A stretch of DNA of 64,000 nt, from NCBI RefSeq assembly GCF_010994095.1, contig NZ_WJYO01000006.1, forward strand, positions 372,001-436,000, in the 5' to 3' direction. The position numbers and the translations under genes were made by a program. Under the pieces are notes generated by a model, which searched no databases, was not told the DNA's origin, and worked only from the letters and a program-made list of their open reading frames with translations. The DNA comes from Mumia xiangluensis. Lineage in GTDB: Bacteria > Actinomycetota > Actinomycetes > Propionibacteriales > Nocardioidaceae. Below are positions 1-64,000 of this stretch, one piece after another; position 1 is the first letter of the stretch; each line of letters opens with the position of its first letter.

Positions 1-1
1 T

Positions 2-1042
2 CGGCTCGCTCGATCAGATCGGCACGCCATCCTCGTCGACGCGGGCTACCTGCTCGCCTCCTCGGCACAGGTTCTCGTCGGCACCTCGCTGCGCCGGGCC
101 ATCGCCGTGAGCTGGGAGCGACTCGTCACCGGCATCAAGACCTCCGTCGCCGAGACCACGGACACCGATCTCCTGCGGGTGTTCTGGTACGACGCGGCCA
201 ACGCCCAGGCGACACGTCAGCTCTCCGAGGAGCACAACCTCGTCTCGCTGCTGCCGGACGTCAAGCTGCGGCTCGGACGGGTCAACAACGAGGGCGCCCA
301 GAAGGGTGTCGACACCCGGATCGCCCTCGACATGGTCAATCTCGCGCTCCAGGGCGCGGTGTCCGAGATCTATCTCGTCTCGGGCGACGACGACCTGACC
401 GAGGCCGTCGACATGGCTCAGGACTACGGCGTTCGCGTCACGCTCTTCAACGTTCCCAACGACACCTCGCGGCTCGGGGTCCATGCGACCGCGATGAACC
501 TGGCGCGGGTCGTCGACGAGCGCCTGCGGATCCCGATCGACCTGCTGCGCACGGTCATCACTCCGTCGCCACGGCCGCTCGAGAAGCCTCTCGCGCCGGT
601 CGCGGAGGCCGGTGGCGCGGCCACTGCGGCGGCTGCAGGCGCCGAGCCCGAGGCTCCCGCGCTCCGGATCCCGACGCCCTCCGACGTCGCGAGGCTGCAC
701 CCCGCGCCGGTCCCCGCTCCCGAGCCGGTCGAACCCACCGTCGCCCTCGCCTGGAGCAGCATCACCGGCCAGGGTGGACGCCGCGGTGGAGACCCGGACG
801 CCGACCTGCGGGAGGCGATCCCCGAGGTCGTCAAGGCCGTGGTGCGCAACTGGCTCGACTCCGCCACCCAGGCCGACGTGCGGGCACTCGTCTCGACGCG
901 CCCCACCATCCCCGGCGACGTGGACTCGACGCTGCTCACCGACCTCGTGGCGCGCAGCGACGACCGCTATCGGATCCTTCAGACCGAGACCCGTTGGCAG
1001 CTCCGCGAGGCCTTCTGGTCGGAGATCGACCAGCACGTCTGA
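2..1042 (+). CDS. NYN (LabA-like) PIN-fold nuclease, 5' partial
   Basis: The frame is already open at the window edge, so the N-terminus is missing; 346 residues are visible. Near the start the protein reads AILVDAGYLLA (acidic residue about position 13), then FWYDA (about 62), RVNNEGAQKGVDTRIALDM and YLVSGDDDLTEAV. This spacing of acidic residues is that of the NYN/LabA branch of the PIN-fold ribonucleases, which bind a metal ion and act on RNA. An Ala/Pro-rich linker follows, then a C-terminal domain of about 85 residues that I do not recognise. The GTG at 107 opens a shorter frame but would remove the first catalytic Asp, so it is not the real start. The RNA target is unknown. Confidence 0.85.
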   Translation, partial: RLARSDRHAILVDAGYLLASSAQVLVGTSLRRAIAVSWERLVTGIKTSVAETTDTDLLRVFWYDAANAQATRQLSEEHNLVSLLPDVKLRLGRVNNEGAQKGVDTRIALDMVNLALQGAVSEIYLVSGDDDLTEAVDMAQDYGVRVTLFNVPNDTSRLGVHATAMNLARVVDERLRIPIDLLRTVITPSPRPLEKPLAPVAEAGGAATAAAAGAEPEAPALRIPTPSDVARLHPAPVPAPEPVEPTVALAWSSITGQGGRRGGDPDADLREAIPEVVKAVVRNWLDSATQADVRALVSTRPTIPGDVDSTLLTDLVARSDDRYRILQTETRWQLREAFWSEIDQHV

Positions 1043-1065
1043 CGAGAGCGACGGACCCCGGCCCG

Positions 1066-1686
1066 TCACGGGTGCAGGTAGCGCTCCAGCATCGTCGTGA
1101 GCTCCTCGTCGAGGGCGTCCAGGTCGTCCTCCTCGACGAACACCGGGGCCGTGAGCACGAACGCCCACGCGTCGAGGAGCACCGCCGCCGTCAGGACTGC
1201 TGTGTCGCCCGCACGGATCGACCCGTCGTTCTGCCCGTCTCGGATGAGGCCTTCCAGGATGCGCGCCTGCTCGCGGGTGCTCGACCCGCGGCGGTGCAGG
1301 ATGTACGGCGTCAGGAACTGCGGGTCGAGCTCGATGACGCGCCGCAGGAGCGGCAGCCTGCGGATCTCACGGACCAGGCCGACCGTCGTGGCCACGAGAA
1401 TCGTCCGGGCGTCGCCGCCGGAGATCCCGCGGACGACCCCCTCCAGCGCACGGTGGAAGTCGCGGGTGAAGAGGTCGGCGACGACGCCGTTGACGTTCGG
1501 CCAGGTCCGGTAGAGCGTCGCCCGAGACACGTCCGCACGCCGCGCCAGGTCGGCCATCGTGAGGCCGCGGAGGCCGACCTCGATCACCAGGTCGTGCGCG
1601 GCGTCGAGGACCTGGTCGCGTGGTATCGCGTTGTGCGCGCGCAGCGGCTGGGAGGGGCGGTCGAATCCCTGGCCGTGCGAGAGCAT
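1066..1686 (-). CDS. TetR/AcrR family transcriptional regulator
   Basis: About 206 residues, the usual TetR length. The N-terminal helix-turn-helix is visible as LTMADLARRADVSRATLYRTW, preceded by the helix IPRDQVLDAAHDLVIEVG. The helical C-terminal ligand-binding domain is not informative. I chose the ATG at 1686; a TTG two codons upstream is possible. The gene converges on the NYN gene with a 23-base gap and is divergent from the secreted protein that starts 106 bp away, so it could control that gene or itself. No clear palindromic operator was found in the short divergent region. The ligand cannot be predicted. Confidence 0.88.
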   Translation of the reverse strand: MLSHGQGFDRPSQPLRAHNAIPRDQVLDAAHDLVIEVGLRGLTMADLARRADVSRATLYRTWPNVNGVVADLFTRDFHRALEGVVRGISGGDARTILVATTVGLVREIRRLPLLRRVIELDPQFLTPYILHRRGSSTREQARILEGLIRDGQNDGSIRAGDTAVLTAAVLLDAWAFVLTAPVFVEEDDLDALDEELTTMLERYLHP

Positions 1687-1791
1687 GCGCAAACTCTATC
1701 GGCGCGAGGACCACCCCCACGGATCGCGGGACTCCGACTTTCCCGCACGGGGTTTCCTGCGGCTGAGCGGCCGTCGTCTACGCTCGACCGG

Positions 1792-2517
1792 GTGAACGTG
1801 CGCGTCCTGCTCCGAGTCCTCGTCACCGGCGTGACGGCGGCCGTGGTCGTGGCCGGTCTGCCGCCGGGCACTGCTACCGCGGCGACGTCGGGGAAGGTCG
1901 TGAGCCGGAGCGCGACGCTCTACGAAGACTGCTTCAGCCACCCGTTCTCGTACGCGCTCTCCGACGTCGGCGAGGGGTGGAGTCTGACGGTGACCCTGGT
2001 CGCCGCGAGCGGCCGCGTCGTCGACCGTGCGGTCGTCCCAGCGAGCGAGGGCACCTCCGGCCGGGGTGCGTTCCGCCTCTGCGCCAGCTCCGTGCGACCG
2101 GGCACGTTCGCCGTACGCTCGCACGTCACCTGGCCCGCCGAGGCCGGTCGGAGCGCCCTCGCGCTCGCGACCAGCCGGCTGACCTTGCGCCGGCCCACGA
2201 GCAAGACCACGATCACTCGACAACCGCGGCGACCCCGCGTCGGGAGCAGGCTCCGGATCCGGACGACGGTGACCGTCGCCCGCCCCTACGGCCGGTTCCC
2301 GCGAGCGGGAGTACGGGTCGTGGCGCAGGTCCGCCGCAACGGCGCGTGGCGCCGGCTCGCTCCTGCGCGCTACACCAACGCCAAGGGCGTCGCGACCTTC
2401 AAGGTCCGCTGGCGGGCGAAGTCGCCCCGGAAGATCCGGGTCACCACCGTCCGGACGCGCTACTACGAGCGCTCGACGTCACGCGTCGTGAAGGTGCGGA
2501 GCCGCGGGAAGGACTGA
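1792..2517 (+). CDS. Secreted protein of unknown function
   Basis: 241 residues from a GTG start that puts a Sec signal peptide at the N-terminus: an Arg-containing n-region, the hydrophobic stretch VLVTGVTAAVVVAGL, then an Ala-rich cleavage region around TATAATS. The mature part is beta-rich and basic. Its C-terminal 90 residues (TVTVARPYGRFPRAGVRVVAQV, ending in many Arg and Lys) resemble an Ig-like surface domain of the type found in cell-wall proteins. The frame stays open far upstream, but that stretch is antisense to the TetR gene and is not coding. I recognise no enzymatic motif. Divergent from the TetR regulator. Confidence 0.6.
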   Translation: MNVRVLLRVLVTGVTAAVVVAGLPPGTATAATSGKVVSRSATLYEDCFSHPFSYALSDVGEGWSLTVTLVAASGRVVDRAVVPASEGTSGRGAFRLCASSVRPGTFAVRSHVTWPAEAGRSALALATSRLTLRRPTSKTTITRQPRRPRVGSRLRIRTTVTVARPYGRFPRAGVRVVAQVRRNGAWRRLAPARYTNAKGVATFKVRWRAKSPRKIRVTTVRTRYYERSTSRVVKVRSRGKD

Positions 2518-2667
2518 CGCCGGGTCGGCCTGCACCGGGCCGGTCTGCGCCGGAGCGGGTGCTGCCGGGAGCGATGGTCCCGCGTCGGCGCCGGGCACGG
2601 TGCACACGCCGTCGACGCACGTCGGTGCGTCCTCGCCGACCATGACGAAGGTTCCGGGCCCGGTCAC
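2479..2667 (-). CDS. Small protein with a CVDGVC motif, downstream of frnE
   Basis: A 62-codon frame beginning with a GTG that overlaps the stop codon of the FrnE-like gene in a GTGA arrangement, as seen in translationally coupled pairs. The N-terminal part reads GTFVMVGEDAPTCVDGVCTVPG and holds both Cys residues. The remainder is Ala/Pro-rich and low complexity, and its end overlaps antisense to the last codons of the secreted-protein gene. Two Cys with four residues between them next to a CPWC oxidoreductase could be a redox substrate or metal ligand, but this is inference. The coupling and the ordered N-terminus are the only evidence for expression. Confidence 0.4.
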   Translation of the reverse strand: MTGPGTFVMVGEDAPTCVDGVCTVPGADAGPSLPAAPAPAQTGPVQADPASVLPAAPHLHDA

Positions 2668-3332
2668 CGGGCCACCGCCTCGGCGGAGACCGTCGCGAGC
2701 ACCTGCGCGAACGCCTGGGGCTCCTGCGCACCGGACACCCCGTAGCGGCCCTCGATGACGAAGAACGGGACCCCGTTGATCCCGTACGCCTGGGCCTGAG
2801 CGATGTCGGCCTGCACCTCGTCGGCGTACGTGCTGTCCGCGAGGACCTGGAGCACCTTCTCGCGGTCGAGCCCGGCCTCGGCCGCGAGGTCGGCGAGATC
2901 CGCGTCGTGCCCGACGTGGCGGCCCTCCTCGAAGTACGCCTTGAACAGACGCTCGACGACGTCGAGCTGGATGCCCTCCGCCTTGGCCAGGTGCAGGACC
3001 TGGTGTGCCTTGAGGGTCTTGGTGTGCCTGAGCGCCTCGAAGTCGTACGAGAGACCCACGCTCGAGGCGATCGCCGTGACCTGCTCGAGCATCTGGTGGA
3101 CCCGCGCCTCGTCGATGCCCTTGTGGCCGGCGAGGAACTCCACCTCGGAGCCCTCGAAGTCGACAGGAGTGTCGGGGGCGAGCTCGAAGGAGTGGTACTC
3201 GACCTCGATCTCGCGGTCGCCGCCGGACGCGCGGTACTCGTCGACACCGGCCTCGAACCGCCGCTTGCCGATGTAGCACCAGGGGCAGGCGATGTCGGAC
3301 CACACGTCGACCTTCAGGGGATCAGTCGTCAT
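2664..3332 (-). CDS. DsbA family oxidoreductase, FrnE-like
   Basis: 222 residues. The active site CPWC lies at residues 16-19 in DIACPWCYIGKRRFE, the hallmark of FrnE-type cytoplasmic DsbA-like thiol oxidoreductases (2-hydroxychromene-2-carboxylate isomerase/DsbA fold). The cis-Pro loop appears as GINGVPFFVIEGRYGVSGAQ. I chose the ATG at 3332 because it starts just before the first beta strand (LKVDVWSD); an in-frame start 8 codons upstream would only add a weak extension. There is no signal peptide, so it is cytosolic and probably acts in disulfide exchange or oxidative-stress protection. A small Cys-containing frame follows with a start-stop overlap. Confidence 0.9.
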   Translation of the reverse strand: MTTDPLKVDVWSDIACPWCYIGKRRFEAGVDEYRASGGDREIEVEYHSFELAPDTPVDFEGSEVEFLAGHKGIDEARVHQMLEQVTAIASSVGLSYDFEALRHTKTLKAHQVLHLAKAEGIQLDVVERLFKAYFEEGRHVGHDADLADLAAEAGLDREKVLQVLADSTYADEVQADIAQAQAYGINGVPFFVIEGRYGVSGAQEPQAFAQVLATVSAEAVAR

Positions 3333-3371
3333 ACCCGTACGAACGCGTGCGGGCATGGCGTCATTCCCCGG

Positions 3372-5153
3372 TCACACGCCGGGCGGGCGCTCGGACTCCT
3401 CCTCGGGCTCGACCACGTGGCGCTCGACCGGCTCCGTCGCGATCGTGAATCCCTCGCCGTGCTCCTCGATCCCCACGTCGACCGCCTCTTGCACCAGCTC
3501 GACCGCGATACCGCGGCGTACGGTCAACGCGTCGGTGCGCAGGTCGACCCACAGCACGTACGTGATGCCGACCATGATGACGGCGAACGGCAGCGACGTG
3601 ACGACCGTGATGCTCTGCAGGCCGTCGAGAGCCTCGTCGCCGCCGAGCACCAGCATGATGGCAGCGACGGCGCCCGTCGCCGCGCCCCAGAACACGACGA
3701 CCCCCTTGCTCGGCTCGACCGCACCGTGCTGCGAGAGACTCCCCATCACGATCGACGCCGCATCGGCGCCAGAGACGAAGAAGATCGCGACCAGGATCAT
3801 CACGAGGACCGAGGTGACGGTGGCCATCGGATACTGCTCGAGCAGCTGGAAGAGTGCGAAGTCGCTCTCGACCGCACCGTCGGCGTTGGTGAGCGCGCCG
3901 GTGAGGTCCTGCTCGTGGATCGCCGCTCCTCCGAAGATCGAGAACCAGACGAGGCTCACCAGGGTCGGCACGAGAAGGACGCCGGTCACGAACTGACGGA
4001 TCGTCCGGCCCCGGCTGATCCGAGCGATGAACATCCCCACGAAGGGCGTCCACGAGATCCACCACGCCCAGTAGAAGATCGTCCAGCCGGCGAGCCACTC
4101 CTGCATCTCCGGTCCGCCGGCGGTGTCGGTGCGCGACGCCATCTCGGGCATGTCGCCCAGGTAGGCCCCGATCGTCTCCGGGACGAGGTTGAGGATCAGG
4201 AGGGTCGGGCCGACGACGAACACGAACGCGGCGAGCGCGACGGCGAGCACCATGTTGGTGTTCGCGAGCCACTGGATGCCCCGCGCGATGCCCGAGACGG
4301 CCGAGACGATGAACGCGATCGTGAGGACGACGATGATCGCCACGAGCGCCGGCTCACCGACGGGTCCCGTCCAGTCGAGGAACTCGAGGCCGGCTCCGAT
4401 CTGAAGGGCGCCGAGCCCGAGCGAGACGGCCGACCCGAACAGTGTCGCGAAGATGGCGAGGATGTCGATGACCTTGCCCGCTGGCCCTTCGGTACGGGGC
4501 CCCAGCAAGGGACGGAAGACGGAGGAGACGAGCTGCGAGCGACCGCGCCGGAAGGTGCTGTACGCGATGGCGAGCCCGAGCACGGCGTAGATCGCCCACG
4601 GGTGGAGGCCCCAGTGGAACATCGTCGTCGCCATGGCCGTACGCATCGCCTCCGCCGTCTCCGGCTCGGCTGTGCCGGGCGGCGGCGACACGTAGTGGGA
4701 CAGCGGTTCGGCGACGCCGAAGAACATGAGGCCGATGCCCATCCCGGCGCTGAACATCATCGCGATCCAGGAGACCGTCTTGAACTCCGGCGTGACGTCG
4801 TCCGCGCCGAGCGGGATGTTGCCGTACTTGGAGGCCGCCAACCAGATCACGTAGATGACGAAGTAGCTCGCGACGAGCACGTAGAACCAGCCGGCGTTGG
4901 TGATCACCCACGACTGAGACTCACCCGCCGCCTTGCTCAGCGACTCCGTCCCGACGGCGCCCCAGACGACGAACGCGATGGAGATCGCGGCGGTGACCCC
5001 GAAGACGACCTTGTCGAGCGGTCGCTCCTGCTCCACTCCCAGCGGCCTGGTCAGTCGCCCACGGAGGGCGTCGTCGGACCAGGACGTCAACCGCTGCCGC
5101 GGCGCCCGGCGTCGAGGCCGTGATTCGTGTCGCTCCGGTTTCTTGATGGTCAT
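3372..5153 (-). CDS. BCCT family betaine/choline/carnitine transporter
   Basis: 593 residues with about 12 hydrophobic segments. The family signature [14 protein letters not shown] is at residues 137-150, where the GxGxG pattern is typical of sodium-coupled glycine betaine carriers such as BetP. The aromatic substrate box [15 protein letters not shown] is at 357-371. The N-terminal 45 residues are basic and the C-terminal tail acidic. The ATG at 5153 is preceded by a G-rich ribosome binding site; the frame runs on upstream into the csp gene but that part is not coding. A role in osmoprotectant uptake is likely, and a link to the betaine catabolic genes at 41-62 kb is inference. Confidence 0.92.
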
Positions 5154-5292
5154 GGGTCCCCCCTTCGCACACCGATCATCCCCCGACGAGAGGGCGACGC
5201 CACCCGAAAACGCGTGTCGCTGACCCGCGGAAGCAACCGCGGACCTGCTAGTGTTCAGGAAGTAGTTGTTCGGTTCAGCGCAGGTGAACGTC

Positions 5293-5319
5293 CGCGCCAA
5301 CGGTTCGACCGTTGGCGCG
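5293..5319 (+). promoter_or_regulatory. Perfect hairpin in the cold-shock gene leader
   Basis: cgcgccaacgg at 5293-5303 pairs perfectly with ccgttggcgcg at 5309-5319 around a 5-base loop (ttcga), and T-rich sequence (tttgtctt) follows at once. It lies 108 bases before the cold-shock start codon. It could be a leader attenuator, a temperature-responsive element, or the terminator of a short upstream transcript. Only the structure is directly visible. Confidence 0.55.
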
Positions 5320-5426
5320 TTTGTCTTACCTGGGCGGGGCACACCATCGCGATCCCTCGCGGCGGTGGAGCAATGTGCACGGGGGTCGGCAACGGCCGGC
5401 TCCACAGTTCGACGAAAGAGCAAGAA

Positions 5427-5630
5427 ATGTCGCAAGGCACCGTGAAGTGGTTCAACGACGAGAAGGGCTTCGGCTTCATCGCGCAGGATGGTGGCGGTGA
5501 CGACGTGTTCGTCCACTACACCGCGATCTCCGGGAACGGCTTCCGTACCCTGGCCGAGAACCAGCGCGTCGAGTTCGACGTCACCCAGGGCCAGAAGGGC
5601 CCGCAGGCGGAGAACGTTCGCGCCATCTGA
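5427..5630 (+). CDS. Cold-shock protein (CspA family)
   Basis: 67 residues forming one cold-shock domain. RNP1 is visible as KGFGFI and RNP2 as VFVHY, after the canonical start [18 protein letters not shown]. It binds single-stranded RNA/DNA and melts RNA structure. The ATG at 5427 has a purine-rich upstream stretch (cgaaagagcaaga). The region to the divergent BCCT start is 273 bases, long enough for the extended leader typical of regulated csp genes, and carries a perfect hairpin. A strong hairpin terminator follows the stop, so the gene is monocistronic. Confidence 0.97.
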
Positions 5631-5658
5631 GTAGTCGTCTCCACCCGAGACTTCTGAC

Positions 5659-5694
5659 GAGGACCCCGACACCGGCAACGGTGTCGGGGTCCTC
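5659..5694 (+). terminator. Intrinsic terminator of the cold-shock gene
   Basis: A perfect 16-bp stem, gaggaccccgacaccg (5659-5674) with cggtgtcggggtcctc (5679-5694), closed by a gcaa tetraloop and followed by gttcgttc. It starts 28 bases after the csp stop codon. Confidence 0.85.
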
Positions 5695-5872
5695 GTTCGT
5701 TCACCAGCTCGTTCGCGGCAGACGCGAGGCGTTCGCGGCAGACGCGACGGCGTACGCCGTGTGAGCGCGTACGCGGTGGCGGCGTTCGCCGTGAGGATCG
5801 GCCGCGACCGTCGAGGACCGTCCGGCACGCTGATCGGTGCGCGGTTCGTCGACGTGCGGCGGAGATCGGTCC

Positions 5873-5925
5873 GTCCACGTCTTGCGTACTCCGTACCCCC
5901 GCAGCGGAGAACGCAAGACGTGGAC
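5873..5925. repeat. Long inverted repeat, 15-bp perfect arms
   Basis: gtccacgtcttgcgt (5873-5887) is exactly complementary to acgcaagacgtggac (5911-5925). The 23-base spacer adds a further ctccg/cggag stem after one mismatch. No T-run follows on either strand, so it is not a standard terminator. It may be an RNA structure or a protein-binding cruciform. Confidence 0.6.
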
Positions 5926-6060
5926 GAGAAGCCCGGAATGCTCCGGACCGAGTGCCACCGGAGACGATGTCTCGCGGCGACGTTCCCCCATCACACCGCC
6001 CACCCCCACGCGCTCGCAAGGGTTGCAGCGGGGTTGCAGGCGCACTTTCGCCTTTAAACT

Positions 6061-6074
6061 GTTGGAATTTCAAC
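6061..6074. promoter_or_regulatory. Candidate operator upstream of the GAF regulator
   Basis: gttggaatttcaac is a near-perfect 14-base palindrome (one G-T pair in the arms) in the A/T-richest part of the intergenic region, about 100 bases before the chosen start of the GAF-domain regulator. Autoregulation is an inference. Confidence 0.35.
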
Positions 6075-6171
6075 GACACAAAAAGTGGACCGCCTACTGT
6101 TGCGCCACCCATCGAACCTCTACGGTAAGGGCCTACAACGGACATTCCGCCGAAGGCTACGGGGGTACGGT

Positions 6172-7491
6172 ATGGCGGTGCCACGGGCGTCGGCGACTTT
6201 TGACGCGCCGACGGACTTGCGTGCGCAGTACCGCATCCGATCCGACGTCCTCGCGGGGCGTTCGCCCGAGCAGCAGCCCCGCCCGATCGTGCGCGCGTCG
6301 TGGGACCGTTCCCGCACGCTCGGGCTCACTCCGGACGGCGTCCCGCCGACGCCGCCGGTGACCGCGTCCGAGGTCGAGGCCCAGCGGTCCGCCAGCGCGC
6401 TGCGGCCGATGATCGACCAGCTCGCCGCGGTCCTGCACGGAGCCGTCGACTCGGCGGGCATGCTGCTCGCCGTCACGTCGGCCGACGCCCGGATCCTGTG
6501 GCGCGCCGGTCCGGCCCCCATGCGCAAGTACGCCGACGAGCTCGGCATGGTGCCCGGAGCGACGTGGGCCGAGGGCAACGTCGGGACGAACGGCATCGGT
6601 ACGGCGCTGGTGGAGGGCAAGCCGGTCGGCATCCACCAGGCCGAGCACTACGCCGAGGGGCATCTGCCGTGGTCGTGCGCGGCAGCGCCGATTCGCGACC
6701 CCCTGACCGGGGAGCAGGTCGGAGCGGTCGATCTCAGCTACCGCAGCGCGGCCGTCAATCCGCTCGCGCTCCCCCACGTGGTGATGGCAGCCCAGCTCGC
6801 CGAGGCTCAGCTCCGCCAGCGCTACCACGAGAGCGCCGAGCGCCTCCGCACCCACGCGGCCCCCATGCTGGCCCGCCTGGGCGGGCCGGCGATCGCCGTC
6901 ACCCGCGACGGGATCTGCGCCGCCTCCGTCGGCACCGAGCCGCCTGCCCGGCTCACCCTGCCCTCGGACATCAAGCCCGGCAGCGTGTGGCTCCCAGGGA
7001 TCGGCACCGTCATCGCCGAGCCCGTGCCGGACGGTTGGCTGCTGCGGCTCCCTGACGACGAGTCCGACGACGAGCCGACGACCGTGGTCCGCCTCGACCT
7101 CACGGCGTCTCCTGCCATCGTGCAAATCACCGGCCAGAGCGGGTCGTGGTCGCACACGCTCTCGCCCCGGCACTCGGAGATCATGCTCTCGCTCGCGCTG
7201 CACGCGGGAGGCCGATCAGCCTCCGAGCTGGCCGACGACCTGTTCGCCGATCCTGCTCGCACCGTTACCGTCCGAGCCGAGATGTCGCGCCTGCGCCGGA
7301 CGCTCGGCGGACTGCTGGACGCGATGCCGTACCGGATCAGCGAGCACGTCCGAGCCGATGCTGCGCTGCCCGACGACCCGCAGATGCTGCTGCCTGGCTC
7401 GTCGGCGCCGATCGTCGTCCGCACCCGCGCCGACCTCGCCGATGCGGCGACCGACGCCGACTCGCCCGCCGGTCGCCACCGCGCGTACTGA
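6172..7491 (+). CDS. GAF domain / winged-helix transcriptional regulator
   Basis: 439 residues from the ATG at 6172; an in-frame start 29 codons earlier is possible. The first part (IVRASWDRSRTLGL) and the GAF domain with GATWAEGNVGTNGIGTAL and HLPWSCAAAPIRDPLTGEQVGAV match the sensor half of AcoR-type activators. The sigma-54 AAA+ domain is absent. The C-terminus (SHTLSPRHSEIMLSLALHAGG, then TVRAEMSRLRRTLGGLL) is an OmpR-like winged helix. This layout is common in actinomycete regulators next to aldehyde or alcohol dehydrogenase genes, although no such gene is adjacent here. It converges with the PLP decarboxylase operon. The signal is unknown. Confidence 0.85.
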   Translation: MAVPRASATFDAPTDLRAQYRIRSDVLAGRSPEQQPRPIVRASWDRSRTLGLTPDGVPPTPPVTASEVEAQRSASALRPMIDQLAAVLHGAVDSAGMLLAVTSADARILWRAGPAPMRKYADELGMVPGATWAEGNVGTNGIGTALVEGKPVGIHQAEHYAEGHLPWSCAAAPIRDPLTGEQVGAVDLSYRSAAVNPLALPHVVMAAQLAEAQLRQRYHESAERLRTHAAPMLARLGGPAIAVTRDGICAASVGTEPPARLTLPSDIKPGSVWLPGIGTVIAEPVPDGWLLRLPDDESDDEPTTVVRLDLTASPAIVQITGQSGSWSHTLSPRHSEIMLSLALHAGGRSASELADDLFADPARTVTVRAEMSRLRRTLGGLLDAMPYRISEHVRADAALPDDPQMLLPGSSAPIVVRTRADLADAATDADSPAGRHRAY

Positions 7492-7511
7492 CGCCGGAGG
7501 CTGCTGGCCGC

Positions 7512-8972
7512 TCAGTCGGTGCGGGTCAGGCGATCGAGGAACGCCACGAGCATCGCCTCGCGCAGCGCCGGCGGTGCTGCGTCGAGGAGTGCGTTGACCG
7601 GCGCCATCTGGTCAGGCAGGGTCACCGTCGAGCTCCCGTCGTCCCCGCTCCCCGCGAGCCCCGCGAGGGTCAGGAGCCCGTCGAAAGCCGCGTCGTCCAG
7701 GGTGGCGGGGTCGATGGCGACCGCTGCTGCACGAAGCTGTGGGTCGACCTCGATCGCGCCTCCGGCCACGGCCTCGTCGACGGACTCCTGGAGCGCGCGG
7801 AGGAACTCGTCCACGAGGGGCGCGGTCGCGGCGGACACGGTCAGGTGCAGCGTCGCGGGGAGGTCGGCGTACGCCATCTGCGGTTGCACGAACCATCCGC
7901 GGGCGAGCATGGAGTCGCTGATGGTGAAGACGTCGCAGGCTTCGTCCGTCGCCACCGCGACGAGGGTCGAGTCCGGCTCCGAGGCGAGCGTGAGGTGCTC
8001 GGTCCGGTCGATGCCCTCGACCAGGGCGCGGGTGCCGGCGTGGGCCGTGCGGGTGAGCTCGAGGTAGCCGGCGTCACCGAAGTACGTGATGACCGCCCAG
8101 GCTGCCGCGAGCGGGCCGCCCGACTTGGTCGACTGCAGGGTGGCGTTGAGCATCGTGTAGCCCGGCCAGTCGGCGCTCGCGAAGAACTGGGGTCGCCGCA
8201 GCTCGGGCGTGCGGTGCAGGAGCAGCGAGACGCCCTTCGGGGTGTAGGCGTACTTGTGGAGGTCGGCCGAGATGCTGGTGACACCGTCGACGGCGAAGTC
8301 CCACTGATGGCGGACGAGCCCATCTCGCTCGAGCCACGGCAGCACCCACCCACCGATGCACGCGTCGACGTGGAGACGGACACCGTGGCGGAGCGCGTGC
8401 TCGGCGATCTCCGGGATGGGGTCGAGAACGCCGTGCGCGTACGACGGCGCGCTGGCCGCGACCAGCACCACACGATCCGCGTGGGCCGTGATCGCCGCGC
8501 CCATCGCGTTGGCGTCCGCGCGCTTGGTCACCGGGTCGACCGGAACCGTGACGCGCTCGACGCCGAAGTAGTGCTCGGCCTTGTGGAACGCGGCGTGGAT
8601 CGAGCTCGGCACGACCATCACCGGCCGCTCGACGTCGGGGCGAGCGTCGCGGGCAGTCTGGACGGCGAGCAGCACCGACTCCGTGCCCCCCGACGTGACG
8701 GTGCCGACCGCCTCGGCCGGGGCGTGGAAGAGCGGCTTCGCGAACGCCACCAGCTCGCGCTCCATCGCGAGCAGGCTGGGAAACGCGGTCGGGTCGAGGC
8801 CGTTGGTCGCACCGTAGGCCGCCAGCGCCTCCCGCCCCAGCGCGTCGGCCTCGGCGATGCCCGAGTCGTACACGTACGCGAGGGTGCGCCCGCCGTGGGT
8901 CGGGAGGTCGCCATCGCGCAGCTGCGCGAGGCGGGCGCGGATGGCGTCGGGATCACCGTGCGGGACGGTCAT
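7512..8972 (-). CDS. PLP-dependent group II decarboxylase / sphingosine-phosphate-lyase-like
   Basis: 486 residues, fold-type I. The PLP lysine is K240 in SADLHKYAYTPKG. The cofactor Asp is D203 in LHVDACIGGW, and the phosphate loop is TSGGTESVLLAV around 93-104. The SADLHKY form and the HVDACIGGW block place it with sphingosine-1-phosphate-lyase/group II decarboxylase-like enzymes. The substrate (an amino acid or phosphorylated long-chain base) cannot be assigned. Its ATG overlaps the stop of the upstream MFS gene by 4 bases (ATGA), so transporter and enzyme are probably translated together, which suggests import of the substrate or export of the amine. Confidence 0.85.
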   Translation of the reverse strand: MTVPHGDPDAIRARLAQLRDGDLPTHGGRTLAYVYDSGIAEADALGREALAAYGATNGLDPTAFPSLLAMERELVAFAKPLFHAPAEAVGTVTSGGTESVLLAVQTARDARPDVERPVMVVPSSIHAAFHKAEHYFGVERVTVPVDPVTKRADANAMGAAITAHADRVVLVAASAPSYAHGVLDPIPEIAEHALRHGVRLHVDACIGGWVLPWLERDGLVRHQWDFAVDGVTSISADLHKYAYTPKGVSLLLHRTPELRRPQFFASADWPGYTMLNATLQSTKSGGPLAAAWAVITYFGDAGYLELTRTAHAGTRALVEGIDRTEHLTLASEPDSTLVAVATDEACDVFTISDSMLARGWFVQPQMAYADLPATLHLTVSAATAPLVDEFLRALQESVDEAVAGGAIEVDPQLRAAAVAIDPATLDDAAFDGLLTLAGLAGSGDDGSSTVTLPDQMAPVNALLDAAPPALREAMLVAFLDRLTRTD

Positions 8973-10345
8973 GGTGTGGGCTCCTGGAGGTTCGGGACGG
9001 GCTCGCCGAGGGCGTCACGACGGTCGTCGAGCGTGTAGCGGCGCAGCCACAGCAGGCTCACCGCCACGATGATGGCAGGCACCGCGGAGACGCCGAGCGC
9101 GATGGCCGTCAACGCGGAGTCGGGTTGGGCGACGTCGGTGTCGCCACGAGACGACACGTATCCGCCGAGTGCGATCACGGCCGCGTAGAGGCCGGGCCCG
9201 ATCGCCAGGCCGAGCGTCTCCCCCGCTGTCCACACGCCGGTGAACACACCGATGCGGTTCTCACCGGTCCTCGCGGCGTGGTCCGCTGCGACGTCCGGGA
9301 TCATCGCCATCGGGAAGACCTGCGCGCCGGCGTATCCGACGCCGACGACGGCGGCGGCGGCGTACGCGAGGCCCGGCGCGCCCGACATCGTCACGAGCAT
9401 GCCGAGCATCCCGGCCACCAGGAACCCGCTCGCCACGGTGTAGCCGAAGCGCTTCCCGCGGCGTACGGCGAGCCGCTCCCACAGCGGTGTCACCACCAGG
9501 GCCGGTCCGACGAACGCGACGAACAGGAACGTCGCCGCGCCCCCGCCGTCGAGGAGGTTGTCCGAGACGTAGGCGACGCCGGCGAGCATGGCGCCGACTC
9601 CGAGAGCCTGGAGCACGAACGTGATGAGCAGGTTGCGGAAGTCCGGGGCGTGCGCCACCAGGCGGAGCTGGTCCCGCATGGTGCCGCCAGCGGTCGCGAC
9701 ACCGTGGTCGGGCGCGCGTCGCGTCCCCCGGTAGGCGCCGAGCACACCGATGAGGAGGACGACGCCGATGTAGACGCCCATCACGCGGTAGCCGTTGGCC
9801 TCCGACGTCGCGTCGCCGACGACATCGACGACCAGCGGCGCCGTCGCACCCGACAGCAGGATCGCCAGCGCGAGGACGATGACCCGCCACGTCATCAGCC
9901 TGGTGCGCTCGTCGTAGTCGAGGGTCATCTCCGCAGGCATCGCGACGTAGGGCACCTGGAAGAACGCGTAGGCGCTGGCGCACGCGACGAACATGATGAC
10001 GACCCAGGCGCCCGCCAGCCCTGGCGGCTCCTCCGGCCCGGCGAAGATCAGCGCGAACGTGATCGCGAGCAGGATGCCCGCGCGCAGGAGGAACGGACGC
10101 CGCCGCCCCCGCGGGTTGGTCGACCGGTCGCTGATGCGACCGGCGACCGGGTTGAGCACCACGTCCCAGGCCTTGGGCAGGAAGACCATCGCGCCGGCGA
10201 TCCCGGCGGCGATGCCGAGAGTGTCGGTGAGGTAGGGCAGCAGCAGGAGCCCGGGCACCGTGCCGAAGGTGCCGGTGGCGACGGAGCCGAGGGCATAGCC
10301 TCGACGCACGGACGGTGCGAGCGGGCCCGAGGTGGCGGTGGACAT
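8969..10345 (-). CDS. MFS transporter, GPH/MFS_2-like
   Basis: 458 residues with about 12 predicted membrane segments. The N-terminus (RRGYALGSVATGTFGTVPGLLLLPYLTD) and the loop KAWDVVLNPVAGRISDRSTNPRGRRRPFL are typical of the glycoside-pentoside-hexuronide:cation symporter-like branch (MFS_2), including the basic RGRRRPF loop after helix 2. The gene heads a two-gene operon with the PLP decarboxylase. MFS_2 members carry sugars, lysolipids or other solutes, so the partner enzyme is the better clue, and the solute may be its amino-acid- or lipid-like substrate (inference). Confidence 0.85.
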   Translation of the reverse strand: MSTATSGPLAPSVRRGYALGSVATGTFGTVPGLLLLPYLTDTLGIAAGIAGAMVFLPKAWDVVLNPVAGRISDRSTNPRGRRRPFLLRAGILLAITFALIFAGPEEPPGLAGAWVVIMFVACASAYAFFQVPYVAMPAEMTLDYDERTRLMTWRVIVLALAILLSGATAPLVVDVVGDATSEANGYRVMGVYIGVVLLIGVLGAYRGTRRAPDHGVATAGGTMRDQLRLVAHAPDFRNLLITFVLQALGVGAMLAGVAYVSDNLLDGGGAATFLFVAFVGPALVVTPLWERLAVRRGKRFGYTVASGFLVAGMLGMLVTMSGAPGLAYAAAAVVGVGYAGAQVFPMAMIPDVAADHAARTGENRIGVFTGVWTAGETLGLAIGPGLYAAVIALGGYVSSRGDTDVAQPDSALTAIALGVSAVPAIIVAVSLLWLRRYTLDDRRDALGEPVPNLQEPTP

Positions 10346-10365
10346 GCGATGTTTCTACAGCATCG

Positions 10366-10884
10366 TCACGCGGCGCCGTCGAGGATGACGCTCGTGAGGT
10401 CGACGCCCCACGTCGCGAGGTCGTCCACGCGGGCGAGCGCCCAGCCGTTGCGGTCGATGCGGAGCGCCGCCGGCCGGTCGAGGCCGAGCCACCGGATCGG
10501 CTTCGCCTTGAAGCCGAGGATGAGGCACCCGGACGAGGTCTCGCTGCCGTCCGGCCGCCGGCCTGCCGCGAAGTAGCCCGTGGCCGCCAGGTCGTCCGCC
10601 TGCTCCCCCGACCAGTGCGCGACCTGCTCGATCGCCTCGTCGCGCGACCCCGCCGTCGACCGGATCACGTCACGCGCCTCGACGAGCCACGTCAGCCTCG
10701 CGCCGCTCGACCACGACTCGAGCAGCAGCACGGGTGTCCCGTCGTCGACCAGGGCCCACGGGAAGTGGCGGTGCTGCCAGAGGCTCCAGTACGCGCGGTC
10801 GCGCACGTCCGCCTCGGAGTCGGGGCCGTCGGCAACTTCCGCACGACGGGCGCGGCGGCGGTGCAGAATGAGTACGGTCTTCAC
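10366..10884 (-). CDS. Hypothetical protein
   Basis: 172 residues from a GTG at 10884 with an excellent ribosome binding site (aggagg four bases upstream). No signal peptide or membrane segment. The centre contains DRAYWSLWQHRHFPWALVDDGTPVLLLESW and the end LTSVILDGAA. I recognise no family. The frame extends further upstream, but the good ribosome binding site and the basic start (KTVLILHRRRARRAEV) support the GTG. Its stop lies 20 bases from the MFS start on the same strand, so it may be the first gene of that transcript. Confidence 0.6.
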   Translation of the reverse strand: MKTVLILHRRRARRAEVADGPDSEADVRDRAYWSLWQHRHFPWALVDDGTPVLLLESWSSGARLTWLVEARDVIRSTAGSRDEAIEQVAHWSGEQADDLAATGYFAAGRRPDGSETSSGCLILGFKAKPIRWLGLDRPAALRIDRNGWALARVDDLATWGVDLTSVILDGAA

Positions 10885-11023
10885 TGGTCCTCCTGGGGTT
10901 CGTGGATCCGACCGTAAGGGCGCGGTCGATCCGCCTGCAGCGCTCGTCCACAGGCCCGCCACCGACGTACGGCTTTCCACACGGGAGGGCTCCCAGCACC
11001 GTGCCTCGTTTCTGGATATGAGC

Positions 11024-11084
11024 CGTATCCTTCTGTCCATGTGAGGAGAAACTTGTCCTCCAGGTGATCGGACGCAAGGATACG
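11024..11084. promoter_or_regulatory. Inverted repeat upstream of the LD-carboxypeptidase
   Basis: cgtatcctt at 11024-11032 is mirrored by aaggatacg at 11076-11084. The half-sites are 52 bases apart, about five helical turns, and lie 41-101 bases before the start codon. Between them gaggagaaacttgtcctc forms a smaller inverted repeat. This fits a looped regulator site, perhaps for the SIS protein encoded downstream (inference). Confidence 0.4.
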
Positions 11085-11124
11085 AAGCAGATCACTACCG
11101 TCACCTCGTCAATGGAGCAGCAGC

Positions 11125-12084
11125 ATGCCCCGTCACGCCCCCTCACTCGGCCCGCTCGCACGCGGTGACCGGGTCGCCCTCGTCGCGCCGGCGGGACCCG
11201 TGCCGAGCGACCAGCTCGACCGTGCGTCGGAGCTCCTGAGGACATGGGGACTGGAGCCGGTCGAGAGCAAGCACGTCCGTGACCACCACCCGACGGCCGA
11301 CTACCTGGCGGGCACCGACGCCGACCGCGCCGCGGACCTCACCGACGCCTGGTGCGACCCGACGGTCGACGCCGTCTTCTGTGTCCGTGGCGGGTACGGC
11401 TCGGTTCGCGTGCTCGACCACCTCGACGCGGAGGCGTTGCGCGCAGCGCGCCCCAAACCGTTGTTCGGCAGCTCCGACGTCACGGCGATCCACGAGTACT
11501 GGCGGGAGTCGCTCGGTGTCTCGACCTGGTTCACGCCGATGATCGCCACCCTCGCCCTCCTCGACGACGCCGCCGCGACCGCCGACCTGCGCCGCGCGAT
11601 GCTCGAGCCCTGGGACGGACGCACCTACACGCGCAGCGGCGCAGGCACGATCACGACGGGTCAGGCGTCAGGCACGCTGATCGGTGGCAACCTTGCCGTC
11701 CTGGCGATGACGATCGGGGCGCGCAGCCGCCCAGCACCTCGGCCAGGGCCGTACGTCGCCCTGCTCGAGGACGTCAACGAGGAGCCGTACCGCATCGACG
11801 GCTTCCTCACGTCCCTGCTGCGCTCGGGGTGGTTCGACGACGTCGCGGGCATCGTGCTCGGCAGCTGGGACGACTGCGGCGACCTTGAAGCGGTGCGCGA
11901 GGTGTGCACCGAACGCCTCGGCCCGCTCGGGGTCCCGATCGCCTGGGAGCTCGGGTTCGGGCACGGCCCCGCCGCGCCGAGCATCCCGCTCGGCACGGTC
12001 GTCGACCTCGATGCCTCGACGCCCGCACTGACCATCCGTTCCGGCGCCCGGCTCGCCACCACGACTTCTCGGGAGCAGCGATGA
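11125..12084 (+). CDS. LD-carboxypeptidase (S66 family)
   Basis: 319 residues with the full S66 layout. Residues 9-27 (GPLARGDRVALVAPAGPV) start the N-terminal domain, and the nucleophile is Ser117 in LFGSSDVTAIH (GxSD motif). The C-terminal domain carries YVALLEDVNEEPYRIDGFL with the catalytic Glu and GFGHGPAAPSIPLG with the catalytic His. Such enzymes remove the terminal D-alanine from tetrapeptides during peptidoglycan recycling, or cleave related peptides such as microcin C. No signal peptide, so cytoplasmic. The stop overlaps the start of a SIS-domain gene (ATGA), which ties the two products together. Confidence 0.92.
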   Translation: MPRHAPSLGPLARGDRVALVAPAGPVPSDQLDRASELLRTWGLEPVESKHVRDHHPTADYLAGTDADRAADLTDAWCDPTVDAVFCVRGGYGSVRVLDHLDAEALRAARPKPLFGSSDVTAIHEYWRESLGVSTWFTPMIATLALLDDAAATADLRRAMLEPWDGRTYTRSGAGTITTGQASGTLIGGNLAVLAMTIGARSRPAPRPGPYVALLEDVNEEPYRIDGFLTSLLRSGWFDDVAGIVLGSWDDCGDLEAVREVCTERLGPLGVPIAWELGFGHGPAAPSIPLGTVVDLDASTPALTIRSGARLATTTSREQR

Positions 12085-12692
12085 TCGACGACACCCCTGC
12101 ACGCCCCCAGCGCCGCTCCGCCGCCCTGCTCAAGCGCCGCCTCGTGGACGAGCAGCGCAAGCAGCTCGACGCGATGCTCGACTGGGCGCAGACGGACACC
12201 ACGCTGGAGGAGATGGCAGCAGCGATCGTCGGCGCGCGTCGCCGGTTCATCATCGGCGCGACGCAGTCGTTCGCCTACGCCTCGCTGCTCGCGCTCGACC
12301 TCAGCGCCAGCCTCGCCAACGTGCACCTCGTCGACGGCACGATCATCCGCCCGATCGACGTTCTCAGCGACGTGCGGAGCTCGGACGTGCTGGTGGCGTT
12401 CTCGCTGCACCGCTACCGCAAGTACACGATCGACATCGCCACCACCTTCCGCGATGCCGGCGGCAGCCTGCTCGTCATCACCGATGCGCCGGACGCGCCG
12501 CTCGCCACCCTGCCCGGAGCCGACGTCGTGCTGGTCCCACCGTCCGGGCTCTCCTTCGACGAGTCGCCCACCAGCATGAGCCTGGTGATCGGCCTCATCG
12601 CCTCGCTCACCGCAGCGAGCGCGAAGGGCTCCGGGCGCCGCAGCGCACAGCGCGACCACCTCGGCGAGGTTCTCGACCTGTACGTCGACTGA
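12081..12692 (+). CDS. Stand-alone SIS domain protein (RpiR/MurR-like sensor without HTH)
   Basis: 203 residues. The SIS fold is visible from about residue 45: ARRRFIIGATQSFAYASLLALDL, then VHLVDGTIIRPIDVLSDVRSSDVLVAFSLHRYRKYTIDIA and SLLVITDAPDAPLA. This is the sugar-phosphate-binding half of MurR/RpiR regulators. The usual 75-residue N-terminal HTH is missing; only a short helical leader precedes SIS. Coupling to an LD-carboxypeptidase suggests it binds an aminosugar phosphate or muropeptide-derived ligand in cell-wall recycling (inference). It may be an isomerase or etherase-like enzyme, or a co-sensor that needs another DNA-binding partner. Confidence 0.8.
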   Translation: MIDDTPARPQRRSAALLKRRLVDEQRKQLDAMLDWAQTDTTLEEMAAAIVGARRRFIIGATQSFAYASLLALDLSASLANVHLVDGTIIRPIDVLSDVRSSDVLVAFSLHRYRKYTIDIATTFRDAGGSLLVITDAPDAPLATLPGADVVLVPPSGLSFDESPTSMSLVIGLIASLTAASAKGSGRRSAQRDHLGEVLDLYVD

Positions 12693-12713
12693 CCTGCGGA
12701 AACGCTTCTTGGA

Positions 12714-12733
12714 CGGGTGACCTAAATCACCCG
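12714..12733 (+). terminator. Weak hairpin after the SIS gene
   Basis: cgggtga (12714-12720) and tcacccg (12727-12733) form a 7-bp stem with loop cctaaa, 22 bases after the stop codon and followed by the A/T-richer tcattcgcgtcatttt. It may act as a terminator or lie in the promoter region of the next operon. The remaining sequence to 12939 shows nothing else clear. Confidence 0.4.
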
Positions 12734-12939
12734 GTCATTCGCGTCATTTTGGACGTTCTTCCGCGTTTCATCTATGTCACGGGGTCGGGTTACAAACCCC
12801 CTGCCCGATCCCGTGACCCTCAACCTCCGTCGCCCGCATGGCAGTCTGATCTCGACCGTGATCCATGTCCGGATCCTGCCGGCGGCGACGACGTCTCCTG
12901 CGAGACGCCGACCCAGGCGCCCGACCAGAGGAGACAGCC

Positions 12940-13341
12940 ATGAAGTACATGATCCTGCTGTACGGCTCGCAGGCGGACTACGACGCGATCGCGGGCAGAC
13001 CGGACGCCCACAGCTCCATCACCGCCGACGACGTCGCCGCGATGGAGAAGGCGATGGTCGCGATCCACACCGAGCTGGCCGAGTCCGGCGAGCTCGTCGC
13101 CGCCCACGGCCTCAGCGACCCGGTCCACGCGCGGCGGGTGCAGGTCCGCAAGGGTGTGCCCGTCACGACCGACGGCCCCTACGCGGAGACGGAGGAGGTG
13201 CTCGCCGGGCTCACGATCATCGACTGCGGGAGCCTCGACCGAGCCACGGAGATCGCAGCCCGGTTCGTGAACCCTGATGCCGACGGCGAGTACGTCGACG
13301 TCCGCCCGATCGTCGGGGCGTTCGACGACCTCACCGCCTGA
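12940..13341 (+). CDS. YCII-related (DGPF) protein, partner of an ECF42 sigma factor
   Basis: 133 residues. MKYMILLYGSQADY at the start and TTDGPYAETEEVLAGLTIIDC in the middle are the YCII/DGPF family signatures (here DGPY). The ATG at 12940 has the ribosome binding site gaggagac. Proteins of this family are small ferredoxin-like folds of unknown activity that are characteristically encoded next to ECF42 sigma factors and are often their targets. Here the sigma factor starts 3 bases after the stop, so the pair forms one operon. Confidence 0.9.
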   Translation: MKYMILLYGSQADYDAIAGRPDAHSSITADDVAAMEKAMVAIHTELAESGELVAAHGLSDPVHARRVQVRKGVPVTTDGPYAETEEVLAGLTIIDCGSLDRATEIAARFVNPDADGEYVDVRPIVGAFDDLTA

Positions 13342-13344
13342 CCG

Positions 13345-14604
13345 ATGGCCGGCGAGCCGCTCGAGGACCTGCTGCGCTCCGAGGCGCCGCAGGTCCTCGG
13401 AGCGGTCGTCCGGCGCTACGGCCACTTCGACCTCGCCGAGGACGCGGTCCAGGAGGCGCTGCTCGCGGCCGCCGCCCAGTGGCCACGCGACGGCGTCCCC
13501 GACCGGCCCCGCGCCTGGCTGGTGACGGTCGCGGCGCGCCGCCTGACCGACCTGCTCCGCAGCGAGCAGGCGCGTCGACGACGCGAGGACGCCTTCGCCG
13601 CCCACGCCCTCCCCGATCACCAGGTCGGGCCACCTGCCGACGCGCGAGACGACAGCGCCGACGACACGCTCGTGCTCCTCTTCCTCTGCTGCCACCCCGC
13701 CCTCTCCGTGGCCTCGCAGATCGCCCTCACGCTCCGCGCCGTCGGAGGCCTCACGGCCGCAGAGGTCGCCCGGGCCTTCCTCGTCCCCGAGGCGACGATG
13801 ACCCGCCGGCTCACCCGCGCCAAGCGCACGGTCGCGGTGAGCGGGACCCCCTTCGCGCTTCCCCCGGCGGCCGAGCGGACCGCGCGCCTCGAGGCCGTGC
13901 TCCACGTCCTGTACCTCGTCTTCACCGAGGGGTACGCCCCCACGTCGGGGCCGGCGATCGCGCGTCCCGACCTCGCCCGCGAGGCGATCCGGCTCACCCG
14001 CGTGCTCGTCGGGCTGCGTTCCGCCGATCCCGAGGTCGAAGGCCTGCTCGCGCTGATGCTGCTCACGCATGCGCGCCGCGACGCACGAACGGGTCCTGAC
14101 GGCGTGGCTGTCCCGATGGAGTTCCAGGACCGTGCGCGGTGGGACGCCGCGATGATCGACGAGGGCACCGCCCTCGTCACCGCTGCGCTGGGACGCCCCG
14201 GCGGGGCGGGGCCGTACCAGCTCCAGGCAGCCATCGCCGCCCTCCACGACGAGGCCGCCACGCCGGGGGACACCGACTGGCCCCAGATCCTCGCCCTGTA
14301 CGACCTGCTGGCCGCGACCACGGACAGTCCCGTCGTCGCCCTCAACCACGCCGTCGCCGTCGCGATGGTCCACGGCCCCGACGCGGGCCTCGCCCGGCTC
14401 GACGCCCTCGCGACGGACCGGCGGGTCGCTGAGGGCCACCGCTACCTGGCGGCTCGGGCCCACCTCCTGGAGCGGCGCGGCGACCGCGATGCCGCTCGGA
14501 CGGCGTACGAGGAGGCCGCGCGCCGGGCGACCGCCCTGCCGCAACGCCGCTACCTGAACGCCGCGGCGTTGCGTCTCGCAAGGTCGGAGCGTCCGGGGAT
14601 GTAA
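13345..14604 (+). CDS. ECF42-type RNA polymerase sigma factor with C-terminal extension
   Basis: 419 residues, more than twice the length of a normal ECF sigma. Sigma-2 is seen in YGHFDLAEDAVQEALLAAA and RAWLVTVAARRLTDLLR. Sigma-4 is seen in LTLRAVGGLTAAEVARAFLVPEATMTRRLTRAKR. The family-specific region LHVLYLVFTEGYAPTSGP (DUF6596) and an Ala/Arg-rich TPR-like C-terminal extension follow. The ECF42 group has no cognate anti-sigma factor; activity is thought to depend on the extension and DGPF proteins, matching the upstream YCII gene. No anti-sigma gene is nearby. The stimulus is unknown. Confidence 0.9.
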   Translation: MAGEPLEDLLRSEAPQVLGAVVRRYGHFDLAEDAVQEALLAAAAQWPRDGVPDRPRAWLVTVAARRLTDLLRSEQARRRREDAFAAHALPDHQVGPPADARDDSADDTLVLLFLCCHPALSVASQIALTLRAVGGLTAAEVARAFLVPEATMTRRLTRAKRTVAVSGTPFALPPAAERTARLEAVLHVLYLVFTEGYAPTSGPAIARPDLAREAIRLTRVLVGLRSADPEVEGLLALMLLTHARRDARTGPDGVAVPMEFQDRARWDAAMIDEGTALVTAALGRPGGAGPYQLQAAIAALHDEAATPGDTDWPQILALYDLLAATTDSPVVALNHAVAVAMVHGPDAGLARLDALATDRRVAEGHRYLAARAHLLERRGDRDAARTAYEEAARRATALPQRRYLNAAALRLARSERPGM

Positions 14605-14874
14605 GGACCGTGGCCGAGATCACTCCGTACAGGGCGTCATGACCGGCGCGGCCACCCGTCTCATCACTGTCACCACGTCGGCGGCGAGTCCCTCCCCCGG
14701 GGATCGCCACCCCCCGCCGACACCGTGACAACTGGAAGGGCCGCTCACGTCTCCCCCGGCGAGAGCGGCCCGACCACGTTCTCGGCCCACCTCGGGATCG
14801 AAGCCGTCGACAGTCTCCGCGATGCAGAGCGGAGTACGATCGAGACATCCCCCCGCTCGACCGGAGGGTGCGCG
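14605..14874. other. Intergenic region between the sigma factor and the nfeD operon
   Basis: 270 bases, non-coding. A 9-bp inverted repeat, gggccgctc (14738-14746) with gagcggccc (14763-14771), may terminate the sigma-factor transcript. The remainder should hold the promoter of the NfeD-SPFH operon, but I could not identify boxes with confidence. Confidence 0.4.
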
Positions 14875-15306
14875 ATGCCGTGGATCGTGTGGCTGGTGAT
14901 AGCAGTCCTCCTCGGCGTGGCGGAGGCCCTCACGCTGACCTTCGCGCTCGGCCTGCTCGCGGTCGCCGCGCTCGCCGCCGCCGTGGTGGCCGGGATGGGT
15001 GGCTCCCTGCTCGCCCAGCTTCTCGCGTTCGCCGTCACCGGCGCAGCCACCCTGCTCGTCGTACGCCCGGTGGCCCGTCGTCACCTGCGGCAGCCGCCGA
15101 CCGTCCGCGACGGCAGCGACGCGCTCGTCGGGCGGGTCGCGGTCGTGACCGAGGAGGTCACGGCGCTCCGCGGGCTCGTCAGGGTGTCCGGCGAGGAGTG
15201 GTCGGCCCGCGCGTTCGAGGAGAACGAGGTGATCCCCGCCGGCACGAAGGTCGACGTGATCGAGATCGACGGCGCGACCGCGGTCGTCCACTCCTGGGAG
15301 ACGTGA
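14875..15306 (+). CDS. NfeD-like membrane protein
   Basis: 143 residues. Two or three membrane segments (WIVWLVIAVLLGVAEALTLTFALGLLAVAALAAAVVAG and LLAQLLAFAVTGAATLLVV) precede a soluble OB-fold domain: DALVGRVAVVTEEV, GLVRVSGEEWSARAFEEN and IPAGTKVDVIEIDGATAVVH. This is the short NfeD form that partners stomatin/SPFH proteins in membrane quality control or microdomain organisation. The stop overlaps the start of the SPFH gene (TGATG), so the two are coupled. The ribosome binding site ccggaggg supports the ATG. Confidence 0.92.
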   Translation: MPWIVWLVIAVLLGVAEALTLTFALGLLAVAALAAAVVAGMGGSLLAQLLAFAVTGAATLLVVRPVARRHLRQPPTVRDGSDALVGRVAVVTEEVTALRGLVRVSGEEWSARAFEENEVIPAGTKVDVIEIDGATAVVHSWET

Positions 15307-16358
15307 TGGAGCTCGTCGTCCCGATCGTCGTGCTCGCCGTCGTGGTCGCCTTCCTCGTCCTCTCGACGGTCCGGGTGGTGCCGCAGGCCCGCCGGTACAA
15401 CGTCGAGCGCTTCGGCCGCTACCGCATCACGCTGCAGCCGGGCCTGAACTTCATCATCCCGCTGGTCGACCGCATCAACACCAAGCTCGACGTCCGCGAG
15501 CAGGTGGTCTCATCGCGCCCGCAGCCGGTGATCACCGAGGACAACCTCGTGGTGAACATCGACACGGTGCTCTACTACCAGATCACCGACCCGCGCGCGG
15601 CGGCGTACGAGGTCGCCCACTATCTGCAGGCGATCGACCAGCTCACCGTCACCACGCTGCGCAACGTCATCGGCTCCATGGACCTCGAGCGCACGCTCAC
15701 GTCGCGCGAGGAGATCAACGCCCGCTTGCGCAACGTCCTCGACGACGCGACCGGCAAGTGGGGCATCCGCGTCAACCGCGTGGAGATCAAGGCGATCGAC
15801 CCACCGTCGACGATCAAGGAGGCGATGGAGAAGCAGATGCGTGCCGAGCGCGACAAGCGTGCCCTGATCCTGCACGCCGAGGGCGAGCGGCAGGCGAAGA
15901 TCCTCACCGCCGAGGGGACACGCCAGCAGGAGATCCTGGTGGCGCAGGGCGACCGACAGGCCGCCATCCTTCGCGCTGACGGCGAGGCGACGGCGCTCGA
16001 GCGGGTCTTCCAGGCGGTCCACCGCAACGACGCCGACCCGAAGGTGCTGGCGTACAAGTACCTCGAGATGCTCCCCCACCTCGCCGGCGGCGAGCACAGC
16101 ACGTTCTGGGTGATCCCGGGCGAGCTGACCCAGGCCGTACGCGCCGTGTCCGAGGCGTTCGGCGGGACGCAGACCGAGGACGCGCCGGCCCAGGAGCCGC
16201 TCAAGGCCGCGACGAGCACGCCGGATGACCGTCCGAACCAGGTCGGTCCCTCTCCGCCTGATCCGATCGCCGCGGCAGAGCGGGTCGCCCGCCAGGCCCA
16301 GGACGCGGTCGCCGATGCCGAGGCCGAGGTCGCCGCGGCCCAGCGCGGGTCGGACTAG
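15306..16358 (+). CDS. SPFH (stomatin/band 7) membrane protein
   Basis: 350 residues. An N-terminal anchor (LVVPIVVLAVVVAFLVLSTV) is followed by the band 7 domain from RVVPQARRYNVERFGRYRITLQPGLNFIIPLVDRI to IRVNRVEIKAIDPP. A charged helical repeat region (ERDKRALILHAEGERQAKIL, then EGTRQQEILVAQGDRQAAIL) forms the oligomerisation coiled coil. The last 80 residues are Ala/Asp/Pro-rich and probably disordered. The partner NfeD gene overlaps it upstream. Expected role: membrane-microdomain scaffold controlling proteolysis or membrane stress. Confidence 0.93.
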   Translation: MELVVPIVVLAVVVAFLVLSTVRVVPQARRYNVERFGRYRITLQPGLNFIIPLVDRINTKLDVREQVVSSRPQPVITEDNLVVNIDTVLYYQITDPRAAAYEVAHYLQAIDQLTVTTLRNVIGSMDLERTLTSREEINARLRNVLDDATGKWGIRVNRVEIKAIDPPSTIKEAMEKQMRAERDKRALILHAEGERQAKILTAEGTRQQEILVAQGDRQAAILRADGEATALERVFQAVHRNDADPKVLAYKYLEMLPHLAGGEHSTFWVIPGELTQAVRAVSEAFGGTQTEDAPAQEPLKAATSTPDDRPNQVGPSPPDPIAAAERVARQAQDAVADAEAEVAAAQRGSD

Positions 16359-16425
16359 CGCGGATCGGAACTAGCGCGGGTCGGACTAGCCGCCACGACA
16401 ACGGTGACCGTCCGCTCGGCGCCGG

Positions 16426-16866
16426 TCAGCAGCGGCGGTCGTCCCCGACGACCTTCTGGAGCAGGGCGACGAGGTGGCGCTGCTCGTCCACGGAGAGGTG
16501 CTCGAGCAGTCCGCCCGCGCCGCTGGCACGAAGCCGTCCAAGGCGCTCGAGCGTGTCGCGCCCGCGTGTCGTCAGCTCGACCAGCGTCGCGCGGCGATCG
16601 CTCGGGTCGGGGCGGCGGACGACGTCGCCGGCTCGTTCGGCGGCGTCCACCTTCGAGGTGACGGAGCGTGGGCTCACGCCGAGCATCTCTGCGAGCTCGC
16701 CCGGCCGGGTCGATCCGCCGGCACGCGCGAGCGCCCGCAGCATCCGCATCTGACCGGGCGCCACTGCCTCCTCGCCCATCTGGGCATCGGCCTCGCAGCG
16801 CACCGCGCGCATCGCGGCGTGCAGCAGGGAGAGGAACTCGGCCCCGGTCGGGCCCTCGGTCACCAT
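16426..16866 (-). CDS. MarR family transcriptional regulator
   Basis: 146 residues. The winged helix-turn-helix is clear: MRMLRALARAGGSTRPGELAEMLGVSPRSVTSKVDAAERAGDVVRRPDPSDRRATLVELTTRG, where the DxxDRR wing motif is PDPSDRRA. It is divergent from an ABC exporter with 97 bases between start codons, the usual layout of a MarR repressor controlling an efflux pump and itself. A symmetric candidate operator lies at 16912-16928 and the half-site GTGAAC recurs at 16881. The inducer is probably an exported hydrophobic compound (inference). Confidence 0.92.
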   Translation of the reverse strand: MVTEGPTGAEFLSLLHAAMRAVRCEADAQMGEEAVAPGQMRMLRALARAGGSTRPGELAEMLGVSPRSVTSKVDAAERAGDVVRRPDPSDRRATLVELTTRGRDTLERLGRLRASGAGGLLEHLSVDEQRHLVALLQKVVGDDRRC

Positions 16867-16880
16867 GGCCTCACCCTACC

Positions 16881-16928
16881 GTGAACATTAATGACTTTGT
16901 GTGTACCTGATAGTGAACTAGACTCACT
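16881..16928. promoter_or_regulatory. Candidate MarR operator between regulator and exporter
   Basis: agtgaactagactcact at 16912-16928 has arms agtga/tcact around a 7-base centre, and GTGAAC also occurs at 16881-16886. The A/T-rich acattaatgactttgtgtg lies between them and is a likely promoter core. Suggested from position and symmetry only. Confidence 0.45.
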
Positions 16929-16963
16929 TCTGGTGCAGACCCAGAGAGAACAGGAGGTCTCCC

Positions 16964-18883
16964 ATGGCATTCAGCTCTCCCACCGGAGCCCGCGGCGGTG
17001 GCCGCCGCTCCTTCACCCAAGACTCCTCGATCGCCAAGCACACGCTCCACCGCGACACGTTGCGACGCGTCCTCGCGTTCGCCCGGCCCTACCGTCGCCA
17101 GCTCGCGGTGTTCCTCGTCATCATCGCGATCAGCGCCGCTGCCGGCGCCCTCACCCCGCTCGCGATCCGCGACCTCATCGACCACGGGATCACTGCGGGC
17201 GATCGTGACCGTGTGGTCACCCTCGCGCTCGTCATCGCCGGTCTCGCGATCGTCGGCGCCGCCCTCACCGTCGCCCAGACGTGGGTCTCGTCCCGCATCG
17301 GCGAGCGACTGATCTGGGACCTGCGGACCGCCGTCTTCGACCACGTCCAGCGGATGCCCCTGGCATTCTTCTCCCGGGCCCGCACCGGCGCCCTCGTACA
17401 GCGACTCAACGGAGACGTCCTCGGAGCCCAGCAGGCGTTCACGTCCACGCTCTCCAACGTCGTCAGCAACTCCCTCACGATCGTCTTCACCCTCGCGGCG
17501 ATGCTCGCGATGTCGTGGCAGCTCACGCTGGTCTCGCTCGTCCTGCTCCCCGCGTTCGTGCTGCCGGCACGCTGGGTCGGTCGGAAGCTCGCGGGGCTGA
17601 CCCGAGAGCGCTACGGCCTCAACGCCGACGTTGCCCAGATGATGAACGAGCGGTTCAACGTCGCGGGTGCCCACCTCGTGAAGGTGTACGGTCGCCCCGC
17701 CGCCGAGTCCGCGGACTTCGCTCAGAAGGCCGGCCGCGTCCGCGACACGGGCGTCCAGACCGCGGTCCTCGGCACCTACTTCCGCGCCGGACTGACCACG
17801 GTCGCGGCTGTCGGCACCGCGATCGTGTACGGCGCCGGCGGCCTGATGGCGATCGGCGGGTCACTCACGGTCGGCATGGTGGTCGCGCTGACCGCGTACC
17901 TGGGACGCCTGTACGGCCCGATCACCGCGATGTCCAACGTCCAGGTGGACGTGATGACCGCGCTGGTCAGCTTCGAGCGCGTCCTCGAGGTGCTCGACCT
18001 CGAACCGATGGTCGCCGACGCTCCCGACGCCCACGACCTCGCCGACGACCTGCGGCGCCACGGGGCCACGCTCGAGCTCGACCGGGTGGCGTTCCGCTAC
18101 CCGGCAGCGGCGGAGGTGTCGCTGGCCTCGCTCGAGGACGTCGCGACGCTCGGCAACGACCCGGTCTCGGACACGCTCCGCGACGTCAGCTTCTCCGTCC
18201 CCGCCGGCGCCACCGTCGCGCTCGTCGGGCACTCCGGTGCCGGCAAGACGACGATCTCCCAGCTCGCGACCCGCATGTACGACCCGACCGCGGGCGTCGT
18301 CCGGATCGCCGGGGCGGACCTGCGTGACGTGACCCAGCAGTCGCTCCACGACGCGGTCGGCGTCGTCACGCAGGAGGCCCACGTCTTCCACGACACCATC
18401 GCCGCCAACCTGCGCTACGCCAAGCCCGACGCCACCGACGCCGAGCTCGAGACGGCACTCCGCCGGGCCCACGTGTGGGACCTGGTCGCCTCGCTCCCGA
18501 GCGGTCTCGAGACGGTGGTCGGCGACCGGGGCTACCGACTCTCCGGTGGCGAGCGTCAAAGGCTCGCGATCGCGCGGATGCTGCTCAAGCAGCCGGCGTT
18601 CGTCGTGCTGGACGAGGCGACGGCCCACCTCGACTCCGAGTCCGAGGCCGCCGTCCAGGCCGCGTTGGACGAGGCGCTGTCGACGTGCACCTCGCTGGTC
18701 ATCGCGCACCGGCTGTCGACCATCCGCAACGCCGACCTCATCCTGGTCCTCTCCGAGGGGCGCGTCGTCGAGAGCGGTACCCACACCGAGCTCCTCGGTG
18801 TAGGCGGGACGTACGGGGACCTCTACCGGACGCAGTTCGCCGCTGACGCCGCTCGTGCGGATGAGGACGTCGCGGCAGCGTGA
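16964..18883 (+). CDS. ABC exporter, fused membrane and ATPase domains
   Basis: 639 residues, a half-transporter that should act as a dimer. Six membrane helices occupy about residues 35-330 (FLVIIAISAAAGALTPLAIRDL onward). The nucleotide-binding domain has Walker A GHSGAGKTT near 421, signature LSGGERQRLAIARM near 526 and Walker B FVVLDEATAHLD near 545. An extra insertion between the two domains (AAEVSLASLEDVATLGNDPVS) is typical of several actinomycete multidrug/lipid exporters. Control by the divergent MarR gene suggests a drug- or lipid-efflux role. Confidence 0.92.
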   Translation: MAFSSPTGARGGGRRSFTQDSSIAKHTLHRDTLRRVLAFARPYRRQLAVFLVIIAISAAAGALTPLAIRDLIDHGITAGDRDRVVTLALVIAGLAIVGAALTVAQTWVSSRIGERLIWDLRTAVFDHVQRMPLAFFSRARTGALVQRLNGDVLGAQQAFTSTLSNVVSNSLTIVFTLAAMLAMSWQLTLVSLVLLPAFVLPARWVGRKLAGLTRERYGLNADVAQMMNERFNVAGAHLVKVYGRPAAESADFAQKAGRVRDTGVQTAVLGTYFRAGLTTVAAVGTAIVYGAGGLMAIGGSLTVGMVVALTAYLGRLYGPITAMSNVQVDVMTALVSFERVLEVLDLEPMVADAPDAHDLADDLRRHGATLELDRVAFRYPAAAEVSLASLEDVATLGNDPVSDTLRDVSFSVPAGATVALVGHSGAGKTTISQLATRMYDPTAGVVRIAGADLRDVTQQSLHDAVGVVTQEAHVFHDTIAANLRYAKPDATDAELETALRRAHVWDLVASLPSGLETVVGDRGYRLSGGERQRLAIARMLLKQPAFVVLDEATAHLDSESEAAVQAALDEALSTCTSLVIAHRLSTIRNADLILVLSEGRVVESGTHTELLGVGGTYGDLYRTQFAADAARADEDVAAA

Positions 18884-18981
18884 TGCGACGTCCGTACCTG
18901 CACACCGCTTGCCCTCGGCCGCCAGACGGAGTGTGATCGACCTGGGAGCAACGACGACGAGGTCGAACGGGGTGGCGAGCC

Positions 18982-21111
18982 ATGGGCGTGAAGGCTTCGG
19001 ACGAGAGCCGCAGGGGCGGCCAGGGCGGGGCGGCGGTCGCGGTGCAGAGCCCGGCGGACCTCCGCAACATCGCCGTCGTCGGTCCGTCGGGCTCGGGGAA
19101 GACCACGCTCGTCGAGGCGCTCCTCGCCGCGTCCGGCACGATCCCCCGCGCGGGTTCGGTCGAAGCCGGTACGACGGTGGGCGACCACGATCCCGCTGCG
19201 GTCCGGCAGCACCGCACGGTCGGTCTGTCGGTCGCCCCGCTCGTGCACGACGGCACGAAGGTCAACCTGATCGACACACCCGGGTACGCCGACTTCGTGG
19301 GCGAGCTCCGTGCCGGGCTCCGCGCGGCGGACGCCGCGCTGTTCGTCGTCTCAGCGACTGACGAGGTCGACGGGGCGACCCGCGCGGTGTGGGAGGAGTG
19401 CGCCGCGGTCGGGATGCCCCGCGCGCTGGTCGTCGCGCGCATCGACCACCAGCGGGCGAACGTCGATGGCGCGGTCGCCGGTCTGCGTGCAGCGCTCGGC
19501 GACGGGGTCCACCCGGTGTACGAGCTCGCGCCCGACGGCCTGATCGGTCTCATCAGTCTCCGGCGGTCCGTGTACGCCGACGGCGTCCGTACGCTCGTGG
19601 ACCCCGACGGAGCAGATCTCGCCACCATCGGTCCCGACCGCGACGCGCTGATCGAGGCGGTGATCGGCGAGAGCGAGGACGAGGAGCTGATGGAGCGCTA
19701 CCTCGCCGGGGAGCCGGTCGATCCCGAGGTGCTGATCCGCGACCTCGAGACGGCAGTGACCCGCGGCGCGCTCTTCCCGGTGTTCCTCGTCTCGTCCGTC
19801 AGCGGCGTCGGCGTGGCCGATCTGCTCGACGCGATGCCACGGGCGTTCCCGTCGCCGCTGGAGCGGCCGCTCCCGGTGGCGACCGATCCACGGGGAGCCA
19901 AGCACACCCCGCTCGCGGCCGACCCCGACGGACCCTTCGTCGCCGAGGTGATCCACACCGAGGTGGACGCGTACGTGGGGCGCGTCTCGCTGCTGCGCAC
20001 CTTCTCCGGGACCCTCCGGCCGGACGACACCGTGCACGTCTCCGGGCACGGCATGGCCGACCGCGGGCACGAGGACCACGACGCCGACGAGCGCGTCGCC
20101 CACGTCTACTCAGCCCTCGGCGGCACGCTCAGCGCACTGCCGTACGCCGTCGCCGGCGACATCTGCGCCGTTACCAAGATCGGCTCCGCCGAGACCGGCG
20201 ACACCCTCTCGTCGCCCGCCGACCCGATGCTCATCGACCCCTGGCCGATGCCCGAGCCGCTCCTCCCGATCGCCGTCGTCGCCAAGACGCGGCGTGACGA
20301 GGACACGTTGTCCCGCAACCTCGCCCGCCTCGCGGCCGCCGACCCGACCCTGCGGCTCGAGCGCAACGCCGAGACGGGACAGCTCGTGCTGTGGTGCATG
20401 GGCGAGTCCCATGCCGACGTCGTCCTGTCCCGTCTGCGCGAGGGGGGCGCCGACGTCGAGACCGAGCCCGTGGTCGTCGCGCTGCGCGAGACGTTCTCAG
20501 GCCGGACCTCCGGGGAGGGGCGGCACGTGAAGCAGTCGGGCGGCCACGGCCAGTACGCGGTCTGCCAGATCGAGGTCGAGCCTCTCCCCCGCGGGAGCGG
20601 CTTCACGTTCGTCGACAAGGTGGTCGGCGGCGCCGTGCCCCGCCAGTTCATCCCCAGCGTGGAGAAGGGCGTGCGGTCACAGCTCGCGAAGGGGGTCTTC
20701 GAGGGCTGTCCCGTGGTGGATGTCCGGGTCACGCTGACCGGCGGCAAGGCGCACAGCGTGGACTCGTCCGACGCCGCGTTCCAGACTGCGGGCGCGCTCG
20801 CCCTGAAGGACGCGGCCTCCCGTGCTCACGGCGTCCTCCTCGAGCCCGTCGACGAGGTCGCGGTCGAGGTCCCCGACGAGTACCTCGGCACGGTCCTCGA
20901 GGACCTGTCGTCGCGCCGTGGCCGCGTGCAGGGGACCGAAGCCGCCGACGGCGGCCGCAGCGTCGTCCGCGCAGCCGTCCCCGCCACCGAGCTCCTGAGC
21001 TACTCGGTCGTGCTCCGCTCGCTCACGTCGGGAGCGGCGTCGTTCACGCGCGCGTTCGCGCACTACGAGGTGCTGCCGGAGGGCGCTGCGGCGCGATCGC
21101 GCCTACGCTGA
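18982..21111 (+). CDS. fusA2: Elongation factor G-like protein EF-G2
   Basis: 709 residues with the domain order of EF-G. G1 is GPSGSGKT (34-41) and G3 is DTPGYADF (98-105). The position of the guanine-specificity motif NKxD reads ARID (152-155), so it is degenerate. Domains II-V follow (VAEVIHTEVDAYVGRVSLLRTFSG; GRHVKQSGGHGQYAVCQIEVEP; VEVPDEYLGTVLEDLSSRRGRVQG). Mycobacterial FusA2-type paralogs share these traits and do not replace EF-G in translocation as far as is known. It may bind ribosomes under stress. It stands alone, followed by a histone-like gene. Confidence 0.88.
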   Translation: MGVKASDESRRGGQGGAAVAVQSPADLRNIAVVGPSGSGKTTLVEALLAASGTIPRAGSVEAGTTVGDHDPAAVRQHRTVGLSVAPLVHDGTKVNLIDTPGYADFVGELRAGLRAADAALFVVSATDEVDGATRAVWEECAAVGMPRALVVARIDHQRANVDGAVAGLRAALGDGVHPVYELAPDGLIGLISLRRSVYADGVRTLVDPDGADLATIGPDRDALIEAVIGESEDEELMERYLAGEPVDPEVLIRDLETAVTRGALFPVFLVSSVSGVGVADLLDAMPRAFPSPLERPLPVATDPRGAKHTPLAADPDGPFVAEVIHTEVDAYVGRVSLLRTFSGTLRPDDTVHVSGHGMADRGHEDHDADERVAHVYSALGGTLSALPYAVAGDICAVTKIGSAETGDTLSSPADPMLIDPWPMPEPLLPIAVVAKTRRDEDTLSRNLARLAAADPTLRLERNAETGQLVLWCMGESHADVVLSRLREGGADVETEPVVVALRETFSGRTSGEGRHVKQSGGHGQYAVCQIEVEPLPRGSGFTFVDKVVGGAVPRQFIPSVEKGVRSQLAKGVFEGCPVVDVRVTLTGGKAHSVDSSDAAFQTAGALALKDAASRAHGVLLEPVDEVAVEVPDEYLGTVLEDLSSRRGRVQGTEAADGGRSVVRAAVPATELLSYSVVLRSLTSGAASFTRAFAHYEVLPEGAAARSRLR

Positions 21112-21136
21112 CCGTGCCCCCACGCAAGGAGGACCC

Positions 21137-21799
21137 ATGGCCAAGAGCACGAAGAGCAGCAAGGTCGAGATCCAGCTGCGCAAGCGCATCGCCGAGCTCG
21201 AGAAGGCGCTCGATGATGCGACCAGCCGCCTGAAGCGGGCCCGCAAGGACGCTGACAAGTCACGCGCCGATGCGGAGAAGGCGATCCGCAAGGCGTCGAA
21301 GTCGGCCCAGCGCAAGATCGCCGAGACGGTCGACGCCGCACGCGACGAGCTCGCGCGCCTGGGCTCGTCCGCTGTCAGCAGGGCGACCGGCGGAGGTAGC
21401 GCGACCGCACCGCAGTCGGCACCGCCCTCGGCGGCGACCACAGCCCCGACGGCGGCGCCGGATCAGACGCTCAAGAAGGTCGCGGCACGAGATGTGCCCA
21501 AGCCGGCGTCGAAGCCTGCAGCGAAGAAGACGACCGCCAAGAAGACGACCGCCAAGAAGACCACGACCAAGAAGACCACCACGAAGAAGACCGCGGCCAA
21601 GAAGGCTCCGGCGAAGAAGACGACCACGGCCAAGAAGGCCCCGGCCGAGAAGACGGCGGCCGCCGCATCGGCAACGGCGCCCGCCGGGTCGTACGCCTCG
21701 ATGACCGTCGTCGAGCTCCGCAAGGCGGCACGCGAGAAGGGCGTGAAGGGCTACACCTCCCTCTCGAAGGCGCAGCTGGTCGCCCGGCTCCAGGGCTGA
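21137..21799 (+). CDS. Histone-like Lys/Ala/Thr-rich protein with Rho-N/SAP-like end
   Basis: 220 residues in three parts. An N-terminal charged coiled coil (VEIQLRKRIAELEKALDDA and following, about 1-75) comes first. A central tail of repeated AKKTT/KKAPAKK units (about 125-180) resembles eukaryotic histone H1 and the tails of actinomycete HupB/Hns-like proteins. The end is a small helical domain, MTVVELRKAAREKGVKGYTSLSKAQLVARL, like the Rho N-terminal or SAP fold. It is probably a nucleoid or nucleic-acid-binding protein. A hairpin terminator follows the stop. No signal peptide. Confidence 0.8.
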   Translation: MAKSTKSSKVEIQLRKRIAELEKALDDATSRLKRARKDADKSRADAEKAIRKASKSAQRKIAETVDAARDELARLGSSAVSRATGGGSATAPQSAPPSAATTAPTAAPDQTLKKVAARDVPKPASKPAAKKTTAKKTTAKKTTTKKTTTKKTAAKKAPAKKTTTAKKAPAEKTAAAASATAPAGSYASMTVVELRKAAREKGVKGYTSLSKAQLVARLQG

Positions 21800-21810
21800 G
21801 CGCGCGTCGC

Positions 21811-21845
21811 GTCCCCGATCCGTGCACCGCGCACAGATCGGGGAC
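21811..21845 (+). terminator. Hairpin terminator after the histone-like gene
   Basis: gtccccgatc (21811-21820) and gatcggggac (21836-21845) form a perfect 10-bp stem. The spacer adds a gtgc/gcac stem. It starts 12 bases after the stop codon. Confidence 0.65.
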
Positions 21846-22008
21846 CACCGCGCGCCCGCGAACGTCGCCTGGGCCGTCGCCCGGTCTGCCCTGACCGCGG
21901 GACGTCCGAGCCGCACTGTTCAGCGAGTAGCCACCCGGACGTCACCGTCACGCCCCCACGGTGCTCGTAGCGTCGTCAGGCCAGCGCAGCCGACTCGAAG
22001 GAACCCCC

Positions 22009-23088
22009 ATGCGCAGACTGGTCACCACCGGCGTCGCGGTCGCCTCGACCGTTCTTCTCCTCGCGGCGATGCCCGCGACGGCAGAGGCCACCGACCGACA
22101 CTCCCACCACGGCAACCACCACCGCGCCGCGTTCGACCTCCAGGCACACCGCGGCGGGGTCGGCCTGACCACCGAGAGCACCGTCGCCGGATTCGCGAAG
22201 GCGCTCTCCCTCGGAGTCACGACCCTCGAGCTCGACACGCAGGTCACCAAGGACGAGAAGGTCGTCGTGACGCACGACCGGCGCGTCTCCGCGACGATCT
22301 GCAAGGACACCGCGCCGGCGAGCGCGGGAGACCCGCAGTTCCCCTACGTCGGCAAGTACGTCAAGGACCTCACGCTGGCCCAGCTGCAGACGATGGACTG
22401 CGGCCACCAGCAGCGACCCGGCTTCCCGCAACAGGAGGTCGTCAGCGGCGCCCGGATGGCCGAGCTGAAGGACGTCTTCGCTCTCGTGAAGAAGCGCAAG
22501 GCCTGGGGCGTCACGCTCAACGTCGAGACCAAGGTGGAGGCTGGCGCACCGCACGAGACGGCTCCCCGCGATCTGTTCGTCCGCAGGGTCGCCGCCGAGA
22601 TCCGACGCTCCGGTCTGAGCCGTCAGGTCACTGTGCAGTCGTTCGACTGGGGCGCCCTCATGCTGATGCACCGCGTCTCGCCGAGGATCCCTCTCGTCGC
22701 ACTGACCAACCGCGACTTCCTGCAGGTCGGGCAGCCGGGAGCCTCGCCGTGGCTGGGCGGCATCGACGCGGACGACTTCGGCGGCGACTTCGTGCGCGCT
22801 GCGGCGTCGATCGACGGTGTCACGACGCTCTCCCCCGTCTACGGAACGCCCCAGAACGGCACGATCGACCAGCCGGGCTTCACGTTCTACGTGACGCCGC
22901 AGATGGTCCGCGACGCGCACCGACGTGGGCTCGACGTCGTGCCGTGGACGTGCGACGACATGCCGACCGTGGCGGCACTGATGGACATGGGGGTCGACGG
23001 GATCATCACCGACTACCCCGACCGCGTGCGTACGCTCATGGCCGAGCGCGGGATGCGGCTCCCGCGCGCGTACCCCGCCCGACGCTGA
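22009..23088 (+). CDS. Secreted glycerophosphodiester phosphodiesterase
   Basis: 359 residues. The signal peptide spans about 1-27 (RRLVTTGVAVASTVLLLAAMPATAEA). The GDPD catalytic set is present: FDLQAHRGGVGLTTESTVAGF (first catalytic His and the ExT segment), TLELDTQVTKDEKVVVTHDR (ELD and second His). A long lid insertion lies between (ATICKDTAP to GARMAEL). The end (GVDGIITDYPDRVRTLM) is the usual GDPD terminus. It releases glycerol phosphate from extracellular glycerophosphodiesters. The ATG at 22009 has the ribosome binding site gaaggaacc. A perfect-palindrome terminator follows. Confidence 0.93.
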   Translation: MRRLVTTGVAVASTVLLLAAMPATAEATDRHSHHGNHHRAAFDLQAHRGGVGLTTESTVAGFAKALSLGVTTLELDTQVTKDEKVVVTHDRRVSATICKDTAPASAGDPQFPYVGKYVKDLTLAQLQTMDCGHQQRPGFPQQEVVSGARMAELKDVFALVKKRKAWGVTLNVETKVEAGAPHETAPRDLFVRRVAAEIRRSGLSRQVTVQSFDWGALMLMHRVSPRIPLVALTNRDFLQVGQPGASPWLGGIDADDFGGDFVRAAASIDGVTTLSPVYGTPQNGTIDQPGFTFYVTPQMVRDAHRRGLDVVPWTCDDMPTVAALMDMGVDGIITDYPDRVRTLMAERGMRLPRAYPARR

Positions 23089-23097
23089 CCGCGCGAC

Positions 23098-23125
23098 CCG
23101 GGGAGCGGCACGTGCCGCTCCCCGG
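23098..23125. terminator. Bidirectional terminator, perfect 28-base palindrome
   Basis: ccggggagcggcac (23098-23111) is followed directly by its reverse complement (23112-23125). It lies between the convergent GDPD and rhamnosidase genes and can fold on both strands. Confidence 0.75.
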
Positions 23126-23140
23126 AACGCTCCGCACGGG

Positions 23141-26100
23141 TCAGGGGCCGTAGACCTCGAGCTCTGCCAGCTGGAGGCGGTGGTATCCCGCGCCTGACTC
23201 GTCCGGCGACGGGCGACCCAACGTGTGGGTGCGCAGCCGTACGAAGCGCCCGTTGCCCTCGACCTCGTAGCCGAGCGGTCGGCTGCCGTCGGTGGCCTGG
23301 CCGACGAGCGACCTGACCGTACGCCAGGTGGTCCCGTCGTCGGAGACCTCCAGGTCGAAGTCGAGCGGGAAGTTGGCGCCGCTGGTGCCCCGGCCATCGC
23401 CAGGCACCTCGGTCCGGGGGTACACCCAGACGCTGCCGAGGTCGCGCGCCGCCCCGAGATCGACGGTCACCCACTCCTCGGACTCCGGCACCGTGCTCCA
23501 CGGGTCGCTCGTGTAGCCCTTCGACGCCGGTGTGCTCTCGCGGACACCGTCGGTGAGGTTGGCCGCCGACCACCCGCAGCAGCTCAGCGTGCGGCGAGCA
23601 GTCACCGGCCGGCCGGCCGCCAGGTTCGCCGCCTGGTCCGGCACCTGCGGTGCGCGGTCGAGTGCGACCTGGTCGACCTGGAACCGGCCGCCCCATGCTC
23701 CGGCGTTGCTCCCGCGGAACGCGATCTCGACACCCGTCACCGACGTCGCCGCCCATGCACGGAGGTCCACCTCGACCTTGTTCCACCGGTCCGGCGTGAT
23801 CCGTACCGTCTTCTCGTACGGCTGGGCGCCCTCCCCCGTGAGGCGCACCCGCACCTCCGACACGCTGCCCCCTCCGCCGTAGGCGTTGACGTACGCAAGC
23901 AGGCTCGTCGCGTCGCCGACCGCGATCGGCGACGACGGCGTCGCCGCGACGCTCCGCCACGCGTTGGCGGCCCGTCCTGCGACCGGCGTCGCCTCGAGCG
24001 CCCCTGTCCCCAGGCGCGGGCCACCTGGTCCGTTCGCGAACGAGCGGACGGACTCGGCGCTCGCCGTACCCTCACCCGCCGTCCACCCGTCGAGCCCGCC
24101 CTCGAAGTTGTAGAGCAGGTCCATGCCGGCCGGAAGGCACGCCTCGCCGGAGGAGTCGGCGGAGCATCCCGGCCCTCGCAGGTACGCCTCGCCCCGGACG
24201 CGTCCGACGAAGGCGCCGTCGGCGTACGCGTCGAGAACCACACGGCCCGTCGCGCTCGCACCGTCGGACGCGGTCAGGGCCAGGGTGGCGGTGGCGGTGC
24301 CGTCGGCGGGCACCGTGAACACGCGCTCGTCGGCGAGCGTCCATCCGTCGGGGACCGTGACGGCGCGGAGCTCGATGCTCGCGGGTCGGCTCGGGCTCAG
24401 GTTGCGCAGCGGCAGGCTCAGGGTCGCTGACTCGCGGGCGGTGACGACCCGCGGCGCCACGCTCAGCGCACCGATCTCGACCGGTGCCTCCACCACGGCC
24501 TCGACGGTGAACGGGTGGTCGACCTCGATCCCCTTCACGTCGTACGACACGGTGCCGGGGACGACGACCGGCCCGAGCTCCTGCGTCTTCGCGACCGACA
24601 CCTCGACGCGCGCCGTGGCGGTCGCCTTCGGAGCGATCTGCGCCGGGAGGGTGTCGACGGTCTTCACCGTCCACCCCTGCGGCGGGTCGAACGAGAGACC
24701 ATCGGTGGACAGTGCCGAACGGCCGGTGTTCTCGACCCGGACGTCGACCGTCGTCGTCTCCCCCGGCAGCAGTCGCCCGGCCGCGCTCGCAGTCACGGTC
24801 ACGCCGTTCGCCCGTGAGACCTCCGGTGCGAGCAGGCGCGCCACCCGGTCGACCAGCGGACGCAGCGCGGCGTACCCGGCGTCGTTCAAGGATCCGCGCC
24901 GGTTCTCCCACGCCACCGCGGCGACGAGGAGGTTCGTGAGGCGCAGCGCCACGGCCGTCGCCTCGTCGGCGGGCGCCGCCCTGCCCTTGAGCCGCAGGGC
25001 AGACGCCACGCGCACGGAGGCGTCGGCGGCGGTGGTCGCCGCGCGGAGACGGAGGCGCCCGGCGGACGACAGCTCGCCGCTGCGCTGCAGCCGGTCGATC
25101 TCCGCTCCGACCTTCGTGAGGGCGTCGTCGGCACGACCGAGCGCGCCGGCCGTGCGGTCGACGACCAGCTCGTACGATCCGGAGCCGAGCGTCACGAGGG
25201 CGTCCTTGCCCCTGGCCTCGACCTCACGCACTCCCGGACGGTCGGCGGCGTAGCCGAGCTCACGGCCACTCCCCTCAAGCACGTCCTCGACCGCGGCCTT
25301 CGGGACCCGCACCTCGGCGGTCGCACCGACCGGGACGGTGACCTTCTGCACGAGCGCACCGTGCCGGTGGAACCAGCGCGTCGACGCGTCACCCCTCGGC
25401 GTACGGATCGTCGCGGCGGCTTCATCGAGGTCGGCGTGGAGCTCCGGATCAACCCGCAGCGTCTCGTACCCCGTCGATTCCGCGGTCTGGCCCAGGCCGG
25501 CCACCCGGTCGTACAGCCAGGCGTCGATCGAGCTGAACATCGGGTGGTTCAGCGACGAGACGCCCCGCCAGTCCTCCCAGATCGTGCCCGGGCCGTTCGC
25601 GAGCATGTAGCCCCAGCCCGGATACTCCTCGTTCCGCACGACGTCGAGCACGAGGTCGGAGCGGCCGTAGGCGGCGAGCGCCTCCGGGATGTACTTGATG
25701 CCCGGGAGGCCACCGGTGAAGTGGCCGTCCTTCGCCTCGACCTGGCCGACGAGGGTCGCGAGCACGTCCTTCTCGCGGCCCTCGGGGACGACGCCGAGGA
25801 GCAGCGGGAAGGCGTTCGAGAACTGGCTCGGGCCGTACGTCGCGTCGACGTCGTCGAAGTAGCGCGCGTTGATCGCGTCACGCACCTCGGCGGCGCGGGC
25901 GCGGAAGCGTACGGCGTCGTCGTCGTGGCCGGTCTGCGTCGCCATCGTCGTCATCTCGCGCAGCACCCAGAAGAAGAACGCGCTGCGGAACAGCGTGCCG
26001 TCGGTGCTCTCGACCGCAACCCAGTCCTGACCCCACTGCTGCGACGGGCGCGTCACCAGGCCGCCGGAGGTCGTCGTCTCCACGTACGCGATCCAGCGCG

Positions 26101-27916
26101 CCATCGAGTCGTAGTGCGAGGCGACCACTCGGTCGTCTCCGTAGGTGCGCTGGAGGTAGCCCGGGATGAGAACGGTCGCCGCCGCCCACGCCGGGTCGGA
26201 GCGGTTCTGCCACCCCGAGGTCGGCTCGACCGGGACGATGTCGGGCACCTGGCCGTCAGGGCGCTGGGCGTCCGACATGTCGGTGACGAACTTCTCGTAG
26301 AACGCCTGCATGTCGTGGTTGTTGACGAGCGCCTCGGCGGCGATGTGCGCGTCGGCCATCCAACCGCGCTTCTCGCGGGTCGGGGTGTCCTCGGGGATGC
26401 CGTGCAGGCCGTTGAGCTGCGTCTGGACGTTCGCGACGTGGAGCTTGTTCAGCAGCGCGTCGGAGCTCTCGAACGAGCCGGTGCGGGCGACGTCGTTGTG
26501 GATCTCCTGCGCGACCAGCGTCTGCTTCGTCGGCGCCTCGGTGAGCCCGGCGACCTCGACCCAGCGGAACCCGGCGTAGACGAAACGCGGCTGCCAGTCC
26601 ACGTCTCCTGCGCCGCCGGCGGTGTACGTGCTCGTCTGTGCGGCACCGATCACCCCGTTGTCGACGCGACCGCCGGACAGGCGCTCGCCGTGCTTGATCG
26701 TCACCTTCGCGCCGTCGGGGAGCGCGGCGCGCAGCCGGGTCCATCCCGACATGTTCGTGCCGAAGTCGAAGACGTACACGCCGGCTGCGGGATTCGTGAT
26801 CGCCACCGCCTCGTGGCTTCGCGTGACCCGCATGGGCTCGTACTGCGCCGACGTCAGCGTGCCGATGTCGCCGGCCACGACCGTCGCCGCGCTCCACGCG
26901 GACGCGTCGTACGCCGGCTCGTCCCAGCCGGCGACCTCGCGCCGCGCGTCGTACGTCTCGCCGTTGTAGCGGTTGGCGCGGACGACGGGTCCGGCGTGCG
27001 ACGTCCAGCCCTCGCCGGTGCGCAGCGTCGTCGTACGGCCGTCGGCGGTCGTGACCCTCAGGAGTGCCAGGACGTCGGAATCCTCTCCGACCTGAAGGCC
27101 GAGCGCGTTGCTGCCACCCGCGACCAGGTCGGTGACGTCGTACGTGCGGTAGAGCGCACGCACGCGGGTGTCGGTCGGCTCCGCCTGGAGGCGGTCGTCG
27201 CCGACGCGCTTCCCGTTGAGCGTGGCCTCGTAGATGCCGCGAGCGAGGCCGAAGTTCTGTTCGCAGCAGATGCCCTGGCCGTCCGGACCGCGTTCGAAGC
27301 TGCCTCGACCCGCGACGTACAGGCGCGCGCTCGTGATGGTGCCCGCGACGTCCACGCCGCTTCGCAGGTAGCTGCCACCGGCGGCCTTCGATGCGGGCGA
27401 GATCCACTGGGCTCCGTCCCAGTCCTCCCCTTCGAGCAGGCCCGTCTCGAACCGTGCCGCCGTGCTCCAGGCGGTTGCGCGGCCCGCACCGTCCCACACC
27501 CGCACCCGCCAGTGGTACGCGGTCGCGCTCGCGAGGGCCGGTCCGTCGTGCGCGATCCCGAAGCTCGTCGCCGACGACACGCGCCCACTGTCCCAGACGT
27601 CGGGCTTGCCGGCGCCCAGCTTGGCCGCGGAGGTCGCGATCTCCACCTCGTACGCCGACTGCGCCTGGTCGCGGGCGTCGGACGTGAGGATCCACGACAA
27701 CCGGGGACGTGCTGCGTCGACGCCGAGCGGTTCGGGCTGGTTCTCGACCTCGAGATCACCGATCCTGAGCGGCGACGCTGTGGCCGCCTTGCCGGCCGGT
27801 CCGGCCGCGGTCGCTGCCGCGGGAAGCCCGGTCCCCGTCGCGGCGAGCGCGAGACCGGCCGCGATGGCGACCACTCTCCGGGACACGGATGACTGTGCGG
27901 CTCTGGACGCGCTCAC
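23141..27916 (-). CDS. Secreted multidomain alpha-L-rhamnosidase (GH78)
   Basis: 1591 residues, exported (signal peptide about 1-38, VVAIAAGLALAATGTGLPAAATA). The Bac_rhamnosid N-terminal modules begin at RPRLSWILTS. The catalytic (alpha/alpha)6 barrel has the GH78 block EDTPTREKRGWMADAHIAAE near residues 508-527 and the later GATTIWE-like stretch NGPGTIWEDWRG. Behind it come a helical linker, one or two NEW3-like beta modules (about 1040-1260), a jelly-roll module starting LLYNFEGGLDGW (about 1265-1420) and an F5/8 discoidin module (NLAAGRPVTARR onward, 1425-1590). It hydrolyses terminal alpha-rhamnosyl groups of plant or bacterial polysaccharides. A perfect palindrome lies 41 bases upstream. 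Confidence 0.92.
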   Translation of the reverse strand: MSASRAAQSSVSRRVVAIAAGLALAATGTGLPAAATAAGPAGKAATASPLRIGDLEVENQPEPLGVDAARPRLSWILTSDARDQAQSAYEVEIATSAAKLGAGKPDVWDSGRVSSATSFGIAHDGPALASATAYHWRVRVWDGAGRATAWSTAARFETGLLEGEDWDGAQWISPASKAAGGSYLRSGVDVAGTITSARLYVAGRGSFERGPDGQGICCEQNFGLARGIYEATLNGKRVGDDRLQAEPTDTRVRALYRTYDVTDLVAGGSNALGLQVGEDSDVLALLRVTTADGRTTTLRTGEGWTSHAGPVVRANRYNGETYDARREVAGWDEPAYDASAWSAATVVAGDIGTLTSAQYEPMRVTRSHEAVAITNPAAGVYVFDFGTNMSGWTRLRAALPDGAKVTIKHGERLSGGRVDNGVIGAAQTSTYTAGGAGDVDWQPRFVYAGFRWVEVAGLTEAPTKQTLVAQEIHNDVARTGSFESSDALLNKLHVANVQTQLNGLHGIPEDTPTREKRGWMADAHIAAEALVNNHDMQAFYEKFVTDMSDAQRPDGQVPDIVPVEPTSGWQNRSDPAWAAATVLIPGYLQRTYGDDRVVASHYDSMARWIAYVETTTSGGLVTRPSQQWGQDWVAVESTDGTLFRSAFFFWVLREMTTMATQTGHDDDAVRFRARAAEVRDAINARYFDDVDATYGPSQFSNAFPLLLGVVPEGREKDVLATLVGQVEAKDGHFTGGLPGIKYIPEALAAYGRSDLVLDVVRNEEYPGWGYMLANGPGTIWEDWRGVSSLNHPMFSSIDAWLYDRVAGLGQTAESTGYETLRVDPELHADLDEAAATIRTPRGDASTRWFHRHGALVQKVTVPVGATAEVRVPKAAVEDVLEGSGRELGYAADRPGVREVEARGKDALVTLGSGSYELVVDRTAGALGRADDALTKVGAEIDRLQRSGELSSAGRLRLRAATTAADASVRVASALRLKGRAAPADEATAVALRLTNLLVAAVAWENRRGSLNDAGYAALRPLVDRVARLLAPEVSRANGVTVTASAAGRLLPGETTTVDVRVENTGRSALSTDGLSFDPPQGWTVKTVDTLPAQIAPKATATARVEVSVAKTQELGPVVVPGTVSYDVKGIEVDHPFTVEAVVEAPVEIGALSVAPRVVTARESATLSLPLRNLSPSRPASIELRAVTVPDGWTLADERVFTVPADGTATATLALTASDGASATGRVVLDAYADGAFVGRVRGEAYLRGPGCSADSSGEACLPAGMDLLYNFEGGLDGWTAGEGTASAESVRSFANGPGGPRLGTGALEATPVAGRAANAWRSVAATPSSPIAVGDATSLLAYVNAYGGGGSVSEVRVRLTGEGAQPYEKTVRITPDRWNKVEVDLRAWAATSVTGVEIAFRGSNAGAWGGRFQVDQVALDRAPQVPDQAANLAAGRPVTARRTLSCCGWSAANLTDGVRESTPASKGYTSDPWSTVPESEEWVTVDLGAARDLGSVWVYPRTEVPGDGRGTSGANFPLDFDLEVSDDGTTWRTVRSLVGQATDGSRPLGYEVEGNGRFVRLRTHTLGRPSPDESGAGYHRLQLAELEVYGP

Positions 27917-27957
27917 GGCGGCTCCCCCGGGTCGTCGCTCCGGAAGCTGCCCGGCGC

Positions 27958-27973
27958 GTTGAATCGATTCAAC
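27958..27973. promoter_or_regulatory. Perfect 16-bp palindromic operator before GH78
   Basis: gttgaatcgattcaac is exactly self-complementary and lies 42-57 bases before the start codon of the rhamnosidase. A CG-centred palindrome of this size at this place is the usual form of a LacI-family operator controlling a glycoside hydrolase. No LacI gene is in the window. Confidence 0.75.
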
Positions 27974-28069
27974 TCCCTGCGTGCCGAAAGTATGAGCCAG
28001 GTCACACTGGGGTCAAGGCGCGTGACCGGTTCCGGCCACGCGCCCCGCGCCCGTCCCCGAAGCGGAGGG

Positions 28070-30004
28070 TCAGGCGGTCTCGTCCAGCAGCGCCGGGAGG
28101 CCCGACGTGCCGGGGGCGACCTCGCTGCGCTTCGGGAGCCAGCCCCATCCGGCCGGCCAGGTCGGCTGCGGCAGCGCGAGACCGGGCAGCGCGAAGCTGG
28201 ACCTGGCCAGGTCCAGCGTGTACGTCGACGCGGTGGTGTCGATGTTCCGGACGCGGCCGTTCGCCGCCCCCACGACGACGACACCGAGGCGGTGACCCTT
28301 CTTGACAACGGCGTCGTCCGGATCGAGGGTGACCGTCACGTCGTGCGTACCTGCACCGTCGAGCCGGGCCCACCCGCGCCCGAGGATCTGCAGCGGCGTC
28401 GTCCCGACATTGCGCTTCATCGTGAAGTAGCACGCGTCGTCGGCGGCCGTGGACTGCCCGACACAGGTCTCCGTCGTCGTGGTGGACGCTCCGTCGCCGG
28501 TGGTGAGGACACGGTCGGCCTCGCCGTAGTCGACGAGCATGACTCCGACCTGACCCGTCGGCACCTCGGACGTGACCCTCAGCTTCGCGACCATCGAGCC
28601 GCTCATCCGGGCGTCGGTGAGCAGCGGCGCGGTCGCGTACAGGAGCCGGCTGGCGTTGGCGCCCTCGGCGGCCGCGGTGTTCTCACGCTGGCTCGGCGAG
28701 TTCACCCAGCTCTGGGTGGTCTTGGCCACCGGCCGGCCGAGTGCGCCGTCGGCCTGCGGGCGGAGCGTGGTGGTCGTGAGCCGGACGGGCCACGAGTACG
28801 AGTCCACCCAGTGGTCCGGCGTGGTCTCCACCTTCACGCGAGGCTCCAGCAAGATCGTGTTCCTGATCCCCATCAGCTCGTGGTCGAACCACCGGTGCAG
28901 CGTGCTGACCCACTCGTCGCGGTTGATGTCGAACGGGTCGACGTGCCCGACGCGGCTCAGCCACATCTTGCGGGTGACTCCGGCCTTCCCGAGCGCGTTC
29001 CACCAGGTCGAGAAGTGCCGCGTCTTGACGTTGGTGTCCTGGAGGCCGTGGTAGATGAAGACGCTGGCCTTGACCTTCTCGGCGTTGAGCGCCGCCGCGT
29101 CGCGGTAGTTGCGCTCGTCCCAGAACGCGTTGTGCTCACCGGTCTCGTCGGCGTCCTCGTCGTTCATCCGCTGCAGCGTCGCCGAGCAGTCCTGCGACTG
29201 GGTGCGGTTGTCGGCGACGCGGCTGGCGAGCCCGCTCGAATAGTTCCAGCTGTAGGGCAGTCCCTGCGAGCGGCTGTAGTCGTACCAGGAGCTGATCGCG
29301 CTGATCGGGACGATCGTCTCCAGGCCCTTCACGCCGGTCGCGGCGACGCCGTTGGCGATCGTGCCGTCGTAGCTCTTGCCGATCATGCCGGTCTTGCCGT
29401 TCGTCCAGTCGGCGTCGACCGGGTTGCCGGCGGCGTCGACGGCCTCGGCGTTGCCGTTGAGCCACTCGACGACAGCCTTGATCGAACCGACGTCGGACTT
29501 GCCGCCGGTGTCGACGCAGCCGGTCGAGCGCGAGGTCCCCGCGACGTCCGCGGCGACGTAGGCGTAGCCGCGCGGCACGAAGTAGTTGTCGTAGAACAGC
29601 GGGAACTTGTCGAGGTTCCCAGCGGCATCGAAGGTCTTGCACTCCGCCTCGTTGCCTCGGCAGAGGCTCGTGTAGTACGGGCTCGCGTCCATCACGACCG
29701 GCACGTCCACGCCTCGCTGGTCGAGCTCACGCGGACGCACGATGTCGGCGGCGACCTTGTCCTCCTCGCCGTCACCGTCGAAGTCGGGGGCGATCACCCA
29801 GACGGTCTCGCGGATCGCGTCCGCGTAGCTGTAGACGGGTGACGAGACGCCGCCTTGGAGCACGTACGGCTTGGGGGCCGGAGCCGCCGACGCCGTGGTC
29901 GCGGTTCCCGCGACGAGTGCCGTGCCCGTGAGGGCAAGGGTGAGGAGAAGACCGATGCCCCTGCGGGGCCTGCGCGCGCGCCGCGCCACGTTCGCCTGCT
30001 GCAT
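28070..30004 (-). CDS. Secreted X-Pro dipeptidyl-peptidase / CocE-NonD hydrolase (S15)
   Basis: 644 residues from the ATG at 30004. A basic n-region (ARRARRPRRGIG) precedes a signal peptide (LLLTLALTGTALVAGTATTASA). The alpha/beta hydrolase nucleophile is Ser in GMIGKSYDGTIANGVAA (near residue 211). The later VGHVDPFDINRDEW holds a likely catalytic His region, and the C-terminal half is the galactose-binding-like beta domain of the S15 family (ending in TLDLARSSFALPGLA). It cleaves X-Pro dipeptides or related esters outside the cell. It sits between two rhamnosidases but shows no link to sugar use beyond position. Confidence 0.88.
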   Translation of the reverse strand: MQQANVARRARRPRRGIGLLLTLALTGTALVAGTATTASAAPAPKPYVLQGGVSSPVYSYADAIRETVWVIAPDFDGDGEEDKVAADIVRPRELDQRGVDVPVVMDASPYYTSLCRGNEAECKTFDAAGNLDKFPLFYDNYFVPRGYAYVAADVAGTSRSTGCVDTGGKSDVGSIKAVVEWLNGNAEAVDAAGNPVDADWTNGKTGMIGKSYDGTIANGVAATGVKGLETIVPISAISSWYDYSRSQGLPYSWNYSSGLASRVADNRTQSQDCSATLQRMNDEDADETGEHNAFWDERNYRDAAALNAEKVKASVFIYHGLQDTNVKTRHFSTWWNALGKAGVTRKMWLSRVGHVDPFDINRDEWVSTLHRWFDHELMGIRNTILLEPRVKVETTPDHWVDSYSWPVRLTTTTLRPQADGALGRPVAKTTQSWVNSPSQRENTAAAEGANASRLLYATAPLLTDARMSGSMVAKLRVTSEVPTGQVGVMLVDYGEADRVLTTGDGASTTTTETCVGQSTAADDACYFTMKRNVGTTPLQILGRGWARLDGAGTHDVTVTLDPDDAVVKKGHRLGVVVVGAANGRVRNIDTTASTYTLDLARSSFALPGLALPQPTWPAGWGWLPKRSEVAPGTSGLPALLDETA

Positions 30005-30065
30005 GTGCCGCAGTCTGGCGCGCGCGCCCGTGCTCCGCACTCCGTGAGTTCGTGCGCACGGTCAG

Positions 30066-30104
30066 CGGCGCCGGGGAGGAGCGGGCGCTGCTCCCCGGGC
30101 GCCG
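30066..30104 (-). terminator. Hairpin downstream of the GH106 gene
   Basis: cggcgccggggag (30066-30078) pairs with ctccccgggcgccg (30091-30104), with one bulged base. It follows the GH106 stop codon on the minus strand by a few bases. Confidence 0.65.
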
Positions 30105-30107
30105 TGG

Positions 30108-33104
30108 TCAGACCTTGAGCACGGCCTCTCCGTACGGGAGCACCCGCACCGGGCCGACCAGGCCGCTCCGGACCCGGTTCGCCGCGCCGAACACCTCAGG
30201 CTGCGCCGTACGCATCCGGTTGAACAGCGTCGTGGCGACCTCGATCTCGATGTGGTTCACGCCCGTCCGGAGCAGGTGACCGACGTCGAGGCGCGTGTCG
30301 GTGGGTGACGCCTGCTCGACCGCGCGGTTGTTGACCTTCACGGCGTACGACCCGAGGACCGACCCCAGGTCGAGGTAGGCGCCGACCGAGCGGTCCCAGC
30401 TCTTCGGCAGCGTCACCGTCGTCGTGTAGCGGCCGACACCGGAGGCGTCCTCGAGACCGGGGATCTCGTTCCACGGCGCGAGCGCCTCCAACCGGTGCAC
30501 CGACCGTACGGTGTCGGTCGTCGTCGGCGTCCGTCCGGGCTGCCAGTCCTCGGCGACAAGCGTCCACGAGCTCAACGCGACCACCTCGGGCACCGTGTCG
30601 ATCGTCGCCGTGCGGGTCGTGCCGTCGCTCAGCGCGACCGCGTACGCTCCGGCGGCCGAGGCCCTGACGACCAACGACCTCGCCTCGATGCGCGCATCGG
30701 CGGCGTCGGTGTCGACGACGTGATCGGTCCGCGCGGTGCTCGGGTCGGCCCAGCCGCGTGCAGCCAGCGCCACCACGGTCGTCGAGCCCGGCGTGAGCCG
30801 GATCCGCAGCGTGTACGTCCGGCCGTCCTGGCGATAGACGGCCACGCGGCGCACCTCACCGGTCCACGCGTCCAGCACGTACGGCACCAGGTCGCCGCCA
30901 CGCGTCGCCGTCAGCGAGACCTCCTGCTCGACGAGCGCCAGCGGCCGGTTCTCGGCGTGACGCCCGTTCGCGAGCATGAAGAGGTCCGCATCACCGGTAC
31001 GGCGGTGCTGGTGGACCACCGTCGAGCGCTCGTGCCACACCTGCGGCTCGACCCCGAGTGCGGCCAGGGCGGTCGGGATCTCCGCCGCCACGGCCACGTT
31101 TCGGACGCTCGGCTGTGCCAGCGCCGTACGGATCGCGTCGGCGACCGCCGCGTTCGCCGACGCGTCCGCCTTGCCCTCGGCCGTCGGCTTGCTCCAGTCG
31201 CCGAGGAAGACGAACGGGAATCCCCTCTGCGCGAGGTCGGCGATCTTGCGCGCCGCCTCGACGGTGATCGTCGTACGGCGGCCGCGGAAGGCGTCGCCCT
31301 CCACGATCATCGCCTTGTACGCCGGTCCCTCGGGCACGAGCCGGCCGTCGCGCAGCGTCACCCCGCGGTCGACGAACGCCGCCGACGACACGAACTGGTG
31401 GCTCCAGCCGAACGGGATGCCGTCGTTGGTCGCCCACTGCGCACCGATGCCGGTCGCGGTCCAGCCCTTCTGGCGGTAGAACACCAGGTCGCTGCGGTTG
31501 CGCCCCTGCTGCAGCACCCACTGCGTACGACGCATGTAGTCCGCGATCCGCGGGACGTGGCGCCACGACGGCTGCCGCGGACCCCATGCCTCGGAGTAGC
31601 CGGTCGCACCGTTGTACGGCGAGAACGCGGCGAAGCCGGGCCATGCCGCGCCGGGCGCCTCGGCGTACGGGTAGCCGTGCAGCACCGCCTGGTTGACGCC
31701 CGCCGCGTAGATGCTGTTGAGCGTCGTCAGCACGCGGTCCCAGGTGACGTTGTAGGCAGCCCCGTTGTACGCCGCCGCCTCGCACGACAGGATCGTGCGG
31801 CCGGCGATGTCCCGGCCGCCCGCCATCACGCGGTAGTCGTCGAGGTTCTTGAACCCCAGTGACTCGCTCTCCGGCTGATCGAGGATGCCGGAGTGCGCGA
31901 GCGTGTCGGTCTCGAGGCCGTACGCCTGGATGCGGAGCTCGAGCCCGAGGTCGTGCGCCCAGTCGCGCAGCGGGATGAGGTGGTTGTCGCGGTACAGGTC
32001 GCTGAACGTCATCGCGAGGTCGTCGCGCACGCGCGTCGTGAGATCGGCGTCGAACGTCCAGAGGTACTTCTCCTTGACCTCCAGCACGACCGGCAGGAAC
32101 GGCGCGAGGTCGTACCCGTTGCGGGCGCGGAAGGCTTCGAGCATCCCCGGCGTCCAGATCGTCGCGCCGGTCTCGATCTCGAGGGAGTCCTCGAAGAACG
32201 TGTTGCCGGCACGCTTGATCAGGCGCCGCATCTCACGATCGAGGATGTGCTGCTCCCAGAAGTCGGTGACCGCCTTCGTGCCTGCGGCACTGAAGTGGTC
32301 GACCACGAAGGCTTCAGGCGAGCTGTGCGGACCGGCCTCGGGGAGCTGGCCGGATCCGCGCTCCCAGTACGCGAAGAGGAGCCAGGTGCCGTCGGCCGGC
32401 GCGGTCCACGTGATGCGCCCGTCCGTCACCTGCGCGGTGAGATCGATCAGCGACGCCTGCTCGAGGACGCTCTCGCGCGTCGACGGCGTCACGAGGCGGA
32501 CCGCCTGCACCGCGAGAAGGGTCGTCTTCTCGACGTGGTCCTCGGCTGCGACCACCGGGGCGGGGAGCACGTCGTCGTAGGTCTGTCCCGCGGTCAGCGT
32601 GACGAGGCCGTGCACGAGCTCCTTGATCGCGGCGTCGTCGTCGGGGACGAGTCCGGGTACGGCTGCGGGCCACGAGGGTCCTGCGGTGAGGTCCAGCGTC
32701 ACACCGTCTCGGTCGGCCTGCTGGAGCGCGGCCTTCACCGCCGCGATCCACGCCGGGGTTCCCCAGCCGTGACCCTCGACGTCGAGCTCGTCCTTCAGCC
32801 TCACGCTGTGGTGGACGTCCGCGATCTCCATGCCGCCGAACCCGGCGCGCGCGATGTCGCGGACCTCGGCCTGGATCTGCTGCGGGTCGACCAGGCCGTG
32901 AGGCCACCACCAGCGGAAGCGGGCGCCGTACCGGCTCTCAGGATCGGCGAAGGCCCTCGCTGCCGGGCGTCCACCCGGTCCCGCCTGGGTCGCGGCGGCG
33001 GGCAGGAGCGCACCCGGCCCGATTGCCAGCCCGGCACCGGCGACGGCCGACGCCGCGATGAACGAGCGACGGCTGAGGGAGGACTTGGTGGGTCGGTCAG
33101 ACAC
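30108..33104 (-). CDS. Tat-exported alpha-L-rhamnosidase-like hydrolase (GH106)
   Basis: 998 residues from a GTG at 33104 with the ribosome binding site aggag. A twin-arginine signal SRRSFIAASAVAGAGLAIG is close to the N-terminus. The catalytic region begins FRWWWPHGLVDPQQIQAEV, with GFGGMEIADVHHSVRL and GWGTPAWIAAVKAALQQAD typical of GH106. FFEDSLEIETGATIWTPGML and RTILSCEAAAYNGAAYNVTW are further conserved blocks with acidic candidates for catalysis. The C-terminal end is a galactose-binding-like domain (GVNHIEIEVATTLFNRMR). It pairs functionally with the GH78 enzyme. A palindrome lies 17 bases upstream of the start. Confidence 0.88.
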   Translation of the reverse strand: MSDRPTKSSLSRRSFIAASAVAGAGLAIGPGALLPAAATQAGPGGRPAARAFADPESRYGARFRWWWPHGLVDPQQIQAEVRDIARAGFGGMEIADVHHSVRLKDELDVEGHGWGTPAWIAAVKAALQQADRDGVTLDLTAGPSWPAAVPGLVPDDDAAIKELVHGLVTLTAGQTYDDVLPAPVVAAEDHVEKTTLLAVQAVRLVTPSTRESVLEQASLIDLTAQVTDGRITWTAPADGTWLLFAYWERGSGQLPEAGPHSSPEAFVVDHFSAAGTKAVTDFWEQHILDREMRRLIKRAGNTFFEDSLEIETGATIWTPGMLEAFRARNGYDLAPFLPVVLEVKEKYLWTFDADLTTRVRDDLAMTFSDLYRDNHLIPLRDWAHDLGLELRIQAYGLETDTLAHSGILDQPESESLGFKNLDDYRVMAGGRDIAGRTILSCEAAAYNGAAYNVTWDRVLTTLNSIYAAGVNQAVLHGYPYAEAPGAAWPGFAAFSPYNGATGYSEAWGPRQPSWRHVPRIADYMRRTQWVLQQGRNRSDLVFYRQKGWTATGIGAQWATNDGIPFGWSHQFVSSAAFVDRGVTLRDGRLVPEGPAYKAMIVEGDAFRGRRTTITVEAARKIADLAQRGFPFVFLGDWSKPTAEGKADASANAAVADAIRTALAQPSVRNVAVAAEIPTALAALGVEPQVWHERSTVVHQHRRTGDADLFMLANGRHAENRPLALVEQEVSLTATRGGDLVPYVLDAWTGEVRRVAVYRQDGRTYTLRIRLTPGSTTVVALAARGWADPSTARTDHVVDTDAADARIEARSLVVRASAAGAYAVALSDGTTRTATIDTVPEVVALSSWTLVAEDWQPGRTPTTTDTVRSVHRLEALAPWNEIPGLEDASGVGRYTTTVTLPKSWDRSVGAYLDLGSVLGSYAVKVNNRAVEQASPTDTRLDVGHLLRTGVNHIEIEVATTLFNRMRTAQPEVFGAANRVRSGLVGPVRVLPYGEAVLKV

Positions 33105-33120
33105 GGGGCTGCTCCTCGAA

Positions 33121-33132
33121 TGAAACGTTTCA
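33121..33132. promoter_or_regulatory. Perfect 12-bp palindromic operator before GH106
   Basis: tgaaacgtttca is self-complementary and lies 17-28 bases before the GTG start, inside the expected 5' leader or promoter. It has LacI-operator form but differs from the GH78 palindrome (TTGAATCGATTCAA), so a different regulator is expected. Confidence 0.7.
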
Positions 33133-33262
33133 GTGACGTTCGAGAAGGGTATGACGTGCACCACATCGGTGGCCACTCGGGTGACCGGAACCGGCCAAAG
33201 CGCTCGCCTTGTCCCCTCCCCACGCGGCGGGGGACGAGCTCGGCTCCTGGCAGAGTGAGCCC

Positions 33263-33610
33263 ATGCCCTCCCCCGCGGTCCGCGCCGCCGACCTCACGCT
33301 GACCGCGGTGCTCTTCGCCGGTCTGTCGGCACTGCTCGTGATGTTCGGCGGCGTCGCCGCATGGATCGGGCTCGGCCCGACACCCTGTCTCGGAGACCTC
33401 TCCGGCCGCTGCGCCGAGTCACCCGTCGGCCCGCGGTTCGTCGCCTGGACCCTCGTCGGCGCACTCGCGCTCGTGTGGGGTCTCGCGCTGTGGCGCGTCG
33501 TCGAGCGCGTACGCCGCGGGCTGGCCGCCTGGACGGTGCCGGTCCTCGGCGCGGGCGCCGGGGCCATGGTCGTCCTCGCCGGCACCTTGCTGATGGCGGT
33601 TGTCAGCTGA
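33263..33610 (+). CDS. Small integral membrane protein
   Basis: 115 residues with three hydrophobic segments: LTLTAVLFAGLSALLVMFGGVAAWI, RFVAWTLVGALALVWGLALWRVV and AAWTVPVLGAGAGAMVVLAGTLLMAVV. The loop after the first helix holds two Cys (PTPCLGDLSGRCAES) that may form an extracellular disulfide. I recognise no family. It stands alone, divergent from the GH106 gene and convergent with the RidA gene. The ATG at 33263 precedes the first helix; the upstream in-frame start adds a poor polar leader. Confidence 0.65.
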   Translation: MPSPAVRAADLTLTAVLFAGLSALLVMFGGVAAWIGLGPTPCLGDLSGRCAESPVGPRFVAWTLVGALALVWGLALWRVVERVRRGLAAWTVPVLGAGAGAMVVLAGTLLMAVVS

Positions 33611-33618
33611 CGAGCCGA

Positions 33619-33649
33619 CGCCGCAGCACTCGTCGCGAGTACTGCGGCG
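33619..33649. terminator. Bidirectional terminator hairpin
   Basis: cgccgcag (33619-33626) and ctgcggcg (33642-33649), then one mismatch, then actcg/cgagt, form a 13-bp stem with a 3-base loop. It lies between two convergent genes and can serve both. Confidence 0.7.
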
Positions 33650-33672
33650 CCGACGGCGTACGGGTCAGGACG

Positions 33673-34341
33673 TCAGTGCTTGTGACCCTTCCCCTTCGAG
33701 GGGAACACCGCGTCGACCTCGACCTCGACGAGCCACCCGCCGACCGGAAGGTTCTCGATCTCGAGCGCGGCGCGCGACGGACGCGCCGGGTTCACGACCA
33801 TCGGGGGTGCCGGTGCAGCCGATCCCATCGGCACGTTGATCGCCTTGCCGGTGGAGAGGCTCGTGTTGGCGAAGAACTGCCGGTACGCCCGGTTCCAGCC
33901 GGCGAAGTCCGCCGTCACGGCTCCGGTCGAGTTCTGCAGGAACACCCGCATCGTGATCACGTCGTCGTACGAGAGCCCCTGCTTCGCGAGGTTCTCGCCG
34001 ATGCGGCGCAGCACGTTGATCCCCTGCGCCTCGGTGATCGTGACGCCGGCCGGGAGGACGCCGGCCGGGAAGACCGCCGTGTCGATGTAGCGCTGCTCCG
34101 AACCGCCCGGTGCCGCCGTGTTGAGCGCGGAAGGACCGAGCCCGCTCGACTTGTAGATCGGCGTGTTCGCACCGATCGCGACACCGTCGGAGATCATCGG
34201 GTTGTCCTGGCCTGCCGGGAGCGCCGGCACCGCGGTCCCGGGCCTCGGCGGCTTGGCGAACGTGCCGTGCGCGACGGCGCTGGCGGGGATGCACACGAGG
34301 GCGGTCGCAGCGACGGCGATCGCGGTACGACGGGTGCTCAT
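33673..34341 (-). CDS. Exported RidA (YjgF) family protein
   Basis: 222 residues. The first 24 (RRTAIAVAATALVCIPASAVAHG) form a signal peptide, unusual because RidA proteins are normally cytosolic. The RidA fold follows: ITEAQGINVLRRIGENLAKQGLSYDDVITMRVFLQ, then NPARPSRAALEIENLPVGGWLVEVEVDAVFP, where PxRxSR and the VEVE strand are family hallmarks. RidA hydrolyses reactive enamine/imine intermediates. Its ATG overlaps the stop of an exported flavin amine oxidase by 4 bases, and that enzyme produces imines, so it likely detoxifies the neighbour's product outside the membrane (inference). The tail KGKGHKH is Lys/His-rich. Confidence 0.88.
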   Translation of the reverse strand: MSTRRTAIAVAATALVCIPASAVAHGTFAKPPRPGTAVPALPAGQDNPMISDGVAIGANTPIYKSSGLGPSALNTAAPGGSEQRYIDTAVFPAGVLPAGVTITEAQGINVLRRIGENLAKQGLSYDDVITMRVFLQNSTGAVTADFAGWNRAYRQFFANTSLSTGKAINVPMGSAAPAPPMVVNPARPSRAALEIENLPVGGWLVEVEVDAVFPSKGKGHKH

Positions 34342-35933
34342 GCGGCCACCACCCGGTTGTGCAGGGCCTCGACGGTCGAGCGGGCGGACACCATCGCGCC
34401 GTGCTGCCACGCGATCGTGTAGGACATGTGGTCGCCGGCGAAGTAGACGTTGCCGCTCGGCTCGAGCAGCTTGTCGTAGTTGCCGTCCGTACGCGACGGC
34501 CAGCCCACCCACGCTCCCTCGCTGTGCTTCGCGGTCGCCCAGTCCACCGAGAACGACGAGCGCACGTCCTTCGTGTACGCGGGTCCGTGGATCTCCGCCC
34601 CCTGCGCGACCGCCTTGGCGAGCCGCTCCTTCGGCGTGAGCGCGCCATAGGTGTTCGCGCTGCCACCGGTGTTGTAGTAGCCGACCATGGTTCCTCGCTT
34701 CCCGTGGAACCCCGACGACGGGTACCACATGTTGCCGAGCTCGTTGTTGGCGTTCGTGATGCCGCCGTAGATCTTGTGGTCGAGCTCCCACCAGCGACGG
34801 TCGTACTCGATGCCGATCTTGCCCGCGTTGGTCGGCCGGGCGTACGCCAGCGCCGAGACGACGTCGGCGGGGAGGTTGCTCGGGATCTTCGCGGCGATGT
34901 GCGGCGGGATGGTGCACACGAGGAAGTCGGCCTTGGCCTTCTTCGTCCGGCGTCCGCCGACGGAGTACTCCACCTCGACGCCGCTGCTCGTGTTGCGGAA
35001 CGCCGAGACCTCCGCGCCGTACTCGATCTTGTCCCGGCCGATCGCCTTCTCGAACGCGTACGGGATCCGGTCCATGCCGCCGACCGGCTGCAGCATCTGC
35101 ATGGCCTGGTCGAACCCGAACTCGAACGAGAAGTAGTTGCCGATCCCGGACGCGAGGACGTCCGACAACGCGTACGGCGAGAGTGGCTCGCCGGCGGTCA
35201 CGCCCGGCTCGATCGCGTAGCCGCGCCGTCCACCGCCGGTGTACTTGTAGCTCGCGGCAGGGTCGCCGTTCTCCTTCGCACCGATCGACCCGAAGCTGCG
35301 GAGGAACGAGATCAGCGCGTCCTTGTCCGCCTGGGTCAGGTACGTGTCGAGCGCACCCTGGTCGGTCGCCTTCGCGAGCAGCTCCGACACGTATCCGTAC
35401 ACGTCCGCCTTCGCCGCGCGATGCCGGATCGGCTGGCCGGCCAGGTTGTGGCTGCCGGTGCGGTACAGGTACGCGTCGGCGTTCTGGTTGACGAACGTCT
35501 CGAGCTCCACGCCGAGCTCGCGGCAGTAGTCGACCGTGACGTGGTGCTGCGGCAGGCGTCCGGGTCCAGCGTTCATGTACTGGCCGCTGGAGAACGCCGC
35601 GCGCTGGGTCTGACCCTTGAGATCCGTCTCCGTCGAGCCGCCGCGCACGGTCCAGTTGCGACCACCAGGGCGTTCGCGCGCCTCGAGGATCGTGCAGCGG
35701 TAGCCGGCCTTGCCGAGCTCGTACGCGGTGGTGAGCCCGGCGATGCCACCACCGAGGATGAGTACGCTCTTGCGGCCGTGCCGCGCGAGGTCCGAAGGCT
35801 TCGGTGGAGTGAACGGTGGGGTCTCGGCGGCGGCGGCCGGGCTGAGCCCGAGCGCCCCCATCGAGTGAAGCATGACTCCCGCGCCGCCGGCGATGCCGAC
35901 CTGCTTGAGGAAGTCGCGTCGTGTCTGAGGCAA
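34338..35933 (-). CDS. Tat-exported flavin monoamine / L-amino-acid oxidase
   Basis: 531 residues from a TTG at 35933, chosen because gaaggagc lies six bases upstream and because it directly starts a twin-arginine signal, TRRDFLKQVGIAGGAGVML. The FAD Rossmann fold is KSVLILGGGIAGLTTAYELG with the second FAD contact LEARERPGGRNW. The C-terminal FAD block is NVYFAGDHMSYTIAWQHGAM. The layout is that of secreted bacterial L-amino-acid/amine oxidases. The product is an imine plus hydrogen peroxide. It is the first gene of an operon with an exported RidA protein. The substrate is not resolvable. Confidence 0.88.
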   Translation of the reverse strand: MPQTRRDFLKQVGIAGGAGVMLHSMGALGLSPAAAAETPPFTPPKPSDLARHGRKSVLILGGGIAGLTTAYELGKAGYRCTILEARERPGGRNWTVRGGSTETDLKGQTQRAAFSSGQYMNAGPGRLPQHHVTVDYCRELGVELETFVNQNADAYLYRTGSHNLAGQPIRHRAAKADVYGYVSELLAKATDQGALDTYLTQADKDALISFLRSFGSIGAKENGDPAASYKYTGGGRRGYAIEPGVTAGEPLSPYALSDVLASGIGNYFSFEFGFDQAMQMLQPVGGMDRIPYAFEKAIGRDKIEYGAEVSAFRNTSSGVEVEYSVGGRRTKKAKADFLVCTIPPHIAAKIPSNLPADVVSALAYARPTNAGKIGIEYDRRWWELDHKIYGGITNANNELGNMWYPSSGFHGKRGTMVGYYNTGGSANTYGALTPKERLAKAVAQGAEIHGPAYTKDVRSSFSVDWATAKHSEGAWVGWPSRTDGNYDKLLEPSGNVYFAGDHMSYTIAWQHGAMVSARSTVEALHNRVVAA

Positions 35934-36054
35934 GGCGCGCTCCTTCTGTTGAAGTGTTGCGCCGAACCTAGGTATGGCGTGTTTCCGCCACCTCACCGAA
36001 CGTGTTTCGCCACCATCACGAGACCGCGCCGGGCGTTACGTGTTGTCGCCGCCC

Positions 36055-37524
<1,470 letters not shown>

Positions 37525-37613
37525 ATGTCCAGTGTGTCAGCACCTGACCAATTTCTCCAATCGGACAACATTCCGTATCTGCGGACCCACCGGCGAGGGT
37601 CGAGACTGGGCCG

Positions 37614-38099
37614 ATGAAGACCTTGTCCGACCACGATCTCCACCACCTTCGCCGCTGCGTCGAGCTCGCGACCACGGGCCTCGAGGCGGGCAACGAGCCG
37701 TTCGGGTCCGTGCTCGTCAGCGCTGACGGGCACGTTCTCTTCGAGGACCACAACCGCGAGAAGGACGGCGACCACACCCGTCACCCCGAGCTCGCCATCG
37801 CCCAGTGGGCCGTCGCGAACTTGCCTCCCGACGAGCGTGCCACGGCCACGGTCTACACCTCGGGCGAGCACTGCCCGATGTGCTCGGCCGCTCACGCGTG
37901 GGTGGGGCTGGGACGGATCGTCTTCATCGTCGCCTCGACCCGGTTCGCAGCACTTCTCGAGTCGTGGGGCGTCGGACCGTCGCCCGTCGCCGCCCTCCCG
38001 ATCACGACCGTCGCGCCGCAGCTCCCGGTCGAGGGTCCGGTCGAGGCGCTGGCCGGCGAGATGGAGGCCCTGTACGAGAGGTGCTTCCGCCCGGCGTGA
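37614..38099 (+). CDS. Nucleoside/guanine deaminase-like zinc enzyme
   Basis: 161 residues of the cytidine-deaminase superfamily. The zinc site is His57-Pro-Glu59 (HPELAI) and Cys87-x-x-Cys90 (HCPMC), and the substrate loop NEPFGSVLV is conserved. The HPE variant and EPFG start resemble the guanine deaminase/TadA-like group. The C-terminal 35 residues form a helix. It should deaminate a purine or related base. It is divergent from the LPXTG gene (89-base gap) and converges with the permease gene three bases away. Confidence 0.85.
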   Translation: MKTLSDHDLHHLRRCVELATTGLEAGNEPFGSVLVSADGHVLFEDHNREKDGDHTRHPELAIAQWAVANLPPDERATATVYTSGEHCPMCSAAHAWVGLGRIVFIVASTRFAALLESWGVGPSPVAALPITTVAPQLPVEGPVEALAGEMEALYERCFRPA

Positions 38100-38102
38100 T
38101 CC

Positions 38103-38849
38103 TCACGTGGTGAGAGGTTCGGGCCGCCTCTCCCCCAGGCGTCCGGACAGGCCCACGACCGCGGCCGTCGCCGCGATGCTTTGCGCGGCGAGCAGCCCGA
38201 CGAGGACGAGCGTCTGCACGAGCGCAGCCTCGTACGGCGAAGCGCCGCCCAGCAGCAGGCCGACGTAGGCGCCGGGCAGCGTGACGAGGCCTGCGGCGCG
38301 CGTCTGGTCGAGTCCGGGTGTGAGCGCGCGGCCGACCGCGCGCGGACCGAACTCCGCGACCGACTGACGAGGCGTCAACCCGATAGCCAGTCCTGCCTCG
38401 ATCTCCCCCCAGCGGTCCGTCACGTCGTCGCGCAGCCGCTGCCCCGCGAGGGAGACCGCCACCATCGCACCGCCGATCACCTGCGCCGCGAAGGGTACGA
38501 CCATCTCGGCGCCACCCGGCAGCACGTCGAACCCCATCACGAGAGCGACGGTGACCGAGGCCCCCGCGAGGATCGCGACGAACGCGACGGGATAGATGTC
38601 GCGTCCGAGCCCCACACGACGCGTCGACGTCCACGCGGCCGCAGCCAGCATCACCACGAGCAGCGCGGCCGCGGCGGCCGGATGGCGGAACGCCCACGCG
38701 ATGACCAGGGAGATCAGGCTCAGCTGCACGATCGCGCGCAAAGTCGCGACAGCGGCGTCGAGGCGCAACCGCACGCCCGCCCACGTCATCACCGCGAGCG
38801 CGACGGCAGTGAGGATGCCGAGCAGGACCACGTACCGGACGAGTTCCAC
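38103..38849 (-). CDS. FetB-type (UPF0014) ABC permease without ATPase neighbour
   Basis: 248 residues with about six to seven membrane segments. The family pattern is clear: LRAIVQLSLISLVIAWAF, QVIGGAMVAVSLAGQRLRDDV, IEAGLAIGLTPRQSVAEFGPRAV and GLVTLPGAYVGLLLGGASP. In other bacteria this permease forms an iron exporter with the ATPase FetA, which sits next to it. Here neither neighbour is an ATPase, so the partner must be elsewhere or absent. Role: probable metal efflux (inference). Confidence 0.88.
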   Translation of the reverse strand: MELVRYVVLLGILTAVALAVMTWAGVRLRLDAAVATLRAIVQLSLISLVIAWAFRHPAAAAALLVVMLAAAAWTSTRRVGLGRDIYPVAFVAILAGASVTVALVMGFDVLPGGAEMVVPFAAQVIGGAMVAVSLAGQRLRDDVTDRWGEIEAGLAIGLTPRQSVAEFGPRAVGRALTPGLDQTRAAGLVTLPGAYVGLLLGGASPYEAALVQTLVLVGLLAAQSIAATAAVVGLSGRLGERRPEPLTT

Positions 38850-38913
38850 GACGTCACGCTATGCCCGGTCGGTCCCCTCAGGCGGCAGCCTCACCTGACG
38901 ACGCGGAAGACGG

Positions 38914-39720
38914 TCACGGCCGCGCCTTGAAACCGTGCCGCCGACCCAGCTCACGCAGGCTGTCGATGCCCGGGATGCCGTTGGCGTCGTCGCCGGTGAA
39001 CCCGAGCCGCCGCTGCCACTGCCCGTACGCGACGATCGTCGTCGTCCCGAACGAGCCGTCCTTCGCGTAGCGCGCAGACAGCAGACCCTCGGCCAGCAGT
39101 CCGGCCTCGACGACCCGGACGTGCTTGGGTCGCGACGTCGCGCCCTCCGGGCCCGGCGCATTGTGCGTGGCGGCGAACTCCAGCGCAGACACGCGGACGA
39201 CGGGCACACCCGAGGCGCCTCCACCGCTGCCTCCACCGCTGCTGCCGCCTCCGCCGGCGGCGTACCGGGGTCGCCCGAAGCCGCGGATCGCGCTCGCCCC
39301 GCGCCAGCGCCGCCGGTGGCGGAACACGCCGATGCCTGTCCTGCTGCCGTCGAGGTTCGTGTTGCCCTCGATCGTCCGGACGAAGTCACCGTCAACGCGC
39401 TCGACGAAGAACACGTGCCCGATCCTGCCCAGGTCCGGGTAGAAGACGAAGCCTGCGTCACCCGGTCGAGGCCGGTCGTGCAGCCGGCCTGCCCGCTTGA
39501 AGGCGCCCTGCATGGTCGGAGTGAACGCGCTGTTCGTGCCTTCGACGAGCGGGACGTCGTTGGCCTTCAAGCCCGCCACGATGAACGTCGCGCACCACGG
39601 CTGGCCGTTGGCGTGGCCGGCGATGCGGGCGTACTTGTTCTTGTTCGACCCCTTCGGGCGCTCCATCGTCTGGACCTGGTCGGCGGCCCATGCGAGCAGC
39701 TGTCTGGCGGTGGCGGCCAT
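38914..39720 (-). CDS. CHAP-domain peptidoglycan hydrolase without signal peptide
   Basis: 268 residues. The CHAP domain has the nucleophile Cys43 (NGQPWCATFIVAG), the His in IGHVFFVER and the Asn in IEGNTNLDGSR. A Gly/Ser linker follows and then a peptidoglycan-binding-like helical domain (ALEFAATHNAPGPE, then YGQWQRRLGFTGDDANGIPG). There is no export signal, as in phage endolysins that need a holin. The start TGATG overlaps the stop of a small acidic gene. It could be a domesticated phage lysin or a lysis module, but no other phage genes are present. Confidence 0.8.
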   Translation of the reverse strand: MAATARQLLAWAADQVQTMERPKGSNKNKYARIAGHANGQPWCATFIVAGLKANDVPLVEGTNSAFTPTMQGAFKRAGRLHDRPRPGDAGFVFYPDLGRIGHVFFVERVDGDFVRTIEGNTNLDGSRTGIGVFRHRRRWRGASAIRGFGRPRYAAGGGGSSGGGSGGGASGVPVVRVSALEFAATHNAPGPEGATSRPKHVRVVEAGLLAEGLLSARYAKDGSFGTTTIVAYGQWQRRLGFTGDDANGIPGIDSLRELGRRHGFKARP

Positions 39721-39932
39721 CACTCCTCCTCGTCCTCGGAGAGCTCCACGTCGGACTCCTCGTCGAGGTCGACCTGCTCGTCCTCGAGGGTCGCGCCGGC
39801 GATCAGATCGTCGTCGTACTGCGGCAGCCTCGCCTGGTCGACATCGTCCTGCGGGCCGTCGTCGGGATCGGGATAGTTGCCGGTCTCCTCCAGCCCCTCC
39901 TCGGGCACCAGCTCCGGCTCGGTCTCGTTCAT
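39720..39932 (-). CDS. Small, very acidic protein
   Basis: 70 residues, about half Asp and Glu, ending VDLDEESDVELSEDEEE. The ATG at 39932 has the ribosome binding site gaggtg; an in-frame ATG 14 codons upstream is possible. No recognised family. The stop overlaps the start of the CHAP gene by one base, so the two are translated together. It may be a charged binding partner or inhibitor of the hydrolase (inference), or an unrelated disordered protein. Confidence 0.6.
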   Translation of the reverse strand: MNETEPELVPEEGLEETGNYPDPDDGPQDDVDQARLPQYDDDLIAGATLEDEQVDLDEESDVELSEDEEE

Positions 39933-40074
39933 GACGCTCACCTCGTCGTGCGCCGCCCCCGCAGCGCTCTCCACAAGGTTGCTCCCCGACGGGGTGTAGG
40001 CGGTCGCGAATTGTCAGCCGGATGTTCACCGGGACCTGGCCGTGACGTCGACCGAACCCTCCAGGCTCGTCGAC

Positions 40075-40956
40075 ATGAAGACCTCACTGACGTTCGGAAG
40101 CTGGTTGACGCGTGGCGTCGCGGTGGCAGCGCTGGTGCTGGCTGCGGTGCTGCAGATGACAGGCGCGGCCGACGCGAGCAGCCACGGCGGCAACGTGAAC
40201 GGGAGGGCGGCGCGGGTCGTCGACGTGATGACGTTCAACATCCATCACGGCGCCGGCGCGAGTGGTCTCGTGGACCTCGAGCGGGTCGCCGAGGTGGTGC
40301 GCGACAGTGGTGCCGACGTCGTCGGGCTGCAAGAGGTCGACCGTCACTACTCCGCCCGCAGCGGCTGGGTGGACCAGGCGACCGCACTCGCCGATCTTCT
40401 CGGGTACGAGGTCGTGTTCGGTGCCAACATCGATCGCGATCCGCCCGCCGCGGGGCAGCCCCGGATCCAGTACGGCACGGCGATCCTGTCGCGGTACCCG
40501 ATCGTCGACTGGTCCAACACGTGGCTCTCCCGCTCGCCGAACCAGGAGCAGCGCGGCCTCCTCGAGGCAGAGATCGACGTCCGGGGGACGCGGCTCACGG
40601 TCCTCAACACCCACCTCGCCGCGAGCTCGCAGACCGACCGGATCGCGCAGACCGCCGAGATCGCCGCCGCGGTGGACCCGCGGAAGCCGACCGTTCTCGT
40701 CGGTGACCTCAACGCCCTCCCGGACGCTCCGGAGATCGCGACGCTGAACGGCGTGCTGACCGACGCCTGGACGGCCTCGGGTCGGGGCGACGGTCTGACG
40801 TACCCCGTCGACGTGCCGAAGAGCAGGATCGACTACATCTACACGACCCGCTCGGCCAAGCCGATGCGGACGCGGGTGCTCACGGCGGCCAGCGACGCCT
40901 CGGACCACCTGCCGGTCGTGAGCAGGCTGCTGGTCAAGGACCGCTCCGGGCAGTGA
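40075..40956 (+). CDS. Secreted endonuclease/exonuclease/phosphatase (EEP) family hydrolase
   Basis: 293 residues from the ATG at 40075, which gives a compact signal peptide (SLTFGSWLTRGVAVAALVLAAVL); a GTG at 40042 would add 11 residues. The EEP fold is visible: VVDVMTFNIHHG, ADVVGLQEVDR (metal Glu), TAILSRYPIVD, TVLNTHLAA, VLVGDLNALPD and the final SDHLPVVSRL with the catalytic Asp-His. This order is that of DNase I-like and sphingomyelinase-like hydrolases acting on phosphodiesters outside the cell. The substrate is open. Followed by a repeat element. Confidence 0.9.
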   Translation: MKTSLTFGSWLTRGVAVAALVLAAVLQMTGAADASSHGGNVNGRAARVVDVMTFNIHHGAGASGLVDLERVAEVVRDSGADVVGLQEVDRHYSARSGWVDQATALADLLGYEVVFGANIDRDPPAAGQPRIQYGTAILSRYPIVDWSNTWLSRSPNQEQRGLLEAEIDVRGTRLTVLNTHLAASSQTDRIAQTAEIAAAVDPRKPTVLVGDLNALPDAPEIATLNGVLTDAWTASGRGDGLTYPVDVPKSRIDYIYTTRSAKPMRTRVLTAASDASDHLPVVSRLLVKDRSGQ

Positions 40957-41078
40957 CCGCGGCCAAGATCCCGGCGTCGGTACGCGACGCATCTTCCACC
41001 AGCTGCCGAACGCTGCTGGCCAACCACCGGGCGGGCGCTCGACTACGCCTACGGCGAGGGAGCGGAGTAGCACCGGCT

Positions 41079-41150
41079 GACGAAGCCACCTCTACGAGTA
41101 CGAAGCCACGCCTACTAGCCACGCTTCGTCCTCGTAGGGGTGGCTTCGTC
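41079..41150. repeat. Cruciform intergenic repeat, copy 1
   Basis: A 20-base arm (41079-41098) pairs with 41131-41150, 19 Watson-Crick pairs and one G-U. Inside it, tacgaagc-type sequence at 41100-41106 pairs with gcttcgt at 41123-41129. The unit cgaagccac occurs twice in direct orientation, 20 bases apart (41081, 41101), and then twice inverted. The same plan is found at 48581-48650. It lies after the EEP hydrolase gene and before the MTHFR gene. Confidence 0.75.
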
Positions 41151-41192
41151 GCGCTCGCCGTCGTCGAAGCTCGGCTAGACTGAGCGAGTTCT

Positions 41193-41228
41193 GATGCGCA
41201 TCACGAAACGAGTTGCACTATGCGCAAC
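41193..41228 (+). promoter_or_regulatory. Tandem IclR-type operator before/at the MTHFR start
   Basis: The strong site GTTGCACTATGCGCAAC (41212-41228) has arms GTTGC/GCAAC around 7 bases. A weaker copy, GATGCGCATCACGAAAC, starts exactly 19 bases earlier (41193). The strong site contains the start codon (41220-41222), so binding would block both initiation and elongation. A possible -10 element, TAGACT, is at 41176-41181. Confidence 0.8.
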
Positions 41229-42065
41229 CAGGCCGTTCGCCGTACGCTGGTCCGGCTGCTCGAGCACGCACGCTACGAGGTGCTGCCCACACCCTCCGCC
41301 GAGGCGAAGGTGATCGAGCACGTCCCGCTCGACATCGCCGTCACCGTCACCGCGTCGCCGAGCAAGGGACTGCCCGCGACGCTCGAGCTGGCCGAGCGAC
41401 TCGCGACGCGCGGCTACGTGACGGTCCCCCACCTTGCGGCGCGGATGGTGAGCGGTCGCTCTGAGCTCGTCGAGATCTCCGAGCGCCTGAAGGCAGCGGG
41501 CATCACTCGCGTGTTCGTGCCCGGCGGCGACGCGGATCCCGTCGGTGACTACGCGGACGCGCTCGCACTCCTGGAGGACCTCGCCGTGATGGGGCACCCG
41601 TTCGAGCAGGTCGGAGTCACCGGCTATCCGGAGTCTCACCCGACGATCCACGACGACCTGACGGTGCAGGCCATGTGGGACAAGCGCCGGTACGCGACGC
41701 ACGTCGTCAGCAACCTCAGCTTCGACCCTGCGGTGATCCGGGTCTGGATCCAGCGGATGCGCAGCCGCGGCGTCACCATGCCGCTCCTGCTCGGGATGCC
41801 TGGACCTGTCGACCGGACCAAGCTGCTCTCGATGGCGACCAAGATCGGCGTCGGCGAGTCGACACGGTTCCTCGCCAAGAACAAGGGCACGTTCGCCCGC
41901 CTCGCGGCACCCGGCGGGTTCACCGGCGAGCGGTTCCTCCTCAAGTGCGCCCCGACCCTCAGCGAGCCCACCTCGCTCGTCGAGGGTCTGCACGTCTTCA
42001 CGTTCAACCAGATCGAGGAGACCGAGGCCTGGCGGCAAGGGCTCCTCAGCCGTCTCCGCAGCTGA
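41220..42065 (+). CDS. Methylenetetrahydrofolate reductase-like protein (short MetF type)
   Basis: 281 residues in the MTHFR TIM-barrel family. VPLDIAVTVTASPSKGLPATLELAERLATRGY and VPHLAARMV in the first 75 residues are conserved, as is VTGYPESHP (substrate/flavin loop) in the middle. Conserved blocks LKCAPTLSEPTS and FTFNQIEETEAW close the protein. Next to corrinoid methyl-transfer genes it probably oxidises methyl-THF to methylene-THF, the reverse of the biosynthetic direction (inference). The start lies inside an operator. The first residues have no alternative ATG, GTG or TTG close by. No strong ribosome binding site. Confidence 0.82.
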   Translation: MRNQAVRRTLVRLLEHARYEVLPTPSAEAKVIEHVPLDIAVTVTASPSKGLPATLELAERLATRGYVTVPHLAARMVSGRSELVEISERLKAAGITRVFVPGGDADPVGDYADALALLEDLAVMGHPFEQVGVTGYPESHPTIHDDLTVQAMWDKRRYATHVVSNLSFDPAVIRVWIQRMRSRGVTMPLLLGMPGPVDRTKLLSMATKIGVGESTRFLAKNKGTFARLAAPGGFTGERFLLKCAPTLSEPTSLVEGLHVFTFNQIEETEAWRQGLLSRLRS

Positions 42066-42082
42066 CGCAGTCGCAGGGGGCT

Positions 42083-42727
42083 TCAGCGCAGCAGCGCCTC
42101 CAGCGCCGACTCGAGCCTGGCGTTGCCGGTCTCCACGACCGTCAGCGGCAGCCCGATCCGATCGGAGGCCGCAGCCGCGAGCCGTCGCAGCTCGTCGTCG
42201 GGCTCCTGAGCCAGCCACACGACACGCGTGTAGTGCCCGAAGTAGTCCTCGCGCAGCTCCGGCCACCGGTCGAGCCCGAGCTCCCGCTCGACGGTCCTCG
42301 CGAACGACCGCACCAGGAAGTCGGTGAGCAGGTACGTGCCCGGCTGGTCCTCGAAGAACCGCTCGATCCGATCTGCACCCGCGTAGACGTCGTAGCAGTG
42401 GAGGCCCGGAAGCCGTGCCAACCCCAGCTCGTCGCACACGGCGTCCAGGGCGCCGTACGTCCCGCAGTCGGCGTAGCCGACCACGACCCGCGCGTACGAC
42501 GGCCGCAGCCGCCGCGCCAAGGCTCGGACCTCGCCCGCGATCTCCTGAGGCTGGTTGTGCAGCAGCGGAGGCAGAGGGTGGACCTCGACGGGCCATCCGC
42601 GGCGCGCCACGATCGTGGCGCACGGCTGGGCGATCGCGCCGCAGGCGATCAGGGCGGTCCGCTCCTCAGAAGGAGAGCTGGTCGACGAACCGGTCGTTGA
42701 AGTCGGCGCGGTCGGAGAGCTCGACAT
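42083..42727 (-). CDS. DUF1638 protein of the corrinoid methyltransferase cluster
   Basis: 214 residues. The family pattern is LIACGAIAQPCATIVARRGWPVEVHPLPPLLHNQPQEI (about 25-62), then VVVGYADCGTYGALDAVCDELG and GLHCYDVYAG, with conserved Cys and His that could bind a metal. Genes of this family repeatedly accompany methylamine/betaine methyltransferases and are thought to act in corrinoid or methyl transfer. The start overlaps the end of the activator gene by 62 bases; the first 25 residues are Ser/Thr-rich and may not be translated if the true start is later, but no better ATG or GTG exists. Confidence 0.75.
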   Translation of the reverse strand: MSSSPTAPTSTTGSSTSSPSEERTALIACGAIAQPCATIVARRGWPVEVHPLPPLLHNQPQEIAGEVRALARRLRPSYARVVVGYADCGTYGALDAVCDELGLARLPGLHCYDVYAGADRIERFFEDQPGTYLLTDFLVRSFARTVERELGLDRWPELREDYFGHYTRVVWLAQEPDDELRRLAAAASDRIGLPLTVVETGNARLESALEALLR

Positions 42728-44603
42728 AGGTCACCTCCTCGATCAGCGTCCGCGCACCTGCCCGCTCACGCGTCGAGAGGAGCGCCATCTTGGCCCCCTC
42801 GCCGGCGACGTTCCCCGCAGCGACGATGCGCAGCACCGGCAGGGCCGGGACCAGGCCGATGCGCACCGCCGAGGCCGCCGACAGATAGCTGCCGAAGGAG
42901 CCTGCGAGCAGCACCTGCTGGACGTCACGGTGCTCGATCTGCAGCTCCTCGAGCAGCAACGACCACCCCGTGGAGATCGCCGCCTTGGCGAACTGCAGCT
43001 CGCGCACATCACGCTGCGAGAGCACCACGCACTCCTCTGGGGACGCGTCCGGGGTCGGCCGGTGGAGGATGAACACCCGCTCCTGGCCGACGTACGTGAG
43101 ACGGTCCGCGAGCGCGGGCGCGACCTCCTTGGCAACCTCGGCAGCGACGTAGCGCCCGCTCATGTCGAGCATCCCGACCCTGACCAGCTCGGCGACCGCG
43201 TCGACCAGACCGGACCCGCACAGCCCGCGCGGCTCCACGTCGCCGATGACCCCGAGCTCGACGGACTCCCCCAGCGTCACGACCTCGATCGCACCGTCGG
43301 CCGCACGCATGCCGCAGCGGATCGCGCCACCCTCGAACGCGGGCCCCGCGGGCGCCGCGGTGGCCAGGATCCGGTCTCCGTCGCTGACCACGATCTCGCA
43401 GTTGGTCCCGACGTCGATGAAAAGGCGGGTGCGCTTGTCGCGGTCCATGCCGGTCGCGAGCATGCCGGCGACGATGTCGCCACCGACGTACGCGCCGAGC
43501 GCAGGAAAGAAGGTCACGCGGGCCCGTGGGTGCAACGACAGGCCGAGCTCGGACGCGAGCAGGTCGGGCGGCTGCGCAGCGGACATCACGAACGGCGCCA
43601 TCCCGAGCGGCTCCGGATCGATGCCCAGTGCCAGCGCAGTCATCGTCGCGTTGCCGGCAAGGGCCACCTCGTACACCGTCGCGGGATCCACCCCGCCCTC
43701 CGCACACACCTGGGTCGCCAGCGACGCGAGCGTCTCGCAGGCGGCGGTCCTCAGCCGGCCGAGGGCGTCGGGATCCATCATCGTCGCGCTGATCCGCGTG
43801 ATCACGTCACCGCCGAACGGCTGCTGCCGGTTGAGCATCGAGGCGACCGCGACGGGCGTGCCGGTGGTGACGTCGAGCAGCGTCGCGACCACCGTCGTCG
43901 TGCCGAGATCGACCGCCAGGGCGTGCTGCGTCGTGGTGGTGTCGCCCGGCTCGACGTCGATCAGCGCCTCGTCGACGACAACCGCGGTGACCTTGAAGTC
44001 GGCCGAACGCAGGGCTGCCGGGAGCCGGCGCAGCACGTGCAGGTCGGGCTTCGGCTCGAGATCGTCGATCGCGTCGAGGAGCCGGGCGAGGTCGGTGCGC
44101 TGGTCGGCGAGCGTGGGCTCGTCCAGCTCGACGTAGCGCTTCTGCACCGCAGGACGCAGGATCACCTGGCGCCCCACGCCCACCGTCGCCGCCTTCGGCC
44201 GGGTGGTGAGCGGGGGGACGTCGACGCTCAGGTCGCGGGTCGCGTTGACCAGGCAGGCGAGGCGCCAGCCGTCGTCGAGCTGCTCGCGTGTGAACGTCCG
44301 GACGTCGTGCCGCGTCACGGGGTTCGTCCCGTCGATGCGGACCTTGCACTTGTGGCAGGTGCCATGTCCGCCACAGGTCGAGTCGATCGCGATGCCGTTC
44401 CACGACGCGGCGTCGAACACGGTGACGCCAGGCGGAACCCGCACCTGACGCTCGGTCGTACGGTCGGGGTCCGCGTCGTGGACCGTGAACGACAGCCCGA
44501 CGCGACCCGTGCCGTCGTGGGTCGCCGACCCGGCACCGGGTGTCGTCTGCAGGCCCTCTCGGCCTACGGCGTCGAGGTCGACGTCAGGGACAGCGTCGGT
44601 CAT
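42666..44603 (-). CDS. Ferredoxin-ASKHA corrinoid activation protein (RamA/RACo-like)
   Basis: 645 residues. The N-terminal [2Fe-2S] domain has cysteines at 77, 83, 86 and 117 (C-x5-C-x2-C-x30-C). The C-terminal part is the DUF4445 ASKHA ATPase domain: HALAVDLGTTTVVATLLDV, VALAGNATMTALALG, RLFIDVGTNCEIVVSDGD and LLAGSFGSYLSAASAV. Such proteins reduce inactive Co(II) corrinoid back to Co(I) with ATP. This is the expected reactivator for the MttC-type protein two genes upstream. Operon order on this strand is iclR, corrinoid protein, methyl-THF methyltransferase, activator, DUF1638. Confidence 0.92.
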   Translation of the reverse strand: MTDAVPDVDLDAVGREGLQTTPGAGSATHDGTGRVGLSFTVHDADPDRTTERQVRVPPGVTVFDAASWNGIAIDSTCGGHGTCHKCKVRIDGTNPVTRHDVRTFTREQLDDGWRLACLVNATRDLSVDVPPLTTRPKAATVGVGRQVILRPAVQKRYVELDEPTLADQRTDLARLLDAIDDLEPKPDLHVLRRLPAALRSADFKVTAVVVDEALIDVEPGDTTTTQHALAVDLGTTTVVATLLDVTTGTPVAVASMLNRQQPFGGDVITRISATMMDPDALGRLRTAACETLASLATQVCAEGGVDPATVYEVALAGNATMTALALGIDPEPLGMAPFVMSAAQPPDLLASELGLSLHPRARVTFFPALGAYVGGDIVAGMLATGMDRDKRTRLFIDVGTNCEIVVSDGDRILATAAPAGPAFEGGAIRCGMRAADGAIEVVTLGESVELGVIGDVEPRGLCGSGLVDAVAELVRVGMLDMSGRYVAAEVAKEVAPALADRLTYVGQERVFILHRPTPDASPEECVVLSQRDVRELQFAKAAISTGWSLLLEELQIEHRDVQQVLLAGSFGSYLSAASAVRIGLVPALPVLRIVAAGNVAGEGAKMALLSTRERAGARTLIEEVTYVELSDRADFNDRFVDQLSF

Positions 44604-44616
44604 CGCGCAGCCTCGG

Positions 44617-45510
44617 TCACGTCGCGGAAGCCGCCTTCGCCCGGTGTGCGGCGATCCACGCCATGCCCCACTCGTCGTGGTCGAGGAAGACGTCGGCCGC
44701 CTTCACCGCCTCGACGATCTGCGGCGTCCGCGTGTCCATGATCGCGCTGGTCAGCCCGGCCGCCATCGCCATCGGCAGCCATGCCGCGCCGAGGGTGTGC
44801 CGGTCCGGCATCCCGAACGACGTGTTGGACGCGCCGCAGGTCATGTTGACGCCGTGCTCGTCGCGGATCCGACGCATCGTCTCCCAGGTCACCCGCGACG
44901 TGGTGGTGTCAGCCCCGATCGGCATCGCCAGCGGGTCGATGACGATGTCGGCCTTGGCGATGCCGTACTCCTCGGTGGCGACGCGGATGATCTTGGCCGT
45001 GAGGTCGAGCCGCTTGTCGGCCTCCATCGGGATCTCGTCCTCGTCGTTGGGCAGCGCGATGATCGCGGCGTCGTACCGCTTCACCAGGGGAAGGATCGCG
45101 GCGAGACGCTCGTCCTCCGCCGTGACCGAGTTGACCAGGGCACGTCCCTCGTACGCCGAGAGTCCCGCCTCCAGCGCCTCGACCACGGACGAGTCGATGC
45201 AGATCGGCAGGTCGGTGACCGACTGGATCAGACGGATCGCCGACGCCAGCAGCTCGGGCTCGTCGGTGAGCGGCACGCCCATGTTGACGTCGAGCACGTC
45301 GGCACCGCCCTCGACCTGGGCCTTCACGTCCTTCTCGATCGCCGACATGTCGCCAGCACGCAGCTGTTCCTGGAAGATGCGCCGCCCGGTCGGGTTGATG
45401 CGCTCTCCGATCAGGCAGAACCGCTGGTCGTGCCCGATCCGGACCTCCTTCGAGGCGGACCGCAGGACCGTGTGGAGGGGCTCGCCAGGCTCGGCCGACG
45501 GGGAGGTCAC
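44617..45510 (-). CDS. Methyl-THF:corrinoid methyltransferase (DHPS-fold)
   Basis: 297 residues of the pterin-binding TIM-barrel family (MtrH/AcsE/MtgA-like). Key segments: LIGERINPTGRRIFQEQL (pterin loop), VEGGADVLDVNMGVPLTDE (about 67-85), PICIDSSVVEALEAGL and NMTCGASNTSFGMPDRHTL (the family Asn near the methyl group). It moves the methyl group from the corrinoid protein to tetrahydrofolate. The start overlaps the stop of the corrinoid-protein gene (ATGA). A cobalamin-dependent methionine synthase domain can be excluded because the rest of MetH is absent. Confidence 0.9.
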   Translation of the reverse strand: MTSPSAEPGEPLHTVLRSASKEVRIGHDQRFCLIGERINPTGRRIFQEQLRAGDMSAIEKDVKAQVEGGADVLDVNMGVPLTDEPELLASAIRLIQSVTDLPICIDSSVVEALEAGLSAYEGRALVNSVTAEDERLAAILPLVKRYDAAIIALPNDEDEIPMEADKRLDLTAKIIRVATEEYGIAKADIVIDPLAMPIGADTTTSRVTWETMRRIRDEHGVNMTCGASNTSFGMPDRHTLGAAWLPMAMAAGLTSAIMDTRTPQIVEAVKAADVFLDHDEWGMAWIAAHRAKAASAT

Positions 45511-46172
45511 GCGGGAACCTTCGTACGGCGTGCGTCGAGCAGGGCCTTCGCGCGCTTCACGCAGGCCGAGGCGTCTGCGGCGTAGCCGTCGGCACCGACC
45601 GCGTCGGCGTACTCCTGGGTGACGGGCGCACCGCCGACCATGACGACGACCTCGTTGCGCAGGCCGGCCTTCTCGAGGGCGTTGATGTTGGCCTTGAACA
45701 TCGGCATGGTCGTGGTGAGGAATGCCGAGAACCCGACGATGTCGGGCTGGTGCTCCTCGATCGCCGCGACGAACTTCTCCGGCGCCACCTGAACCCCGAG
45801 GTCGATCACCTCGAAGCCCGCGCCCTCCAGCATGATGTTGACGAGGTTCTTGCCGATGTCGTGCACGTCGCCCTTGACGGTGCCCATCAGGAACTTGCCG
45901 ACGGTCGCGACGCCGGTCTCGGCGAGCAGCGGGCGGAGCCGCTCCATGGCGCCCGCCATCGCCCGCCCGGCGATCAGCATCTCCGGCACGAAGAAGTCAC
46001 CGCGCTCGAACCGAGCGCCGACCTCCTCCAACGAGGGGATGAGCGCGTCGAAGAGCAGCGTCTGCGGCTCCATCGCGTTCGACAGACCCTCCTCCGTCAG
46101 CTCGAGGACACGTGGGGCGTTGCCGACGAGCGTCTCGTCGTACAGGCCCTGCAGAATCTCTTGTGGGGTCAC
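45507..46172 (-). CDS. Corrinoid protein of the MttC/MtgC type
   Basis: 221 residues. An N-terminal four-helix cap (LQGLYDETLVGNAPRVLELTEEGL) is followed by the B12 Rossmann domain. The cobalt-ligating His is H104 in GDVHDIGKNL (D102-x-H104-x-x-G107). VGFSAFLTTTMPMFKANINAL and VVVMVGGAPVTQEYADAVGADGYAADA complete the family set. It carries the methyl group between the MttB-type methyltransferase and the THF methyltransferase. It overlaps the genes on both sides by four bases. Confidence 0.94.
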   Translation of the reverse strand: MTPQEILQGLYDETLVGNAPRVLELTEEGLSNAMEPQTLLFDALIPSLEEVGARFERGDFFVPEMLIAGRAMAGAMERLRPLLAETGVATVGKFLMGTVKGDVHDIGKNLVNIMLEGAGFEVIDLGVQVAPEKFVAAIEEHQPDIVGFSAFLTTTMPMFKANINALEKAGLRNEVVVMVGGAPVTQEYADAVGADGYAADASACVKRAKALLDARRTKVPA

Positions 46173-46984
46173 GCCGCGCCCTCCGTGCTCGTGAGTGGGT
46201 CTGACTTCTGGGGGTCGTTCTTCTGCGAGGGGGTTCGGCCGCGCAGCAGCGTCGACAGCTGGGCTGCGTGGAAGGCCAGGAGCTCTCCGACCCCGTCCAG
46301 GCGGTCCTCGAGCCGTGCCGTCGGGCCCGAGACGCCGAGCGCCGCGACCACGTCACCGCGCACGCCCTTCACGGGGACGGCGATGCCGGTCAGCCCGATC
46401 TCGAGCTCGCCGTCGGTGATCGCCCAGCCTCGCTCGCGGATCCGCATGCCGTCGCGGCGCAGCTCCTCCGACGAGGTGATCGTCGCGTCCGTGAAGGTCT
46501 CGAGCGCGCCGGCCGGCATGGCGAGCGCACCCCATGCGTACAGGACCTTGCCGAGCGCGGAGCAGTGCGGGGGGACCTCGACCTCGGTCCAGTCACGGGT
46601 GCCGAGCAGGTAGCGGCTGTCGACCTGGGCGACCTGCACGACCTTGTCACCGCGGGCGACCGAGAGATGGACGGTCTCGAGGGTCTCCTCGCCGATCCGC
46701 TCCATGGCGGGGCGTGCCAGGCGGACCATCTCCTCCCACGGGTCGTGACGCGCGGCGTACAGCCAGAAGAGGCTGCCCGCGACGAAGGAGCCGTCGGCGT
46801 CGCGCTCGACCAGCCCCGTGCGTTCGAGCGCAGCGAGCATCCGCGACGTCGTCGACTTGGCCAGACCGCTGGAGTCCTGGAGCTCGGCGAAGGTCAGCGG
46901 CTCGTCGGCGTGCACGACCGTCGACACGAGCTGCGCAGCCCGGTCGACCGCCTGCGTCCCGCTGCCGCTGCTTGCGCCGCTCAC
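46169..46984 (-). CDS. IclR family regulator of the corrinoid operon
   Basis: 271 residues. The winged helix is LTFAELQDSSGLAKSTTSRMLAALERTGLVERDADG. The effector domain contains VHLSVARGDKVVQVAQVDSRYL, PPHCSALGKVLYAWGAL and AITDGELEIGLTGIAVPVKG. The start is a GTG at 46984. It leads the minus-strand operon with the corrinoid, methyltransferase and activator genes and is divergent from the MttB-type gene. A symmetric operator candidate lies between. The ligand is likely a betaine or a related metabolite (inference). Confidence 0.92.
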   Translation of the reverse strand: MSGASSGSGTQAVDRAAQLVSTVVHADEPLTFAELQDSSGLAKSTTSRMLAALERTGLVERDADGSFVAGSLFWLYAARHDPWEEMVRLARPAMERIGEETLETVHLSVARGDKVVQVAQVDSRYLLGTRDWTEVEVPPHCSALGKVLYAWGALAMPAGALETFTDATITSSEELRRDGMRIRERGWAITDGELEIGLTGIAVPVKGVRGDVVAALGVSGPTARLEDRLDGVGELLAFHAAQLSTLLRGRTPSQKNDPQKSDPLTSTEGAA

Positions 46985-47026
46985 CGTGCACTCCTTCTCT
47001 CGGTGTCCTCACAGGCCTTCTCAAAC

Positions 47027-47061
47027 GGTCCCATGATGTGGAACTCTGGTCCCACATCATG
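47027..47061. promoter_or_regulatory. Candidate operator of the first IclR protein
   Basis: The half-site GGTCCCA occurs at 47027-47033 and 47048-47054 (21 bases apart, two helical turns) with the inverted TGGAACT between (47039-47045). The larger inverted repeat catgatgtgg/ccacatcatg (47032-47041 and 47052-47061) covers the same place. It resembles the IclR consensus (TGGAAN..TTCCA form) and sits in the 96-base divergent region. Confidence 0.65.
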
Positions 47062-47080
47062 AGGTTACTCAGGAGGGCTG

Positions 47081-48520
47081 ATGTTCCGCAACAAGATGCC
47101 GCGCTACGAGATCCTTTCCGAGGACGCGATGGCGACGCTGGACGCCGGGTGGCGTCGGCTCGTCAGTGAGATCGGCGTCGAGTTCATGGACTCACGAGCC
47201 CGCGACCTCTTCTCCGCAGCCGGCCAGAAGGTCGAGGGCGACACGGTCTTCCTCGACCCCGAGTTCGTCCTGGAGCAGGTGGCGAAGGCTCCCCGGGAGT
47301 TCGACCTCCAGGCCCGCAACCCCGCCAACACCGTGCACATCGGCGGTGACGCGATGGCGTTCGGCGCGGTCTACGGCCCCCCGTTCGTCCGCCAGGGGGA
47401 CGTCCGCCGCGAGGGCACGATGGAGGACTTCCGCAACTTCTCCCGCCTCGCGCAGAGCTTCGCCGCGCTCGACTCAGCAGGCGGTGTGATCACCGAGCCC
47501 AACGACACCCCGCTCGACAGCCGGCACCTCGACATGACGTACGCGCTCCAGACGCTGACCGACAAGATCTACATGGGCAACGTCGTCTCCGGCGTCAACG
47601 CGCGCGACACGATCGCCATGACCGAGATCCTCTTCGGCTCCCGCGACGCGATCGAGGAGACGCCGGCCCTGATCTCGCTGATCAACTGCAACTCACCGCT
47701 GCGCTGGGACGACCGGATGCTGGAGGCCCAGTTCGAGTACTCGGCGGCCAACCAGCCTGTCGTCCTCACCCCGTTCATCCTGATGGGGGCGATGTCGCCG
47801 GTCACGATCCCAGCCGCGCTCGTGCAGCAGATCGCCGAGGCGCTGTCGGGCATCGCGCTGTCCCAGCTGATCCGTCCGGGCTGCCCCGTGGTGTTCGGTT
47901 CGTTCCTCTCCAACATCGACATGCAGTCCGGGTCTCCGACGTTCGGGACTCCGGAGTCGGGCATCGGCCTGCTCTGCACCGGCCAGATCGCCCGGCACTT
48001 CGGGCTCCCGTTCCGTACCGGTGGGGGTCTGACGTCGTCCCAGGTGCCGGACGCCCAGGCCGGGTATGAGGCGATGATGACGCTGCTGCCGACGTTCCTC
48101 GCCGGCGCGAACTGGGTGATGCACTCGGCCGGGTGGCTCGAGGGCGGCCTCGTGTCGGGCTACGAGAAGTTCGTCATCGACTGCGAGCTCGTCCAGATGC
48201 TGCAGCACGAGTTCACCCCGCTCGAGATCGACGAGGCCTCGCTCGCCTTCGACGCCCACACCGAGGTCGGGCACGGCGGCCACTTCCTGGGCGCGATGCA
48301 CACGATGGAGCGCTTCCGGACCTGCTTCTACCGGCCGTTCCTGTCCTCGTCGGAGAACTACGAGCGATGGATGCGTGGAGGCGCGAAGGACACGGCCGAG
48401 CGGGCGACCGAGATCTATCAGAAGCGGCTGGAGGAGTACGAGCAGCCGCCGCTCGACGAGGCGATCCGCGAGGAGCTCGAGGCGTACGTCGTCCGTCGGC
48501 GCGCCGAGCTCGGCGACTGA
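47081..48520 (+). CDS. Non-pyrrolysine MttB-family (betaine) methyltransferase
   Basis: 479 residues of the trimethylamine methyltransferase family, read through with no in-frame amber codon, so it lacks pyrrolysine, as in the glycine betaine methyltransferase MtgB type. Conserved segments: YGPPFVRQGDVRREGTMEDFRNFSRLAQSF, YMGNVVSGVNARDTIAM, LINCNSPLRWDDRMLEA and GSPTFGTPESGIGLLCTGQIARHFGLPFRTGGGLTSSQ. It should transfer a methyl group from a quaternary amine to the corrinoid protein. Glycine betaine is inferred from the surrounding uptake and choline-oxidation genes; carnitine or proline betaine are alternatives. The ribosome binding site is caggagg. Confidence 0.9.
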   Translation: MFRNKMPRYEILSEDAMATLDAGWRRLVSEIGVEFMDSRARDLFSAAGQKVEGDTVFLDPEFVLEQVAKAPREFDLQARNPANTVHIGGDAMAFGAVYGPPFVRQGDVRREGTMEDFRNFSRLAQSFAALDSAGGVITEPNDTPLDSRHLDMTYALQTLTDKIYMGNVVSGVNARDTIAMTEILFGSRDAIEETPALISLINCNSPLRWDDRMLEAQFEYSAANQPVVLTPFILMGAMSPVTIPAALVQQIAEALSGIALSQLIRPGCPVVFGSFLSNIDMQSGSPTFGTPESGIGLLCTGQIARHFGLPFRTGGGLTSSQVPDAQAGYEAMMTLLPTFLAGANWVMHSAGWLEGGLVSGYEKFVIDCELVQMLQHEFTPLEIDEASLAFDAHTEVGHGGHFLGAMHTMERFRTCFYRPFLSSSENYERWMRGGAKDTAERATEIYQKRLEEYEQPPLDEAIREELEAYVVRRRAELGD

Positions 48521-48580
48521 CGCAGCCGCGGCGTACGGCAGCAGCGGCTCGGCTCGGGGCCCCGGGCCGCCCGCGGGGAA

Positions 48581-48650
48581 CGAAGCCACTCCCGCTGGTA
48601 CGAAGCCACTCCTACAACCTGCGCTTCGTACGGGTAAGCGTGGCTTCGTC
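48581..48650. repeat. Cruciform intergenic repeat, copy 2
   Basis: Same plan as at 41079-41150: cgaagccac twice in direct orientation 20 bases apart (48581, 48601), then inverted gcttcgta (48623-48630) and gtggcttcg (48640-48648). Inner stem of 8 bp, outer stem of 9 bp plus cccg/cggg. It lies between two convergent genes (MttB-type and purU) and could serve as a terminator there. Confidence 0.75.
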
Positions 48651-48745
48651 GCTCCGCCCCCGCGGCGGGCTGGATCCAGCACCCTGGCCACTCGCGGGCG
48701 CACACGGGGTGACTCGCGAGCCCGCACGCGGCGACTCGCGGGCGG

Positions 48746-49624
48746 TCAGCGGAAGACGACGGTGCGAGCACCGTTGGGAAGCACCCGCGACTGCGAGTGC
48801 CACCGCACGGCGCGCGAGAGCACCTGCGCCTCGACGTCGCGGCCGGCAGCCACGAGCGCCTCCTGGTCGTAGCTGTGATCGACCCGGACGACGTCCTGCT
48901 CGATGATCGGACCTTCGTCGAGGTCGGCGGTGACGTAGTGCGCGGTCGCCCCGACCAGCTTCACGCCTCGGTCGAACGCCTGGTGGTACGGCTTGGCGCC
49001 CTTGAAGCTCGGCAGGAACGAGTGGTGGATGTTGATCGCCCGTCCGGACAGCGCCCGGCACGTCTCGTCCGACAGCACCTGCATGTAGCGCGCGAGCACG
49101 ACGAGGTGCACGTCGAGCTCGTCGACCAGCTCGAGCAGCCGTCGCTCGGCGTGGGGCTTCGACTCCGGGGTCACTGGCAGGTGCACGAACGGCACGCCGT
49201 ACGACGCCGCCATTGCCTCGGCGTCCGCGTGGTTCGACACGACTGCCGGGACCGCGATCTGCAGCGACCCGGTGCTCGTGCGGAACAGCAGGTCGTTGAG
49301 GCAGTGCAGATGCTTGGAGACCATGATGAGCGTCCGGTACGGCGCGTCGGCGTCCCAGAGCTCGAAGTCCATCGCGAACCGCTCGGCGATCGGCGCGAAG
49401 GCCGTACGCAGGTCGCCGGCCGACGGCGTACCCGTGACCTCGACGTCGATCCGCATGAAGAACCGGCCGCTGAGCCGGTCGCCGTACTGCTGGCTCTCCA
49501 GGATGTTGCCACCGTGCTCGGCGAGGAACCCCGACACCGCATGGACGATGCCGGGCCGGTCCGGGCACGAGAGAATGAGCACGAAGTCGCCGGCCGCGAC
49601 CGTCGCGAGTGCACTTCCTGACAC
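48746..49624 (-). CDS. purU: Formyltetrahydrofolate deformylase
   Basis: 292 residues from a GTG at 49624 with the ribosome binding site ggaggtgg. An N-terminal ACT domain (FVLILSCPDRPGIVHAVSGFLAEHGGNI) precedes the formyltransferase-fold domain. The catalytic triad is N198, H200 (INIHHSFLPSFKGAKPYHQAF) and D236 (YVTADLDEGPI). It releases formate and free THF from formyl-THF, the exit for one-carbon units from betaine demethylation. It is divergent from an IclR gene, and the operator at 49654 lies 30 bases upstream of its start. Confidence 0.95.
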   Translation of the reverse strand: MSGSALATVAAGDFVLILSCPDRPGIVHAVSGFLAEHGGNILESQQYGDRLSGRFFMRIDVEVTGTPSAGDLRTAFAPIAERFAMDFELWDADAPYRTLIMVSKHLHCLNDLLFRTSTGSLQIAVPAVVSNHADAEAMAASYGVPFVHLPVTPESKPHAERRLLELVDELDVHLVVLARYMQVLSDETCRALSGRAINIHHSFLPSFKGAKPYHQAFDRGVKLVGATAHYVTADLDEGPIIEQDVVRVDHSYDQEALVAAGRDVEAQVLSRAVRWHSQSRVLPNGARTVVFR

Positions 49625-49653
49625 CGGACCACCTCCGAGGAACCGGGGCAGGT

Positions 49654-49689
49654 GTTGCGCTGCAAGCAACTCGACCTACGATACGCAAC
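49654..49689. promoter_or_regulatory. Tandem IclR-type operator between purU and iclR
   Basis: The strong site GTTGCGCTGCAAGCAAC is at 49654-49670. A weaker one, GACCTACGATACGCAAC, starts 19 bases later (49673-49689); its right half ATACGCAAC is identical to the other strong sites. The position suggests autoregulation of the IclR gene and control of purU. Confidence 0.75.
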
Positions 49690-49713
49690 ACCCTTTGGGT
49701 TAGTGTCGCTATC

Positions 49714-50478
49714 GTGAACGAACCAAGCGGCGGCGTCCAGTCGGTTGACCGCGCCCTCACCATCCTCGAGATCCTCGCCCGGGTCGGCGAGGCCGGCGTC
49801 ACCGAGATCGCCGGCGAGCTCGGCGTCCACAAGAGCACCGCGTTCCGCCTCGTCAGCACGCTCGAGTCGCACCGCCTCGTCGAGCAGACGACCGAGCGTG
49901 GCCGCTACCGGCTCGGCGTCGGCGTGCTGCGTCTCGCGGGCGCGACCACCGCCCGGCTCGACCTGGTGCAGGAAGCACGCCCGGTCTGCGTCCAGCTGGC
50001 CGCCGACACCGGAGAGACCGTCAATCTCGCGGTGCTCTCGGACCGCTCCGCGCTCTACCTCGACCAGGTCGCCGGCTCCTCCGCGTTGCAGCCGCACAAC
50101 TGGGTCGGCCAGCACATCCCGCTGCACGCGACGAGCAACGGCAAGGTGCTCCTGAGCGGGCTGGACGACACGCGCTTCAAGGACACCGTCGGGTCCCTCT
50201 CGTCGTACACGGCGAAGACCATCACGACCAAGCCGGCACTGCGTGAAGCGCTGGCCGAGGTCCGCGAGCAGGGCTACGCCGTCGCCGTCGACGAGCTCGA
50301 GGACGGACTCGCCGCGGCGGCCGCGCCCGTACGCAACGCGCACGGCGACGTGGTGGCGTCGATGTCCGTCTCGGGTCCGTCGTTCCGGCTCACCGAAGAG
50401 CGTCTGGCACGCGTCATCCCCGAGCTGGTCGCCGCCGCCGCCGAGGTCTCCCACCGTCTCGGCTGGGGCCACCGCTAG
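49714..50478 (+). CDS. IclR family regulator of betaine/one-carbon genes
   Basis: 254 residues. The helix-turn-helix is VTEIAGELGVHKSTAFRLVSTLESHRLVEQTTERGRYRLG. The effector domain contains GETVNLAVLSDRSALYLDQVAG, PLHATSNGKVLLSGL and YAVAVDELEDGLAAAAAPVRN. The GTG at 49714 is preceded by TAGTGT seven bases upstream, a -10-like element at leaderless spacing, and no ribosome binding site. It is the likely binder of the GTTGC-N7-GCAAC sites because one lies in its own promoter and the others before betaine genes. The ligand may be betaine, dimethylglycine or a THF-linked intermediate (inference). Confidence 0.92.
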   Translation: MNEPSGGVQSVDRALTILEILARVGEAGVTEIAGELGVHKSTAFRLVSTLESHRLVEQTTERGRYRLGVGVLRLAGATTARLDLVQEARPVCVQLAADTGETVNLAVLSDRSALYLDQVAGSSALQPHNWVGQHIPLHATSNGKVLLSGLDDTRFKDTVGSLSSYTAKTITTKPALREALAEVREQGYAVAVDELEDGLAAAAAPVRNAHGDVVASMSVSGPSFRLTEERLARVIPELVAAAAEVSHRLGWGHR

Positions 50479-50587
50479 CCGCACGGCGGCATCACGCACC
50501 AAAGTCAATATTGGGTAACGCTGACGGCCTAACCTGCATCGCCACTTGACGCGCCACGCCGCTCACAGCAGTCTCGGCACAGGAATA

Positions 50588-50623
50588 GTTGCGCGAGATG
50601 CACCGTGTTGCGGCATACGCAAC
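50588..50623 (+). promoter_or_regulatory. Tandem IclR-type operator before betaine aldehyde dehydrogenase
   Basis: The strong site GTTGCGGCATACGCAAC is at 50607-50623. A second, GTTGCGCGAGATGCACC, starts 19 bases earlier (50588-50604, one arm mismatch). They lie 32-67 bases before the chosen GTG start of the first gene of the operon. Confidence 0.8.
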
Positions 50624-50654
50624 GCGTGGTGTCCTGCGGGGATTGAGGCGCCGG

Positions 50655-52124
50655 GTGCCCGAGCTCTACGTCGACGGCTCGTGGACGAGCGCGCAGGCGG
50701 GCGGCCGCCGCGAGATCCGCTGCCCGGCGGACGGTACGCCGGTCGCCGAGGTCGACGAGGCCACTGCCGAGGACTCGGCGGCCGCGATCGCCGCCGCCCA
50801 CCGCGCGTTCCACGACGGCCCGTGGCCGCACTCCCCCGGTCGCGAGCGCGGCGACCTGCTCCTGAGGGTGGCCGACCTGCTGGAGCGCGACGCGGACGAG
50901 ATCGCCCGCTGGGAGTCCCTCGACACCGGCAAGCGCTTCGTCGAGAGCCAGTACGACGTGGCCGACGTCGTCTCCGTGTTTCGCCACTACGGCCGGGTCG
51001 CCACCGAGGACGCCGGCCGTGTCGTCGACACGGGCAACCCGGACGTCGTCAGCCGTGTCGTCCACGAGCCCGTCGGTGTGTGCGCGCTGATCACGCCGTG
51101 GAACTATCCGCTGCTCCAGGTCTCCTGGAAGGTCGCTCCGTGCCTTGCGGCGGGGAACACGTTCGTCCTCAAGCCCAGCGAGCTGACCCCGCACACCGCG
51201 ATCCACCTGATGCGCCTGCTCGAGGAGGCGGGCCTCCCCGCCGGTGTCTGCAACCTCGTCCTCGGCGCCGGGGCGAGCGCCGGCGCGCCCCTGGCTACCG
51301 ACGGGCGCGTCGACCTGGTCTCGTTCACCGGCGGTCTGCAGACCGGGCGACGGCTGATGGCGGCGGCGTCGGCCACGGTGAAGCGCGTGGCGCTCGAGCT
51401 GGGTGGCAAGAACCCCAACATCGTCTTCGCCGACGCCGACCTCGACGTCGCGCTCGACTTCGCGCTGACGGCGGTCTTCCTCCACTCCGGCCAGGTCTGC
51501 TCTGCCGGAGCCCGTCTCCTGGTCGAGCGGGGCATCCACGACGACTTCGTCGAGCGCCTCGTCGAGCGCGCGACACGGATCCGGTTGGGCGGTCCCTTCG
51601 ACGACGATGCCGAGACCGGGCCACTGACGAGCGCGGACCACCGCGACAAGGTCGAGGCGTACGTCGCGCGCGGCCTCGCCGAGGGTGCGTCCCTGCGCTG
51701 TGGTGGCCGCCGCCCCGACGACCCCGGCCTGGCGGACGGCTTCTACTACCTGCCCACGATCCTCGACGACTGCACCAGCGCGATGTCGGTGACCCAGGAC
51801 GAGTCGTTCGGACCGGTCCTCACCGTCGAGACCTTCGCGGACGAGGACGAAGCGGTGGGCATCGCGAACGACTCGATCTACGGCCTCGCCGGTGCCGTGT
51901 GGACGCAGGACGCGGGCAAGGCGCAGCGCGTCGCAGGCCGCCTTCGGATGGGCACGGTGTGGATCAACGACTACCACCCGTACGTCCCGCAGGCCGAGTG
52001 GGGCGGCTACAAGCAGTCCGGGATCGGCCGTGAGCTCGGCGTCGCCGGCCTCGACGAGTACCGCGAGACCAAGCACGTGTGGCACAACATCCGGCCGGCC
52101 GAGCAGCGCTGGTTCCAGGGATAG
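50655..52124 (+). CDS. Betaine aldehyde dehydrogenase-like aldehyde dehydrogenase
   Basis: 489 residues from a GTG at 50655 with GAGG six bases upstream; an ATG further up lies within the operator and gives a poor N-terminus. Catalytic residues of the ALDH superfamily are present: N150 (ITPWNYP), E248 (ALELGGKNP) and C282 (SGQVCSAG). FGPVLTVETFADEDEAVGIAND and the C-terminal YKQSGIGRELGVAGLDEY follow. It oxidises betaine aldehyde to glycine betaine with NAD(P). It is the first gene of an operon with choline dehydrogenase and the ABC importer. Confidence 0.9.
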   Translation: MPELYVDGSWTSAQAGGRREIRCPADGTPVAEVDEATAEDSAAAIAAAHRAFHDGPWPHSPGRERGDLLLRVADLLERDADEIARWESLDTGKRFVESQYDVADVVSVFRHYGRVATEDAGRVVDTGNPDVVSRVVHEPVGVCALITPWNYPLLQVSWKVAPCLAAGNTFVLKPSELTPHTAIHLMRLLEEAGLPAGVCNLVLGAGASAGAPLATDGRVDLVSFTGGLQTGRRLMAAASATVKRVALELGGKNPNIVFADADLDVALDFALTAVFLHSGQVCSAGARLLVERGIHDDFVERLVERATRIRLGGPFDDDAETGPLTSADHRDKVEAYVARGLAEGASLRCGGRRPDDPGLADGFYYLPTILDDCTSAMSVTQDESFGPVLTVETFADEDEAVGIANDSIYGLAGAVWTQDAGKAQRVAGRLRMGTVWINDYHPYVPQAEWGGYKQSGIGRELGVAGLDEYRETKHVWHNIRPAEQRWFQG

Positions 52125-52151
52125 CAGCAGACGGGGAGAGGCTAGCGAGCA

Positions 52152-53858
52152 ATGGGTGCAGACCGGTTCGACGTCGTCATCGTGGGAGGTGGCTCGGCCG
52201 GCTGCGCACTCGCGAACCGGCTCTCCGCCGACCCCGGCACGTCCGTGCTCGTCCTCGAGGCCGGACGGTCCGACTTCCGCGTCGACCCGTTCATCCACAT
52301 GCCGGCGGCGCTGCCCTTCCCGATCGGCAACCGGCTGTACGACTGGCGCTACGAGACCGATCCCGAGCCGCACCTCGGCGACCGGCGCGTGTTCCACGCC
52401 CGCGGCAAGGTCCTCGGCGGGTCGTCCTCGATCAACGGGATGATCTTCCAGCGCGGCAACCCGATGGACTACGAGCGCTGGGCCGCCGACCCGGGCATGG
52501 AGCGGTGGGACTACCTGCACTGCCTGCCGTACTTCAAGCGGATGGAGACCTGCCTCGCCGGGGCCGACGAGTGGCGCGGCGGCGACGGCCCGCTCGTCCT
52601 CGAGCGCGGGCCTGCCGACAACCCTCTCTTCACCGCGTTCTTCGAGGCGGCGCAGCAGGCCGGCTATCCCTTGACCGACGACGTCAACGGCTACCGCCAG
52701 GAGGGCTTCGCGAAGTTTGACCGCAACGTGCACCGCGGACGCCGGCTGTCCGCCGCTCGCGCGTACCTGCACCCCGTCCGTCGCCGCAAGAACCTCGAGG
52801 TGAGGACGCTCGCGCACGTCACCGGCGTCCGGTTCGACGGCGCTCGTGCGGTCGGCGTCGACTACCTGCGCGGCGGGCGCGTCCGCCGTACGGTCGACGC
52901 CGGTGAGGTCATCCTGTGCGGCGGCGCGATCAACACGCCCCAGGTGTTGCAGCTCTCCGGCGTCGGCGACGAGACGCTCCTGAGGCAGCACGGCATCCCG
53001 GTCGTCCAGCACCTGCCCGGCGTCGGCGAGAACGCGCAGGACCACCTCGAGGTCTACATCCAGTACGCGTCGAAGCAGCCCGTCTCGATCGCCCCCGGCC
53101 TGAAGTGGCGGCGGCGTCCCGGCATCGGCTACCAGTGGCTGGTCCATCGGCGCGGGCTCGGGGCCACCAACCACTTCGAGGGCGGCGGCTTCTGCCGGAG
53201 CAACGCCGATGTCGACTACCCGAACCTGATGTTCCACTTCCTCCCCGTCGCGATCCGGTACGACGGCTCCGCACCGACGCAGGGGCACGGCTACCAGGTG
53301 CACATCGGCCCGATGTACGCCGACACCCGGGGCTGGGTGCGCATCCGCTCGCGCGACCCCAAGGAGCACCCGTCGATCCGGTTCAACTACCTCTCGACCG
53401 CGAACGACCGTCGTGAGTGGGTCGAGGCGGTCCGGGTGGCGCGTGACATCCTCAACCAGCCGGCGTTCGCGCCGTACAACGACGGCGAGCTCTCCCCCGG
53501 CCGGCAGGTCGTCGAGACCGACGAGCAGATCCTCGACTGGGTGCGCGCGGACGCGGAGACCGCCCTGCACCCCTCGTGCACCGCGAAGATGGGCACCGAC
53601 GAGGCGTCCGTCGTCGACCCCTCGTCGATGAAGGTCCACGGGGTCGAGGGCCTGCGTGTGGTCGACGCCTCTGTCTTCCCCTACGTCACCAACGGCAACA
53701 TCTACGCCCCCGTGATGATGGTCGCCGAGAAGGCCGCCGACCTGATCGCCGGCCGTACGCCGCTGCCTCCCGCCGAGGTGCCGTACTACCGCTTTCGCGA
53801 CAGCACTCCCCTCTATCCGCCCGGCGACAGCCGCAACAGCCCGGAGGAACGCTCATGA
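52152..53858 (+). CDS. betA: Choline dehydrogenase (GMC oxidoreductase)
   Basis: 568 residues of the GMC flavoprotein family. The ADP-binding motif is [19 protein letters not shown] with the FAD-ribose contact VLEAG. The first GMC signature is [18 protein letters not shown] and the second is [15 protein letters not shown]. The catalytic His lies in [11 protein letters not shown] near the end. It oxidises choline to betaine aldehyde, the substrate of the upstream enzyme. The stop overlaps the start of the ABC ATPase gene (ATGA). Confidence 0.92.
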
Positions 53859-54889
53859 CGGATGCCGCCCTGACCGTCCGCAACCTGTGGAAGATCTTCG
53901 GCAAGGGTGCCGACCGGATCGTCGGCACGCCCGACGCCGACCTGTCCCGCGCCGACCTCAAGACGAAGACGGGATGCGTGGTCGGTGTCCGTGACGTCTC
54001 GTTCGACGTCGCTCCCGGCGAGGTGTTCGTCGTGATGGGGCTGTCGGGCTCGGGCAAGTCCACGCTCGTACGCTGCCTCACCCGGCTGATCGAGCCGACC
54101 GCGGGGCAGGTCGAGATCGACGGTCACGACATCGTCAAGGCGAGCGAGTCCGAGCTGCGCGAGCTGCGCCGTACCCACGCCTCGATGGTCTTCCAGCACT
54201 TCGGGCTGCTGCCGCACCGCCAGGTGATCGACAACGTCGCGTACGGCCTGGAGGTCCGAGGCATCGGCAAGAAGGAGCGTCGCGCGAAGGCCGGCGAGAT
54301 CGTCGACCTGGTCGGCCTGTCCGGATACGAGCTGTCGTACCCCGACCAGCTGTCGGGCGGCATGCAGCAACGCGTCGGGCTCGCCCGGGCACTGGCCAAC
54401 GATCCCGCTCTGCTCCTGTTCGACGAGCCGTTCTCGGCGCTGGACCCGCTGATCCGCCGGGACATGCAGAACGAGGTGATCCGGCTCCATCACGAGCTCG
54501 GCAAGACGATGGTCTTCATCACCCACGACCTCCAGGAGGCCCTCAAGCTCGGCGACCGCATCCTGATCATGCGCGACGGCGCGATCGTGCAGATCGGCAC
54601 GCCGGACGAGGTGGTCGCGGAGCCTGCCGACGACTACGTCAAGGACTTCACCTCCGAGGTGCCGCGCTCGCACGTGCTCACGTTGCGGTGGGTGATGCGC
54701 GACCCGCGGCCCGACGACTCGAGTGAGGGTCCCGTGATGACCTCCACCACGGTCGTCCGCCAGGCCGCGAAGGCCGCGCTCGCGTCGGCGCATCCGGTTC
54801 GCGTGGTCGACGACGGCGAGCTGGTGGGCATCGTGGACGACGACGCGATCCTCCGTGTGGTGGTCGCCGAGGAGGAGGCGCGCTCGTGA
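53855..54889 (+). CDS. Glycine betaine ABC importer ATPase (ProV/OpuAA-like)
   Basis: 344 residues. Walker A is GLSGSGKST, the Q-loop [12 protein letters not shown], the signature [15 protein letters not shown] and Walker [17 protein letters not shown], followed by [14 protein letters not shown]. The N-terminal [12 protein letters not shown] and the C-terminal extension ([35 protein letters not shown]) are typical; the latter is a reduced CBS-like regulatory domain that senses ionic strength in OpuA. It forms the importer with the next two gene products. Confidence 0.93.
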
Positions 54890-56877
54890 GCGTCACAGCC
54901 ACGCGGCCCCGTCTCGAGCCCGGCGCCGCCCCACCACCGGTCCAGGAACGCCGGAAGCTGCCACGCTGGGCGTGGGGACTCGTCGTCGTCGGCGTGTGGA
55001 TCCTGATCTGGGCGTTCACGAAGGGCCAGGACACGCTCCAGATGCCGCAGCGTGCGCACACCGACGTGCAGCAGGCGCTGACCGAGTTCCGCGACGCCGT
55101 CCTCGCCAGTCGCGACACGAACCCGGTCGTCCAGCTGACCTATCAGATCGGCGCCTGGTTCGTGGACCTCGTCAGCTGGCTCCAGCGGCTGGTGTCGATC
55201 CCCGACCTCCCCCGGCCGGTGCCCCAGATCGGGTGGCTCGGCGTCGTCGCGCTCGCGACGTGGGCCGGTCTCGCGGCGGCCGGCTGGCGGATCGCGATCC
55301 TCGTCGGCGCGTCGTTCCTGTCCTTCGGCCTGTTCGGCTACTGGTCGGACTCCATGGACCTGCTGATCATCACCGGCATCGCTGTCACGATCGCGATCCT
55401 GATCGGGATCCCGCTCGCGGTCTACTACGGGACGGCGGGACGCACCGGGGTGAAGGCCGTCACCACCGTGCTCGACCTGATGCAGACGATGCCGACCTTC
55501 GTCTATCTGAGCCCGGTCGTCCTCTTCTTCGGCATCGGCGCCTCGGCCGCCGTCGTGTGCACCGTGATCTATGCCGTGCCTCCGATCATCAGGATCGCCG
55601 GCTACGGCATCCGCAACGTGTCGGCGACGACGATCGAGGCGACCGACTCCTCGGGCCAGACACGCTGGCAACGCCTCACCAAGGTGCAGCTCCCGATGGC
55701 GCGCTCGACCATCGTGGTCGGCATCAACCAGACCACGATGGCGGCGCTGTCGATGGCGACGATCGCAGCCTTCGTCGACGGACCGGGTCTCGGGCAGCCC
55801 GTGCTGTCGGCGCTCTTCCGCAACGACGTCGGCAACGCCTTCGTGCCCGGTGCCCTGATCGTGGTGATCGCGGTGATGCTCGACCGGACGACGACCGCGG
55901 CCAGCGAGGCGTCGGAGAAGGCCGCCCGTGGGCAGATCGACCTCCGCATGCGCCGGCTGGTCCTCGCGGTGACCGGCGTGGGGGCGCTCGTGGCGGTGTG
56001 GATGTCGCGGCAGTTCCTGTGGGCGGCAGAGTTCCCCACCACGTCGTGGGGACCGACGGTCGCCGACGCCGTGGACTCCTTCTTCACCTGGATCACCGAC
56101 ACCTTCGACGGACTCACGCAGGCGGTCGCGGACGCGGTGACCAACGGTCTGCTCAACCCGTTGCAGGACCTCATCGCCGAGTCTCCGTGGTGGCTGACCG
56201 CGCTGGCGATCCTCGCTCTCGCGCTGGTCTTCGGCGGACTCAAGGCACTGCTGCCCACCGTCGTGTGCCTCGTGGGGCTTCGGGTGCTCGGCCTGTGGCA
56301 CGACGCGATGATCACGCTCACGATGGTGCTCGTCGCGACGCTGCTCGTGATGGTGCTCGCGGTGGTGCTGGGTGTCTGGATGGCCCGCCGCAGGATGGTC
56401 GACCTCGCGATCCGGCCGTTCCTCGACGCGGGTCAGACGATCCCGCCGTTCGTCTACCTGATCCCGGTCCTCGCGCTCTTCGGCCCGTCGCGCTTCACGG
56501 CGATCATCGCCGGCGTCGTCTACGCGGCGCCGATCGCGATCAAGCTCGTCGCCGACGGCGTCAGGAACGTGTCGACCACCACGCTGGAGGCGGCACGCTC
56601 GACGGGCTCGACGACCTGGCAGGAGATCACCAAGGTCCAGCTCCCGATGGCGCAGGGATCGCTCGTGCTGGCGGCCAACCAGGGCCTGCTCTACGTCCTG
56701 TCGATGGTCGTGATCGGCGGCATGGTCGGCGCGGGCGCGCTCGGCTACGACATCGTGCTCGGCGCCTCCCGCTCCGAGGAGTGGGGCAAGGGCGCCGCCG
56801 CGGGTATCAGCATCGTCCTTCTCGGGATCATGCTCGACCGGATCATGCGCGCCTCGGCGCGAACCGACACGGATTGA
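54886..56877 (+). CDS. Double-domain betaine ABC permease (ProW-type, fused)
   Basis: 663 residues, about twice a normal ProW. Two BPD permease domains lie in tandem. The first EAA loop is [30 protein letters not shown] (near residue 245) and the second [30 protein letters not shown] (near 565). The matching [18 protein letters not shown] and [18 protein letters not shown] segments show internal duplication. One polypeptide may thus supply both halves of the channel. The N-terminal 30 residues are cytosolic. Start overlaps the ATPase stop by 4 bases. Confidence 0.9.
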
Positions 56878-56920
56878 CCTCAGGCACGGACTCACACCAG
56901 GAAGCGACGAAGGAGCTCAG

Positions 56921-57916
56921 ATGCACATCGGTGGGAAGCACAGCGGAAGGAAGCAGGGCAGCCGGCTGGCAGCCGCGGCGTGCGCGATGGTCGTGCTCGC
57001 CGGATGCGGCGGCAGCTCGATCGACGACCAGACCAAGGAGAACGAGTCCAAGGCCGGCGGCGGCGACTGCGGCGAGGTCAACATGGCGATCAACCCGTGG
57101 GTCGGGTACGAGGCCAGCGCGTACGTCGTCGGCGCGGTGGCCGAGTCCGAGCTCGGCTGCACCATGAACTACAAGGAGCTCAAGGAGGACGTCTCCTGGC
57201 AGGGCTTCGGCACCGGCGAGGTGGACGTGGTCATCGAGGACTGGGGCCACCCCGACCTCGAGAAGAAGTTCTTCGCCGAGGCCGGTGACGGCAGCGCCGA
57301 GGACTTCGGCCCCAACGGGAACGTCGGAATCATCGGCTGGTTCGTCCCGCCGTGGCTGGCCGAGGAGCACCCCGACATCCTCGAGTACGAGAACCTCAAC
57401 AAGTACGCGAAGGAGTTCTCGACCAGCGAGTCCGGTGGCAAGGGCCAGTTCCTCGGCGCAGACCCGTCGTACGTCCAGTTCGACGAGGCGATCGTCAGCA
57501 ACCTCGGCCTCGACTTCAAGGTGGTCTTCTCCGGCAGCGAGGCCGCGAGCATCACGGCGTTCCAGCAGGCCGAGAAGAACAAGGAGTTCCTGATCGGCTA
57601 CTTCTACGAGCCCCAGTGGCTCTTCGCCGACGTCGATCTGCAGCGGGTGAACCTGCCGGAGTACACCGACGGATGTCAGGACGATCCGGCGAAGGTCGAC
57701 TGCGACTACCCCGAGACCGAGCTCAAGAAGATCGTGTCGACCTCATGGGTCGACGAGGGCGGGCCGGCGGTCGACCTGGTGAAGAACTTCACCTGGACCA
57801 ACGACGACCAGAACCTCGTCGCCAAGTACATCTCCGAGGACGGGATGAAGCCGGCGGACGCGGCGAAGAAGTGGGTCGACGAGAACCAGGACAAGGTCGA
57901 CGCCTGGCTCGGCTGA
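56921..57916 (+). CDS. Betaine-binding lipoprotein (OpuAC/ProX-like)
   Basis: 331 residues. The lipobox LAGC puts the lipidated Cys at position 29, so the protein is tethered to the outer face of the membrane. The OpuAC fold shows aromatic residues suited to quaternary amines: NMAINPWVGYEAS, VVIEDWGHPD and IIGWFVPPWLAEEHPD. The C-terminal helix ends KWVDENQDKVDAWLG. It is the third gene of the importer. A 16-bp terminator hairpin follows, separating it from the dehydrogenase operon. Confidence 0.93.
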   Translation: MHIGGKHSGRKQGSRLAAAACAMVVLAGCGGSSIDDQTKENESKAGGGDCGEVNMAINPWVGYEASAYVVGAVAESELGCTMNYKELKEDVSWQGFGTGEVDVVIEDWGHPDLEKKFFAEAGDGSAEDFGPNGNVGIIGWFVPPWLAEEHPDILEYENLNKYAKEFSTSESGGKGQFLGADPSYVQFDEAIVSNLGLDFKVVFSGSEAASITAFQQAEKNKEFLIGYFYEPQWLFADVDLQRVNLPEYTDGCQDDPAKVDCDYPETELKKIVSTSWVDEGGPAVDLVKNFTWTNDDQNLVAKYISEDGMKPADAAKKWVDENQDKVDAWLG

Positions 57917-57927
57917 GTACTCCGGGC

Positions 57928-57976
57928 GATCACCCGTCACCGGGAGGGGTTGACCCCCTGCCGGTGACGGGTGATC
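57928..57976 (+). terminator. Terminator hairpin of the betaine importer operon
   Basis: gatcacccgtcaccgg (57928-57943) pairs perfectly with ccggtgacgggtgatc (57961-57976). The loop contains a further gggg/cccc stem. There is no T-run, but length and position fit a terminator. Confidence 0.7.
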
Positions 57977-57985
57977 CTGGAGCAA

Positions 57986-58021
57986 GTTTCGCATCACGCA
58001 CCGCGTTGCACCATACGCAAC
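57986..58021 (+). promoter_or_regulatory. Tandem IclR-type operator before the dimethylglycine dehydrogenase gene
   Basis: The strong site GTTGCACCATACGCAAC is at 58005-58021. A weaker one, GTTTCGCATCACGCACC, starts 19 bases earlier (57986-58002). The strong site ends 16 bases before the start codon, directly upstream of the ribosome binding site gggag. Confidence 0.8.
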
Positions 58022-58037
58022 TCACACGGGAGATCAC

Positions 58038-60563
58038 ATGGCCCACGTCCCCAGCCAGGCCAAGGTCGTCGTCATCGGCGCCGGCATCGTCGGCAACAGT
58101 CTCGTCCACCACCTCGCGCAGCTCGGCTGGCGCGACATCGTGCAGCTCGACAAGGGCCCGCTGCCGAACCCCGGCGGATCAACCGGACACGCCTCGAACT
58201 TCATCTTCCCGGTGGACCACTCCCGCGAGATCACCGATCTGACGCTCGACTCGATGCGCCAGTACAAGGAGATGGGAGTCTTCACCGAGTCCGGCGGCTT
58301 CGAGCTGGCCCGGACCGAGGAGCGGATGGAGGAGCTGCGCCGCCGGATGTCCAGCGCGAGGGCGTGGGGTATCGACGCCGAGCTCGTCAGCCCCGAGTTC
58401 GTGAAGGAGAAGGTCCCGTTCATCGAGACCGACCAGTTCATCGGGGCGTTCTGGACCCCGAGCGTCGGTGTCGTCGACTCGCTCCGGGCCGGCACCCTCA
58501 TGCGCGAGAGCGCACTCGCGACAGGAGCGCTGACGGTCGTGCCAGGCGTGGAGGTCACGGGCCTCGACGTCGAGGAGGGCGCTGACGGCCACCGCCGCAT
58601 CTCCCGCGTACGGACGACCGACGGCGACATCGAGGCGGAGCACGTGGTGATCGCCTGCGGTGTGTGGAGCCCGAAGATCGGCGCCATGGCCGGCGTCTCG
58701 ATCCCGCTGACGCCCGCCGTGCACCAGATGATCAGCGTCGGCCCCTGCCCGCAGCTCGCCGCGACCGACGGCGAGATCAGCTTCCCGATCGTCCGCGACA
58801 TGGACACGTTCTGCTACGAGCGCCAGCACGGTGCCGACATGGAGGTCGGGTCGTACGCGCACCGCGCGATCCTCTACGAGCCCGAGGAGATCCCCTCGAT
58901 CGAGCAGGCCAAGCTGTCGCCGACGGAGATGCCGTTCACGTCCGACGACTTCGACCCTCAGCTCGAGCAGGCGTACGAGCTGATGCCCGACCTGCTGGGC
59001 GCCGAGGGTGCCGAGATGCGCTACGCGATCAACGGCCTCCTCTCCCTCACCGCCGACGGGAGCCCGATCCTCGGCGAGAGCCACGTGAAGGGTCTGTGGA
59101 CCGCGGCGGCCGTCTGGATCAAGGAGGGACCGGGGGTCGGGCGCGCGGTCGCGGAGTGGATGGTCCGCGGCCACTCCGAGATCGACGTCAGTCACAGCGA
59201 CATCGCCCGCTTCCACCCGCACCAGCTGCGCAGGGAGCACACCAAGCTGCGGACGACCGAGGCGTTCATCAAGACGTACGGCATCGTGCACCCCGCCGAG
59301 CAGTACGAGTCCGACCGTCCGCAGCGACTCGCTCCGATGCACGCGTCGCAGCAGAAGCTCGGTGCGGTCTTCTTCGAGACCGGCGGCTGGGAGCGGCCCC
59401 ACTGGTACGAGTCCAACGCCGGCCTCCTCGACGAGTACGGCGACGCCGTGATGCCGCGCGAGCACGAGTGGGACGCCCGCTGGTGGAGCCCGATCATCAA
59501 CGCCGAGCACCTGCGGATGCGCGAGGCGGCAGGCGTGATCGACCTCTCGGCGTTCGAGGTCTTCGACATCGAGGGCCCCGGAGCGCTCGACACCGTGCAG
59601 GTGACCTGCGTCGCCCAGTGCGACGTACAGGTCGGCAAGGTCGTCTACACGCCCGTCCTCGACGCTGCCGGCGGGTTCAGGTCCGACCTCACCGTGATGC
59701 GGCTCGGCGAGGACCACTTCCGGGTCGTCACCGGCGCCGCTCACGGGCCCGCGGACCGACAGTGGTTCGCCGACCACGTCCCCGCCGACGGCGCGACCAC
59801 CCTGACGTCCCGCACCGACGACATCTCCACGATCGGCGTGTGGGGTCCGAGGGCGCGCGACATCCTCGCGGGTCTCACCTCCGACGACGTCAGCGACGCG
59901 GGCTTCGGCTTCCTCTCGTGCCGCGAGATCCCGCTGAACGGCACCACGGTGCTCGCCTCGAGGATCTCCTACGTCGGTGAGCTGGGCTGGGAGCTGTACG
60001 TCGGGAAGGACGACGCTGCGGCGGTCTGGGACGCCCTGCTCGAAGCCGGCTCGTCGTACGGCGCGGTCCCGGTCGGCATCGGCGTCTACGGCACCACGGG
60101 CCGGATCGAGAAGGGCTACCGCGCGTTCGGGTTCGAGCTCGACGGCGAGCGCAGCATCGTCGAGGCGGCGATGCAGCGGCCGAAGGTGAAGGCCGCCGAG
60201 TTCGTCGGGAAGGCCGCCTACCTCGCGCAGCGCGACGCACCGCCCGCCGCCGTGCTGTGCACGATGACCGTCGACAACCACGTCTCGGCCTCGGGCACGA
60301 GGCGCTACATGCTCGGCGGTGAGCCGATCCTCACCCGCGAGGGCGGCACCCTGACCGACGACCACGGCCACCACCCGTACGTCACCACTGCCGGGTCCGC
60401 ACCGTCGTTGGGCCAGCACCTCCTGCTCGCCTACCTGCCGCCGGACGAGGCACACCTCGGCAACGAGCTCGCCGTGTCCTACATGGAAGAGCTCTACCCG
60501 GTGACGGTGAGGTCGGTGGACGCGACCGGCCTGTGGGATCCCGCGAACGAGAGGATCCGCTGA
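58038..60563 (+). CDS. Dimethylglycine/sarcosine dehydrogenase-type flavoprotein (FAD-GcvT fusion)
   Basis: 841 residues. The DAO-type FAD domain begins KVVVIGAGIVGNSLVHHLAQLG; H51 in GSTGHASNF is at the position of the covalent FAD His of dimethylglycine dehydrogenases. A FAO_M linker is followed by a GcvT folate-binding half: EHLRMREAAGVIDLSAFEVFDIEGPGA, then SRISYVGELGWELYV, PVGIGVYGTTGRIEKGYRAFG and a GCV_T_C end. It oxidises dimethylglycine (perhaps also sarcosine) and passes the methyl group to THF as methylene-THF. The two Etf genes next to it supply its electron acceptor. Confidence 0.9.
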   Translation: MAHVPSQAKVVVIGAGIVGNSLVHHLAQLGWRDIVQLDKGPLPNPGGSTGHASNFIFPVDHSREITDLTLDSMRQYKEMGVFTESGGFELARTEERMEELRRRMSSARAWGIDAELVSPEFVKEKVPFIETDQFIGAFWTPSVGVVDSLRAGTLMRESALATGALTVVPGVEVTGLDVEEGADGHRRISRVRTTDGDIEAEHVVIACGVWSPKIGAMAGVSIPLTPAVHQMISVGPCPQLAATDGEISFPIVRDMDTFCYERQHGADMEVGSYAHRAILYEPEEIPSIEQAKLSPTEMPFTSDDFDPQLEQAYELMPDLLGAEGAEMRYAINGLLSLTADGSPILGESHVKGLWTAAAVWIKEGPGVGRAVAEWMVRGHSEIDVSHSDIARFHPHQLRREHTKLRTTEAFIKTYGIVHPAEQYESDRPQRLAPMHASQQKLGAVFFETGGWERPHWYESNAGLLDEYGDAVMPREHEWDARWWSPIINAEHLRMREAAGVIDLSAFEVFDIEGPGALDTVQVTCVAQCDVQVGKVVYTPVLDAAGGFRSDLTVMRLGEDHFRVVTGAAHGPADRQWFADHVPADGATTLTSRTDDISTIGVWGPRARDILAGLTSDDVSDAGFGFLSCREIPLNGTTVLASRISYVGELGWELYVGKDDAAAVWDALLEAGSSYGAVPVGIGVYGTTGRIEKGYRAFGFELDGERSIVEAAMQRPKVKAAEFVGKAAYLAQRDAPPAAVLCTMTVDNHVSASGTRRYMLGGEPILTREGGTLTDDHGHHPYVTTAGSAPSLGQHLLLAYLPPDEAHLGNELAVSYMEELYPVTVRSVDATGLWDPANERIR

Positions 60564-61318
60564 TGGTGGACGTCCTGGTGTGCGTGAAGCGGGTCGTCGA
60601 CTCCTCCAGCGAGGTGGTCCTGACCGACGACGCACAGGCGGTCGACGGACGCTACGCGGGATTCACGATGAGCGCGCACGAGGAGTGCGCCGTGGAGCTC
60701 GCCGTACGCGCCGCTGCTGACGCGGGGACCACACGGGTGGTGACGCTCGGGGACGAGGACGCGGTCGAGCAGCTGCGGCACGCACTGGCCGTCGGCTGCT
60801 CCGAGGCCACCCACGTGGTCGCGGACTCCAGTGCGTTCGGCCCGGCAGACGTGGCGCGGGAGATGGCTGCCGTCGCGCGCGACCACGACTCGCAGCTGGT
60901 GCTGCTCGGCAACGACGCGGCCGACAGCGGGGACTTCCAGGTCGGCATCCGACTGGCGTACGCGCTGGGGTGGCCGGTGATCAACGGCGTCAGCACCGTC
61001 ACGGTGGCAGACGGGACGGTGACCGCGTCGGGCACCGGGCCTGAGGGTCACGAGACGTACGAGGTGCCTCTCCCGGCGGTCGTCACCGTGCTCGAGGGCG
61101 GCGTGGAGCCCCGCTATCCGACGGTCACCGGTCGGATGAAGGCGAAGAAGGTCCAGATCGAGGAGCGCGAGCCCACGACCGCACCCACCGGGCCCTCCCG
61201 GGTCCGCCTGCTGCTCCCACCGCCCGCGCCGTCGGACGTCCAGATCCTCGGCAACGGGCCCGAAGCCGCACCCGCCGTGGTCGACGTGCTCGAGCAGCTG
61301 GGGGTGCTGGCGCGATGA
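60563..61318 (+). CDS. etfB: Electron transfer flavoprotein beta subunit, dehydrogenase-specific
   Basis: 251 residues. The EtfB start VDVLVCVKRVVDSSSEVVL and the AMP/FAD-binding GNDAADSGDFQVGIRLAYALG segment are clear. TVLEGGVEPRYPTVTGRMKAKKVQIE is the usual C-terminal loop. The end is longer than normal (PRVRLLLPPPAPSDVQILG and following). The start TGATG overlaps the dehydrogenase stop. Its genomic place shows that it serves that enzyme rather than fatty-acid oxidation. Confidence 0.9.
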   Translation: MVDVLVCVKRVVDSSSEVVLTDDAQAVDGRYAGFTMSAHEECAVELAVRAAADAGTTRVVTLGDEDAVEQLRHALAVGCSEATHVVADSSAFGPADVAREMAAVARDHDSQLVLLGNDAADSGDFQVGIRLAYALGWPVINGVSTVTVADGTVTASGTGPEGHETYEVPLPAVVTVLEGGVEPRYPTVTGRMKAKKVQIEEREPTTAPTGPSRVRLLLPPPAPSDVQILGNGPEAAPAVVDVLEQLGVLAR

Positions 61319-62295
61319 TCCTGGTGCTGGTGGAGACGTCGCTCGAGGGCGAGGCCGTCGAGGTGTCGCGCGAGGCGGTGACGTTCGCACGGGCGCTGTC
61401 GGCTGCCGGCGGCGACCGACCGATCGACGCCGTCACCGTCGGCGAGCCCTCCGCTGACCTGGTCGCCACGCTGGCGTCGTACGGCGTGCGCCGGGTGCAC
61501 GCGCTGACCGGCGACGCGTTCACGTCGTACGCAGGCGCCGCGTGGGCCTCGGGGCTCATTTCCGTGCAGGAGCAGACCGGCGCAGACCTCGTGATGGCGG
61601 CCGGCACACCGCGGGGCAACGAGGTCATGGCCCACGTCGCGGCACGCACGGACGTCGCGATGGCCGCGAACGTGCTGGCGTTCGAGGGGCTGGACCCGTT
61701 CGTGGTCACGCGGCAGGTCGTCGGCGGCGCTGCACTGGAGGAGATGCGGCTGGGCGACCGGGTCGCCGTCCTCACCGTCGCCGGCCACGCCGTCGAGCCC
61801 CGCCGCGCGGAGACACCGGGCGCGGGCGAGCTGGTCGTCGAGACTCCCTCGATCGCCGAGGCCGACCTGGTCGCTCGCGTGGTCTCGACCGACGAGCCCG
61901 AGCCGGACCTGTCGGGTGCGCTGACGTCGTCCCGCGTGGTCGTCGGCGCGGGGCGCGGCGCCGGATCGGCCGACGGGTTCACCGACCTGCTCGAGCTCAC
62001 CGACCTGCTCGGCGCCTCGCTCGGCGTCTCGCGGGTCGTGACCTCGCTGGGCTGGCGACCCCACCACGAGCAGGTCGGCCAGACCGGGTCACGCATCTCG
62101 CCGGACCTCTACATCCCGTGCGGGATCAGCGGCGCCATCCAGCACTGGGCAGGCTGCGCGTCGTCGAAGACGATCCTCGCCGTCAACACCGACGTCGATG
62201 CGCCCATGGTCACCAAGGCCACGTACGCGGTGATCGGCGACCTGCACGAGGTGGTTCCCGCGATCAACGCCGAGATCCGTCGGCGGCGCGGCTGA
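61315..62295 (+). CDS. etfA: Electron transfer flavoprotein alpha subunit, dehydrogenase-specific
   Basis: 326 residues. The N-terminal half is the pseudo-symmetric ETF domain (ILVLVETSLEGEAVEVSREAVTFARAL). The C-terminal FAD domain has VVGAGRGAGSADGFTDLLELTDLLGASLGVSR, GQTGSRISPDLYIPCGISGAIQH and KTILAVNTDVDAPMVTKATYAVIGDLHEVVPAI. It forms the ETF heterodimer with the overlapping upstream gene (ATGA) and passes electrons to the quinone pool through an ETF dehydrogenase encoded elsewhere. Confidence 0.93.
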   Translation: MILVLVETSLEGEAVEVSREAVTFARALSAAGGDRPIDAVTVGEPSADLVATLASYGVRRVHALTGDAFTSYAGAAWASGLISVQEQTGADLVMAAGTPRGNEVMAHVAARTDVAMAANVLAFEGLDPFVVTRQVVGGAALEEMRLGDRVAVLTVAGHAVEPRRAETPGAGELVVETPSIAEADLVARVVSTDEPEPDLSGALTSSRVVVGAGRGAGSADGFTDLLELTDLLGASLGVSRVVTSLGWRPHHEQVGQTGSRISPDLYIPCGISGAIQHWAGCASSKTILAVNTDVDAPMVTKATYAVIGDLHEVVPAINAEIRRRRG

Positions 62296-62311
62296 TCGCC
62301 CGCCCGGAATA

Positions 62312-62329
62312 CCCGCCGCACGCGGCGGG
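62312..62329 (+). terminator. Short hairpin after etfA
   Basis: cccgccg (62312-62318) and cggcggg (62323-62329) form a 7-bp GC stem with loop cacg, 16 bases after the stop. It may end the dehydrogenase operon. Confidence 0.5.
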
Positions 62330-62341
62330 TTGGCCACACCC

Positions 62342-62989
62342 ATGACCACCATCGGACTCATCGGTTCCGGTCACATCGGCAGCCAGCTGGCGCGTGTGGC
62401 CATCTCCCAGGGGTATGACGTCGTTCTGAGCAACTCGCGCGGTCCCGAGACCCTCGCCGACCTGGTCGACGAGCTCGGCCCGAAGGCCCGCGCCGGCACG
62501 CCGGAGGAGGCGGCGGAGGCGGCTGACATCGCCGTCGTCACGACGCCGCTCGCCGCGATCCCTGCCGTCCCCGTCGCACCGCTGGCGGGCAAGGTCGTGA
62601 TCGAGACCAACAACTACTACCCGCAGCGGGACGGGCAGATCGCCGAGCTGGACGACGAGTCGACCACCGTCTCGGAGCTGCTGCAGCGGCACCTCCCCGA
62701 GTCGAAGGTCGTCAAGGCCTTCAACCACATCGCCGCCCCGCACATCACCGAGCACGCCACCCCCGCGGGCACCGCGAACCGCCGCGCGCTCGCGATCGCC
62801 GGAGACGACGCCGATGCCAAGGCGACCGTCACCGCGTTCATCGACGCCGCCGGCTTCGACGTCGTCGATGTCGGCCCGCTGGCGGAGGGATGGCGCACCC
62901 AGCGCGACACCGCCGCGTACGTCGCACCGTTCAACGCCGACGAGCTCCGCCAGAAGGTCGCCGAGGCGAAGCGCTACCGCGACATGTGA
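62342..62989 (+). CDS. F420-dependent NADP reductase-like oxidoreductase
   Basis: 215 residues. The Rossmann start is TTIGLIGSGHIGSQLARVAISQGYDVVLSNSRGPETL, where SNSR is the NADP-type phosphate contact seen in F420:NADP oxidoreductase relatives. VIETNNYYPQRDG and SKVVKAFNHIAAPHI are conserved in this branch (PF03807 type). The ATG at 62342 has only a weak ribosome binding site; a TTG 4 codons earlier is possible. It is followed by a strong hairpin. The cofactor is inferred, and a dinucleotide-binding reductase of other kind is possible. Confidence 0.8.
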   Translation: MTTIGLIGSGHIGSQLARVAISQGYDVVLSNSRGPETLADLVDELGPKARAGTPEEAAEAADIAVVTTPLAAIPAVPVAPLAGKVVIETNNYYPQRDGQIAELDDESTTVSELLQRHLPESKVVKAFNHIAAPHITEHATPAGTANRRALAIAGDDADAKATVTAFIDAAGFDVVDVGPLAEGWRTQRDTAAYVAPFNADELRQKVAEAKRYRDM

Positions 62990-62996
62990 GGCGCCG

Positions 62997-63023
62997 CCGG
63001 GCGGGGCTGTGCGCCCCGCCCGG
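62997..63023 (+). terminator. Terminator hairpin after the F420-reductase-like gene
   Basis: ccgggcggggc (62997-63007) pairs perfectly with gccccgcccgg (63013-63023), loop tgtgc, starting 7 bases after the stop codon. Confidence 0.75.
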
Positions 63024-63067
63024 TGGACTCCGACCGGTCCTCGGTGGTACGACGGCAGGGGGCCATC

Positions 63068-64000
63068 ATGACCATCGACGACTGGATCAGTCCGCCCGCG
63101 CGAGCGGCCGAGTCCGACGACATCTCGCTAGACGAGCTCCGGCTGGCGACCCGCAACCACGGGATGCCGCTGGAGATGCTCGACCTGGACCTCACACCGC
63201 CGGGGCTCCACTACGTGCTCGTGCACTACGACATCCCGTTGCTGGACCCGGCGACCTACCGCCTCTCGGTCGACGGCCACGTCGAGCGTCCGTTCTCGGT
63301 GGACCTCGACGAGCTTGCGACCCTCGAGCCCGTCGCCCGTCGAGTGACGCTCGAGTGCGCCGGCAACGGACGGGCCAGGACGTCGCCACGACCCATCAGC
63401 CAGCCCTGGCTCGACGAGGCGGTCGGCACAGCCGAGTGGTCGGGCGTGCCGCTCGCGGCCCTGCTCGACCGGGCGGGAGTCCGGCCGGGTGCGGAGTCGG
63501 TGGTGTTCAGCGGGGCCGACCACGGCTTCGAGCGCGGGATCGAGCAGGACTTCCGGCGTGCACTCCCCTACGACGAGATCGAGCGGGACGAGGTGTTCCT
63601 CGCGACCGCGATGAACGGGGCGCCGCTGCCGCCGCAGCACGGCGCCCCCGTACGACTCGTGGTCCCCGGCTGGTACGGCATGGCGCACGTCAAGTGGGTG
63701 GTGCGGATCACGGTGCTGGACCGCCCGTTCGACGGGTTCCAGAACGCGACCGCGTACCGCATCAAGCGCGACGCCGATGACCGCGGCGAGCCCGTCACAC
63801 GGATGGCGCCTCGCGCGCTGATGCATCCCCCGGGCTTCCCGGACTTCATGTCGCGCACGCGGATCGTCGACGCCGGGCGGCAGGCGCTGACCGGGCGCGC
63901 GTGGTCGGGCTTCGCGCCGATCACCCGTGTCGAGGTCAGCACCGACGGGACGGCGACCTGGGCCGACGCCGACCTGGCGCCGTGCGTCGCGGCGTACCTG
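63068..64000 (+). CDS. Sulfite-oxidase-family molybdopterin enzyme, 3' partial
   Basis: 311 residues are visible and the frame is still open at the last base. The molybdopterin domain is recognisable: LHYVLVHYDIPLLDPATYRLSVDG, the molybdenum-ligating Cys97 in VTLECAGNGR, LVVPGWYGMAHVKWV and AYRIKRDADDRGEPV. The start of the dimerisation domain follows (LTGRAWSGFAPITRVEVSTDG). There is no signal peptide at the ATG, so cytosolic. Members oxidise sulfite or act on other substrates, and the specificity is not decided by the visible part. Confidence 0.88.
   Translation, partial: MTIDDWISPPARAAESDDISLDELRLATRNHGMPLEMLDLDLTPPGLHYVLVHYDIPLLDPATYRLSVDGHVERPFSVDLDELATLEPVARRVTLECAGNGRARTSPRPISQPWLDEAVGTAEWSGVPLAALLDRAGVRPGAESVVFSGADHGFERGIEQDFRRALPYDEIERDEVFLATAMNGAPLPPQHGAPVRLVVPGWYGMAHVKWVVRITVLDRPFDGFQNATAYRIKRDADDRGEPVTRMAPRALMHPPGFPDFMSRTRIVDAGRQALTGRAWSGFAPITRVEVSTDGTATWADADLAPCVAAYL

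What the first reader, a model, noticed from the sequence alone, without database searches (positions are those of the whole stretch)
41220..62295. Corrinoid-type betaine demethylation built into an aerobic choline/betaine island
One 21-kb stretch holds a non-pyrrolysine MttB-type methyltransferase, its corrinoid protein, methyl-THF:corrinoid methyltransferase, ferredoxin-ASKHA activator and DUF1638 partner, the module known from anaerobes (MtgB of Desulfitobacterium is the established glycine betaine case). Beside it are choline dehydrogenase, betaine aldehyde dehydrogenase, a betaine importer, a dimethylglycine-dehydrogenase flavoprotein with its own EtfBA, a MetF-type reductase and PurU. 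No Rieske-type betaine demethylase (GbcAB) is in the window, so the corrinoid module can fill the betaine -> dimethylglycine step. Methyl groups would leave as methyl-THF, methylene-THF and formate. The combination with aerobic electron chemistry is the unusual point.
Basis: partly seen in the sequence, partly recalled or inferred. Interest (0 to 1): 0.88.

Follow-up and report, generated by a model that had tools for sequence, protein, structure and literature searches.

The report
Aerobic vitamin-B12 betaine-demethylation gene island
An apparently oxygen-respiring bacterium carries, in one stretch of DNA, genes to turn choline into betaine and probably to strip off betaine's first methyl group with a vitamin-B12 enzyme set best known from anaerobes; some relatives seem to have a single B12-free enzyme in its stead.

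Summary
Window 41220-62295 carries a non-pyrrolysine MttB, corrinoid protein, methyl-THF:corrinoid methyltransferase, RACo-type activator, DUF1638, short MTHFR, PurU, BetA, BADH, betaine/choline importer, DMG-type flavoprotein and EtfBA. Nearest named MttB relatives: Nocardioides. The genome (4.6 Mb, 98.6% complete) shows no Ring_hydroxyl_A protein (so no GbcA), no BHMT over cut-off and no CdhC, but has COX1, fused MetH and a canonical MetF. Of 197 genomes of the family, 61 of 64 with MttB also carry the flavoprotein orthologue. Betaine to dimethylglycine by the corrinoid set is likely, though unassayed. The claimed novelty is not new: aerobic corrinoid betaine demethylation was published for Ruegeria pomeroyi in 2025 (PMC12478193). 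Different here are the phylum, the choline-to-DMG island, and a module beside an intact MetH. A further finding: in all four MttB-less genomes whose island could be read, the five corrinoid genes are missing and a DmdA-like THF-methyltransferase gene sits beside MTHFR. Haloarchaeal plasmids hold homologues (57-64% identity in the 15 records listed); the three opened lie near a short MTHFR, two also near DMG-type flavoproteins. This suggests a B12-free betaine:THF methyltransferase, also unassayed.

The parts
41220..42065 (+). short MTHFR-like protein (281 aa), proposed to oxidise methyl-THF to methylene-THF
   Evidence: Pfam MTHFR 26.5 bits; nearest solved chain 7xg9, 99.8 bits; a separate canonical MetF lies at C2:344019, 299.5 bits
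42083..42727 (-). DUF1638 protein, presumed partner in corrinoid reactivation
   Evidence: PF07796 79.7 bits; found in 71 of 80 MttB loci
42666..44603 (-). RamA/RACo-type ferredoxin-ASKHA corrinoid activator (645 aa)
   Evidence: RACo domains and Fer2; 325.3 bits to chain 3zyy (that 3zyy is RACo is recalled)
44617..45510 (-). methyl-THF:corrinoid methyltransferase (MtgD-like, MeTr type)
   Evidence: PF00809; NF005719 309.3 bits, cut-off 259; D, D, N, D, N columns aligned with MeTr chains
45507..46172 (-). corrinoid protein (MtgC-like); GDVHDIG motif
   Evidence: B12-binding and B12-binding_2; 188.4 bits to 1y80; sequence printed; overlaps its neighbours by 4 bp
46169..46984 (-). IclR regulator, first gene of the minus-strand set
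   Evidence: IclR_C 102.7 bits, HTH_IclR
47081..48520 (+). non-pyrrolysine MttB-family methyltransferase (479 aa), proposed betaine:corrinoid methyltransferase
   Evidence: MTTB 627.5 bits; only MTTB match in the genome; 41.2% to D. hafniense MtgB, 45.9% to S. meliloti 4yyc
48746..49669 (-). PurU, formyl-THF deformylase (start codon uncertain)
   Evidence: TIGR00655 339.8 bits, cut-off 285.95
49609..50478 (+). second IclR regulator
   Evidence: IclR_C 155.2 bits
50589..52124 (+). betaine aldehyde dehydrogenase (start codon uncertain)
   Evidence: Aldedh; TIGR01804 618.9 bits, just below cut-off 668.6
52152..53858 (+). choline dehydrogenase BetA
   Evidence: TIGR01810 826.7 bits, cut-off 732.1
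53858..54889 (+). betaine/choline ABC transporter ATPase (true start not determined; the open frame begins at 53576)
   Evidence: TIGR01186 365 bits, cut-off 326.6
54886..56877 (+). ABC permease with two permease stretches
   Evidence: BPD_transp_1, two stretches; choXWV permease 344.6 bits, below cut-off 363
56921..57916 (+). substrate-binding protein, OpuAC type
   Evidence: OpuAC 121.6 bits
58038..60563 (+). dimethylglycine dehydrogenase/oxidase-like flavoprotein with GCV_T domain
   Evidence: DAO, FAO_M, GCV_T; 501 bits to dimethylglycine oxidase 1pj5
60533..61318 (+). EtfB (start codon uncertain)
   Evidence: ETF 80 bits
61315..62295 (+). EtfA
   Evidence: ETF and ETF_alpha

Best explanation
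This is a choline/betaine catabolic island of a Nocardioides-like actinobacterium able to respire oxygen. Choline or betaine is imported, and BetA and BADH make glycine betaine. The MttB-type protein moves one methyl group from betaine to Co(I) on the corrinoid protein, leaving dimethylglycine, and the MeTr-type protein passes the methyl group to THF. The RACo-type activator, with DUF1638 as presumed helper, re-reduces corrinoid that has been oxidised. The short MTHFR runs in the oxidative direction to methylene-THF; PurU releases formate. Dimethylglycine is demethylated by the flavoprotein, giving electrons to EtfBA and one-carbon units to THF. Shown here: gene content, conserved order, co-occurrence, and that searches of the genome did not find the usual alternatives. 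Inferred: substrate, direction of each reaction, electron acceptors, the later sarcosine step, and the aerobic way of life (from COX1 and from relatives). The same aerobic logic is published for Ruegeria.
For: Genes and families. No PF00848 match. No BHMT over cut-off: of the two PF02574 proteins one shares an open frame with a Pterin_bind match (fused MetH) and the other has the MmuM-type homocysteine methyltransferase as best model (382.1 bits, cut-off 215; BHMT model 73.5, cut-off 338). No CdhC, COX1 present. A canonical MetF besides the island's MTHFR. Of 197 genomes, 61 of 64 with MttB carry the DMG-flavoprotein orthologue and 61 of 66 the converse; the three with MttB alone are 81-85% complete; 51 of the 61 have both on one contig, 48 within 20 kb. 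Predicted MtgB betaine-pocket residues Y, N, R, H are kept as Y98, N202, R312, H348, in 79, 80, 80 and 79 of 80 near loci; the TMA-specific M. barkeri MttB has V, C, Y, Y. Precedent in Ruegeria (PMC12478193).
Against: No assay. MttB-family members act on several quaternary amines; E. limosum MthB, abundant in choline-grown cells, uses phosphocholine and not choline or betaine (PMC12155760, passages). The fifth predicted pocket residue (aromatic F353) is Gly here, while a Trp appears four positions earlier. The pocket residues come from docking and may only mark carboxylated betaines. MtgC and the activator score below curated cut-offs. Six of the 64 MttB genomes also carry a strong GbcB-like protein (>=238 bits; none of the 197 reaches the cut-off of 500), and in one (G185) a GbcA/GbcB-like pair sits in the island itself, so MttB and GbcAB do not exclude each other. 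No sarcosine oxidase alpha subunit over cut-off was found, so the sarcosine step is unassigned. The Fisher p of 6e-41 ignores relatedness and physical linkage.
Confidence: 0.8

Rival explanations
1. The corrinoid module demethylates another quaternary amine (carnitine, proline betaine, gamma-butyrobetaine, phosphocholine) that merely shares the island with betaine oxidation.
For: Family members differ in substrate and cannot be assigned by family alone; the pocket differs from D. hafniense MtgB at F353; in G185 a GbcAB-like pair is also present in the island.
Against: The DMG-type flavoprotein co-occurs with MttB in 61 of 64 genomes, which fits dimethylglycine as product; no other betaine-to-DMG enzyme was found in the genome by the families searched.
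Confidence: 0.14
2. The MtgC/MtgD part serves methionine synthesis as in Ruegeria (split methionine synthase), betaine use being secondary.
For: Homologous module; in Ruegeria mtgC and mtgD mutants are methionine auxotrophs.
Against: A fused MetH is present in this genome (PF02574 and PF00809 matches in one open frame, C6:180459-182201), and the only other PF02574 protein is MmuM-like.
Confidence: 0.04
3. The module runs in reverse, for instance methylating an acceptor from methyl-THF, and is not catabolic.
For: Corrinoid methyl transfers are reversible in principle (general knowledge).
Against: An additional MTHFR, PurU, importer and betaine oxidation genes surround it; no CdhC for acetyl-CoA synthesis.
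Confidence: 0.02

Closest known systems
MtgBCD of Ruegeria pomeroyi (PMC12478193) and the Paracoccus methylovorus and S. meliloti Ak57 plasmid loci
   Same: Aerobic bacteria; MttB, B12 protein, PF00809-type methyl-THF methyltransferase, ASKHA activator, DUF1638 and an extra MTHFR; methyl groups leave on THF.
   Different: In Ruegeria MtgC and MtgD also serve methionine synthesis; here a fused MetH is present. Here betA, BADH, importer, DMG flavoprotein and EtfBA are in the same island. The window's short MTHFR finds no match in the two plasmid loci at E<=1e-5; these carry a longer MTHFR plus a C-terminal-domain protein. The five corrinoid-set proteins are 31-48% identical.
MtgABC of Desulfitobacterium hafniense
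   Same: Non-pyrrolysine MttB homologue (41.2% identity) with four of five predicted betaine-pocket residues kept.
   Different: Anaerobe; its THF methyltransferase MtgA is said to lack sequence identity with known structures (PMC7154762, passages), whereas the one here is MeTr type.
Glycine betaine monooxygenase GbcAB
   Same: Same net step, betaine to dimethylglycine.
   Different: Oxygen-dependent Rieske enzyme yielding formaldehyde; GbcA not found in this genome, GbcAB-like pairs present in some relatives.
DmdA, DMSP demethylase (for the replacement gene in relatives)
   Same: GCV_T domains; DmdA is a THF-dependent demethylase of an onium osmolyte; 248-255 bits to the DmdA model.
   Different: Below the DmdA cut-off of 410; placed in betaine islands next to MTHFR.
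GcvT-like protein SAR11_1303 of Pelagibacter (PMC3160333)
   Same: A GcvT-family protein beside betaine transport genes, postulated in 2011 to act in betaine metabolism (passages).
   Different: Only postulated there; its sequence was not compared here.

Membership tests
Corrinoid-dependent glycine betaine methyltransferase system (MtgB type) | MttB-family methyltransferase without pyrrolysine | tested here: met
   MTTB 627.5 bits, no stop inside; Leu at the position aligned with Pyl of 7xcl
Corrinoid-dependent glycine betaine methyltransferase system (MtgB type) | cognate corrinoid protein with DxHxxG motif | tested here: met
   B12-binding domains, GDVHDIG in the printed sequence (the motif is recalled); below the MtgC model cut-offs (best 196.9 of 370)
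Corrinoid-dependent glycine betaine methyltransferase system (MtgB type) | methylcorrinoid:THF methyltransferase with catalytic residues | tested here: met
   NF005719 over cut-off; D, D, N, D, N columns conserved against 2yci and 1f6y (role of the columns from PMC7154762 passages, and recall)
Corrinoid-dependent glycine betaine methyltransferase system (MtgB type) | ATP-dependent reductive activator | tested here: met
   RACo domains and Fer2, 3zyy 325.3 bits; below curated NCBIfam cut-offs (417.9 of 800)
Corrinoid-dependent glycine betaine methyltransferase system (MtgB type) | predicted betaine-pocket residues Y94, N199, R309, H345, F353 | tested here: inconclusive
   four of five kept, F353 is Gly; the residues themselves rest on docking
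Corrinoid-dependent glycine betaine methyltransferase system (MtgB type) | glycine betaine:Co(I) methyltransferase activity | not testable with these tools
   needs enzyme assay
Ruegeria-type dual MtgBCD/E methionine synthase | MtgE subunit, no fused MetH | tested here: not met
   fused MetH present, other PF02574 protein MmuM-like
Glycine betaine monooxygenase GbcAB | Rieske ring-hydroxylating alpha subunit in the genome | tested here: not met
   no PF00848 match at E<=0.001; best GbcB-model match 127.8 bits, cut-off 500
Betaine-homocysteine methyltransferase | BHMT over its curated cut-off | tested here: not met
   73.5 bits, cut-off 338, for the stand-alone PF02574 protein
DmdA (replacement gene in relatives) | score over the NCBIfam DmdA cut-off | tested here: not met
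   248-255 bits, cut-off 410, for all four proteins
GcvT/DmdA superfamily of THF methyltransferases (replacement gene) | GCV_T and GCV_T_C domains | tested here: met
   both over cut-off in all four proteins

The most novel reading that the evidence does not exclude
The first betaine demethylation is an exchangeable module in one conserved island: either the five-gene corrinoid set or a single DmdA-like GcvT-family protein that moves a betaine methyl group straight to THF without B12. The same short MTHFR, run in the oxidative direction, accompanies both. The DmdA-like protein would be a glycine betaine:THF methyltransferase found in actinobacteria and haloarchaea, a kind of betaine demethylase for which I saw a postulate (SAR11_1303, 2011) but no assay in the listings (12 of 16 papers listed; 8 of 9 listed).
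Probability: 0.55. Interest if true: 0.75.

Novelty: new variant of a known kind. Interest (0 to 1): 0.57.

Why it matters
It extends aerobic B12-dependent betaine demethylation from the published proteobacterial cases to actinobacteria, with the module beside an intact MetH, so its role can be tested there without the methionine complication of Ruegeria. Betaine use in these bacteria would then depend on B12. The apparent swap to a DmdA-like gene names a B12-free betaine:THF methyltransferase candidate that a single enzyme assay can confirm or refute, and gives a reason to re-examine DmdA-like annotations as possible betaine rather than DMSP demethylases.

Tried and rejected
Mutual exclusion of MttB and GbcAB across the family was tested and not found: 6 of the 14 genomes with a strong GbcB-like protein (>=238 bits) also have MttB. 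The threshold of 238 bits is mine, set at a gap in the list; one further genome (G023) has a partial 206-bit match and was not counted; no genome passed the curated cut-off of 500.

A sarcosine oxidase alpha subunit for the last step was searched for in the own genome: nothing over cut-off (best 188.8, cut-off 1164).

A structure of DUF1638 was attempted from a 35-row alignment (34 of the 70 usable relatives plus the window) but the queue was full three times, so no fold comparison exists. The IclR2 and OpuAA counts include cross-matches to paralogues and are not used. The tree used 45 of 113 sequences (short rows and most near loci left out); the M. barkeri row is a very long branch, so I lean on no placement from it. 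L130 (G022) was dropped from the swap count because its contig ends beside the DMG flavoprotein. The empty search was repeated with a control: 109 loci in the database, nothing at E<=1e-20, best match 2e-17 to the GCV_T half of a DMG flavoprotein; the control found all four source loci.
Full report
What is there. The window lies in a 4.62-Mb genome in 9 contigs, 98.64% complete, 1.53% contamination. The nearest MttB relatives among named genomes are Nocardioides species, at up to 94% identity; the organism itself is not named to me. The minus-strand genes overlap: IclR/corrinoid protein and corrinoid protein/methyltransferase by 4 bp each, activator/DUF1638 by 62 bp, as in a co-transcribed set; this is read from coordinates, no transcript was examined. 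MttB has no stop inside and Leu where the M. barkeri enzyme has pyrrolysine.

Conservation. I compared 19 window proteins by tblastn (E<=1e-15, 40% coverage) with the 80 nearest MttB loci of 462 confirmed, each with up to 10 kb on either side. Loci with a hit: corrinoid protein 78, methyltransferase 77, activator 75, DUF1638 71, MTHFR 65 (two at 29-31% identity), BADH 53, PurU 52, BetA 51, DMG flavoprotein 18 (one at 37%), EtfB 11, EtfA 10. The low figures for the last three partly reflect the 10-kb flank, which ends inside the flavoprotein gene in the window's arrangement. MttB occurs in 64 of 197 genomes of the family. In a sample of 396 genomes of the phylum, 42 have a homologue at E<=1e-40: the window's own, one (G404) with copies at 57-71% identity, and 40 at 24-49%. 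In 22 of the 29 short loci taken from these, an activator-like or MTHFR-like stretch lies beside MttB; each reaches only about 1.5 kb to either side.

Co-occurrence with the DMG flavoprotein. The orthologue (E<=1e-200) occurs in 66 of the same 197 genomes: 61 have both, 3 MttB only (G009, G032, G072; 81-85% complete), 5 the flavoprotein only, 128 neither. In 51 of the 61 both are on one contig, 48 within 20 kb and all 51 within 34 kb, in 10 on different contigs; for G010 and G115 the MttB piece used was a fragment. The Fisher value of 6e-41 ignores common descent and linkage, so I read it as evidence for one inherited unit.

Alternatives in the genome. No Ring_hydroxyl_A match at E<=0.001, hence no GbcA found. 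The best GbcB-model match is 127.8 bits against a cut-off of 500. Two PF02574 proteins: one in a 1502-codon open frame with a Pterin_bind match (MetH) and one MmuM-like. No CdhC. COX1 is present. A canonical MetF lies elsewhere, plus a third, weak MTHFR match. Aerobic life is inferred from these and not shown.

Substrate evidence. A 2019 modelling paper (PMC6855144, passages) proposed from docking that Y94, N199, R309, H345 and F353 of D. hafniense MtgB contact betaine. On the 9yce chain, with an offset of one that I inferred from the residue letters, the first four correspond to Y98, N202, R312 and H348 here; F353 corresponds to G356. The four are kept in 79, 80, 80 and 79 of 80 near loci and in 23, 29, 29 and 29 of 29 phylum loci; M. 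barkeri TMA MttB has V, C, Y, Y. This supports a carboxylated betaine and does not single out glycine betaine.

Prior art. Mausz et al. 2025 (PMC12478193; abstract, parts 1-3 of 6, and passages read) showed in aerobic R. pomeroyi that MtgC and MtgD are needed for both methionine synthesis and betaine use, with two MttB-family proteins, RamA, DUF1638 and MetF2 more abundant on N-osmolytes; the parts I read report no mtgB mutant. They report similar loci in S. meliloti and marine bacteria, and 5% of ocean mtgC reads as Actinomycetota. A full-text search for Nocardioides with 'trimethylamine methyltransferase' and betaine returned 0 papers; of two others (13 and 5 papers listed) no title or abstract start concerns this system in actinobacteria. 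The library lacks most subscription journals, so this is no proof of absence.

The apparent swap. Of the five genomes with the DMG flavoprotein and no MttB, one (G022) cannot be judged because its contig ends there. In the other four (G008, G031, G023, G155) the island keeps MTHFR, IclR2, the flavoprotein and EtfBA, with BetA in two and PurU in one, and none of the five corrinoid-set proteins matches at E<=1e-3 in the stretches taken; whether they lie elsewhere in those genomes was tested for MttB only. Beside MTHFR stands a 434-488-aa protein, 78-96% identical among the four, with GCV_T and GCV_T_C domains and 248-255 bits to the DmdA model (cut-off 410). None of 80 near and 29 phylum MttB loci carries it at E<=1e-20, the phylum loci being short.

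Results that weaken the swap reading: G008 and G031 have a strong GbcB-like protein elsewhere, in G008 with a GbcA-like neighbour, and G023 a partial GbcB-like match of 206 bits; only G155 has no such match (its best has E = 1.7e-35). On plasmids, 23 of 72,556 records match the gene at E<=1e-60: 16 haloarchaeal, 5 Phaeobacter, 1 Loktanella, 1 Lichenihabitans; the last seven were not opened. Of the 16, three were opened: all three have a short MTHFR nearby (38-42% identity to the window's), two also DMG-type flavoproteins (32-33%), the third a BCCT transporter. One of them (L133) also has an annotated ring-hydroxylating oxygenase about 7 kb away, another possible betaine demethylase. A GcvT-like protein was postulated for betaine in SAR11 in 2011 (PMC3160333, passages).

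Judgement. The island most likely demethylates glycine betaine with a corrinoid set in an oxygen-respiring actinobacterium (0.8). The principle is published; the actinobacterial version beside an intact MetH, and the exchange with a DmdA-like gene, are what is left to test.

Noticed in passing
L125:3467-4933, L127:4492-5796, L128:12888-14294, L129:5548-6855: DmdA-like GcvT-family gene beside MTHFR in islands that lack the corrinoid set; candidate B12-free betaine:THF methyltransferase.
   Followed up: partly
L124 (G185) 1206-7568: GbcA/GbcB-like pair, formaldehyde dehydrogenase, glyA and soxB beside an island that also holds the full corrinoid module: both betaine-demethylation routes together.
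   Followed up: partly
L132, L133, L134: Haloarchaeal plasmids with the DmdA-like gene near a short MTHFR and, in two of three, DMG-type flavoproteins; looks like archaeal betaine catabolism.
   Followed up: partly
window 62330-62989: F420_oxidored-type protein directly after EtfA, below the NpdG cut-off (40.4 bits, cut-off 149.8); matched in 0 of the 80 MttB loci, whose 10-kb flanks rarely reach that far.
   Followed up: no
window 36055-37524: Protein with a putative ice-binding-like adhesive domain (PF20597, 176 bits) upstream of the island.
   Followed up: no
G404 (L092 and three further places): One genome of the phylum sample carries four MttB homologues at 57-71% identity to the window's, unlike the single copy here; possible spread to other quaternary amines.
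   Followed up: no
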